From Escarpia spicata (taxonomy: Eukaryota > Annelida > Polychaeta > Sabellida > Siboglinidae), in assembly GCA_963995525.1 (NCBI GenBank), contig OZ023207.1:33304681-33368680 (forward strand): a DNA stretch of 64,000 nt, in the 5' to 3' direction. Below, piece by piece: positions 1 to 64,000 of the stretch. Both the position numbers and the translations under genes were made by a program. How positions within the stretch are numbered: position 1 is the first letter of the stretch; each line of letters starts with the position of its first letter. The notes under the pieces were generated by a model. The model was not told the DNA's origin. It made no database searches and saw nothing but the letters and a program-made list of their open reading frames with translations.

Positions 1-204
1 TGTAGATTTGTATGATAAATAGGAACAAAAATAATTCTAAAATATATATCATACAATAATAACAAAAACATTCATTACATAATTATTAGACCTTCATGTA
101 CAAACAATTATAATTGATATGATAAATATTAAACAATATAAAATAAATAAGTAAATTAAAATGTAATAAATTATTGTAAAATAATAATAATAATTACATA
201 ACAT
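1..204. other. AT-rich intron stretch with (AAT)n, next to the retroelement 3' end
   Basis: Very AT-rich, with a short (AAT)n run at about 179-195, read as (ATT)n on the retroelement strand. It may include the element's 3' UTR and tail. No coding signal is visible. It recurs at the start of every unit except that unit 10 lacks the first ~45 bp. Confidence 0.6.
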
Positions 205-1478
205 TTAGGTAAGTGCATTTGATAAAGTCCACGTGATCATATCACAGAAACGCTTCTCTAAAAAGGTGTGTTTTAAGAACTGTTTTGAACTCTGGCTGTG
301 TTTTTGCCATCCTGACACAGTCCGGCAGTCTGTTTCATAGACTTGCTGCAGACAGCAAAACGAGTGACCGTCTGCGAAGGCGGCACTGACAGTAGCGGCA
401 AAGACACCGATCTCAGTTGCCGATTCGGTTGACGTCGGTTCAGTAACTGCGCGAGATGACTCGGTGCCAGGTCATGCATCACAGAGTACGCACATACAAG
501 CACACTATATATGTCTGGCGCACACAGACAGGTAACCAATGCAAGTGCGGCAGCACTGGAGTTACGTGGTCGTACTTCCTCGTACCGCACACGAGGTGGG
601 CTGCGCAGTTTTCACACTTTGTTTTACAAGCATCGTCTGCGGTAGGCCATAGAGTAATAAATTTGCATAATCGAGGCGTGAAGTCACGAGCGCGTGCACC
701 AGGGTTTTGCATGCATCATCAGTGATGCTTCGTCGAATGTGTTCAATGTTGCGAATCTGATTGTAGCACGACTTTGCTATCTGTGCATCCTGTGCTTCCA
801 TAGTTAGAACTCTGTCAAGTATGACTCCAAGGTTGCGTACGGATGACTTCGGCGCAACCCGATGTTCGCCAATTGTCACGGAAATATCGGAGGGCAAATC
901 GTTTCGTTGTTTTGAGGTGAGGAAGACGACTGCCTCTGACTTCTGGGTGTGTATCTTAACTAATTTTGTTCAAGCCAATCGATCAACTCCGCTACACATT
1001 GTTCAATGTTCGTTTTTGCTGCAGTGAGTGGTTTCTCGTGCTCAACTGTCATATAAATTTCCGTGTCATCCGCATAACAATGATACTGCATGCCGAGTCG
1101 TGCAACGATGTCGCTCTTAGGTCTTGTGTATAAGCAGCATAATATTGACCCAAGCACAGACACGTGTTGGGCGCTACATTTAAAAACACAACCAGTCGAC
1201 GTTGTGCTTTCCACGGCGACTTTCTGATAACGTTCAGTGATATACGAATGCAAATGCCGAGACTGTGATGCCGAACGAATGTTCCCTTGAATCATCAAGA
1301 AATCAATTGTGATTAATTGCTTCAATGCGCTGAACAAATCTAACATCACGAGAACAGTCTTGCACTTTCTATCCAGCGCCGCGGCGATGTCATTCTTGAC
1401 TCACAGGAGCGCCGTCTCCGTCGAGTGGCCATGGCGGTAAGCTCATTGAAAAGGATCACGCAATGGGTGATTGTTCAG
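205..1478 (-). mobile_element. Unit 1 CR1/L2-like non-LTR retrotransposon remnant (5'-truncated RT)
   Basis: Minus-strand reading gives a decayed reverse transcriptase in several frames. Recognisable pieces in order are [11 protein letters not shown] (near 1430-1400), LDLFSALKQ (motif A region), [14 protein letters not shown] (cf. the SVLGPIL box), the YADD catalytic box at 1065-1076, [39 protein letters not shown], and a C-terminal FLKHTF segment. LHWLPV and YADDT point to the CR1/L2 group. There is no endonuclease domain, so the copy is 5'-truncated as is usual for LINEs. It is disabled by stops at 1401-1403 and 1443-1445 and by frameshifts near 955 and 505. It lies in the D-to-A intron in the sense orientation of the host gene. 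It cannot encode a working enzyme. Confidence 0.85.
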
Positions 1479-1675
1479 ATCTCAGTACGGTGTTGATTTA
1501 ATTAACATTACAGCATCAACCTTTTATTAGCTCATATCATGTGTACAGCTGTGGACTCAACATATTACCTAGAATATTCAACATTGGCCCCAATGCTGAA
1601 TATAGGGTTGCCTGAACATATAATTTGTCAACTGTGACACCTTGCCATTTATACTGATATATAAATTACACGTAC
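1479..1675 (-). other. Intron segment between RT remnant and exon D
   Basis: Non-coding intron downstream of the exon D donor. It contains a 14-bp-arm imperfect hairpin at 1574-1603 and otherwise nothing recognised. The same layout recurs in each unit. Confidence 0.7.
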
Positions 1676-1903
1676 CCGGAAACAAGCCATGCACAGACGG
1701 TTCAGTTGACGATGAAAATAATTCTGTCGATGGTGACTTTTCTTCAGACGTTGTCTCTCCTCCGGTCGATGCTGTTGTAGTTATTGATGAAGCAGTTGTA
1801 ACTGTTGCAGTAGTTGTTGCCGTACTTGTTGTGGTTGCCGTCGTTTTTGGTGATGTTGTCGTTCGTTTTGTGGTGGTTGTTATTGCCGGTGTACTTGTTG
1901 ATG
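1676..1903 (-). CDS. Unit 1 exon D: Thr/Ser-rich mucin-like spacer
   Basis: The exon is 228 nt (76 codons) and phase 1-1. The donor is TTTCCGG|GTACGTG. The acceptor is a tandem AAGCAG, with a branch-point-like GCTAAT about 35 nt upstream. By my count 29 Thr and 14 Ser make 43 of 76 residues, mostly in runs of two to four Thr broken by Ala, Ser, Pro and Lys. The C-terminal third is more acidic and ends S-V-H-G-L-F-P. There are no cysteines. This composition is typical of densely O-glycosylated, extended mucin-type linkers, so it probably spaces the EGF triplets. It differs in units 4-18 by Ser57 to Pro and in units 4 and 9 also by Thr44 to Ser. Confidence 0.88.
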
Positions 1904-4900
1904 CTGCTTTGATGGCAAGTTTAAAAGGTTGTTTTATTAGCACATACAATTATAGTCAATGAATAGAAAGTGATTCTCATTTAGGTGTTATTTTCACATT
2001 CGAACCATGTCATACACTCTATGCGACACACATCTTCTTTCATTCTAGTTTGCATAGCAACCCTATGTAAAACTTTGCAAAGTCGTCTGTAAGAATTTCA
2101 TTTGGCGACAATACGTTTTAATGATAAGTCAACAAAGCAAGTGCAACTGTTCCCACACAGCAGTATAAACTGCTATATTTAAAAAAGCAATGCTCTATTA
2201 CAAAATATTACCAAAGACATATAATAAATCAATTGAAAATATATTTCAGAGACATACACTTTATGCCAATCGCCATAGTTACGGAATTTGTTCAAACCTT
2301 GTTCACAGTGAATACCACCAAATCCAGAACTGCCGCAATCACACGTGTAACCGTTAAGTTTATCTACACATGTACCACCATTTTCGCATGGATTGCTTCT
2401 GCATTCTTTGATTTCTGCAATAGGAAACACAAATTTGATTCATGAAAGAAAGAAATGTACTAATATATAATGCAATCGGATTAGGCAGAAAAACATGGTC
2501 GTTGAATAGAGAAGGGCATCATATAGGCAAATACTCATATCGCTAATACACGTTTTCCAGTTTCGTACTTCAACGCGTGTTTTTAATCTTTAATATATAT
2601 TTACAATCAACAATGAAAATATCCTATTGCATGTTGACAACAAAAAGAAACCGCACCTGAAGAACACTGCGGATCTGTGTAGCCAAGCGCACACAAACAG
2701 GTGTACGAGTCGACTGCATCCTCGCATGTCCCACCGTTCAGGCAAGGCTTGCTTTGGCATTCATCAACATCTACACATCGACGAAAGGAGCAATGCATCA
2801 AAGAATATATTATCATCAATGAATTGGCAAGTATTTTATTGCTATAGCTTAAATTAATCTTATACATTTCATTCAATCAATCAATCTGTCGACCAGACCG
2901 TAAATAGGAAGTTTATTTCCACAACCAAATAGTATAATATTTCTAAATACACCACAATTTATTGGAAGTACAAAAATACATAATTAATCAATAGTGTGAT
3001 GGAAAGAGGAAGAGCAACATAATCACATTAATGAATTGTTCATATCCATTGATGCAGGGCTTAAGATATACACTTACCAAAATTGCAATCATTTCCTTTG
3101 TAACCCGCAGGGCACAGACACCTGTAGATAGAGCCGTCATTATCGCCTAAACATGTTCCGCCGTTTTCGCAACGTTTCGTTTTGCACAAACCTACATCTG
3201 AAACAAAAAAGACAGTACACAATAATTATATGAAGACGATCTAGCGCAGGTATGTATCGTGTACAGCAAATATACTACTCCTGTTTTGAGTTAAGTTTAT
3301 CAGGCGTGTGTCTAATTAAACATACACATAGTATTACACGAGCTATATTACTTCTGCTGCAATTTAGCGAATCCAGGTGTGTGAAGAACAAATACATCAA
3401 GTCAAATCTCGATTTACGGTCGGCTGCATCTATCTAACAATATGCCGCACTAGGACAGTCGAAGTAATGTCCGAAAGAGTAACATTTATCAAATTCATTC
3501 CTCTGATTCGAATAATAATAATTACTATACAGTTTATTTGCATAGCGCCCGAATCAACAACCAGGTTGCTCTCAGATGCTTCACATACAAGTGCACGTAA
3601 CTATGTAGATTTGTATGATAAATAGGAACAAAAATAATTCTAAAATATATATCATACAATAATAACAAAAACATTCATTACATAATTATTAGACCTTCAT
3701 GTACAAACAATTATAATTGATATGATAAATATTAAACAATATAAAATAAATAAGTAAATTAAAATGTAATAAATTATTGTAAAATAATAATAATAATTAC
3801 ATAACATTTAGGTAAGTGCATTTGATAAAGTCCACGTGATCATATCACAGAAACGCTTCTCTAAAAAGGTGTGTTTTAAGAACTGTTTTGAACTCTGGCT
3901 GTGTTTTTGCCATCCTGACACAGTCCGGCAGTCTGTTTCATAGACTTGCTGCAGACAGCAAAACGAGTGACCGTCTGCGAAGGCGGCACTGACAGTAGCG
4001 GCAAAGACACCGATCTCAGTTGCCGATTCGGTTGACGTCGGTTCAGTAACTGCGCGAGATGACTCGGTGCCAGGTCATGCATCACAGAGTACGCACATAC
4101 AAGCACACTATATATGTCTGGCGCACACAGACAGGTAACCAATGCAAGTGCGGCAGCACTGGAGTTACGTGGTCGTACTTCCTCGTACCGCACACGAGGT
4201 GGGCTGCGCAGTTTTCACACTTTGTTTTACAAGCATCGTCTGCGGTAGGCCATAGAGTAATAAATTTGCATAATCGAGGCGTGAAGTCACGAGCGCGTGC
4301 ACCAGGGTTTTGCATGCATCATCAGTGATGCTTCGTCGAATGTGTTCAATGTTGCGAATCTGATTGTAGCACGACTTTGCTATCTGTGCATCCTGTGCTT
4401 CCATAGTTAGAACTCTGTCAAGTATGACTCCAAGGTTGCGTACGGATGACTTCGGCGCAACCCGATGTTCGCCAATTGTCACGGAAATATCGGAGGGCAA
4501 ATCGTTTCGTTGTTTTGAGGTGAGGAAGACGACTGCCTCTGACTTCTGGGTGTGTATCTTAACTAATTTTGTTCAAGCCAATCGATCAACTCCGCTACAC
4601 ATTGTTCAATGTTCGTTTTTGCTGCAGTGAGTGGTTTCTCGTGCTCAACTGTCATATAAATTTCCGTGTCATCCGCATAACAATGATACTGCATGCCGAG
4701 TCGTGCAACGATGTCGCTCTTAGGTCTTGTGTATAAGCAGCATAATATTGACCCAAGCACAGACACGTGTTGGGCGCTACATTTAAAAACACAACCAGTC
4801 GACGTTGTGCTTTCCACGGCGACTTTCTGATAACGTTCAGTGATATACGAATGCAAATGCCGAGACTGTGATGCCGAACGAATGTTCCCTTGAATCATCA

Positions 4901-7900
4901 AGAAATCAATTGTGATTAATTGCTTCAATGCGCTGAACAAATCTAACATCACGAGAACAGTTTTGCACTTTCTATCCAGCGCCGCGGCGATGTCATTCTT
5001 GACTCACAGGAGCGCCGTCTCCGTCGAGTGGCCATGGCGGTAAGCTCATTGAAAAGGATCACGCAATGGGTGATTGTTCAGATCTCAGTACGGTGTTGAT
5101 TTAATTAACATTACAGCATCAACCTTTTATTAGCTCATATCATGTGTACAGCGGTGGACTCAACATATTACCTAGAATATTTAACATTGGCCCCAATGCT
5201 GAATATAGGGTTGCCTGAACATATAATTTGTCAACTGTGACACCTTGCCATTTATACTGATATATAAATTACACGTACCCGGAAACAAGCCATGCACAGA
5301 CGGTTCAGTTGACGATGAAAATAATTCTGTCGATGGTGACTTTTCTTCAGACGTTGTCTCTCCTCCGGTCGATGCTGTTGTAGTTATTGATGAAGCAGTT
5401 GTAACTGTTGCAGTAGTTGTTGCCGTACTTGTTGTGGTTGCCGTCGTTTTTGGTGATGTTGTCGTTCGTTTTGTGGTGGTTGTTATTGCCGGTGTACTTG
5501 TTGATGCTGCTTTGATGGCAAGTTTAAAAGGTTGTTTTATTAGCACATACAATTATAGTCAATGAATAGAAAGTGATTCTCATTTAGGTGTTATTTTCAC
5601 ATTCGAACCATGTCATACACGCTATGCGACACACATCTTCTTTCATTCTAGTTTGCATAGCAACCCTATGTAAAACTTTGCAAAGTCGTCTGTAAGAATT
5701 TCATTTGGCGACAATACGTTTTAATGATAAGTCAACAAAGCAAGTGCAACTGTTCCCACACAGCAGTATAAACTGCTATATTTAAAAAGCAATGCTCTAT
5801 TAAAAAATATTACCAAAGACATATAATAAATCAATTGAAAATATATTTCAGAGACATACACTTTATGCCAATCGCCATAGTTACGGAATTTGTTCAAACC
5901 TTGTTCACAGTGAAAACCACCAAATCCAGAACTGCCGCAATCACACGTGTAACCGTTAAGTTTATCTACACATGTACCACCATTTTCGCATGGATTGCTT
6001 CTGCATTCTTTGATTTCTGCAATAGGAAACACAAATTTGATTCATGAAAGAAAGAAATGTACTAATATATAATGCAATCGGATTAGGCAGAAAAACATGG
6101 TCGTTGAATAGAGAAGGGCATCATATAGGCAAATACTCATATCGCTAATACACGTTTTCCAGTTTCGTACTTCAACGCGTGTTTTTAATCTTTAATATAT
6201 ATTTACAATCAACAATGAAAATATCCTATTGCATGTAGACAACAAAAAGAAACCGCACCTGAAGAACACTGCGGATCTGTGTAGCCAAGCGCACACAAAC
6301 AGGTGTACGAGTCGACTGCATCCTCGCATGTCCCACCGTTCAGGCAAGGCTTGCTTTGGCATTCACCAACATCTACACATCGACGAAAGGACCAATGCAT
6401 CAAAGAATCTATTATCATCAATGAATTGGCAAGTATTTTATTGCTATAGCTTAAATTAATCTTATACATTTCATTCAATCAATCAATCTGTCGACCAGAC
6501 CGTAAATAGGAAGTTTATTTCCACAACCAAATAGTATAATATTTCTAAATACAGCACAATTTATTGGAAGTACAAAAATACATAATTAATCAATAGTGTG
6601 ATGGAAAGAGGAAGAGCAACATAATCACATTAATGAATTGTTCATATCCATTGATGCAGGGCTTAAGATATACACTTACCAAAATTGCAATCATTTCCTT
6701 TGTAACCCGCATGGCACAGACACCTGTAGATAGAGCCGTCATTATCGCCTAAACATGTTCCGCCGTTTTCGCAACGTTTCGTTTTGCACAAACCTACATC
6801 TGAAACAAAAAAGACAGTACACAATAATTATATGAAGACGATCTAGCGCAGGTATGTATCGTGTACAGCAAATATACTACTCCTGTTTTGAGTTAGGTTT
6901 ATCAGACGTGTGTCTAATTAAACATACACATAATATTACACGAGCTATATTACTTCTGATGCAATTTAGCGAATCCCGGTGTGTGAAGAACAAATACATC
7001 AAGTCAAATCTCGATTTACGGTCGGCTGCATCTATCTAACAATATGCCGCACTAGGACAGTCGAAGTAATGTCCGAAAGAGTAACGTTTATCAAATTCAT
7101 TCCTCTGATTCGAATAATAATAATTACTATACAGTTTATTTGCATAGCGTCCGAATCAATAACCAGATTGCTCTCAGATGCTTCACATACAAGTGCACGT
7201 AACTATGTAGATTTGTATGATAGATAGGAACAAAAATAATTCTAAAATATATATCATACAATAATAACAAAAACATTCATTACATAATTATTATACCTTT
7301 ATGTACAAACAATTATAATTGATATGATAAATATTAAACAATATAAAATAAATAAGTAAATTAAAATGTAATAAATTATTTTAAAATAATAATAATAATT
7401 ACATAACATTTAGGTAAGTGCATTTGATAAAGTCCACGTGATCATATCACAGAAACGCTTCTCTAAAAAGGTGTGTTTTAAGAACTGTTTTGAACTCTGG
7501 CTGTGTTTTTGCCATCCTGACACAGTCCGGCAGTCAGTTTCATAGACTTGCTGCAGACAGCAAAACGAGTGACCGTCTGCGAAGGCGGCACTGACAGTAG
7601 CGGCAAAGACACCGATCTCAGTTGCCGATTCGGTTGACGTCGGTTCAGTAACTGCGCGAGATGACTCGGTGCCAGGTCATGCATCACAGAGTACGCAAAT
7701 ACAAGCACTATATATGTCTGGCGCACACAGACAGGTAACCAATGCAAGTGCGGCAGCACTGGAGTTACGTGGTCGTACTTCCTCGTACCGCACACGAGGT
7801 GGGCTGCGCAGTTTTCACACTTTGTTTTACAAGCATCGTCTGCGGTAGGCCATAGAGTAATACATTTGCATAATCGAGGCGTGAAGTCACGAGCGCGTGC

Positions 7901-10900
7901 ACCAGGGTTTTGCATGCATCATCAGTGATGCTTCGTCGAATGTGTTCAATGTTGCGAATCTGATTGTAGCACGACTTTGCTATCTGTGCATCCTGTGCTT
8001 CCATAGTTAGAACTCTGTCAAGTATGACTCCAAGGTTGCGTACGGATGACTTCGGCGCAACCCGATGTTCGCCAATTGTCACGGAAATATCGGAGGGCAA
8101 ATCGTTTCGTTGTTTTGAGGTGAGGAAGACGACTGCCTCTGACTTCTGGGTGTGTATCTTAACTAATTTTGTTCAAGCCAATCGATCAACTCCGCTACAC
8201 ATTGTTCAATGTTCGTTTTTGCTGCAGTGAGTGGTTTCTCGTGCTCAACTGTCATATAAATTTCCGTGTCATCCGCATAACAATGATACTGCATGCCGAG
8301 TCGTGCAACGATGTCGCTCTTAGGTCTTGTGTATAAGCAGCATAATATTGACCCAAGCACAGACACGTGTTGGGCGCTACATTTAAAAACACAACCAGTC
8401 GACGTTGTGCTTTCCACGGCGACTTTCTGATAACGTTCAGTGATATACGAATGCAAATGCCGAGACTGTGATGCCGAACGAATGTTCCCTTGAATCATCA
8501 AGAAATCAATTGTGATTAATTGCTTCAATGCGCTGAACAAATCTAACATCACGAGAACAGTCTTGCACTTTCTATCCAGCGCCGCGGCGATGTCATTCTT
8601 GACTCACAGGAGCGCCGTCTCCGTCGAGTGGCCATGGCGGTAAGCTCATTGAAAAGGATCACGCAATGGGTGATTGTTCAGATCTCAGTACGGTGTTGAT
8701 TTAATTAACATTACAGCATCAACCTTTTATTAGCTCATATCATGTGTACAGCGGTGGACTCAACATATTACCTAGAATATTCAACATTGGCCCGAATGCT
8801 GAATATAGGGTTGCCTGAACATATAATTTGTCAACTGTGACACCTTGCCATTTATACTGATATATAAATTACACGTACCCGGAAACAAGCCATGCACAGA
8901 CGGTTCAGTTGACGATGAAAATAATTCTGTCGATGGTGACTTTTCTTCAGACGTTGTCTCTCCTCCGGTCGATGCTGTTGTAGTTATTGATGAAGCAGTT
9001 GTAACTGTTGCAGTAGTTGTTGCCGTACTTGTTGTGGTTGCCGTCGTTTTTGGTGATGTTGTCGTTCGTTTTGTGGTGGTTGTTATTGCCGGTGTACTTG
9101 TTGATGCTGCTTTGATGGCAAGTTTAAAAGGTTGTTTTATTAGCACATACAATTATAGTCAATGAATAGAAAGTGATTCTCATTTAGGTGTTATTTTCAC
9201 ATTCGAACCATGTCATACACGCTATGCGACACACATCTTCTTTCATTCTAGTTTGCATAGCAACCCTATGTAAAACTTTGCAAAGTCGTCTGTAAGAATT
9301 TCATTTGGCGACAATACGTTTTAATGATAAGTCAACAAAGCAAGTGCAACTGTTCCCACACAGCAGTATAAACTGCTATATTTAAAAAGCAATGCTCTAT
9401 TAAAAAATATTACCAAAGACATATAATAAATCAATTGAAAAAATATATTTCAGAGACATACACTTTATGCCAATCGTCATAGTTACGGAATTTGTTCAAA
9501 CCTTGTTCACAGTGAAAACCACCAAATCCAGAACTGCCGCAATCACACGTGTAACCGTTAAGTTTATCTACACATGTACCACCATTTTCGCATGGATTGC
9601 TTCTGCATTCTTTGATTTCTGCAATAGGAAACACAAATTTGATTCATGAAAGAAAGAAATGTACTAATATATAATGCAATCGGATTAGGCAGAAAAACAT
9701 GGTCGTTGAATAGAGAAGGGCATCATATAGGCAAATACTCATATCGCTAATACACGTTTTCCAGTTTCGTACTTCAACGCGTGTTTTTAATCTTTAATAT
9801 ATATTTACAATCAACAATGAAAATATCCTATTGCATGTAGACAACAAAAAGAAACCGCACCTGAAGAACACTGCGGATCTGTGTAGCCAAGCGCACACAA
9901 ACAGGTGTACGAGTCGACTGCATCCTCGCATGTCCCACCGTTCAGGCAAGGGTTGCTTTGGCATTCATCAACATCTACACATCGACGAAAGGAGCAATGC
10001 ATCAAAGAATATATTATCATCAATGAATTGGCAAGTATTTTATTGCTATAGCTTAAATTAATCTTATACATTTCATTCAATCAATCAATCTGTCGACCAG
10101 ACCGTAAATAGGAAGTTTATTTCCACAACCAAATAGTATAATATTTCTAAATACACCACAATTTATTGGAAGTACAAAAATACATAATTAATCAATAGTG
10201 TGATGGAAAGAGGAAGAGCAACATAATCACATTAATGAATTGTTCATATCCATTGATGCAGGGCTTAAGATATACACTTACCAAAATTGCAATCATTTCC
10301 TTTGTAACCCGCAGGGCACAGACACCTGTAGATAGAGCCGTCATTATCGCCTAAACATGTTCCGCCGTTTTCGCAACGTTTCGTTTTGCACAAACCTACA
10401 TCTGAAACAAAAAAGACAGTACACAATAATTATATGAAGACGATCTAGCGCAGGTATGTATCGTGTACAGCAAATATACTACTCCTGTTTTGAGTTAAGT
10501 TTATCAGGCGTGTGTCTAATTAAACATACACATAGTATTACACGAGCTATATTACTTCTGCTGCAATTTAGCGAATCCAGGTGTGTGAAGAACAAATACA
10601 TCAAGTCAAATCTCGATTTACGGTCGGCTGCATCTATCTAACAATATGCCGCACTAGGACAGTCGAAGTAATGTCCGAAAGAGTAACATTTATCAAATTC
10701 ATTCCTCTGATTCGAATAATAATAATTACTATACAGTTTATTTGCATAGCGCCCGAATCAACAACCAGATTGCTCTCAGATGCTTCACATACAAGTGCAC
10801 GTAACTATGTAGATTTGTAAGATAGATAGGAACAAAAATAATTCTAAAATATATATCATACAATAATAACGAAAACATTCATTACATAACTATTACACCT

Positions 10901-13900
10901 TCATGTACAAACAATTATAATTGATATGATAAATATTAAACAATATAAAATAAATAAGTAAATTTAAATGTAATAAATTATTGTAAAATAATAATAATAA
11001 TTACATAACATTTAGGTAAGTGCATTTGATAAAGTCCACGTGATCATATCACAGAAACGCTTCTCTAAAAAGGTGTGTTTTAAGAACTGTTTTGAACTCT
11101 GGCTGTGTTTTTGCCATCCTGACACAGTCCGGCAGTCTGTTTCATAGACTTGCTGCAGACAGCAAAACGAGTGACCGTCTGCGAAGGCGGCACTGACAGT
11201 AGCGGCAAAGACACCGATCTCAGTTGCCGATTCGGTTGACGTCGGTTCAGTAACTGCGCGAGATGACTCGGTGCCAGGTCATGCATCACAGAGTACGCAC
11301 ATACAAGCACACTATATATGTCTGGCGCACACAGACAGGTAACCAATGCAAGTGCGGCAGCACTGGAGATACGTGGTCGTACTTCCTCGTACCGCACACG
11401 AGGTGGGCTGCGCAGTTTTCACACTTTGTTTTACAAGCATCGTCTGCGGTAGGCCATAGAGTAATAAATTTGCATAATCGAGGCGTGAAGTCACGAGCGC
11501 GTGCACCAGGGTTTTGCATGCATCATCAGTGATGCTTCGTCGAATGTGTTCAATGTTGCGAATCTGATTGTAGCACGACTTTGCTATCTGTGCATCATGT
11601 GCTTCCATAGTTAGAACTCTGTCAAGTATGACTCCAAGGTTGCGTACGGATGACTTCGGCGCAACCCGATGTTCGCCAATTGTCACGGAAATATCGGAGG
11701 GCAAATCGTTTCGTTGTTTTGAGGTGAGGAAGACGACTGCCTCTGACTTCTGGGTGTGTATCTTATCTAAGTTTGTTCAAGCCAATCGATCACCTCCGCT
11801 ACACATTGTTATATGTTCGTTTTTGCTGCAGTGAGTGGTTTCTCGTGCTCAACTGTCATATAAATTTCCGTGTCATCCGCATAACAATGATATTGCATGT
11901 CGTGTCGTGCAACGATGTCGCTCTTAGTTCTTGTGTATAAGCAGCATAATATTGGCCCAAGCACAGACACGTGTGGGGCGCTACATTTAAAAACACAACC
12001 AGTCGACGTTGTGCTTTCCACGGCGACTTTCTGATAACGTTCAATGATATACGAATGCAAATGCCGAGACTGTGATGCCGAACGAATGTTCCCTTGAATC
12101 ATCAATAAATCAATTGTGATTAATTGCTTCAATGCGCTGAACAAATCTAACATCACGAGAACAGTCTTGCACTTTCTATCCAGCGCCGCGGCGATGTCAT
12201 TCTTGACTCACAGGAGCGCCGTCTCCGTCGAGTGGCCATGGCGGTAAGCTCATTGAAAAGGATCACGCAATGTGTTCATATCAAGGTGATTGTTCAGATC
12301 TCAGTACGGTGTTGATTTAATTAACATTACAGCATCAACCTTTTATTAGCTCATATCATGTGTACAGCGGTGGACTCAACATATTACCTAGAATATTCAA
12401 CATTGGACCCAATGCTGAATATAGGGTTGCCTGAACATATAATTTGTCAACTGTGACACCCTGCCATTTGTACTGACATATAAATTACATGTACCCGGAA
12501 ACAAGCCATGCACAGACGGTTCAGTTGACGATGAAAATAATTCTGTCGATGGTGGCTTTTCTTCAGACGTTGTCTCTCCTCCGGTCGATGCTGATGTAGT
12601 TATTGATGAAGCAGTTGTAACTGTTGCAGTAGTTGTTGCCGTACTTGTTGTGGTTGCCGTCGTTTTTGGTGATGTTGTCGTTCGTTTTGTGGTGGTTGTT
12701 ATTGCCGGTGTACTTGTTGATGCTGCTTTGATGGCAAGTTTAAACGGTTGTTTTATTAGCACATACATTTATAGTCAATGAATAGAAAGTGTTTCTCATT
12801 TAGATGTTATTTTCACATTCGAACCATGTCATACACGCTATGCGACACACATCTTCTTTCATTCTAGTTTGCATAGCAACCCTATGTAAAACTTTGCAAA
12901 GTCGTCTGTAAGAATTTCATTTGGCGACAATACGTTTTAATGATAAGTCAACAAAGCAAGTGCAACTGTTCCCACACAGCAGTATAAACTGCTATATTTA
13001 AAAAGCAATGCTCTATTAAAAAATATTACCAAAGACATATAATAAATCAATTGAAAATATATTTCAGAGACATACACTTTATGCCAATCGCCATAGTTAC
13101 GGAATTTGTTCAAACCTTGTTCACAGTGAAAACCACCAAATCCAGAACTGCCGCAATCACACGTGTAACCGTTAAGTTTATCTACACATGTACCACCATT
13201 TTCGCATGGATTGCTTCTGCATTCTTTGATTTCTGCAATAGGAAACACAAATTTGATTCATGAAAGAAAGAAATGTACTAATATATAATGCAATCGGATT
13301 AGGCAGAAAAACATGGTCGTTGAGTAGAGAAGGGCATCATATAGGCAAATACTCATATCGCTAATAAACGTTTTCCAGTTTCGTACTTCAACGCGTGTTT
13401 TTAATCTTTAACATATATTTACAATCAACAATGAAAATATCCTATTGCATGTTGACAACAAAAAGAAACCGCACCTGAAGAACACTGCGGATCTGTGTAG
13501 CCAAGCGCACACAAACAGGTGTACGAGTCGACTGCATCCTCGCATGTCCCACCGTTCAGGCAAGGCTTGCTTTGGCATTCACCAACATCTACACATCGAC
13601 GAAAGGACCAATGCATCAAAGAATCTATTATCATCAATGAATTGGCAAGTATTTTATTGCTATAGCTTAAATTAATCTTATACATTTCATTCAATCAATC
13701 AATCTGTCGACCAGACCGTAAATAGGAAGTTTATTTCCACAACCAAATAGTATAATATTTCTAAATACAGCACAATTTATTGGAAGTACAAAAATACATA
13801 ATTAATCAATAGTGTGATGGAAAGAGGAAGAGCAACATAATCACATTAATGAATTGTTCATATCCATTGATGCAGGGCTTAAGATATACACTTACCAAAA

Positions 13901-16900
13901 TTGCAATCATTTCCTTTGTAACCCGCATGGCACAGACACCTGTAGATAGAGCCGTCATTATCGCCTAAACATGTTCCGCCGTTTTCGCAACGTTTCGTTT
14001 TGCACAAACCTACATCTGAAACAAAAAAGACAGTACACAATAATTATATGAAGACGATCTAGCGCAGGTATGTATCGTGTACAGCAAATATACTACTCCT
14101 GTTTTGAGTTAGGTTTATCAGACGTGTGTCTAATTAAACATACACATAGTATTACACGAGCTATATTACTTCTGATGCAATTTAGCGAATCCCGGTGTGT
14201 GAAGAACAAATACATCAAGTCAAATCTCGATTTACGGTCGGCTGCATCTATCTAACAATATGCCGCACTAGGACAGTCGAAGTAATGTCCGAAAGAGTAA
14301 CATTTATCAAATTCATTCCTCTGATTCGAATAATAATAATTACTATACAGTTTATTTGCATAGCGTCCGAATCAACAACCAGATTGCTCTCAGATGCTTC
14401 ACATACAAGTGCACGTAACTATGTAGATTTGTATGATAGATAGGAACAAAAATAATTCTAAAATATATATCATACAATAATAACAAAAACATTCATTACA
14501 TAATTATTATACCTTTATGTACAAACAATTATAATTGATATGATAAATATTAAACAATATAAAATAAATAAGTAAATTAAAATGTAATAAATTATTTTAA
14601 AATAATAATAATAATTACATAACATTTAGGTAAGTGCATTTGATAAAGTCCACGTGATCATATCACAGAAACGCTTCTCTAAAAAGGTGTGTTTTAAGAA
14701 CTGTTTTGAACTCTGGCTGTGTTTTTGCCATCCTGACACAGTCCGGCAGTCAGTTTCATAGACTTGCTGCAGACAGCAAAACGAGTGACCGTCTGCGAAG
14801 GCGGCACTGACAGTAGCGGCAAAGACACCGATCTCAGTTGCCGATTCGGTTGACGTCGGTTCAGTAAATGCGCGAGATGACTCGGTGCCAGGTCATGCAT
14901 CACAGAGTACGCACATACAAGCACTATATATGTCTGGCGCACACAGACAGGTAACCAATGCAAGTGCGGCAGCACTGGAGTTACGTGGTCGTACTTCCTC
15001 GTACCGCACACGAGGTGGGCTGCGCAGTTTTCACACTTTGTTTTACAAGCATCGTCTGCGGTAGGCCATAGAGTAATAAATTTGCATAATCGAGGCGTGA
15101 AGTCACGAGCGCGTGCACCATGGTTTTGCATGCATCATCAGTGATGCTTCGTCGAATGTGTTCAATGTTGCGAATCTGATTGTAGCACGACTTTGCTATC
15201 TGTGCATCCTGTGCTTCCATAGTTAGAACTCTGTCAAGTATGACTCCAAGGTTGCGTACGGATGACTTCGGCGCAACCCGATGTTCGCCAATTGTCACGG
15301 AAATATCGGAGGGCAAATCGTTTCGTTGTTTTGAGGTGAGGAAGACGACTGCCTCTGACTTCTGGGTGTGTATCTTAACTAATTTTGTTCAAGCCAATCG
15401 ATCACCTCCGCTACACATTGTTCAATGTTCGTTTTTGCCGCAGTGAGTGGTTTCTCGTGCTCAACTGTCATATAAATGTCCGTGTCATCCGCATAACAAT
15501 GATACTGCATGCCGTGACGTGCAACGATGTCGCTCTTAGGTATTGTGTATAAGCAGCATAATATTGACCCAAGCACAGACACGTGTGGGGCGCTACATTT
15601 AAAAACACAACCAGTCGACGTTGTGCTTTCCACGGCGACTTTCTGATAACGTTCAGTGATATACGAATGCAAATGCCGAGACTGTGATGCCGAACGAATG
15701 TTCCCTTGAATCATCAAGAAATCAATTGTGATTAATTGCTTCAATGCGCTGAACAAATCTAACATCACGAGAACAGTCTTGCACTTTCTATCCAGCGCCG
15801 CGGCGATGTCATTCTTGACTCACAGGAGCGCCGTCTCCGTCGAGTGGCCATGGCGGTAAGCTCATTGAAAAGGATCACGCAATGGGTGATTGTTCAGATC
15901 TCAGTACGGTGTTGATTTAATTAACATTACAGCATCAACCTTTTATTAGCTCATATCATGTGTACAGCGGTGGACTCAACATATTACCTAGAATATTCAA
16001 CATTGGCCCGAATGCTGAATATAGGGTTGCCTGAACATATAATTTGCCAACTGTGACACCTTGCCATTTATACTGACATATAAATTACACGTACCCGGAA
16101 ACAAGCCATGCACAGACGGTTCAGTTGACGATGAAAATAATTCTGTCGATGGTGGCTTTTCTTCAGACGTTGTCTCTCCTCCGGTCGATGCTGTTGTAGT
16201 TATTGATGAAGCAGTTGTAACTGTTGCAGTAGTTGTTGCCGTACTTGTTGTGGTTGCCGTCGTTTTTGGTGATGTTGTCGTTCGTTTTGTGGTGGTTGTT
16301 ATTGCCGGTGTACTTGTTGATGCTGCTTTGATGGCAAGTTTAAACGGTTGTTTTATTAGCACATACATTAATAGTCAATGAATAGAAAGTGTTTCTCATT
16401 TAGATGTTATTTTCACATTCGAACCATGTCATACACGCTATGCGACACACATCTTCTTTCATTCTAGTTTGCATAGCAACCCTATGTAAAACTTTGCAAA
16501 GTCGTCTGTAAGAATTTCATTTGGCGACAATATGTTTTAATGATAAGTCAACAAAGCAAGTGCAACTGTTCCCACACAGCAATATAAACTGCTATATTTA
16601 AAAAGCAATGCTCTATTAAAAAATATTACCAAAGACATATAATAAATCAATTGAAAATATATTTCAGAGACATACACTTTATGCCAATCGCCATAGTTAC
16701 GGAATTTGTTCAAACCTTGTTCACAGTGAAAACCACCAAATCCAGAACTGCCGCAATCACACGTGTAACCGTTAAGTTTATCTACACATGTACCACCATT
16801 TTCGCATGGATTGCTGCTGCATTCTTTGATTTCTGCAACAGGAAACACAAATTTGATTCATGAAAGAAAGAAATGTACTAATATATAATGCAATCGGATT

Positions 16901-19900
16901 AGGCAGAAAAACATGGTCGTTGAGTAGAGAAGGACATCATATAGGCAAATACTCATATCGCTAATACACGTTTTCCAGTTTCGTACTTCAACGCGTGTTT
17001 TTAATCTTTAATATATATTTACAATCAACAATGAAAATATCCTATTGAATGTTGACAACAAAAAGAAACCGCACCTGAAGAACACTGCGGATCTGTGTAG
17101 CCAAGCGCACACAAACAGGTGTACGAGTCGACTGCATCCTCGCATGTCCCACCGTTCAGGCAAGGCTTGCTTTGGCATTCATCAACATCTACACATCGAC
17201 GAAAGGAGCAATGCATCAAAGAATATATTATCATCAATGAATTGGCAAGTATTTTATTGCTATAGCTTAAATTAATCTGATACATTTCATTCAATCAATC
17301 AATCTGTCGACTAGACCGTAAATAGGAAGTTTATTTCCACAACCAAATAGTATAATATTTCTAAATACTGCACAATTTATTGGAAGTACAAAAATACATA
17401 ATTAATCAATAGTGTGATGGAAAGAGGAAGAGCAACATAATCACATTAATGAATTGTTCATATCCATTGATGCCGGGCTTAAGATATACACTTACCAAAA
17501 TTGCAATCATTTCCTTTGTAACCCGCAGGGCACAGACACCTGTAGATAGAGCCGTCATTATCGCCTAAACATGTTCCGCCGTTTTCGCAACGTTTCGTTT
17601 TGCACAAACCTACATCTGAAACAAAAAAGACAGGACACAATAATTATATGAAGACGATCTAGCGCAGGTATGTATCGTGTACAGCAAATATACTACTCCT
17701 GTTTTGAGTTAAGTTTATCAGGCGTGTGTCTAATTAAACATACACATAGTATTACACGAGCTATATTACTTCTGCTGCAATTTAGCGAATCCAGGTGTGT
17801 GAAGAACAAATACATCAAGTCAAATCTCGATTTACGGTCGGCTGCATCTATCTAACAATATGCCGCACTAGGACAGTCGAAGTAATGTCCGAAAGAGTAA
17901 CATTTATCAAATTCATTCCTCTGATTCGAATAATAATAATTACTATACAGTTTATTTGCATAGCGCCCGAATCAACAACCAGATTGCTCTCAGATGCTTC
18001 ACATACAAGTGCACGTAACTATGTAGATTTGTATGATAGATAGGAACAAAAATAATTCTAAAATATATATCATACAATAATAACGAAAACATTCATTACA
18101 TAATTATTAGACCTTCATGTACAAACAATTATAATTTATATGATAAATATTAAACAATATAAAATAAATAAGTAAATTAAAATGTAATAAATTATTTTAA
18201 AATAATAATAATAATTACATAACATTTAGGTAAGTGCATTTGATAAAGTCCACGTGATCATATCACAGAAACGCTTCTCTAAAAAGGTGTGTTTTAAGAA
18301 CTGTTTTGAACTCTGGCTGTGTTTTTGCCATCCTGACACAGTCCGGCAGTCTGTTTCATAGACTTGCTGCAGACAGCAAAACGAGTGACCGTCTGCGAAG
18401 GCGGCACTGACAGTAGCGGCAAAGACACCGATCTCAGTTGCCGATTCGGTTGACGTCGGTTCAGTAACTGCGCGAGATGACTCGGTGCCACGTCATGCAT
18501 CACAGAGTACGCACATACAAGCACACTATATGTCTGGCGCACACAGACAGGTAACCAATGCAAGTGCGGCAGCACTGGAGTTACGTGGTCGTACTTCCTC
18601 GTACCGCACACGAGGTGGGCTGCGCAGTTTTCACACTTTGTTTTACAAGCATCGTCTGCGGTAGGCCATAGAGTAATACATTTGTATAATCGAGGCGTGA
18701 AGTCACGAGCGCGTGCACCAGGGTTTTGCATGCATCATCAGTGATGCTTCGTCGAATGTGTTCAATGTTGCGAATCTGATTGTAGCACGACTTTGCTATC
18801 TGTGCATCCTGTGCTTCCATAGTTAGAACTCTCTCAAGTATGACTCCAAGTTTGCGTACGGATGACTTCGGCGCAACCCGATGTTCGCCAATTGTCACGG
18901 AAATATCGGAGGGCAAATCGTTTCGTTGTTTTGAGGTGAGGAAGACGACTGCCTCTGACTTCTGGGTGTGTATCTTAACTAATTTTGTTCAAGCCAATCG
19001 ATCACCTCCGCTACACATTGTTCAATGTTCGTTTTTGCTGCAGTGAGTGGTTTCTCGTGCTCAACTGTCATATAAATATCCGTGTCATCCGCATAACAAT
19101 GATACTGCATGCCGTGACGTGCAACGATGTCGCTCTTAGGTCTTGTGTATAAGCAGCATAATATTGACCCAAGCACAGACACGTGTGGGGCGCTACATTT
19201 AAAAACACAACCAGTCGACGTTGTGCTTTCCACGGCGACTTTCTGATAACGTTCAGTGATATACGAATGCAAATGCCGAGACTGTGATGCCGAACGAATG
19301 TTCCCTTGAATCATCAAGAAATCAATTGTGATTAATTGCTTCAATGCGCTGAACAAATCTAACATCACGAGAACAGTCTTGCACTTTCTATCCAGCGCCG
19401 CGGCGATGTCATTCTTGACTCACAGGAGCGCCGTCTCCGTCGAGTGGCCATGGCGGTAAGCTCATTGAAAAGGATCACGCAATGGGTGATTGTTCAGATC
19501 TCAGTACGGTGTTGATTTAATTAACATTACAGCATCAACCTTTTATTAGCTCATATCATGTGTACAGCGGTGGACTCAACATATTACCTAGAATATTCAA
19601 CATTGGCCCGAATGCTGAATATAGGGTTGCCTGAACATATAATTTGCCAACTGTGACACCTTGCCATTTATACTGACATATAAATTACACGTACCCGGAA
19701 ACAAGCCATGCACAGACGGTTCAGTTGACGATGAAAATAATTCTGTCGATGGTGGCTTTTCTTCAGACGTTGTCTCTCCTCCGGTCGATGCTGTTGTAGT
19801 TATTGATGAAGCAGTTGTAACTGTTGCAGTAGTTGTTGCCGTACTTGTTGTGGTTGCCGTCGTTTTTGGTGATGTTGTCGTTCGTTTTGTGGTGGTTGTT

Positions 19901-22900
19901 ATTGCCGGTGTACTTGTTGATGCTGCTTTGATGGCAAGTTTAAACGGTTGTTTTATTAGCACATACATTAATAGTCAATGAATAGAAAGTGTTTCTCATT
20001 TAGATGTTATTTTCACATTCGAACCATGTCATACACGCTATGCGACACACATCTTCTTTCATTCTAGTTTGCATAGCAACCCTATGTAAAACTTTGCAAA
20101 GTCGTCTGTAAGAATTTCATTTGGCGACAATATGTTTTAATGATAAGTCAACAAAGCAAGTGCAACTGTTCCCACACAGCAATATAAACTGCTATATTTA
20201 AAAAGCAATGCTCTATTAAAAAATATTACCAAAGACATATAATAAATCAATTGAAAATATATTTCAGAGACATACACTTTATGCCAATCGCCATAGTTAC
20301 GGAATTTGTTCAAACCTTGTTCACAGTGAAAACCACCAAATCCAGAACTGCCGCAATCACACGTGTAACCGTTAAGTTTATCTACACATGTACCACCATT
20401 TTCGCATGGATTGCTGCTGCATTCTTTGATTTCTGCAACAGGAAACACAAATTTGATTCATGAAAGAAAGAAATGTACTAATATATAATGCAATCGGATT
20501 AGGCAGAAAAACATGGTCGTTGAGTAGAGAAGGACATCATATAGGCAAATACTCATATCGCTAATACACGTTTTCCAGTTTCGTACTTCAACGCGTGTTT
20601 TTAATCTTTAATATATATTTACAATCAACAATGAAAATATCCTATTGAATGTTGACAACAAAAAGAAACCGCACCTGAAGAACACTGCGGATCTGTGTAG
20701 CCAAGCGCACACAAACAGGTGTACGAGTCGACTGCATCCTCGCATGTCCCACCGTTCAGGCAAGGCTTGCTTTGGCATTCATCAACATCTACACATCGAC
20801 GAAAGGAGCAATGCATCAAAGAATATATTATCATCAATGAATTGGCAAGTATTTTATTGCTATAGCTTAAATTAATCTGATACATTTCATTCAATCAATC
20901 AATCTGTCGACTAGACCGTAAATAGGAAGTTTATTTCCACAACCAAATAGTATAATATTTCTAAATACTGCACAATTTATTGGAAGTACAAAAATACATA
21001 ATTAATCAATAGTGTGATGGAAAGAGGAAGAGCAACATAATCACATTAATGAATTGTTCATATCCATTGATGCCGGGCTTAAGATATACACTTACCAAAA
21101 TTGCAATCATTTCCTTTGTAACCCGCAGGGCACAGACACCTGTAGATAGAGCCGTCATTATCGCCTAAACATGTTCCGCCGTTTTCGCAACGTTTCGTTT
21201 TGCACAAACCTACATCTGAAACAAAAAAGACAGGACACAATAATTATATGAAGACGATCTAGCGCAGGTATGTATCGTGTACAGCAAATATACTACTCCT
21301 GTTTTGAGTTAAGTTTATCAGGCGTGTGTCTAATTAAACATACACATAGTATTACACGAGCTATATTACTTCTGCTGCAATTTAGCGAATCCAGGTGTGT
21401 GAAGAACAAATACATCAAGTCAAATCTCGATTTACGGTCGGCTGCATCTATCTAACAATATGCCGCACTAGGACAGTCGAAGTAATGTCCGAAAGAGTAA
21501 CATTTATCAAATTCATTCCTCTGATTCGAATAATAATAATTACTATACAGTTTATTTGCATAGCGCCCGAATCAACAACCAGATTGCTCTCAGATGCTTC
21601 ACATACAAGTGCACGTAACTATGTAGATTTGTATGATAGATAGGAACAAAAATAATTCTAAAATATATATCATACAATAATAACGAAAACATTCATTACA
21701 TAATTATTAGACCTTCATGTACAAACAATTATAATTTATATGATAAATATTAAACAATATAAAATAAATAAGTAAATTAAAATGTAATAAATTATTTTAA
21801 AATAATAATAATAATTACATAACATTTAGGTAAGTGCATTTGATAAAGTCCACGTGATCATATCACAGAAACGCTTCTCTAAAAAGGTGTGTTTTAAGAA
21901 CTGTTTTGAACTCTGGCTGTGTTTTTGCCATCCTGACACAGTCCGGCAGTCTGTTTCATAGACTTGCTGCAGACAGCAAAACGAGTGACCGTCTGCGAAG
22001 GCGGCACTGACAGTAGCGGCAAAGACACCGATCTCAGTTGCCGATTCGGTTGACGTCGGTTCAGTAACTGCGCGAGATGACTCGGTGCCACGTCATGCAT
22101 CACAGAGTACGCACATACAAGCACACTATATGTCTGGCGCACACAGACAGGTAACCAATGCAAGTGCGGCAGCACTGGAGTTACGTGGTCGTACTTCCTC
22201 GTACCGCACACGAGGTGGGCTGCGCAGTTTTCACACTTTGTTTTACAAGCATCGTCTGCGGTAGGCCATAGAGTAATACATTTGTATAATCGAGGCGTGA
22301 AGTCACGAGCGCGTGCACCAGGGTTTTGCATGCATCATCAGTGATGCTTCGTCGAATGTGTTCAATGTTGCGAATCTGATTGTAGCACGACTTTGCTATC
22401 TGTGCATCCTGTGCTTCCATAGTTAGAACTCTCTCAAGTATGACTCCAAGTTTGCGTACGGATGACTTCGGCGCAACCCGATGTTCGCCAATTGTCACGG
22501 AAATATCGGAGGGCAAATCGTTTCGTTGTTTTGAGGTGAGGAAGACGACTGCCTCTGACTTCTGGGTGTGTATCTTAACTAATTTTGTTCAAGCCAATCG
22601 ATCACCTCCGCTACACATTGTTCAATGTTCGTTTTTGCTGCAGTGAGTGGTTTCTCGTGCTCAACTGTCATATAAATATCCGTGTCATCCGCATAACAAT
22701 GATACTGCATGCCGTGACGTGCAACGATGTCGCTCTTAGGTCTTGTGTATAAGCAGCATAATATTGACCCAAGCACAGACACGTGTGGGGCGCTACATTT
22801 AAAAACACAACCAGTCGACGTTGTGCTTTCCACGGCGACTTTCTGATAACGTTCAGTGATATACGAATGCAAATGCCGAGACTGTGATGCCGAACGAATG

Positions 22901-25900
22901 TTCCCTTGAATCATCAAGAAATCAATTGTGATTAATTGCTTCAATGCGCTGAACAAATCTAACATCACGAGAACAGTCTTGCACTTTCTATCCAGCGCCG
23001 CGGCGATGTCATTCTTGACTCACAGGAGCGCCGTCTCCGTCGAGTGGCCATGGCGGTAAGCTCATTGAAAAGGATCACGCAATGGGTGATTGTTCAGATC
23101 TCAGTACGGTGTTGATTTAATTAACATTACAGCATCAACCTTTTATTAGCTCATATCATGTGTACAGCGGTGGACTCAACATATTACCTAGAATATTCAA
23201 CATTGGCCCGAATGCTGAATATAGGGTTGCCTGAACATATAATTTGCCAACTGTGACACCTTGCCATTTATACTGACATATAAATTACACGTACCCGGAA
23301 ACAAGCCATGCACAGACGGTTCAGTTGACGATGAAAATAATTCTGTCGATGGTGGCTTTTCTTCAGACGTTGTCTCTCCTCCGGTCGATGCTGTTGTAGT
23401 TATTGATGAAGCAGTTGTAACTGTTGCAGTAGTTGTTGCCGTACTTGTTGTGGTTGCCGTCGTTTTTGGTGATGTTGTCGTTCGTTTTGTGGTGGTTGTT
23501 ATTGCCGGTGTACTTGTTGATGCTGCTTTGATGGCAAGTTTAAACGGTTGTTTTATTAGCACATACATTAATAGTCAATGAATAGAAAGTGTTTCTCATT
23601 TAGATGTTATTTTCACATTCGAACCATGTCATACACGCTATGCGACACACATCTTCTTTCATTCTAGTTTGCATAGCAACCCTATGTAAAACTTTGCAAA
23701 GTCGTCTGTAAGAATTTCATTTGGCGACAATATGTTTTAATGATAAGTCAACAAAGCAAGTGCAACTGTTCCCACACAGCAGTATAAACTGCTATATTTA
23801 AAAAGCAATGCTCTATTAAAAAATATTACCAAAGACATATAATAAATCAATTGAAAATATATTTCAGAGACATACACTTTATGCCAATCGCCATAGTTAC
23901 GGAATTTGTTCAAACCTTGTTCACAGTGAAAACCACCAAATCCAGAACTGCCGCAATCACACGTGTAACCGTTAAGTTTATCTACACATGTACCACCATT
24001 TTCGCATGGATTGCTGCTGCATTCTTTGATTTCTGCAACAGGAAACACAAATTTGATTCATGAAAGAAAGAAATGTACTAATATATAATGCAATCGGATT
24101 AGGCAGAAAAACATGGTCGTTGAGTAGAGAAGGACATCATATAGGCAAATACTCATATCGCTAATACACGTTTTCCAGTTTCGTACTTCAACGCGTGTTT
24201 TTAATCTTTAATATATATTTACAATCAACAATGAAAATATCCTATTGAATGTTGACAACAAAAAGAAACCGCACCTGAAGAACACTGCGGATCTGTGTAG
24301 CCAAGCGCACACAAACAGGTGTACGAGTCGACTGCATCCTCGCATGTCCCACCGTTCAGGCAAGGCTTGCTTTGGCATTCATCAACATCTACACATCGAC
24401 GAAAGGAGCAATGCATCAAAGAATATATTATCATCAATGAATTGGCAAGTATTTTATTGCTATAGCTTAAATTAATCTTATACATTTCATTCAATCAATC
24501 AATCTGTCGACCAGACCGTAAATAGGAAGTTTATTTCCACAACCAAATAGTATAATATTTCTAAATACTGCACAATTTATTGGAAGTACAAAAATACATA
24601 ATTAATCAATAGTATGATGGAAAGAGGAAGAGCAACATAATCACATTAATGAATTGTTCATATCCATTGATGCCGGGCTTAAGATATACACTTACCAAAA
24701 TTGCAATCATTTCCTTTGTAACCCGCAGGGCACAGACACCTGTAGATAGAGCCGTCATTATCGCCTAAACATGTTCCGCCGTTTTCGCAACGTTTCGTTT
24801 TGCACAAACCTACATCTGAAACAAAAAAGACAGGACACAATAATTATATGAAGACGATCTAGCGCAGGTATGTATCGTGTACAGCAAATATACTACTCCT
24901 GTTTTGAGTTAAGTTTATCAGGCGTGTGTCTAATTAAACATACACATAGTATTACACGAGCTATATTACTTCTGCTGCAATTTAGCGAATCCAGGTGTGT
25001 GAAGAACAAATACATCAAGTCAAATCTCGATTTACGGTCGGCTGCATCTATCTAACAATATGCCGCACTAGGACAGTCGAAGTAATGTCCGAAAGAGTAA
25101 CATTTATCAAATTCATTCCTCTGATTCGAATAATAATAATTACTATACAGTTTATTTGCATAGCGCCCGAATCAACAACCAGATTGCTCTCAGATGCTTC
25201 ACATACAAGTGCACGTAACTATGTAGATTTGTATGATAGATAGGAACAAAAATAATTATAAAATATATATCATACAATAATAACGAAAACATTCATTACA
25301 TAATTATTAGACCTTCATGTACAAACAATTATAATTGATATGATAAATATTAAACAATATAAAATAAATAAGTAAATTAAAATGTAATAAATTATTTTAA
25401 AATAATAATAATAATTACATAACATTTAGGTAAGTGCATTTGATAAAGTCCACGTGATCATATCACAGAAACGCTTCTCTAAAAAGGTGTGTTTTAAGAA
25501 CTGTTTTGAACTCTGGCTGTGTTTTTGCCATCCTGACACAGTCCGGCAGTCTGTTTCATAGACTTGCTGCAGACAGCAAAACGAGTGACCGTCTGCGAAG
25601 GCGGCACTGACAGTAGCGGCAAAGACACCGATCTCAGTTGCCGATTCGGTTGACGTCGGTTCAGTAACTGCGCGAGATGACACGGTGCCAGGCCATGCAT
25701 CACAGAGTACGCACATACAAGCACACTATATGTCTGGCGCACACAGACAGGTAACCAATGCAAGTGCGGCAGCACTGGAGTTACGTGGTCGTACTTCCTC
25801 GTACCGCACACGAGGTGGGCTGCGCAGTTTTCACACTTTGTTTTACAAGCATCGTCTGCGGTAGGCCATAGAGTAATACATTTGTATAATCGAGGCGTGA

Positions 25901-28900
25901 AGTCACGAGCGCGTGCACCAGGGTTTTGCATGCATCATCAGTGATGCTTCGTCGAATGTGTTCAATGTTGCGAATCTGATTGTAGCACGACTTTGCTATC
26001 TGTGCATCCTGTGCTTCCATAGTTAGAACTCTGTCAAGTATGACTCCAAGTTTGCGTACGGATGACTTCGGCGCAACCCGATGTTCGCCAATTGTCACGG
26101 AAATATCGGAGGGCAAATCGTTTCGTTGTTTTGAGGTGAGGAAGACGACTGCCTCTGACTTCTGGGTGTGTATCTTAACTAATTTTGTTCAAGCCAATCG
26201 ATCACCTCCGCTACACATTGTTCAATGTTCGTTTTTGCTGCAGTGAGTGGTTTCTCGTGCTCAACTGTCATATAAATGTCCGTGTCATCCGCATAACAAT
26301 GATACTGCATGCCGTGACGTGCAACGATGTCGCTCTTAGGTCTTGTGTATAAGCAGCATAATATTGACCCAAGCACAGACACGTGTGGGGCGCTACATTT
26401 AAAAACACAACCAGTCGACGTTGTGCTTTCCACGGCGACTTTCTGATAACGTTCAGTGATATACGAATGCAAATGCCGAGACTGTGATGCCGAACGAATG
26501 TTCCCTTGAATCATCAAGAAATCAATTGTGATTAATTGCTTCAATGCGCTGAACAAATCTAACATCACGAGAACAGTCTTGCACTTTCTATCCAGCGCCG
26601 CGGCGATGTCATTCTTGACTCACAGGAGCGCCGTCTCCGTCGAGTGGCCATGGCGGTAAGCTCATTGAAAAGGATCACGCAATGGGTGATTGTTCAGATC
26701 TCAGTACGGTGTTGATTTAATTAACATTACAGCATCAACCTTTTATTAGCTCATATCATGTGTACAGCGGTGGACTCAACATATTACCTAGAATATTCAA
26801 CATTGGCCCGAATGCTGAATATAGGGTTGCCTGAACATATAGTTTGCCAACTGTGACACCTTGCCATTTATACTGACATATAAATTACACGTACCCGGAA
26901 ACAAGCCATGCACAGACGGTTCAGTTGACGATGAAAATAATTCTGTCGATGGTGGCTTTTCTTCAGACGTTGTCTCTCCTCCGGTCGATGCTGTTGTAGT
27001 TATTGATGAAGCAGTTGTAACTGTTGCAGTAGTTGTTGCCGTACTTGTTGTGGTTGCCGTCGTTTTTGGTGATGTTGTCGTTCGTTTTGTGGTGGTTGTT
27101 ATTGCCGGTGTACTTGTTGATGCTGCTTTGATGGCAAGTTTAAACGGTTGTTTTATTAGCACATACATTTATAGTCAATGAATAAAAAGTGTTTCTCATT
27201 TAGATGTTATTTTCACATTCGAACCATGTCATACACGCTATGCGACACACATCTTCTTTCATTCTAGTTTGCATAGCAACCCTATGTAAAACTTTGCAAA
27301 GTCGTCTGTAAGAATTTCATTTGGCGACAATACGTTTTAATGATAAGTCAACAAAGCAAGTGCAACTGTTCCCACACAGCAGTATAAACTGCTATATTTA
27401 AAAAGCAATGCTCTATTAAAAAATATTACCAAAGACATATAATAAATCAATTGAAAATATATTTCAGAGACATACACTTTATGCCAATCGCCATAGTTAC
27501 GGAATTTGTTCAAACCTTGTTCACAGTGAAAACCACCAAATCCAGAACTGCCGCAATCACACGTGTAACCGTTAAGTTTATCTACACATGTACCACCATT
27601 TTCGCATGGATTGCTTCTGCATTCTTTGATTTCTGCAATAGGAAACACAAATTTGATTCATGAAAGAAAGAAATGTACTAATATATAATGCAATCGGATT
27701 AGGCAGAAAAACATGGTCGTTGAGTAGAGAAGGGCATCATATAGGCAAATACTCATATCGCTAATACACGTTTTCCAGTTTCGTACTTCAACGCGTGTTT
27801 TTAATCTTTAATATATATTTACAATCAACAATGAAAATATCCTATTGCATGTTGACAACAAAAAGAAACCGCACCTGAAGAACACTGCGGATCTGTGTAG
27901 CCAAGCGCACACAAACAGGTGTACGAGTCGACTGCATCCTCGCATGTCCCACCGTTCAGGCAAGGCTTGCTTTGGCATTCATCAACATCTACACATCGAC
28001 GAAAGGAGCAATGCATCAAAGAATATATTATCATCAATGAATTGGCAAGTATTTTATTGCTATAGCTTAAATTAATCTTATACATTTCATTCAATCAATC
28101 AATCTGTCGACCAGACCGTAAATAGGAAGTTTATTTCCACAACCAAATAGTATAATATTTCTAAATACAGCACAATTTATTGGAAGTACAAAAATACATA
28201 ATTAATCAATAGTGTGATGGAAAGAGGAAGAGCAACATAATCACATTAATGAATTGTTCATATCCATTGATGCTGGGCTTAAGATATACACTTACCAAAA
28301 TTGCAATCATTTCCTTTGTAACCCGCAGGGCACAGACACCTGTAGATAGAGCCGTCATTATCGCCTAAACATGTTCCGCCGTTTTCGCAACGTTTCGTTT
28401 TGCACAAACCTACATCTGAAACAAAAAAGACAGGACACAATAATTATATGAAGACGATCTAGCGCAGGTATGTATCGTGTACAGCAAATATACTACTCCT
28501 GTTTTGAGTTAAGTTTATCAGGCGTGTGTCTAATTAAACATACACATAGTATTACACGAGCTATATTACTTCTGCTGCAATTTAGCGAATCCAGGTGTGT
28601 GAAGAACAAATACATCAAGTCAAATCTCGATTTACGGTCGGCTGCATCTATCTAACAATATGCCGCACTAGGACAGTCGAAGTAATGTCCTAAAGAGTAA
28701 CATTTATCAAATTCATTCCTCTGATTCGAATAATAATAATTACTATACAGTTTATTTGCATAGCGCCCGAATCAACAACCAGATTGCTCTCAGATGCTTC
28801 ACATACAAGTGCACGTAACTATGTAGATTTGTATGATAGATAGGAACAAAAATAATTCTAAAATATATATCATACAATAATAACGAAAACATTCATTACA

Positions 28901-31900
28901 TAATTATTAGACCTTCATGTACAAACAATTATAATTGATATGATAAATATTAAACAATATAAAATAAATAAGTAAATTAAAATGTAATAAATTATTTTAA
29001 AATAATAATAATAATTACATAACATTTAGGTAAGTGCATTTGATAAAGTCCACGTGATCATATCACAGAAACGCTTCTCTAAAAAGGTGTGTTTTAAGAA
29101 CTGTTTTGAACTCTGGCTGTGTTTTTGCCATCCTGACACAGTCCGGCAGTCTGTTTCATAGACTTGCTGCAGACAGCAAAACGAGTGACCGTCTGCGAAG
29201 GCGGCACTGACAGTAGCGGCAAAGACACCGATCTCAGTTGCCGATTCGGTTGACGTCGGTTCAGTAACTGCGCGAGATGACTCGGTGCCAGGCCATGCAT
29301 CACAGAGTACGCACATACAAGCACACTATATGTCTGGCGCACACAGACAGGTAACCAATGCAAGTGCGGCAGCACTGGAGTTACGTGGTCGTACTTCCTC
29401 GTACCGCACACGAGGTGGGCTGCGCAGTTTTCACACTTTGTTTTACAAGCATCGTCTGCGGTAGGCCATAGAGTAATAAATTTGCATAATCGAGGCGTGA
29501 AGTCACGAGCGCGTGCACCAGGGTTTTGCATGCATCATCAGTGATGCTTCGTCGAATGTGTTCAATGTTGCGAATCTGATTGTAGCACGACTTTGCTATC
29601 TGTGCATCCTGTGCTTCCATAGTTAGAACTCTGTCAAGTATGACTCCAAGGTTGCGTACGGATGACTTCGGCGCAACCCGATGTTCACCAATTGTCACGG
29701 AAATATCGGAGGGCAAATCGTTTCGTTGTTTTGAGGTGAGGAAGACGACTGCCTCTGACTTCTGGGTGTGTATCTTAACTAATTTTGTTCAAGCCAATCG
29801 ATCAACTCCGCTACACATTGTTCAATGTTCGTTTTTGATGCAGTGAGTGGTTTCTCGTGCTCAACTGTCATATAAATTTCCGTGTCATCCGCATAACAAT
29901 GATACTGCATGCCGAGTCGTGCAACGATGTCGCTCTTAGGTCTTGTGTATAAGCAGCATAATATTGACCCAAGCACAGACACGTGTTGGGCGCTACATTT
30001 AAAAACACAACCAGTCGACGTTGTGCTTTCCACGGCGACTTTCTGATAACGTTCAGTGATATACGAATGCAAATGCCGAGACTGTGATGCCGAACGAATG
30101 TTCCCTTGAATCATCAAGAAATCAATTGTGATTAATTGCTTCAATGCGCTGAACAAATCTAACATCACGAGAACAGTCTTGCACTTTCTATCCAGCGCCG
30201 CGGCGATGTCATTCTTGACTCACAGGAGCGCCGTCTCCGTCGAGTGGCCATGGCGGTAAGCTCATTGAAAAGGATCACGCAATGGGTGATTGTTCAGATC
30301 TCAGTACGGTGTTGATTTAATTAACATTACAGCATCAACCTTTTATTAGCTCATATCATGTGTACAGCGGTGGACTCAACATATTACCTAGAATATTCAA
30401 CATTGGACCCAATGCTGAATATAGGGTTGCCTGAACATATAATTTGTCAACTGTGACACCCTGCCATTTGTACTGACATATAAATTACATGTACCCGGAA
30501 ACAAGCCATGCACAGACGGTTCAGTTGACGATGAAAATAATTCTGTCGATGGTGGCTTTTCTTCAGACGTTGTCTCTCCTCCGGTCGATGCTGATGTAGT
30601 TATTGATGAAGCAGTTGTAACTGTTGCAGTAGTTGTTGCCGTACTTGTTGTGGTTGCCGTCGTTTTTGGTGATGTTGTCGTTCGTTTTGTGGTGGTTGTT
30701 ATTGCCGGTGTACTTGTTGATGCTGCTTTGATGGCAAGTTTAAACGGTTGTTTTATTAGCACATACATTTATAGTCAATGAATAGAAAGTGTTTCTCATT
30801 TAGATGTTATTTTCACATTCGAACCATGTCATACACGCTATGCGACACACATCTTCTTTCATTCTAGTTTGCATAGCAACCCTATGTAAAACTTTGCAAA
30901 GTCGTCTGTAAGAATTTCATTTGGCGACAATACGTTTTAATGATAAGTCAACAAAGCAAGTGCAACTGTTCCCACACAGCAGTATAAACTGCTATATTTA
31001 AAAAGCAATGCTCTATTAAAAAATATTACCAAAGACATATAATAAATCAATTGAAAATATGTTTCAGAGACATACACTTTATGCCAATCGCCATAGTTAC
31101 GGAATTTGTTCAAACCTTGTTCACAGTGAAAACCACCAAATCCAGAACTGCCGCAATCACACGTGTAACCGTTAAGTTTATCTACACATGTACCACCATT
31201 TTCGCATGGATTGCTTCTGCATTCTTTGATTTCTGCAATAGGAAACACAAATTTGATTCATGAAAGAAAGAAATGTACTAATATATAATGCAATCGGATT
31301 AGGCAGAAAAACATGGTCGTTGAGTAGAGAAGGGCATCATATAGGCAAATACTCATATCGCTAATAAACGTTTTCCAGTTTCGTACTTCAACGCGTGTTT
31401 TTAATCTTTAACATATATTTACAATCAACAATGAAAATATCCTATTGCATGTTGACAACAAAAAGAAACCGCACCTGAAGAACACTGCGGATCTGTGTAG
31501 CCAAGCGCACACAAACAGGTGTACGAGTCGACTGCATCCTCGCATGTCCCACCGTTCAGGCAAGGCTTGCTTTGGCATTCACCAACATCTACACATCGAC
31601 GAAAGGACCAATGCATCAAAGAATCTATTATCATCAATGAATTGGCAAGTATTTTATTGCTATAGCTTAAATTAATCTTATACATTTCATTCAATCAATC
31701 AATCTGTCGACCAGACCGTAAATAGGAAGTTTATTTCCACAACCAAATAGTATAATATTTCTAAATACAGCACAATTTATTGGAAGTACAAAAATACATA
31801 ATTAATCAATAGTGTGATGGAAAGAGGAAGAGCAACATAATCACATTAATGAATTGTTCATATCCATTGATGCAGGGCTTAAGATATACACTTACCAAAA

Positions 31901-34900
31901 TTGCAATCATTTCCTTTGTAACCCGCATGGCACAGACACCTGTAGATAGAGCCGTCATTATCGCCTAAACATGTTCCGCCGTTTTCGCAACGTTTCGTTT
32001 TGCACAAACCTACATCTGAAACAAAAAAGACAGTACACAATAATTATATGAAGACGATCTAGCGCAGGTATGTATCGTGTACAGCAAATATACTACTCCT
32101 GTTTATCATACAATAATAACGAAAACATTCATTACATAATTATTAGACCTTCATGTACAAACAATTATAATTGATATGATAAATATTAAACAATATAAAA
32201 TAAATAAGTAAATTAAAATGTAATAAATTATTTTAAAATAATAATAATAATTACATAACATTTAGGTAAGTGCATTTGATAAAGTCCACGTGATCATATC
32301 ACAGAAACGCTTCTCTAAAAAGGTGTGTTTTAAGAACTGTTTTGAACTCTGGCTGTGTTTTTGCCATCCTGACACAGTCCGGCAGTCTGTTTCATAGACT
32401 TGCTGCAGACAGCAAAACGAGTGACCGTCTGCGAAGGCGGCACTGACAGTAGCGGCAAAGACACCGATCTCAGTTGCCGATTCGGTTGACGTCGGTTCAG
32501 TAACTGCGCGAGATGACTCGGTGCCAGGCCATGCATCACAGAGTACGCACATACAAGCACACTATATGTCTGGCGCACACAGACAGGTAACCAATGCAAG
32601 TGCGGCAGCACTGGAGTTACGTGGTCGTACTTCCTCGTACCGCACACGAGGTGGGCTGCGCAGTTTTCACACTTTGTTTTACAAGCATCGTCTGCGGTAG
32701 GCCATAGAGTAATACATTTGTATAATCGAGGCGTGAAGTCACGAGCGCGTGCACCAGGGTTTTGCATGCATCATCAGTGATGCTTCGTCGAATGTGTTCA
32801 ATGTTGCGAATCTGATTGTAGCACGACTTTGCTATCTGTGCATCCTGTGCTTCCATAGTTAGAACTCTGTCAAGTATGACTCCAAGTTTGCGTACGGATG
32901 ACTTCGGCGCAACCCGATGTTCGCCAATTGTCACGGAAATATCGGAGGGCAAATCGTTTCGTTGTTTTGAGGTGAGGAAGACGACTGCCTCTGACTTCTG
33001 GGTGTGTATCTTAACTAATTTTGTTCAAGCCAATCGATCACCTCCGCTACACATTGTTCAATGTTCGTTTTTGCTGCAGTGAGTGGTTTCTCGTGCTCAA
33101 CTGTCATATAAATGTCCGTGTCATCCGCATAACAATGATACTGCATGCCGTGACGTGCAACGATGTCGCTCTTAGGTCTTGTGTATAAGCAGCATAATAT
33201 TGACCCAAGCACAGACACGTGTGGGGCGCTACATTTAAAAACACAACCAGTCGACGTTGTGCTTTCCACGGCGACTTTCTGATAACGTTCAGTGATATAC
33301 GAATGCAAATGCCGAGACTGTGATGCCGAACGAATGTTCCCTTGAATCATCAAGAAATCAATTGTGATTAATTGCTTCAATGCGCTGAACAAATCTAACA
33401 TCACGAGAACAGTCTTGCACTTTCTATCCAGCGCCGCGGCGATGTCATTCTTGACTCACAGGAGCGCCGTCTCCGTCGAGTGGCCATGGCGGTAAGCTCA
33501 TTGAAAAGGATCACGCAATGGGTGATTGTTCAGATCTCAGTACGGTGTTGATTTAATTAACATTACAGCATCAACCTTTTATTAGCTCATATCATGTGTA
33601 CAGCGGTGGACTCAACATATTACCTAGAATATTCAACATTGGCCCGAATGCTGAATATAGGGTTGCCTGAACATATAATTTGCCAACTGTGACACCTTGC
33701 CATTTATACTGACATATAAATTACACGTACCCGGAAACAAGCCATGCACAGACGGTTCAGTTGACGATGAAAATAATTCTGTCGATGGTGGCTTTTCTTC
33801 AGACGTTGTCTCTCCTCCGGTCGATGCTGTTGTAGTTATTGATGAAGCAGTTGTAACTGTTGCAGTAGTTGTTGCCGTACTTGTTGTGGTTGCCGTCGTT
33901 TTTGGTGATGTTGTCGTTCGTTTTGTGGTGGTTGTTATTGCCGGTGTACTTGTTGATGCTGCTTTGATGGCAAGTTTAAACGGTTGTTTTATTAGCACAT
34001 ACATTTATAGTCAATGAATAAAAAGTGTTTCTCATTTAGATGTTATTTTCACATTCGAACCATGTCATACACGCTATGCGACACACATCTTCTTTCATTC
34101 TAGTTTGCATAGCAACCCTATGTAAAACTTTGCAAAGTCGTCTGTAAGAATTTCATTTGGCGACAATACGTTTTAATGATAAGTCAACAAAGCAAGTGCA
34201 ACTGTTCCCACACAGCAGTATAAACTGCTATATTTAAAAAGCAATGCTCTATTAAAAAATATTACCAAAGACATATAATAAATCAATTGAAAATATATTT
34301 CAGAGACATACACTTTATGCCAATCGCCATAGTTACGGAATTTGTTCAAACCTTGTTCACAGTGAAAACCACCAAATCCAGAACTGCCGCAATCACACGT
34401 GTAACCGTTAAGTTTATCTACACATGTACCACCATTTTCGCATGGATTGCTTCTGCATTCTTTGATTTCTGCAATAGGAAACACAAATTTGATTCATGAA
34501 AGAAAGAAATGTACTAATATATAATGCAATCGGATTAGGCAGAAAAACATGGTCGTTGAGTAGAGAAGGGCATCATATAGGCAAATACTCATATCGCTAA
34601 TACACGTTTTCCAGTTTCGTACTTCAACGCGTGTTTTTAATCTTTAATATATATTTACAATCAACAATGAAAATATCCTATTGCATGTTGACAACAAAAA
34701 GAAACCGCACCTGAAGAACACTGCGGATCTGTGTAGCCAAGCGCACACAAACAGGTGTACGAGTCGACTGCATCCTCGCATGTCCCACCGTTCAGGCAAG
34801 GCTTGCTTTGGCATTCATCAACATCTACACATCGACGAAAGGAGCAATGCATCAAAGAATATATTATCATCAATGAATTGGCAAGTATTTTATTGCTATA

Positions 34901-37900
34901 GCTTAAATTAATCTTATACATTTCATTCAATCAATCAATATGTCGACCAGACCGTAAATAGGAAGTTTATTTCCACAACCAAATAGTATAATATTTCTAA
35001 ATACAGCACAATTTATTGGAAGTACAAAAATACATAATTAATCAATAGTGTGATGGAAAGAGGAAGAGCAACATAATCACATTAATGAATTGTTCATATC
35101 CATTGATGCTGGGCTTAAGATATACACTTACCAAAATTGCAATCATTTCCTTTGTAACCCGCAGGGCACAGACACCTGTAGATAGAGCCGTCATTATCGC
35201 CTAAACATGTTCCGCCGTTTTCGCAACGTTTCGTTTTGCACAAACCTACATCTGAAACAAAAAAGACAGGACACAATAATTATATGAAGACGATCTAGCG
35301 CTTTTATGTATCGTGTACAGCAAATATACTACTCCTGTTTTGAGTTAAGTTTATCAGGCGTGTGTCTAATTAAACATACACATAGTATTACACGAGCTAT
35401 ATTACTTCTGCTGCAATTTAGCGAATTCATTTGTGTGAAGAACAAATACATCAAGTCAAATCTCGATTTACGGTCGGCTGCATCTATCTAACAATATGCC
35501 GCACTAGGACAGTCGAAGTAATGTCCGAAAGAGTAACATTTATCAAATTCATTCCTCTGATTCGAATAATAATAATTACTATACAGTTTATTTGCATAGC
35601 GCCCGAATCAACAACCAGATTGCTCTCAGATGCTTCACATACAAGTGCACGTAACTATGTAGATTTGTATGATAGATAGGAACAAAAATAATTCTAAAAT
35701 ATATATCATACAATAATAACGAAAACATTCATTACATAATTATTAGACCTTCATGTACAAACAATTATAATTGATATGATAAATATTAAACAATATAAAA
35801 TAAATAAGTAAATTAAAATGTAATAAATTATTTTAAAATAATAATAATAATTACATAACATTTAGGTAAATGCATTTGATAAAGTCCACGTGATCATATC
35901 ACAGAAACGCTTCTCTAAAAAGGTGTGTTTTAAGAACTGTTTTGAACTCTGGCTGTGTTTTTGCCATCCTGACACAGTCCGGCAGTCTGTTTCATAGACT
36001 TGCTGCAGACAGCAAAACGAGTGACCGTCTGCGAAGGCGGCACTGACAGTAGCGGCAAAGACACCGATCTCAGTTGCCGATTCGGTTGACGTCGGTTCAG
36101 TAACTGCGCGAGATGACTCGGTGCCACGTCATGCATCACAGAGTACGCACATACAAGCACACTATATGTCTGGCGCACACAGACAGGTAACCAATGCAAG
36201 TGCGGCAGCACTGGAGTTACGTGGTCGTACTTCCTCGTACCGCACACGAGGTGGGCTGCGCAGTTTTCACACTTTGTTTTACAAGCATCGTCTGCGGTAG
36301 GCCATAGAGTAATACATTTGCATAATCGAGGCGTGAAGTCACGAGCGCGTGCACCAGGGTTTTGCATGCATCATCAGTGATGCTTCGTCGAATGTGTTCA
36401 ATGTTGCGAATCTGATTGTAGCACGACTTTGCTATCTGTGCATCCTGTGCTTCCATAGTTAGAACTCTGTCAAGTATGACTCCAAGTTTGCGTACGGATG
36501 ACTTCGGCGCAACCCGATGTTCGCCAATTGTCACGGAAATATCGGAGGGCAAATCGTTTCGTTGTTTTGAGGTGAGGAAGACGACTGCCTCTGACTTCTG
36601 GGTGTGTATCTTAACTAATTTTGTTCAAGCCAATCGATCACCTCCGCTACACATTGTTCAATGTTCGTTTTTGCTGCAGTGAGTGGTTTCTCGTGCTCAA
36701 CTGTCATATAAATGTCCGTGTCATCCGCATAACAATGATACTGCATGCCGTGACGTGCAACGATGTCGCTCTTAGGTCTTGTGTATAAGCAGCATAATAT
36801 TGACCCAAGCACAGACACGTGTGGGGCGCTACATTTAAAAACACAACCAGTCGACGTTGTGCTTTCCACGGCGACTTTCTGATAACGTTCAGTGATATAC
36901 GAATGCAAATGCCGAGACTGTGATGCCGAACGAATGTTCCCTTGAATCATCAAGAAATCAATTGTGATTAATTGCTTCAATGCGCTGAACAAATCTAACA
37001 TCACGAGAACAGTCTTGCACTTTCTATCCAGCGCCGCGGCGATGTCATTCTTGACTCACAGGAGCGCCGTCTCCGTCGAGTGGCCATGGCGGTAAGCTCA
37101 TTGAAAAGGATCACGCAATGGGTGATTGTTCAGATCTCAGTACGGTGTTGATTTAATTAACATTACAGCATCAACCTTTTATTAGCTCATATCATGTGTA
37201 CAGCGGTGGACTCAACATATTACCTAGAATATTCAACATTGGCCCGAATGCTGAATATAGGGTTGCCTGAACATATAATTTGCCAACTGTGACACCTTGC
37301 CATTTATACTGACATATAAATTACACGTACCCGGAAACAAGCCATGCACAGACGGTTCAGTTGACGATGAAAATAATTCTGTCGATGGTGGCTTTTCTTC
37401 AGACGTTGTCTCTCCTCCGGTCGATGCTGTTGTAGTTATTGATGAAGCAGTTGTAACTGTTGCAGTAGTTGTTGCCGTACTTGTTGTGGTTGCCGTCGTT
37501 TTTGGTGATGTTGTCGTTCGTTTTGTGGTGGTTGTTATTGCCGGTGTACTTGTTGATGCTGCTTTGATGGCAAGTTTAAACGGTTGTTTTGTTAGCACAT
37601 ACATTTATAGTCAATGAATAAAAAGTGTTTCTCATTTAGATGTTATTTTCACATTCGAACCATGTCATACACGCTATGCGACACACATCTTCTTTCATTC
37701 TAGTTTGCATAGCAACCCTATGTAAAACTTTGCAAAGTCGTCTGTAAGAATTTCATTTGGCGACAATACGTTTTAATGATAAGTCAACAAAGCAAGTGCA
37801 ACTGTTCCCACACAGCAGTATAAACTGCTATATTTAAAAAGCAATGCTCTATTAAAAAATATTACCAAAGACATATAATAAATCAATTGAAAATATATTT

Positions 37901-40900
37901 CAGAGACATACACTTTATGCCAATCGCCATAGTTACGGAATTTGTTCAAACCTTGTTCACAGTGAAAACCACCAAATCCAGAACTGCCGCAATCACACGT
38001 GTAACCGTTAAGTTTATCTACACATGTACCACCATTTTCGCATGGATTGCTTCTGCATTCTTTGATTTCTGCAATAGGAAACACAAATTTGATTCATGAA
38101 AGAAAGAAATGTACTAATATATAATGCAATCGGATTAGGCAGAAAAACATGGTCGTTGAGTAGAGAAGGGCATCATATAGGCAAATACTCATATCGCTAA
38201 TACACGTTTTCCAGTTTCGTACTTCAGCGCGTGTTTTTAATCTTTAATATATATTTACAATCAACAATGAAAATATCCTATTGCATGTTGACAACAAAAA
38301 GAAACCGCACCTGAAGAACACTGCGGATCTGTGTAGCCAAGCGCACACAAACAGGTGTACGAGTCGACTGCATCCTCGCATGTCCCACCGTTCAGGCAAG
38401 GCTTGCTTTGGCATTCATCAACATCTACACATCGACGAAAGGAGCAATGCATCAAAGAATATATTATCATCAATGAATTGGCAAGTATTTTATTGCTATA
38501 GCTTAAATTAATCTTATACATTTCATTCAATCAATCAATCTGTCGACCAGACCGTAAATAGGAAGTTTATTTCCACAACCAAATAGTTTAATATTTCTAA
38601 ATACAGCACAATTTATTGGAAGTACAAAAATACATAATTAATCAATAGTGTGATGGAAAGAGGAAGAGCAACATAATCACATTAATGAATTGTTCATATC
38701 CATTGATGCTGGGCTTAAGATATACACTTACCAAAATTGCAATCATTTCCTTTGTAACCCGCAGGGCACAGACACCTGTAGATAGAGCCGTCATTATCGC
38801 CTAAACATGTTCCGCCGTTTTCGCAACGTTTCGTTTTGCACAAACCTACATCTGAAACAAAAAAGACAGGACACAATAATTATATGAAGACGATCTAGCG
38901 CTTTTATGTATCGTGTACAGCAAATATACTACTCCTGTTTTGAGTTAAGTTTATCAGGCGTGTGTCTAATTAAACATACACATAGTATTACACGAGCTAT
39001 ATTACTTCTGCTGCAATTTAGCGAATTCATTTGTGTGAAGAACAAATACATCAAGTCAAATCTCGATTTACGGTCGGCTGCATCTATCTAACAATATGCC
39101 GCACTAGGACAGTCGAAGTAATGTCCGAAAGAGTAACATTTATCAAATTCATTCCTCTGATTCGAATAATAATAATTACTATACAGTTTATTTGCATAGC
39201 GCCCGAATCAACAACCAGATTGCTCTCAGATGCTTCACATACAAGTGCACGTAACTATGTAGATTTGTATGATAGATAGGAACAAAAATAATTCTAAAAT
39301 ATATATCATACAATAATAACGAAAACATTCATTACATAATTATTATACCTTCATGTACAAACAATTATAATTGATATGATAAATATTAAACAATATAAAA
39401 TAAATAAGTAAATTAAAATGTAATAAATTATCTTAAAATAATAATAATAATTACATAACATTTAGGTAAGTGCATTTGATAAAGTCCACGTGATCATATC
39501 ACAGAAACGCTTCTCTAAAAAGGTGTGTTTTAAGAACTGTTTTGAACTCTGGCTGTGTTTTTGCCATCCTGACACAGTCCGGCAGTCTGTTTCATAGACT
39601 TGCTGCAGACAGCAAAACGAGTGACCGTCTGCGAAGGCGGCACTGACAGTAGCGGCAAAGACACCGATCTCAGTTGCCGATTCGGTTGACGTCGGTTCAG
39701 TAACTGCGCGAGATGACTCGGTGCCACGTCATGCATCACAGAGTACGCACATACAAGCACACTATATGTCTGGCGCACACAGACAGGTAACCAATGCAAG
39801 TGCGGCAGCACTGGAGTTACGTGGTCGTACTTCCTCGTACCGCACACGAGGTGGGCTGCGCAGTTTTCACACTTTGTTTTACAAGCATCGTCTGCGGTAG
39901 GCCATAGAGTAATACATTTGCATAATCGAGGCGTGAAGTCACGAGCGCGTGCACCAGGGTTTTGCATGCATCATCAGTGATGCTTCGTCGAATGTGTTCA
40001 ATGTTGCGAATCTGATTGTAGCACGACTTTGCTATCTGTGCATCCTGTGCTTCCATAGTTAGAACTCTGTCAAGTATGACTCCAAGTTTGCGTACGGATG
40101 ACTTCGGCGCAACCCGATGTTCGCCAATTGTCACGGAAATATCGGAAGGCAAATCGTTTCGTTGTTTTGAGGTGAGGAAGACGACTGCCTCTGACTTCTG
40201 GGTGTGTATCTTAACTAATTTTGTTCAAGCCAATCGATCACCTCCGCTACACATTGTTCAATGTTCGTTTTTGCTGCAGTGAGTGGTTTCTCGTGCTCAA
40301 CTGTCATATAAATGTCCGTGTCATCCGCATAACAATGATACTGCATGCCGTGACGTGCAACGATGTCGCTCTTAGGTCTTGTGTATAAGCAGCATAATAT
40401 TGACCCAAGCACAGACACGTGTGGGGCGCTACATTTAAAAACACAACCAGTCGACGTTGTGCTTTCCACGGCGACTTTCTGATAACGTTCAGTGATATAC
40501 GAATGCAAATGCCGAGACTGTGATGCCGAACGAATGTTCCCTTGAATCATCAAGAAATCAATTGTGATTAATTGCTTCAATGCGCTGAACAAATCTAACA
40601 TCACGAGAACAGTCTTGCACTTTCTATCCAGCGCCGCGGCGATGTCATTCTTGACTCACAGGAGCGCCGTCTCCGTCGAGTGGCCATGGCGGTAAGCTCA
40701 TTGAAAAGGATCACGCAATGGGTGATTGTTCAGATCTCAGTACGGTGTTGATTTAATTAACATTACAGCATCAACCTTTTATTAGCTCATATCATGTGTA
40801 CAGCGGTGGACTCAACATATTACCTAGAATATTCAACATTGGCCCGAATGCTGAATATAGGGTTGCCTGAACATATAATTTGCCAACTGTGACACCTTGC

Positions 40901-43900
40901 CATTTATACTGACATATAAATTACACGTACCCGGAAACAAGCCATGCACAGACGGTTCAGTTGACGATGAAAATAATTCTGTCGATGGTGGCTTTTCTTC
41001 AGACGTTGTCTCTCCTCCGGTCGATGCTGTTGTAGTTATTGATGAAGCAGTTGTAACTGTTGCAGTAGTTGTTGCCGTACTTGTTGTGGTTGCCGTCGTT
41101 TTTGGTGATGTTGTCGTTCGTTTTGTGGTGGTTGTTATTGCCGGTGTACTTGTTGATGCTGCTTTGATGGCAAGTTTAAACGGTTGTTTTATTAGCACAT
41201 ACATTTATAGTCAATGAATAAAAAGTGTTTCTCATTTAGATGTTATTTTCACATTCGAACCATGTCATACACGCTATGCGACACACATCTTCTTTCATTC
41301 TAGTTTGCATAGCAACCCTATGTAAAACTTTGCAAAGTCGTCTGTAAGAATTTCATTTGGCGACAATACGTTTTAATGATAAGTCAACAAAGCAAGTGCA
41401 ACTGTTCCCACACAGCAGTATAAACTGCTATATTTAAAAAGCAATGCTCTATTAAAAAATATTACCAAAGACATATAATAAATCAATTGAAAATATATTT
41501 CAGAGACATACACTTTATGCCAATCGCCATAGTTACGGAATTTGTTCAAACCTTGTTCACAGTGAAAACCACCAAATCCAGAACTGCCGCAATCACACGT
41601 GTAACCGTTAAGTTTATCTACACATGTACCACCATTTTCGCATGGATTGCTTCTGCATTCTTTGATTTCTGCAATAGGAAACACAAATTTGATTCATGAA
41701 AGAAAGAAATGTACTAATATATAATGCAATCGGATTAGGCAGAAAAACATGGTCGTTGAGTAGAGAAGGGCATCATATAGGCAAATACTCATATCGCTAA
41801 TACACGTTTTCCAGTTTCGTACTTCAACGCGTGTTTTTTATCTTTAACATATATTTACAATCAACAATGAAAATATCCTATTGCATGTTGACAACAAAAA
41901 GAAACCGCACCTGAAGAACACTGCGGATCTGTGTAGCCAAGCGCACACAAACAGGTGTACGAGTCGACTGCATCCTCGCATGTCCCACCGTTCAGGCAAG
42001 GCTTGCTTTGGCATTCATCAACATCTACACATCGACGAAAGGACCAATGCATCAAAGAATCTATTATCATCAATGAATTGGCAAGTATTTTATTGCTATA
42101 GCTTAAATTAATCTTATACATTTCATTCAATCAATCAATCTGTCGACCAGACCGTAAATAGGAAGTTTATTTCCACAACCAAATAGTATAATATTTCAAA
42201 ATACAGCACAATTTATTGGAAGTACAAAAATACATAATTAATCAATAGTGTGATGGAAAGAGGAAGAGCAACATAATCACATTAATGAATTGTTCATATC
42301 CATTGATGCAGGGCTTAAGATATACACTTACCAAAATTGCAATCATTTCCTTTGTAACCCGCATGGCACAGACACCTGTAGATAGAGCCGTCATTATCGC
42401 CTAAACATGTTCCGCCGTTTTCGCAACCTTTCGTTTTGCACAAACCTACATCTGAAACAAAAAAGACAGTACACAATAATTATATGAAGACGATCTAGCG
42501 CAGGTATGTATCGTGTACAGCAAATATACTACTCCTGTTTTGAGTTAGGTTTATCAGACGTGTGTCTAATTAAACATACACATAGTATTACACGAGCTAT
42601 ATTACTTCTGATGCAATTTAGCGAATCCCGGTGTGTGAAGAACAAATACATCAAGTCAAATCTCGATTTACGGTCGGCTGCATCTATCTAACAATATGCC
42701 GCACTAGGACAGTCGAAGTAATGTCCGAAAGAGTAACATTTATCAAATTCATTCCTCTGATTCGAATAATAATAATTACTATACAGTTTATTTGCATAGC
42801 GTCCGAATCAACAACCAGATTGCTCTCAGATGCTTCACATACAAGTGCACGTAACTATGTAGATTTGTATGATAGATAGGAACAAAAATAATTCTAAAAT
42901 ATATATCATACAATAATAACAAAAACATTCATTACATAATTATTATACCTTGATGTACAAACAATTATAATTGATATGATAAATATTAAACAATATAAAA
43001 TAAATAAGTAAATTAAAATGTAATACATTATTTTAAAATAATAATAATAATTACATAACATTTAGGTAAGTGCATTTGATAAAGTCCACGTGATCATATC
43101 ACAGAAACGCTTCTCTAAAAAGGTGTGTTTTAAGAACTGTTTTGAACTCTGGCTGTGTTTTTGCCATCCTGACACAGTCCGGCAGTCAGTTTCATAGACT
43201 TGCTGCAGACAGCAAAACGAGTGACCGTCTGCGAAGGCGGCACTGACAGTAGCGGCAAAGACACCGATCTCAGTTGCCGATTCGGTTGACGTCGGTTCAG
43301 TAACTGCGCGAGATGACTCGGTGCCAGGTCATGCATCACAGAGTACGCAAATACAAGCACTATATATGTCTGGCGCACACAGACAGGTAACCAATGCAAG
43401 TGCGGCAGCACTGGAGTTACGTGGTCGTACTTCCTCGTACCGCACACGAGGTGGGCTGCGCAGTTTTCACACTTTGTTTTACAAGCATCGTCTGCGGTAG
43501 GCCATAGAGTAATACATTTGCATAATCGAGGCGTGAAGTCACGAGCGCGTGCACCAGGGTTTTGCATGCATCATCAGTGATGCTTCGTCGAATGTGTTCA
43601 ATGTTGCGAATCTGATTGTAGCACGACTTTGCTATCTGTGCATCCTGTGCTTCCATAGTTAGAACTCTGTTAAGTATGACTCCAAGGTTGCGTACGGATG
43701 ACTTCGGCGCAACCCGATGTTCGCCAATTGTCACGGAAATATCGGAGGGCAAATCGTTTCGTTGGTTTGAGGTGAGGAAGACGACTGCCTCTGACTTCTG
43801 GGTGTGTATCTTAACTAATTTTGTTCAAGCCAATCGATCACCTCCGCTACACATTGTTCAATGTTCGTTTTTGCTGCAGTGAGTGGTTTCTCGTGCTCAA

Positions 43901-46900
43901 CTGTCATATAAATTTCCGTGTCATCCGCATAACAATGATAATGCATGCCGTGTCGTGCAACGATGTCGCTCTTAGGTCTTGTGTATAAGCAGCATAATAT
44001 TGGCGCAAGCACAGACACGTGTGGGGCGCTACATTTAAAAACACAACCAGTCGACGTTGTGCTTTCCACGGCGACTTTCTGATAACGTTCAGTGATATAC
44101 GAATGCAAATGCCGAGACTGTGATGCCGAACGAATGTTCCCTTGAATCATCAAGAAATCAATTGTGATTAATTGCTTCAATGCGCTGAACAAATCTAACA
44201 TCACGAGAACAGTCTTGCACTTTCTATCCAGCGCCGCGGCGATGTCATTCTTGACTCACAGGAGCGCCGTCTCCGTCGAGTGGCCATGGCGGTAAGCTCA
44301 TTGAAAAGGATCACGCAATGGGTGATTGTTCAGATCTCAGTACGGTGTTGATTTAATTAACATTACAGCATCAACCTTTTATTAGCTCATATCATGTGTA
44401 CAGCGGTGGACTCAACATATTACCTAGAATATTCAACATTGGCCCGAATGCTGAATATAGGGTTGCCTGAACATATAATTTGCCAACTGTGACACCTTGC
44501 CATTTATACTGACATATAAATTACACGTACCCGGAAACAAGCCATGCACAGACGGTTCAGTTGACGATGAAAATAATTCTGTCGATGGTGGCTTTTCTTC
44601 AGACGTTGTCTCTCCTCCGGTCGATGCTGTTGTAGTTATTGATGAAGCAGTTGTAACTGTTGCAGTAGTTGTTGCCGTACTTGTTGTGGTTGCCGTCGTT
44701 TTTGGTGATGTTGTCGTTCGTTTTGTGGTGGTTGTTATTGCCGGTGTACTTGTTGATGCTGCTTTGATGGCAAGTTTAAACGGTTGTTTTATTAGCACAT
44801 ACATTTATAGTCAATGAATAAAAAGTGTTTCTCATTTAGATGTTATTTTCACATTCGAACCATGTCATACACGCTATGAGACACACATCTTCTTTCATTC
44901 TAGTTTGCATAGCGACCCTATGTAAAACTTTGCAAAGTCGTCTGTAAGAATTTCATTTGGCGACAATACGTTTTAATGATAAGTCAACAAAGCAAGTGCA
45001 ACTGTTCCCACACAGCAGTATAAACTGCTATATTTAAAAAGCAATGCTCTATTAAAAAATATTACCAAAGACATATAATAAATCAATTGAAAATATATTT
45101 CAGAGACATACACTTTATGCCAATCGCCATAGTTACGGAATTTGTTCAAACCTTGTTCACAGTGAAAACCACCAAATCCAGAACTGCCGCAATCACACGT
45201 GTAACCGTTAAGTTTATCTACACATGTACCACCATTTTCGCATGGATTGCTTCTGCATTCTTTGATTTCTGCAATAGGAAACACAAATTTGATTCATGAA
45301 AGAAAGAAATGTACTAATATATAATGCAATCGGATTAGGCAGAAAAACATGGTCGTTGAGTAGAGAAGGGCATCATATAGGCAAATACTCATATCGCTAA
45401 TACACGTTTTCCAGTTTCGTACTTCAACGCGTGTTTTTAATCTTTAATATATATTTACAATCAACAATGAAAATATCCTATTGCATGTTGACAAGAAAAA
45501 GAAACCGCACCTGAAGAACACTGCGGATCTGTGTAGCCAAGCGCACACAAACAGGTGTACGAGTCGACTGCATCCTCGCATGTCCCACCGTTCAGGCAAG
45601 GCTTGCTTTGGCATTCATCAACATCTACACATCGACGAAAGGAGCAATGCATCAAAGAATATATTATCATCAATGAATTGGCAAGTATTTTATTGCTATA
45701 GCTTAAATTAATCTTATACATTTCATTCAATCAATCAATCTGTCGACCAGACCGTAAATAGGAAGTTTATTTCCACAACCAAATAGTATAATATTTCTAA
45801 ATACAGCACAATTTATTGGAAGTACAAAAATACATAATTAATCAATAGTGTGATGGAAAGAGGAAGAGCAACATAATCACATTAATGAATTGTTCATATC
45901 CATTGATGCCGGGCTTAAGATATACACTTACCAAAATTGCAATCATTTCCTTTGTAACCCGCAGGGCACAGACACCTGTAGATAGAGCCGTCATTATCGC
46001 CTAAACATGTTCCGCCGTTTTCGCAACGTTTCGTTTTGCACAAACCTACATCTGAAACAAAAAAGAGAGGACACAATAATTATATGAAGACGATCTAGCG
46101 CAGGTATGTATCGTGTACAGCAAATATACTACTCCTGTTTTGAGTTAAGTTTATCAGGCGTGTGTCTAATTAAACATACACATAGTATTACACGAGCTAT
46201 ATTACTTCTGCTGCAATTTAGCGAATCCAGGTGTGTGAAGAACAAATACATCAAGTCAAATCTCGATTTACGGTCGGCTGCATCTATCTAACAATATGCC
46301 GCACTAGGACAGTCGAAGTAATGTCCGAAAGAGTAACATTTATCAAATTCATTCCTCTGATTCGAATAATAATAATTACTATACAGTTTATTTGCATAGC
46401 GCCCGAATCAACAACCAGATTGCTCTCAGATGCTTCACATACAAGTGCACGTAACTATGTAGATTTGTATGATAGATAGGAACAAAAATAATTCTAAAAT
46501 ATATATCATACAATAATAACGAAAAAATTCATTACATAATTATTAGACCTTCATGTACAAACAATTATAATTGATATGATAAATATTAAACAATATAAAA
46601 TAAATAAGTAAATTAAAATGTAATAAATTATTTTAAAATAATAATAATAATTACATAACATTTAGGTAAGTGCATTTGATAAAGTCCACGTGATCATATC
46701 ACAGAAACGCTTCTCTAAAAAGGTGTGTTTTAAGAACTGTTTTGAACTCTGGTTGTGTTTTTGCCATCCTGACACAGTCCGGCAGTCTGTTTCATAGACT
46801 TGCTGCAGACAGCAAAACGAGTGACCGTCTGCGAAGGCGGCACTGACAGTAGCGGCAAAGACACCGATCTCAGTTGCCGATTCGGTTGACGTCGGTTCAG

Positions 46901-49900
46901 TAACTGCGAGAGATGATTCGGTGCCAGGTCATGCATCACAGAGTACGCACATACAAGCACACTATATGTCTGGCGCACACAGACAGGTAACCAATGCAAG
47001 TGCGGCAGCACTGGAGTTACGTGGTCGTACTTCCTCGTACCGCACACGAGGTGGGCTGCGCAGTTTTCACACTTTGTTTTACAAGCATCGTCTGCGGTAG
47101 GCCATAGAGTAATAAATTTGCATAATCGAGGCGTGAAGTCACGAGCGCGTGCACCAGGGTTTTGCATGCATCATCAGTGATGCTTCGTCGAATGTGTTCA
47201 ATGTTGCGAATCTGATTGTAGCACGACTTTGCTATCTGTGCATCCTGTGCTTCCATAGTTAGAACTCTGTCAAGTATGACTCCAAGGTTGCGTACGGATG
47301 ACTTCGGCGCAACCCGATGTTCGCCAATTGTCACGGAAATATCGGAGGGCAAATCGTTTCGTTGTTTTGAGGTGAGGAAGACGACTGCCTCTGACTTCTG
47401 GGTGTGTATCTTAACTAATTTTGTTCAAGCCAATCGATCACCTCCGCTACACATTGTTCAATGTTCGTTTTTGCTGCAGTGAGTGGTTTCTCGTGCTCAA
47501 CTGTCATATAAATGTCCGTGTCATCCGCATAACAATGATACTGCATGCCGTGTCGTGCAACGATGTCGCTCTTAGGTCTTGTGTATAAGCAGCATAATAT
47601 TGACCCAAGCACAGACACGTGTGGGGCGCTACATTTAAAAACACAACCAGTCGACGTTGTGCTTTCCACGGCGACTTTCTGATAACGTCCAGTGATATAC
47701 GAATGCAAATGCCGAGACTGTGATGCCGAACGAATGTTCCCTTGAATCATCAAGAAATCAATTGTGATTAATTGCTTCAATGCGCTGAACAAATCTAACA
47801 TCACGAGAACAGTCTTGCACTTTCTATCCAGCGCCGCGGCGATGTCATTCTTGACTCACAGGAGCGCCGTCTCCGTCGAGTGGCCATGGCGGTAAGCTCA
47901 TTGAAAAGGATCACGCAATGGGTGATTGTTCAGATCTCAGTACGGTGTTGATTTAATTAACATTACAGCATCAACCTTTTATTAGCTCATATCATGTGTA
48001 CAGCGGTGGACTCAACATATTACCTAGAATATTCAACATTGGCCCGAATGCTGAATATAGGGTTGCCTGAACATATAATTTGCCAACTGTGACACCTTGC
48101 CATTTATACTGACATATAAATTACACGTACCCGGAAACAAGCCATGCACAGACGGTTCAGTTGACGATGAAAATAATTCTGTCGATGGTGGCTTTTCTTC
48201 AGACGTTGTCTCTCCTCCGGTCGATGCTGTTGTAGTTATTGATGAAGCAGTTGTAACTGTTGCAGTAGTTGTTGCCGTACTTGTTGTGGTTGCCGTCGTT
48301 TTTGGTGATGTTGTCGTTCGTTTTGTGGTGGTTGTTATTGCCGGTGTACTTGTTGATGCTGCTTTGATGGCAAGTTTAAACGGTTGTTTTATTAGCACAT
48401 ACATTAATAGTCAATGAATAGAAAGTGTTTCTCATTTAGATGTTATTTTCACATTCGAACCATGTCATACACGCTATGCGACACACATCTTCTTTCATTC
48501 AAGTTTGCATAGCAACCCTATGTAAAACTTTGCAAAGTCGTCTGTAAGAATTTCATTTGGCGACAATACGTTTTAATGATAAGTCAACAAAGCAAGTGCA
48601 ACTGTTCCCACACAGCAGAATAAACTGCTATATTTAAAAAGCAATGCTCTATTAAAAAATATTACCAAAGACATATAATAAATCAATTGAAATATATTTC
48701 AGAGACATACACTTTATGCCAATCGCCATAGTTACGGAATTTGTTCAAACCTTGTTCACAGTGAAAACCACCAAATCCAGAACTGCCGCAATCACACGTG
48801 TAACCGTTAAGTTTATCTACACATGTACCACCATTTTCGCATGGATTGCTTCTGCATTCTTTGATTTCTGCAACAGGAAACACAAATTTGATTCATGAAA
48901 GAAAGAAATGTACCAATATATAATGCAATCGGATTAGGCAGAAAAACATGGTCGTTGAGTAGAGAAGGGCATCATATAGGCAAATACTCATATCGCTAAT
49001 ACACGTTTTCCAGTTTCGTACTTCAACGCGTGTTTTTAATCTTTAATATATATTTACAATCAACAATGAAAATATCCTATTGAATGTTGACAACAAAAAG
49101 AAACCGCACCTGAAGAACACTGCGGATCTGTGTAGCCAAGCGCACACAAACAGGTGTACGAGTCGACTGCATCCTCGCATGTCCCACCGTTCAGGCAAGG
49201 CTTGCTTTGGCATTCATCAACATCTACACATCGACGAAAGGAGCAATGCATCAAAGAATATATTATCATCAATAAATTGGCAAGTATTTTATTGCTATAG
49301 CTTAAATTAATCTTATACATTTCATTCAATCAATCAATCTGTCGACCAGACCGTAAATAGGAAGTTTATTTCCACAACCAAATAGTATAATATTTCTAAA
49401 TACAGCACAATTTATTGGAAGTACAAAAATACATAATTAATCAATAGTGTGATGGAAAGAGGAAGAGCAACATAATCACATTAATGAATTGTTCATATCC
49501 ATTGATGCCGGGCTTAAGATATACACTTACCAAAATTGCAATCATTTCCTTTGTAACCCGCAGGGCACAGACACCTGTAGATAGAGCCGTCATTATCGCC
49601 TAAACATGTTCCGCCGTTTTCGCAACGTTTCGTTTTGCACAAACCTACATCTGAAACAAAAAAGAGAGGACACAATAATTATATGAAGACGATCTAGCGC
49701 AGGTATGTATCGTGTACAGCAAATATACTACTCCTGTTTTGAGTTAAGTTTATCAGGCGTGTGTCTAATTAAACATACACATAGTATTACACGAGCTATA
49801 TTACTTCTGCTGCAATTTAGCGAATCCAGGTGTGTGAAGAACAAATACATCAAGTCAAATCTCGATTTACGGTCGGCTGCATCTATCTAACAATATGCCG

Positions 49901-52900
49901 CACTAGGACAGTCGAAGTAATGTCCGAAAGAGTAACATTTATCAAATTCATTCCTCTGATTCGAATAATAATAATTACTATACAGTTTATTTGCATAGCG
50001 CCCGAATCAACAACCAGATTGCTCTCAGATGCTTCACATACAAGTGCACGTAACTATGTAGATTTGTATGATAGATAGGAACAAAAATAATTCTAAAATA
50101 TATATCATACAATAATAACGAAAACATTCATTACATAATTATTAGACCTTCATGTACAAACAATTATAATTGATATGATAAATATTAAACAATATAAAAT
50201 AAATAAGTAAATTAAAATGTAATAAATTATTTTAAAATAATAATAATAATTACATAACATTTAGGTAAATGCATTTGATAAAGTCCACGTGATCATATCA
50301 CAGAAACGCTTCTCTAAAAAGGTGTGTTTTAAGAACTGTTTTGAACTCTGGCTGTGTTTTTGCCATCCTGACACAGTCCGGCAGTCTGTTTCATAGACTT
50401 GCTGCAGACAGCAAAACGAGTGACCGTCTGCGAAGGCGGCACTGACAGTAGCGGCAAAGACACCGATCTCAGTTGCCGATTCGGTTGACGTCGGTTCAGT
50501 AACTGCGCGAGATGACTCGGTGCCACGTCATGCATCACAGAGTACGCACATACAAGCACACTATATGTCTGGCGCACACAGACAGGTAACCAATGCAAGT
50601 GCGGCAGCACTGGAGTTACGTGGTCGTACTTCCTCGTACCGCACACGAGGTGGGCTGCGCAGTTTTCACACTTTGTTTTACAAGCATCGTCTGCGGTAGG
50701 CCATAGAGTAATACATTTGCATAATCGAGGCGTGAAGTCACGAGCGCGTGCACCAGGGTTTTGCATGCATCATCAGTGATGCTTCGTCGAATGTGTTCAA
50801 TGTTGCGAATCTGATTGTAGCACGACTTTGCTATCTGTGCATCCTGTGCTTCCATAGTTAGAACTCTGTCAAGTATGACTCCAAGTTTGCGTACGGATGA
50901 CTTCGGCGCAACCCGATGTTCGCCAATTGTCACGGAAATATCGGAGGGCAAATCGTTTCGTTGTTTTGAGGTGAGGAAGACGACTGCCTCTGACTTCTGG
51001 GTGTGTATCTTAACTAATTTTGTTCAAGCCAATCGATCACCTCCGCTACACATTGTTCAATGTTCGTTTTTGCTGCAGTGAGTGGTTTCTCGTGCTCAAC
51101 TGTCATATAAATGTCCGTGTCATCCGCATAACAATGATACTGCATGCCGTGACGTGCAACGATGTCGCTCTTAGGTCTTGTGTATAAGCAGCATAATATT
51201 GACCCAAGCACAGACACGTGTGGGGCGCTACATTTAAAAACACAACCAGTCGACGTTGTGCTTTCCACGGCGACTTTCTGATAACGTTCAGTGATATACG
51301 AATGCAAATGCCGAGACTGTGATGCCGAACGAATGTTCCCTTGAATCATCAAGAAATCAATTGTGATTAATTGCTTCAATGCGCTGAACAAATCTAACAT
51401 CACGAGAACAGTCTTGCACTTTCTATCCAGCGCCGCGGCGATGTCATTCTTGACTCACAGGAGCGCCGTCTCCGTCGAGTGGCCATGGCGGTAAGCTCAT
51501 TGAAAAGGATCACGCAATGGGTGATTGTTCAGATCTCAGTACGGTGTTGATTTAATTAACATTACAGCATCAACCTTTTATTAGCTCATATCATGTGTAC
51601 AGCGGTGGACTCAACATATTACCTAGAATATTCAACATTGGCCCGAATGCTGAATATAGGGTTGCCTGAACATATAATTTGCCAACTGTGACACCTTGCC
51701 ATTTATACTGACATATAAATTACACGTACCCGGAAACAAGCCATGCACAGACGGTTCAGTTGACGATGAAAATAATTCTGTCGATGGTGGCTTTTCTTCA
51801 GACGTTGTCTCTCCTCCGGTCGATGCTGTTGTAGTTATTGATGAAGCAGTTGTAACTGTTGCAGTAGTTGTTGCCGTACTTGTTGTGGTTGCCGTCGTTT
51901 TTGGTGATGTTGTCGTTCGTTTTGTGGTGGTTGTTATTGCCGGTGTACTTGTTGATGCTGCTTTGATGGCAAGTTTAAACGGTTGTTTTGTTAGCACATA
52001 CATTTATAGTCAATGAATAAAAAGTGTTTCTCATTTAGATGTTATTTTCACATTCGAACCATGTCATACACGCTATGCGACACACATCTTCTTTCATTCT
52101 AGTTTGCATAGCAACCCTATGTAAAACTTTGCAAAGTCGTCTGTAAGAATTTCATTTGGCGACAATACGTTTTAATGATAAGTCAACAAAGCAAGTGCAA
52201 CTGTTCCCACACAGCAGTATAAACTGCTATATTTAAAAAGCAATGCTCTATTAAAAAATATTACCAAAGACATATAATAAATCAATTGAAAATATATTTC
52301 AGAGACATACACTTTATGCCAATCGCCATAGTTACGGAATTTGTTCAAACCTTGTTCACAGTGAAAACCACCAAATCCAGAACTGCCGCAATCACACGTG
52401 TAACCGTTAAGTTTATCTACACATGTACCACCATTTTCGCATGGATTGCTTCTGCATTCTTTGATTTCTGCAATAGGAAACACAAATTTGATTCATGAAA
52501 GAAAGAAATGTACTAATATATAATGCAATCGGATTAGGCAGAAAAACATGGTCGTTGAGTAGAGAAGGGCATCATATAGGCAAATACTCATATCGCTAAT
52601 ACACGTTTTCCAGTTTCGTACTTCAGCGCGTGTTTTTAATCTTTAATATATATTTACAATCAACAATGAAAATATCCTATTGCATGTTGACAACAAAAAG
52701 AAACCGCACCTGAAGAACACTGCGGATCTGTGTAGCCAAGCGCACACAAACAGGTGTACGAGTCGACTGCATCCTCGCATGTCCCACCGTTCAGGCAAGG
52801 CTTGCTTTGGCATTCATCAACATCTACACATCGACGAAAGGAGCAATGCATCAAAGAATATATTATCATCAATGAATTGGCAAGTATTTTATTGCTATAG

Positions 52901-55900
52901 CTTAAATTAATCTTATACATTTCATTCAATCAATCAATCTGTCGACCAGACCGTAAATAGGAAGTTTATTTCCACAACCAAATAGTTTAATATTTCTAAA
53001 TACAGCACAATTTATTGGAAGTACAAAAATACATAATTAATCAATAGTGTGATGGAAAGAGGAAGAGCAACATAATCACATTAATGAATTGTTCATATCC
53101 ATTGATGCTGGGCTTAAGATATACACTTACCAAAATTGCAATCATTTCCTTTGTAACCCGCAGGGCACAGACACCTGTAGATAGAGCCGTCATTATCGCC
53201 TAAACATGTTCCGCCGTTTTCGCAACGTTTCGTTTTGCACAAACCTACATCTGAAACAAAAAAGACAGGACACAATAATTATATGAAGACGATCTAGCGC
53301 TTTTATGTATCGTGTACAGCAAATATACTACTCCTGTTTTGAGTTAAGTTTATCAGGCGTGTGTCTAATTAAACATACACATAGTATTACACGAGCTATA
53401 TTACTTCTGCTGCAATTTAGCGAATTCATTTGTGTGAAGAACAAATACATCAAGTCAAATCTCGATTTACGGTCGGCTGCATCTATCTAACAATATGCCG
53501 CACTAGGACAGTCGAAGTAATGTCCGAAAGAGTAACATTTATCAAATTCATTCCTCTGATTCGAATAATAATAATTACTATACAGTTTATTTGCATAGCG
53601 CCCGAATCAACAACCAGATTGCTCTCAGATGCTTCACATACAAGTGCACGTAACTATGTAGATTTGTATGATAGATAGGAACAAAAATAATTCTAAAATA
53701 TATATCATACAATAATAACGAAAACATTCATTACATAATTATTATACCTTCATGTACAAACAATTATAATTGATATGATAAATATTAAACAATATAAAAT
53801 AAATAAGTAAATTAAAATGTAATAAATTATCTTAAAATAATAATAATAATTACATAACATTTAGGTAAGTGCATTTGATAAAGTCCACGTGATCATATCA
53901 CAGAAACGCTTCTCTAAAAAGGTGTGTTTTAAGAACTGTTTTGAACTCTGGCTGTGTTTTTGCCATCCTGACACAGTCCGGCAGTCTGTTTCATAGACTT
54001 GCTGCAGACAGCAAAACGAGTGACCGTCTGCGAAGGCGGCACTGACAGTAGCGGCAAAGACACCGATCTCAGTTGCCGATTCGGTTGACGTCGGTTCAGT
54101 AACTGCGCGAGATGACTCGGTGCCACGTCATGCATCACAGAGTACGCACATACAAGCACACTATATGTCTGGCGCACACAGACAGGTAACCAATGCAAGT
54201 GCGGCAGCACTGGAGTTACGTGGTCGTACTTCCTCGTACCGCACACGAGGTGGGCTGCGCAGTTTTCACACTTTGTTTTACAAGCATCGTCTGCGGTAGG
54301 CCATAGAGTAATACATTTGCATAATCGAGGCGTGAAGTCACGAGCGCGTGCACCAGGGTTTTGCATGCATCATCAGTGATGCTTCGTCGAATGTGTTCAA
54401 TGTTGCGAATCTGATTGTAGCACGACTTTGCTATCTGTGCATCCTGTGCTTCCATAGTTAGAACTCTGTCAAGTATGACTCCAAGTTTGCGTACGGATGA
54501 CTTCGGCGCAACCCGATGTTCGCCAATTGTCACGGAAATATCGGAAGGCAAATCGTTTCGTTGTTTTGAGGTGAGGAAGACGACTGCCTCTGACTTCTGG
54601 GTGTGTATCTTAACTAATTTTGTTCAAGCCAATCGATCACCTCCGCTACACATTGTTCAATGTTCGTTTTTGCTGCAGTGAGTGGTTTCTCGTGCTCAAC
54701 TGTCATATAAATGTCCGTGTCATCCGCATAACAATGATACTGCATGCCGTGACGTGCAACGATGTCGCTCTTAGGTCTTGTGTATAAGCAGCATAATATT
54801 GACCCAAGCACAGACACGTGTGGGGCGCTACATTTAAAAACACAACCAGTCGACGTTGTGCTTTCCACGGCGACTTTCTGATAACGTTCAGTGATATACG
54901 AATGCAAATGCCGAGACTGTGATGCCGAACGAATGTTCCCTTGAATCATCAAGAAATCAATTGTGATTAATTGCTTCAATGCGCTGAACAAATCTAACAT
55001 CACGAGAACAGTCTTGCACTTTCTATCCAGCGCCGCGGCGATGTCATTCTTGACTCACAGGAGCGCCGTCTCCGTCGAGTGGCCATGGCGGTAAGCTCAT
55101 TGAAAAGGATCACGCAATGGGTGATTGTTCAGATCTCAGTACGGTGTTGATTTAATTAACATTACAGCATCAACCTTTTATTAGCTCATATCATGTGTAC
55201 AGCGGTGGACTCAACATATTACCTAGAATATTCAACATTGGCCCGAATGCTGAATATAGGGTTGCCTGAACATATAATTTGCCAACTGTGACACCTTGCC
55301 ATTTATACTGACATATAAATTACACGTACCCGGAAACAAGCCATGCACAGACGGTTCAGTTGACGATGAAAATAATTCTGTCGATGGTGGCTTTTCTTCA
55401 GACGTTGTCTCTCCTCCGGTCGATGCTGTTGTAGTTATTGATGAAGCAGTTGTAACTGTTGCAGTAGTTGTTGCCGTACTTGTTGTGGTTGCCGTCGTTT
55501 TTGGTGATGTTGTCGTTCGTTTTGTGGTGGTTGTTATTGCCGGTGTACTTGTTGATGCTGCTTTGATGGCAAGTTTAAACGGTTGTTTTATTAGCACATA
55601 CATTTATAGTCAATGAATAAAAAGTGTTTCTCATTTAGATGTTATTTTCACATTCGAACCATGTCATACACGCTATGCGACACACATCTTCTTTCATTCT
55701 AGTTTGCATAGCAACCCTATGTAAAACTTTGCAAAGTCGTCTGTAAGAATTTCATTTGGCGACAATACGTTTTAATGATAAGTCAACAAAGCAAGTGCAA
55801 CTGTTCCCACACAGCAGTATAAACTGCTATATTTAAAAAGCAATGCTCTATTAAAAAATATTACCAAAGACATATAATAAATCAATTGAAAATATATTTC

Positions 55901-58900
55901 AGAGACATACACTTTATGCCAATCGCCATAGTTACGGAATTTGTTCAAACCTTGTTCACAGTGAAAACCACCAAATCCAGAACTGCCGCAATCACACGTG
56001 TAACCGTTAAGTTTATCTACACATGTACCACCATTTTCGCATGGATTGCTTCTGCATTCTTTGATTTCTGCAATAGGAAACACAAATTTGATTCATGAAA
56101 GAAAGAAATGTACTAATATATAATGCAATCGGATTAGGCAGAAAAACATGGTCGTTGAGTAGAGAAGGGCATCATATAGGCAAATACTCATATCGCTAAT
56201 ACACGTTTTCCAGTTTCGTACTTCAACGCGTGTTTTTTATCTTTAACATATATTTACAATCAACAATGAAAATATCCTATTGCATGTTGACAACAAAAAG
56301 AAACCGCACCTGAAGAACACTGCGGATCTGTGTAGCCAAGCGCACACAAACAGGTGTACGAGTCGACTGCATCCTCGCATGTCCCACCGTTCAGGCAAGG
56401 CTTGCTTTGGCATTCATCAACATCTACACATCGACGAAAGGACCAATGCATCAAAGAATCTATTATCATCAATGAATTGGCAAGTATTTTATTGCTATAG
56501 CTTAAATTAATCTTATACATTTCATTCAATCAATCAATCTGTCGACCAGACCGTAAATAGGAAGTTTATTTCCACAACCAAATAGTATAATATTTCAAAA
56601 TACAGCACAATTTATTGGAAGTACAAAAATACATAATTAATCAATAGTGTGATGGAAAGAGGAAGAGCAACATAATCACATTAATGAATTGTTCATATCC
56701 ATTGATGCAGGGCTTAAGATATACACTTACCAAAATTGCAATCATTTCCTTTGTAACCCGCATGGCACAGACACCTGTAGATAGAGCCGTCATTATCGCC
56801 TAAACATGTTCCGCCGTTTTCGCAACCTTTCGTTTTGCACAAACCTACATCTGAAACAAAAAAGACAGTACACAATAATTATATGAAGACGATCTAGCGC
56901 AGGTATGTATCGTGTACAGCAAATATACTACTCCTGTTTTGAGTTAGGTTTATCAGACGTGTGTCTAATTAAACATACACATAGTATTACACGAGCTATA
57001 TTACTTCTGATGCAATTTAGCGAATCCCGGTGTGTGAAGAACAAATACATCAAGTCAAATCTCGATTTACGGTCGGCTGCATCTATCTAACAATATGCCG
57101 CACTAGGACAGTCGAAGTAATGTCCGAAAGAGTAACATTTATCAAATTCATTCCTCTGATTCGAATAATAATAATTACTATACAGTTTATTTGCATAGCG
57201 TCCGAATCAACAACCAGATTGCTCTCAGATGCTTCACATACAAGTGCACGTAACTATGTAGATTTGTATGATAGATAGGAACAAAAATAATTCTAAAATA
57301 TATATCATACAATAATAACAAAAACATTCATTACATAATTATTATACCTTGATGTACAAACAATTATAATTGATATGATAAATATTAAACAATATAAAAT
57401 AAATAAGTAAATTAAAATGTAATACATTATTTTAAAATAATAATAATAATTACATAACATTTAGGTAAGTGCATTTGATAAAGTCCACGTGATCATATCA
57501 CAGAAACGCTTCTCTAAAAAGGTGTGTTTTAAGAACTGTTTTGAACTCTGGCTGTGTTTTTGCCATCCTGACACAGTCCGGCAGTCAGTTTCATAGACTT
57601 GCTGCAGACAGCAAAACGAGTGACCGTCTGCGAAGGCGGCACTGACAGTAGCGGCAAAGACACCGATCTCAGTTGCCGATTCGGTTGACGTCGGTTCAGT
57701 AACTGCGCGAGATGACTCGGTGCCAGGTCATGCATCACAGAGTACGCAAATACAAGCACTATATATGTCTGGCGCACACAGACAGGTAACCAATGCAAGT
57801 GCGGCAGCACTGGAGTTACGTGGTCGTACTTCCTCGTACCGCACACGAGGTGGGCTGCGCAGTTTTCACACTTTGTTTTACAAGCATCGTCTGCGGTAGG
57901 CCATAGAGTAATACATTTGCATAATCGAGGCGTGAAGTCACGAGCGCGTGCACCAGGGTTTTGCATGCATCATCAGTGATGCTTCGTCGAATGTGTTCAA
58001 TGTTGCGAATCTGATTGTAGCACGACTTTGCTATCTGTGCATCCTGTGCTTCCATAGTTAGAACTCTGTTAAGTATGACTCCAAGGTTGCGTACGGATGA
58101 CTTCGGCGCAACCCGATGTTCGCCAATTGTCACGGAAATATCGGAGGGCAAATCGTTTCGTTGGTTTGAGGTGAGGAAGACGACTGCCTCTGACTTCTGG
58201 GTGTGTATCTTAACTAATTTTGTTCAAGCCAATCGATCACCTCCGCTACACATTGTTCAATGTTCGTTTTTGCTGCAGTGAGTGGTTTCTCGTGCTCAAC
58301 TGTCATATAAATTTCCGTGTCATCCGCATAACAATGATAATGCATGCCGTGTCGTGCAACGATGTCGCTCTTAGGTCTTGTGTATAAGCAGCATAATATT
58401 GGCGCAAGCACAGACACGTGTGGGGCGCTACATTTAAAAACACAACCAGTCGACGTTGTGCTTTCCACGGCGACTTTCTGATAACGTTCAGTGATATACG
58501 AATGCAAATGCCGAGACTGTGATGCCGAACGAATGTTCCCTTGAATCATCAAGAAATCAATTGTGATTAATTGCTTCAATGCGCTGAACAAATCTAACAT
58601 CACGAGAACAGTCTTGCACTTTCTATCCAGCGCCGCGGCGATGTCATTCTTGACTCACAGGAGCGCCGTCTCCGTCGAGTGGCCATGGCGGTAAGCTCAT
58701 TGAAAAGGATCACGCAATGGGTGATTGTTCAGATCTCAGTACGGTGTTGATTTAATTAACATTACAGCATCAACCTTTTATTAGCTCATATCATGTGTAC
58801 AGCGGTGGACTCAACATATTACCTAGAATATTCAACATTGGCCCGAATGCTGAATATAGGGTTGCCTGAACATATAATTTGCCAACTGTGACACCTTGCC

Positions 58901-61900
58901 ATTTATACTGACATATAAATTACACGTACCCGGAAACAAGCCATGCACAGACGGTTCAGTTGACGATGAAAATAATTCTGTCGATGGTGGCTTTTCTTCA
59001 GACGTTGTCTCTCCTCCGGTCGATGCTGTTGTAGTTATTGATGAAGCAGTTGTAACTGTTGCAGTAGTTGTTGCCGTACTTGTTGTGGTTGCCGTCGTTT
59101 TTGGTGATGTTGTCGTTCGTTTTGTGGTGGTTGTTATTGCCGGTGTACTTGTTGATGCTGCTTTGATGGCAAGTTTAAACGGTTGTTTTATTAGCACATA
59201 CATTTATAGTCAATGAATAAAAAGTGTTTCTCATTTAGATGTTATTTTCACATTCGAACCATGTCATACACGCTATGAGACACACATCTTCTTTCATTCT
59301 AGTTTGCATAGCGACCCTATGTAAAACTTTGCAAAGTCGTCTGTAAGAATTTCATTTGGCGACAATACGTTTTAATGATAAGTCAACAAAGCAAGTGCAA
59401 CTGTTCCCACACAGCAGTATAAACTGCTATATTTAAAAAGCAATGCTCTATTAAAAAATATTACCAAAGACATATAATAAATCAATTGAAAATATATTTC
59501 AGAGACATACACTTTATGCCAATCGCCATAGTTACGGAATTTGTTCAAACCTTGTTCACAGTGAAAACCACCAAATCCAGAACTGCCGCAATCACACGTG
59601 TAACCGTTAAGTTTATCTACACATGTACCACCATTTTCGCATGGATTGCTTCTGCATTCTTTGATTTCTGCAATAGGAAACACAAATTTGATTCATGAAA
59701 GAAAGAAATGTACTAATATATAATGCAATCGGATTAGGCAGAAAAACATGGTCGTTGAGTAGAGAAGGGCATCATATAGGCAAATACTCATATCGCTAAT
59801 ACACGTTTTCCAGTTTCGTACTTCAACGCGTGTTTTTAATCTTTAATATATATTTACAATCAACAATGAAAATATCCTATTGCATGTTGACAAGAAAAAG
59901 AAACCGCACCTGAAGAACACTGCGGATCTGTGTAGCCAAGCGCACACAAACAGGTGTACGAGTCGACTGCATCCTCGCATGTCCCACCGTTCAGGCAAGG
60001 CTTGCTTTGGCATTCATCAACATCTACACATCGACGAAAGGAGCAATGCATCAAAGAATATATTATCATCAATGAATTGGCAAGTATTTTATTGCTATAG
60101 CTTAAATTAATCTTATACATTTCATTCAATCAATCAATCTGTCGACCAGACCGTAAATAGGAAGTTTATTTCCACAACCAAATAGTATAATATTTCTAAA
60201 TACAGCACAATTTATTGGAAGTACAAAAATACATAATTAATCAATAGTGTGATGGAAAGAGGAAGAGCAACATAATCACATTAATGAATTGTTCATATCC
60301 ATTGATGCCGGGCTTAAGATATACACTTACCAAAATTGCAATCATTTCCTTTGTAACCCGCAGGGCACAGACACCTGTAGATAGAGCCGTCATTATCGCC
60401 TAAACATGTTCCGCCGTTTTCGCAACGTTTCGTTTTGCACAAACCTACATCTGAAACAAAAAAGAGAGGACACAATAATTATATGAAGACGATCTAGCGC
60501 AGGTATGTATCGTGTACAGCAAATATACTACTCCTGTTTTGAGTTAAGTTTATCAGGCGTGTGTCTAATTAAACATACACATAGTATTACACGAGCTATA
60601 TTACTTCTGCTGCAATTTAGCGAATCCAGGTGTGTGAAGAACAAATACATCAAGTCAAATCTCGATTTACGGTCGGCTGCATCTATCTAACAATATGCCG
60701 CACTAGGACAGTCGAAGTAATGTCCGAAAGAGTAACATTTATCAAATTCATTCCTCTGATTCGAATAATAATAATTACTATACAGTTTATTTGCATAGCG
60801 CCCGAATCAACAACCAGATTGCTCTCAGATGCTTCACATACAAGTGCACGTAACTATGTAGATTTGTATGATAGATAGGAACAAAAATAATTCTAAAATA
60901 TATATCATACAATAATAACGAAAACATTCATTACATAATTATTAGACCTTCATGTACAAACAATTATCATTGATATGATAAATATTAAACAATATAAAAT
61001 AAATAAGTAAATTAAAATGTAATAAATTATTTTAAAATAATAATAATAATTACATAACATTTAGGTAAGTGCATTTGATAAAGTCCACGTGATCATATCA
61101 CAGAAACGCTTCTCTAAAAAGGTGTGTTTTAAGAACTGTTTTGAACTCTGGTTGTGTTTTTGCCATCCTGACACAGTCCGGCAGTCTGTTTCATAGACTT
61201 GCTGCAGACAGCAAAACGAGTGACCGTCTGCGAAGGCGGCACTGACAGTAGCGGCAAAGACACCGATCTCAGTTGCCGATTCGGTTGACGTCGGTTCAGT
61301 AACTGCGAGAGATGATTCGGTGCCAGGTCATGCATCACAGAGTACGCACATACAAGCACACTATATGTCTGGCGCACACAGACAGGTAACCAATGCAAGT
61401 GCGGCAGCACTGGAGTTACGTGGTCGTACTTCCTCGTACCGCACACGAGGTGGGCTGCGCAGTTTTCACACTTTGTTTTACAAGCATCGTCTGCGGTAGG
61501 CCATAGAGTAATAAATTTGCATAATCGAGGCGTGAAGTCACGAGCGCGTGCACCAGGGTTTTGCATGCATCATCAGTGATGCTTCGTCGAATGTGTTCAA
61601 TGTTGCGAATCTGATTGTAGCACGACTTTGCTATCTGTGCATCCTGTGCTTCCATAGTTAGAACTCTGTCAAGTATGACTCCAAGGTTGCGTACGGATGA
61701 CTTCGGCGCAACCCGATGTTCGCCAATTGTCACGGAAATATCGGAGGGCAAATCGTTTCGTTGTTTTGAGGTGAGGAAGACGACTGCCTCTGACTTCTGG
61801 GTGTGTATCTTAACTAATTTTGTTCAAGCCAATCGATCACCTCCGCTACACATTGTTCAATGTTCGTTTTTGCTGCAGTGAGTGGTTTCTCGTGCTCAAC

Positions 61901-64000
61901 TGTCATATAAATGTCCGTGTCATCCGCATAACAATGATACTGCATGCCGTGTCGTGCAACGATGTCGCTCTTAGGTCTTGTGTATAAGCAGCATAATATT
62001 GACCCAAGCACAGACACGTGTGGGGCGCTACATTTAAAAACACAACCAGTCGACGTTGTGCTTTCCACGGCGACTTTCTGATAACGTCCAGTGATATACG
62101 AATGCAAATGCCGAGACTGTGATGCCGAACGAATGTTCCCTTGAATCATCAAGAAATCAATTGTGATTAATTGCTTCAATGCGCTGAACAAATCTAACAT
62201 CACGAGAACAGTCTTGCACTTTCTATCCAGCGCCGCGGCGATGTCATTCTTGACTCACAGGAGCGCCGTCTCCGTCGAGTGGCCATGGCGGTAAGCTCAT
62301 TGAAAAGGATCACGCAATGGGTGATTGTTCAGATCTCAGTACGGTGTTGATTTAATTAACATTACAGCATCAACCTTTTATTAGCTCATATCATGTGTAC
62401 AGCGGTGGACTCAACATATTACCTAGAATATTCAACATTGGCCCGAATGCTGAATATAGGGTTGCCTGAACATATAATTTGCCAACTGTGACACCTTGCC
62501 ATTTATACTGACATATAAATTACACGTACCCGGAAACAAGCCATGCACAGACGGTTCAGTTGACGATGAAAATAATTCTGTCGATGGTGGCTTTTCTTCA
62601 GACGTTGTCTCTCCTCCGGTCGATGCTGTTGTAGTTATTGATGAAGCAGTTGTAACTGTTGCAGTAGTTGTTGCCGTACTTGTTGTGGTTGCCGTCGTTT
62701 TTGGTGATGTTGTCGTTCGTTTTGTGGTGGTTGTTATTGCCGGTGTACTTGTTGATGCTGCTTTGATGGCAAGTTTAAACGGTTGTTTTATTAGCACATA
62801 CATTAATAGTCAATGAATAGAAAGTGTTTCTCATTTAGATGTTATTTTCACATTCGAACCATGTCATACACGCTATGCGACACACATCTTCTTTCATTCA
62901 AGTTTGCATAGCAACCCTATGTAAAACTTTGCAAAGTCGTCTGTAAGAATTTCATTTGGCGACAATACGTTTTAATGATAAGTCAACAAAGCAAGTGCAA
63001 CTGTTCCCACACAGCAGAATAAACTGCTATATTTAAAAAGCAATGCTCTATTAAAAAATATTACCAAAGACATATAATAAATCAATTGAAATATATTTCA
63101 GAGACATACACTTTATGCCAATCGCCATAGTTACGGAATTTGTTCAAACCTTGTTCACAGTGAAAACCACCAAATCCAGAACTGCCGCAATCACACGTGT
63201 AACCGTTAAGTTTATCTACACATGTACCACCATTTTCGCATGGATTGCTTCTGCATTCTTTGATTTCTGCAACAGGAAACACAAATTTGATTCATGAAAG
63301 AAAGAAATGTACCAATATATAATGCAATCGGATTAGGCAGAAAAACATGGTCGTTGAGTAGAGAAGGGCATCATATAGGCAAATACTCATATCGCTAATA
63401 CACGTTTTCCAGTTTCGTACTTCAACGCGTGTTTTTAATCTTTAATATATATTTACAATCAACAATGAAAATATCCTATTGAATGTTGACAACAAAAAGA
63501 AACCGCACCTGAAGAACACTGCGGATCTGTGTAGCCAAGCGCACACAAACAGGTGTACGAGTCGACTGCATCCTCGCATGTCCCACCGTTCAGGCAAGGC
63601 TTGCTTTGGCATTCATCAACATCTACACATCGACGAAAGGAGCAATGCATCAAAGAATATATTATCATCAATAAATTGGCAAGTATTTTATTGCTATAGC
63701 TTAAATTAATCTTATACATTTCATTCAATCAATCAATCTGTCGACCAGACCGTAAATAGGAAGTTTATTTCCACAACCAAATAGTATAATATTTCTAAAT
63801 ACAGCACAATTTATTGGAAGTACAAAAATACATAATTAATCAATAGTGTGATGGAAAGAGGAAGAGCAACATAATCACATTAATGAATTGTTCATATCCA
63901 TTGATGCCGGGCTTAAGATATACACTTACCAAAATTGCAATCATTTCCTTTGTAACCCGCAGGGCACAGACACCTGTAGATAGAGCCGTCATTATCGCCT
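1676..64000 (-). CDS. Internal part of a giant EGF/mucin-like repeat protein gene
   Basis: The gene is read from high to low coordinate. Seventy-one complete exons and one truncated exon follow the order A-B-C-D in every unit, each with an AG acceptor and GT donor, all in phase 1. Spliced together they give about 3,460 residues of EGF-cbEGF-EGF-Thr/Ser spacer repeated without a stop. EGF domains have six cysteines forming three disulphides and fold outside the cytosol, so a secreted or cell-surface product is expected. No signal peptide, transmembrane segment, start or stop is present because both gene ends are outside the window. EGF-rich proteins with Thr-rich linkers occur among matrix, mucus and adhesive proteins, but no orthologue can be named. 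An untranscribed pseudogene array cannot be excluded from sequence alone. Confidence 0.82.
1904..2297 (-). other. C-D intron (394 bp in unit 1)
   Basis: Bounded by the exon C donor GTTTGA and the tandem exon D acceptor AAGCAG. It holds an alternative GTATGT donor at 2252-2257. No other coding, RNA or repeat signal was recognised. Confidence 0.75.
2298..2414 (-). CDS. Unit 1 exon C: EGF-like domain
   Basis: The exon is 117 nt (39 codons) and phase 1-1. The acceptor is CTATTGCAG. The chosen donor is ACAAG|GTTTGA, the only site that keeps the class-1 phase needed to join exon D in its Thr-rich frame. It matches consensus on the exon side but not at +3 and +4. Cysteines are at 5, 10, 16, 25, 27 and 37, with nine residues between C5 and C6. 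[10 protein letters not shown] fits Asp hydroxylation, CRSNPC fits O-glucose and CENGGTC fits O-fucose, but E-I-K-E replaces the calcium-binding start. A stronger-looking donor (GTATGT) lies 40 nt downstream but would end in phase 2. Unit 1 has Ile35 where all other units have Phe; units 5-7 have Ser6 for Arg6. Confidence 0.88.
2657..2770 (-). CDS. Unit 1 exon B: calcium-binding EGF domain
   Basis: The exon is 114 nt (38 codons) and phase 1-1. Its acceptor ends GATGTGTAG and its donor is TTCAG|GTGCGG. It starts D-V-D-E-C, the calcium-ligand signature of cbEGF domains, with the first Asp codon split across the A-B intron. Cysteines are at 5, 10, 16, 25, 27 and 36. [10 protein letters not shown] matches the Asp/Asn beta-hydroxylation pattern C-x-[DN]-x4-[FY]-x-C. 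CQSKPC fits the O-glucose consensus C1-x-S-x-P-C2 and CLNGGTC fits O-fucose. The C5-C6 segment [10 protein letters not shown] nearly fits the EOGT O-GlcNAc pattern but has Asp where Gly is usual. Units 2, 4 and 9 change the second Asp to Gly; unit 3 has Asn for Lys8. Confidence 0.94.
2771..3077 (-). other. A-B intron (307 bp)
   Basis: AT-rich intron between the GTAAGTG donor of exon A and the acceptor of exon B. It carries a short ATTCAATCA-type repeat (about 2871-2886). Nothing else was recognised. The B-C intron (2415-2656, 242 bp) is similarly featureless. Confidence 0.75.
3078..3197 (-). CDS. Unit 1 exon A: EGF-like domain
   Basis: The exon is 120 nt (40 codons) and phase 1-1. Its acceptor reads TTTGTTTCAG and its donor TTTTG|GTAAGTG, both strong. 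Counting the split first codon (G|AT, Asp) as residue 1, cysteines fall at 5, 10, 16, 27, 29 and 38, the standard EGF spacing with eight residues between C5 and C6. The C2-C3 loop reads CENGGTC, which fits the O-fucosylation consensus C2-x4-[ST]-C3. The C1-C2 loop CKTKRC lacks the O-glucose Ser, and the C3-C4 loop is too long for the Asp/Asn hydroxylation pattern, so this is a non-calcium EGF. Its last G supplies the first base of the Asp that opens exon B. Across units the main changes are Pro30 to His (units 2, 4, 9, 12, 16) and Arg9 to Gly (12, 16). Confidence 0.92.
3198..3603 (-). other. Intron upstream of exon A
   Basis: Non-coding intron at the right end of each unit, joining the AT-rich start of the next unit. 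It is the region that best separates unit haplotypes: first type in units 1, 3, 5-8, 13, 14, 17 and, in part, 18; second type in 2, 4, 12, 16 (and 9 up to its deletion); third type in 10, 11, 15. The open stretches on the plus strand here show no protein-family signal. Confidence 0.7.
3808..5081 (-). mobile_element. Unit 2 RT remnant
   Basis: Nearly identical to the unit 1 copy, with one silent-looking C-to-T near 4962. It keeps the long CACACTATATAT tract that breaks the frame at about 4107, and the YADDTEIY form. Confidence 0.83.
5279..6799 (-). CDS. Unit 2 exon cassette (EGF, cbEGF, EGF, mucin spacer)
   Basis: Exons in transcription order: A 6680-6799, B 6259-6372, C 5900-6016, D 5279-5506, inside repeat unit 3604-7205. 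All splice sites match unit 1. Exon A has His for Pro30. Exon B reads D-V-G-E-C, losing one calcium-ligand Asp while keeping all six cysteines and the glycosylation motifs. Exon C has the common Phe35. Exon D keeps Ser57 like units 1 and 3. The right-hand end of the unit carries the second flank haplotype also seen in units 4, 9, 12 and 16. Confidence 0.9.
7410..8681 (-). mobile_element. Unit 3 RT remnant
   Basis: It carries the CACTATATAT form of the short tract, 2 bp shorter than in units 1 and 2. This joins two frames into a 145-codon open stretch ending at 7478. It has Lys-Leu in place of Lys-Gln near 7537, a marker shared with units 5, 13 and 17. Confidence 0.83.
8879..10401 (-). CDS. 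Unit 3 exon cassette
   Basis: Exons: A 10282-10401, B 9861-9974, C 9502-9618, D 8879-9106, inside unit 7206-10807. Exon B has CQSNPC instead of CQSKPC, leaving the O-glucose Ser and Pro intact. Exon A has Pro30, exon B the full D-V-D-E start, and exon D Ser57. The C-D intron carries two extra A residues just downstream of exon C, and a Gly-to-Asp change in the readthrough frame lies outside the exon. Confidence 0.9.
11012..12297 (-). mobile_element. Unit 4 RT remnant, least deleted copy
   Basis: It retains 12 bp at 12273-12284 that the other copies inspected lack. These four codons (within N-N-H-L-D-M-N-T-L) restore a normal RT N-terminal reading leading into D-P-F-Q. It also has private substitutions near 11765, 11813 and 12105. 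It keeps YADDTEIY and the long CACACTATATAT tract. Confidence 0.83.
12495..14015 (-). CDS. Unit 4 exon cassette
   Basis: Exons: A 13896-14015, B 13475-13588, C 13116-13232, D 12495-12722, inside unit 10808-14421, the longest unit. Exon D has Ser44 and Pro57 and a GTACATG donor. Exon B is the D-V-G-E-C form and exon A the His30 form. From about 12,400 to 14,100 the DNA is almost identical to unit 9 exactly 18,000 bp downstream. I noticed one substitution in that stretch, near 31061, and did not compare it exhaustively. Confidence 0.9.
14626..15897 (-). mobile_element. Unit 5 RT remnant
   Basis: It has the CACTATATAT tract and YADDTDIY. Private changes include the LNHLL-like Gln-to-His change near 14867 and TATTGTG at 15541, just outside the tract that is perfectly shared with unit 6. 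Confidence 0.83.
16095..17615 (-). CDS. Unit 5 exon cassette
   Basis: Exons: A 17496-17615, B 17075-17188, C 16716-16832, D 16095-16322, inside unit 14422-18021. Exon C has Ser6 (CSSNPC), which still satisfies C-x-S-x-P-C. Exon B is the intact D-V-D-E form and exon A has Pro30. The cassette is identical to unit 6 in every base I compared. Confidence 0.9.
18226..19497 (-). mobile_element. Unit 6 RT remnant
   Basis: It has the CACACTATAT tract, YADDTDIY, and a private CTCTCAAGTA (Asp to Glu near 18833) shared only with unit 7. Confidence 0.83.
19695..21215 (-). CDS. Unit 6 exon cassette
   Basis: Exons: A 21096-21215, B 20675-20788, C 20316-20432, D 19695-19922, inside unit 18022-21621. It repeats unit 5 at a shift of exactly 3,600 bp, including the CSSNPC variant and intron markers such as the CTAGACC variant near exon B. 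It looks like the product of one recent single-unit duplication. Confidence 0.9.
21826..23097 (-). mobile_element. Unit 7 RT remnant
   Basis: I saw no difference from the unit 6 copy at a 3,600-bp shift; the duplicated tract covers the whole remnant. Confidence 0.83.
23295..24815 (-). CDS. Unit 7 exon cassette
   Basis: Exons: A 24696-24815, B 24275-24388, C 23916-24032, D 23295-23522, inside unit 21622-25221. It matches unit 6 up to about 23,780 and then diverges at several intron positions. Exon C keeps CSSNPC, so that variant is confined to units 5, 6 and 7. Confidence 0.9.
25426..26697 (-). mobile_element. Unit 8 RT remnant
   Basis: The C-terminal reading stays open to a stop at 25426, as also in units 9 and 10, because GTCATGC is GCCATGC here and supplies a Met. 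It has YADDTDIY and a private CACGGTG at 25681. Confidence 0.83.
26895..28415 (-). CDS. Unit 8 exon cassette
   Basis: Exons: A 28296-28415, B 27875-27988, C 27516-27632, D 26895-27122, inside unit 25222-28821. The encoded residues are the common form: Pro30 in A, D-V-D-E in B, Arg6 and Phe35 in C, Pro57 in D. Its intron markers, for example AATAAAAAGTG just upstream of exon D in transcription terms, recur in units 10-13 and 15-17. Confidence 0.9.
29026..30297 (-). mobile_element. Unit 9 RT remnant
   Basis: A mosaic: the 3' part near 29,300 resembles units 8 and 10, while the middle ([19 protein letters not shown]) resembles units 1-3. It lacks unit 4's extra 12 bp although the neighbouring exons are unit-4 type, so the recombination point lies between about 30,290 and 30,400. 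Confidence 0.83.
30495..32015 (-). CDS. Unit 9 exon cassette
   Basis: Exons: A 31896-32015, B 31475-31588, C 31116-31232, D 30495-30722, inside unit 28822 to about 32103. The exon half is unit-4 type: Ser44 in D, D-V-G-E-C in B, His30 in A. The retroelement half resembles units 1-3, so the unit is a recombinant. The unit ends early at a deletion junction 89 bp beyond exon A, inside the intron, leaving all four exons and splice sites intact. Confidence 0.9.
32090..32120. other. Deletion junction between units 9 and 10
   Basis: The sequence CTCCTGTTT of the exon A upstream intron runs directly into ATCATACAATAAT of the AT-rich stretch. This removes 364 bp relative to a 3,600-bp period. Only one base (T) is shared at the breakpoint. 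Exons on both sides are untouched. Confidence 0.9.
32262..33533 (-). mobile_element. Unit 10 RT remnant
   Basis: Similar to unit 8 ([17 protein letters not shown]). It is the first remnant after the 364-bp deletion, which removed part of the AT-rich stretch beyond its 3' end but not the remnant itself. Confidence 0.83.
33731..35251 (-). CDS. Unit 10 exon cassette
   Basis: Exons: A 35132-35251, B 34711-34824, C 34352-34468, D 33731-33958, inside unit 32104-35657. Residues are the common form. The intron 5' of exon A carries the third flank haplotype (clustered changes at 35302-35304 and 35427-35431), shared only with units 11 and 15. Confidence 0.9.
35862..37133 (-). mobile_element. Unit 11 RT remnant
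   Basis: It has [18 protein letters not shown] and APHVS. A private AGGTAAATGC at its 3' end is shared with unit 15 and helps place the left edge of the 4-unit duplication. Confidence 0.83.
37331..38851 (-). CDS. Unit 11 exon cassette (first unit of the 4-unit block)
   Basis: Exons: A 38732-38851, B 38311-38424, C 37952-38068, D 37331-37558, inside unit 35658-39257. Exon residues are the common form. Diagnostic intron bases (GTTAGCACATAC upstream of D, ACTTCAGCGCG between B and C) recur only in unit 15, 14,399 bp away. Confidence 0.9.
39462..40733 (-). mobile_element. Unit 12 RT remnant
   Basis: Differs from unit 11 by ATCGGAAGGC at 40141 and a few 3' bases; the same stops are present. Confidence 0.83.
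40931..42451 (-). CDS. Unit 12 exon cassette
   Basis: Exons: A 42332-42451, B 41911-42024, C 41552-41668, D 40931-41158, inside unit 39258-42857. Exon A has both His30 and Arg9 to Gly (TKGC), the most altered exon A. Exon B combines second-haplotype intron flanks with an intact D-V-D-E start, so the calcium-site variant and its flanking haplotype have been separated by recombination or reversion. Confidence 0.9.
43062..44333 (-). mobile_element. Unit 13 RT remnant
   Basis: It has [18 protein letters not shown] and the private VSVLAPIL reading (Gly to Ala), plus GTTAAGTATG near 43670 (Asp to Asn). It is shared with unit 17. Confidence 0.83.
44531..46051 (-). CDS. Unit 13 exon cassette
   Basis: Exons: A 45932-46051, B 45511-45624, C 45152-45268, D 44531-44758, inside unit 42858-46457. 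Exon residues are the common form. The intron base changing GACAAC to GACAAG just downstream of exon B, and the GAGAGG change upstream of exon A, are also found in unit 17. Confidence 0.9.
46662..47933 (-). mobile_element. Unit 14 RT remnant
   Basis: Private changes include APNHLSQLL and a Glu-to-Gly change near 47690 (TGRYQK), both shared with unit 18. Confidence 0.83.
48131..49650 (-). CDS. Unit 14 exon cassette
   Basis: Exons: A 49531-49650, B 49110-49223, C 48751-48867, D 48131-48358, inside unit 46458-50056. A one-base deletion in the C-D intron near 48690 makes this unit 3,599 bp and is shared with unit 18. Exon residues are the common form. Confidence 0.9.
50261..51532 (-). mobile_element. 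Unit 15 RT remnant
   Basis: Copy of the unit 11 remnant at a 14,399-bp shift. Confidence 0.83.
51730..53250 (-). CDS. Unit 15 exon cassette (copy of unit 11)
   Basis: Exons: A 53131-53250, B 52710-52823, C 52351-52467, D 51730-51957, inside unit 50057-53656. I saw no difference from unit 11 in the exons or in its private intron markers. Confidence 0.9.
53861..55132 (-). mobile_element. Unit 16 RT remnant
   Basis: Copy of the unit 12 remnant, including ATCGGAAGGC at 54541. Confidence 0.83.
55330..56850 (-). CDS. Unit 16 exon cassette (copy of unit 12)
   Basis: Exons: A 56731-56850, B 56310-56423, C 55951-56067, D 55330-55557, inside unit 53657-57256. It shares the His30 and Gly9 exon A of unit 12 and that unit's private ATCGGAAGGC and TTTTTTATC markers. 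Confidence 0.9.
57461..58732 (-). mobile_element. Unit 17 RT remnant
   Basis: Copy of the unit 13 remnant, including the VSVLAPIL and CACTATATAT forms. Confidence 0.83.
58930..60450 (-). CDS. Unit 17 exon cassette (copy of unit 13)
   Basis: Exons: A 60331-60450, B 59910-60023, C 59551-59667, D 58930-59157, inside unit 57257-60856. It shares unit 13's private changes CTATGAGAC and GCGACCC in the C-D intron. Confidence 0.9.
61061..62332 (-). mobile_element. Unit 18 RT remnant
   Basis: Copy of the unit 14 remnant, including APNHLSQLL and TGRYQK. Confidence 0.83.
62530..64000 (-). CDS. Unit 18 exon cassette, exon A cut by window end
   Basis: Exons: A 63930-64000 (3' 71 of an expected 120 nt, keeping cysteines 27, 29 and 38 and the GTAAGTG donor), B 63509-63622, C 63150-63266, D 62530-62757. 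It is the copy of unit 14, including the one-base intron deletion. The gene continues upstream beyond the window. Confidence 0.88.

Follow-up and report, generated by a model that had tools for sequence, protein, structure and literature searches.

A 64-kb tandem array of four-exon EGF-mucin units that probably forms the coding interior of one very large animal gene

Results

The window, by which we mean the whole stretch of 64,000 nucleotides analyzed here, consists of a tandem array on the minus strand in which units of ~3.6 kb follow one another end to end from position 1 to 64000, and both ends of the array lie beyond it. The units are ordered in the transcript from high to low coordinates. 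Tandem Repeats Finder placed one landmark 18 times at a spacing of 3,599 to 3,616 bp, with a single exception of 3,236 bp. The 17 complete units, numbered U1 to U17 from the low-coordinate end, are 98.4 to 100% identical to one another, and all of them contain the same four exons, A to D, which bears out the original prediction of a repeat of about 3.6 kb built of four exons.

At the low end lies a stub (1-825) that holds only intron between exon D and the next exon A and shows no difference from U1 over 825 aligned columns. It is followed by U1 at 826-4428 (exons A, B, C, and D, here and below in that order, at 3078-3197, 2657-2770, 2298-2414, and 1676-1903), U2 at 4429-8028 (6680-6799, 6259-6372, 5900-6016, and 5279-5506), U3 at 8029-11644 (10282-10401, 9861-9974, 9502-9618, and 8879-9106), U4 at 11645-15244 (13896-14015, 13475-13588, 13116-13232, and 12495-12722), U5 at 15245-18844 (17496-17615, 17075-17188, 16716-16832, and 16095-16322), and U6 at 18845-22444 (21096-21215, 20675-20788, 20316-20432, and 19695-19922). 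The middle of the window is taken up by U7 at 22445-26044 (24696-24815, 24275-24388, 23916-24032, and 23295-23522), U8 at 26045-29644 (28296-28415, 27875-27988, 27516-27632, and 26895-27122), U9 at 29645-32880 (31896-32015, 31475-31588, 31116-31232, and 30495-30722), U10 at 32881-36480 (35132-35251, 34711-34824, 34352-34468, and 33731-33958), and U11 at 36481-40080 (38732-38851, 38311-38424, 37952-38068, and 37331-37558). Above these are U12 at 40081-43680 (42332-42451, 41911-42024, 41552-41668, and 40931-41158), U13 at 43681-47280 (45932-46051, 45511-45624, 45152-45268, and 44531-44758), U14 at 47281-50879 (49531-49650, 49110-49223, 48751-48867, and 48131-48358), U15 at 50880-54479 (53131-53250, 52710-52823, 52351-52467, and 51730-51957), U16 at 54480-58079 (56731-56850, 56310-56423, 55951-56067, and 55330-55557), and U17 at 58080-61679 (60331-60450, 59910-60023, 59551-59667, and 58930-59157). 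A unit cut by the high end of the window (61680-64000) retains B (63509-63622), C (63150-63266), and D (62530-62757) whole and 71 of the 120 nt of A (63930-64000), with four donors and three acceptors present.

Exons A, B, C, and D measure 120, 114, 117, and 228 nt in every complete unit, each a multiple of three, and together give 579 nt or 193 amino acids. Read in transcript order, U4 has exon A at 14015-13896, a 307-bp intron, exon B at 13588-13475, a 242-bp intron, exon C at 13232-13116, a 393-bp intron, and exon D at 12722-12495, with 2,093 bp until the following exon A. In each of the 17 complete units, AG precedes and GT follows all four exons, whose lengths never differ and which contain neither an in-frame stop nor an indel. 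Every exon boundary, including that from D to the next A, is in phase 1, with the first base of the codon upstream and the second and third downstream, so the symmetric phase 1-1 and the sum of 579 nt that had been proposed for all exons hold in each of the 17 complete units. It follows arithmetically from these lengths and phases, as had also been proposed, that gain or loss of whole units or the skipping of a single exon keeps the frame. The coding sequence in the window totals 10,373 nt (17 × 579 + 530), or ~3,457 residues, in agreement with the ~3,460 estimated earlier. Exon D of U4 is open only in the phase demanded by exons A to C and has stops in both other frames, so that a different splice phase at C would terminate the protein. 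The array has the hallmarks of a multi-exon coding VNTR: head-to-tail multi-kb units with complete exons (17 of 17), unit borders in introns of equal phase, a coding unit divisible by three (579 nt), and near-identical units with signs of exchange. The emphasis that the original prediction placed on symmetric phase is weakened, since, although every exon is phase 1-1, modules of class 1-1 are standard in the multidomain proteins of animals, where it is well established that they are shuffled and inserted into phase 1 introns (PMC3927616).

Exons A, B, and C each encode one complete six-cysteine EGF domain, giving 18 cysteines per unit in 17 of 17 units, and each exceeds the Pfam cutoff for EGF; as single EGF domains on single exons with flanking phase 1 introns, they are class 1-1 EGF modules. 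A survey quoted in another paper gives 0.93 exon per EGF repeat (PMC2725086). For the calcium-binding form, EGF_CA, exon B alone scored 20.9 of the 27 bits required and thus fell under the Pfam cutoff, while two units joined scored 38.3 and were over it. Exon D encodes 76 amino acids without cysteine, and in the unit counted 29 Thr, 13 Ser, and 6 Pro (55% Ser plus Thr) give it a composition that fits a mucin-like (PTS) domain. The proposed order of EGF, calcium-binding EGF, EGF, and mucin stands for A, C, and D; the calcium-binding start of exon B, DVDEC, is found in 14 of the 17 complete units but reads DVGEC in the other 3. The three units concerned are U2, U4, and U9 (exon B at 6259-6372, 13475-13588, and 31475-31588), and this change removes a likely calcium ligand from the encoded domain. 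Every one of the 17 complete units encodes 3 motifs for O-fucose, 2 for O-glucose, and 2 for Asp/Asn hydroxylation. Only EGF-type domains exceeded the Pfam cutoff in two joined units, where neither a kringle nor an SRCR domain was found. Matches to a Borna virus protein and, over a stretch with Thr-rich sequence, to an APOBEC-like deaminase were under the cutoff and were judged to be due to chance.

Relatives of the encoded protein were sought in three protein searches. The first used a 386-amino-acid query against targets of ~212 to 675 amino acids (best 120 of 375 matches, from the 7,987 candidates with most words in common), the second used a 1,544-amino-acid query against targets of ~849 to 2,702 amino acids (best 120 of 2,885 matches, from the 7,946 candidates with most words in common), and the third, aimed at a collapsed one-unit transcript, used a 233-amino-acid query against targets of ~128 to 407 amino acids (best 120 of 298 matches). 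Among the matches listed in these searches, there was no close relative, only generic EGF proteins; the long alignments had ~30% identity, and the best short one had 54% over 42% of the query. By a simple pattern rule, none of the 342 collected matches alternated between EGF and Ser/Thr-rich sequence more than once, whereas in eight units from the window the rule recovered 8 of 8 such alternations, and the original statement that no named protein was known with exactly this repeat thus agrees with these 342 matches. The top match of the 386-amino-acid search, a score outlier from Paralvinella, was by eye a sequence without a mucin repeat. The nearest solved chains were EGF tandems of Delta-like 1 and Notch. 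An IMG/VR scan returned 39 stretches that fit a pattern, with none confirmed as a relative, and among the matches listed for open-licence papers no title concerned an (EGF3-mucin)n repeat.

Complete units, compared in all 136 pairs, differed at a median of 34 and a maximum of 57 sites, with at least 20 differences in 120 pairs; U5 and U6 differ at 4 sites and U10 and U11 at 7. When shared sites with two states were paired, 342 of the 2,701 pairs had all four combinations, which indicates that blocks have been exchanged between units. The mean difference was 29.4 between neighbors and 27.4 to 34.9 at separations of 2 to 8; as neighbors are not clearly closer, recent copying between neighbors alone does not order the array. 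U9 (3,236 bp) is shorter by 364 bp, wholly intron sequence, with a deletion junction deduced from alignment columns at ~32104/32105, 89 bp ahead of exon A.

Within 35432-64000, a block of four units at 35432-49601 is found again at 49831-64000, a shift of 14,399 bp, with 2 mismatches in 14,170 bp. U15 is identical to U11 and U16 to U12, as is the unit cut by the high end to U14 over the part that they share, whereas 2 sites distinguish U17 from U13. This 14.4-kb block is either a very recent tandem duplication or an assembly loop, and in the latter case the units would be real and coding, while their number or order would be a product of the assembly, with the identical block representing a loop in the graph. 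A length of 14.4 kb is about that of common long reads, and the reads may not have spanned a repeat of this size with so few mismatches. However, the two mismatches themselves speak against a pure copy, and variants private to single units and mosaic patterns are seen elsewhere in the array, among them the 364-bp loss from U9 and the additional bases of U1 and U3, as is to be expected of real units. We consider an assembly origin of the unit number or order unlikely, and as it is compatible with a coding array inside one large gene, the probabilities given to the two need not total one. Indirectly, the four-unit block supports an array in flux with a labile number of units, unless it is an assembly loop.

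The exons were less variable than the introns. In the 17 complete units, 8 variants were found at 579 exon sites versus 131 at 3,021 intron sites (Fisher P = 3.4e-4; counted by columns, 126 of 3,050 intron columns are variable), a variation ~3-fold lower in exons and about one-third of that predicted from intron rates. When clustered neighboring changes with the same carriers were merged, the counts were 8 versus 117 (P = 0.0017), and when the exon mask was slid around the unit, 21 of 3,629 positions equaled it, with 0 of 3,509 among shifts of at least 60 columns. Gaps were confined to introns, and no stop or loss of a splice dinucleotide was seen in the 17 complete units. All 8 exon variants were nonsynonymous, with no synonymous change and no stop, whereas 19.4 nonsynonymous changes, 5.5 synonymous changes, and 1.8 stops were expected at intron rates. 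The chance of zero synonymous changes at intron rates is 0.004; that of zero stops (P = 0.16) is weak taken alone, and given 8 changes, the lack of silent ones is unsurprising by itself (~0.14 to 0.16, by arithmetic from those rates).

These numbers bear on whether the array is in use. It could instead be a silent satellite that arose when part of the inside of an EGF gene was amplified and lost its expression, with frames still open because the copies are young. The near identity of the units, the lack of a close relative among the matches listed in the three protein searches, and the position of the gene ends out of sight of the window would fit such an origin, as would the missing synonymous variants, which are unlike the usual outcome of protein-level selection. 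Against this, exon variation was about one-third of the intron-rate prediction in three tests, all splice dinucleotides are kept, and the stops expected are absent, weak as this last point is by itself. We regard a silent satellite as quite unlikely, since the lower variability of the exons together with the absence of stops, indels, and splice site loss argues for a coding array that is used rather than a dead one. The original claim of coding function is thus supported indirectly by the threefold difference, but not in the form of protein-level selection alone, which does not account for the low exon variation when 8 of 8 variants are nonsynonymous; a different or a further cause is needed. 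The exons appear to be spared at silent sites too, and splicing signals or exon-biased repair or conversion could be the cause.

Splice donors were scored with a simple consensus matrix over the 253 GT sites of a 3.9-kb stretch. The donors of exons A and B ranked 1 and 2, the exon C donor (GTTTGA) was weak at rank 23, and the exon D donor of U4 ranked 33. Exon D is followed by the donor GTACGT in 15 of the 17 units, with a score of 7.2 compared to 3.9 for that of U4; U4 and U9 carry GTACAT instead (12495 and 30495), and in-frame skipping of the mucin exon D is possible in these two units. The acceptor of exon D has two in-frame AGs three bases apart and, on direct reading, a poor pyrimidine tract. 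The least certain junctions are those at the donor of exon C and the acceptor of exon D, both of which are weak, and from the splice sites as a whole a joined A-B-C-D message is probable.

Candidate gene ends were also considered. The hexamers AATAAA and ATTAAA occur within the unit, including in introns between coding exons, and therefore carry little weight. A signal-peptide exon was sought in one unit and none was convincing; 12 hydrophobic ATG frames were listed there, none of which, by eye, had a convincing phase 1 donor among the sites listed, these being without a G ahead of the GT or without the usual bases after it. Left unspliced, exon D of U4 reads 32 codons further to a stop. The hexamers, the hydrophobic frames, and this stop might suggest that every unit is a small gene of its own, with its own start and end, in a tandem family, but this is very improbable given that every exon junction, including the one between D and the next A, is in phase 1, that no candidate start in the unit examined leads to a convincing donor, and that the hexamers also lie between coding exons. 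A tRNA scan of the whole window and an Rfam search of 9001-20000 found nothing.

Discussion

Taken together, the window is probably the inside of one very large animal gene on the minus strand, where a giant EGF-mucin glycoprotein would have its central array. The coding middle of this gene would be a tandem four-exon module of an EGF domain (A), a calcium-binding EGF domain (B), a further EGF domain (C), and a 76-residue mucin-like linker (D). We infer that the array is transcribed and spliced from A through D and on to the next A as a single gene with its start and end beyond the window. The predicted product, a glycoprotein, would be either secreted or tethered to a membrane, and O-glycosylated spacers would separate its short EGF rods, an alternation repeated at least 17 to 18 times. 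Through unequal crossing-over and gene conversion, whole units could be added, removed, or homogenized, and such exchange leaves the frame unbroken because each unit begins and ends within an intron and has only phase 1-1 exons. Variation in copy number between individuals is likely.

Copy-variable coding repeats that span exons and introns are already known from LPA and DMBT1. In the human LPA gene, the KIV-2 unit of ~5,550 bp contains two exons (160 plus 182 nt, a multiple of three) that are 98 to 100% identical, the introns hold pieces of LINEs, the unit number is highly variable with ~40 alleles, and subtypes are defined by synonymous variants in exon 1 (PMC7613587). The present array resembles KIV-2 in being an intragenic coding repeat of several kilobases with whole exons in each unit and LINE-bearing introns. 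In contrast to LPA, where two exons make one kringle, the unit here has four exons and not a single synonymous exon variant. Human DMBT1 has 7 to 20 or 21 SRCR domains with Thr/Ser-rich glycosylated spacers; its copy number varies, a four-domain unit being among the parts duplicated or deleted, and the mutation rate is 0.7 to 2.7% per generation (PMC4851238, PMC9038570). The alternation of Cys-rich domains with Thr/Ser-rich spacers is similar to that between the SRCR domains and SIDs of DMBT1/salivary agglutinin, but the Cys-rich domain is EGF here and SRCR there, and DMBT1 has C-terminal CUB and ZP domains, while the window does not include the gene ends. The array works like those of LPA and DMBT1, and nothing places it in either gene family.

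Long products and repeated Thr/Ser-rich coding sequence are also typical of mucin VNTRs. In MUC2, MUC5AC, MUC6, and others, the VNTR is reported to lie within one large exon (PMC13345508, PMC6269512), whereas the mucin-like stretch here is a short exon, and three EGF exons and introns intervene in every unit.

Notch, crumbs, eyes shut, and fibropellin share the EGF sequence type and the motifs for O-fucose, O-glucose, and Asp/Asn hydroxylation with the array, but identity is ~30% over long alignments among the matches listed, and their other defining domains are absent from the unit. The Notch family has LNR, transmembrane, and ankyrin parts after its EGF array; in the unit, only EGF-type domains exceeded the Pfam cutoff, and the gene ends lie beyond the window. 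Notch receptors are not known to carry mucin linkers between their EGF domains. The mechanism of the array is known, the domain cassette was not found elsewhere among the matches examined, and the array is large and uniform.

As for function, our best guess, by analogy with DMBT1, is that the product would act at a mucosal or other outer surface in adhesion or multivalent binding, and that its reach and avidity would depend on the number of units. A more speculative reading, which we think has little chance of being correct, makes unit number a trait in its own right: the reach and valence of a surface or mucus glycoprotein would be tuned in the population by rapid in-frame turnover of units, with immunity, adhesion, or self-recognition as possible settings, and the exons would be kept uniform at silent and coding sites by a mechanism other than protein selection, such as repair or conversion that favors exons where transcription of the array is heavy.

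If expressed, the coding array would extend over at least 64 kb, with an entire domain set duplicated as one cassette and 98.4 to 100% identity between units, and the expansion, homogenization, and frame maintenance of multi-exon coding repeats could be studied in a natural case beyond the few human ones. Short reads tend to collapse such arrays and gene sets lose them; more of them may be hidden.

Two stretches of intron deserve mention. The unit's longest run of columns without a variant (alignment columns 2892-3095, 203 columns) falls in the long intron after exon D and could be due to chance or to an unseen element. A LINE reverse-transcriptase remnant, which we take to resemble the CR1/L2 group, lies on the strand of the gene at 11012-12207 and at homologous places elsewhere, copied with the unit. 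RVT_1 (PF00078) was matched in the two places tested, at 11809-12207 on the minus strand in the D-to-A intron (E = 9.5e-5) and at 15379-15819 (E = 1.6e-4), both below the Pfam gathering score. The remnant lies within the aligned unit and is therefore older than the expansion of the array.
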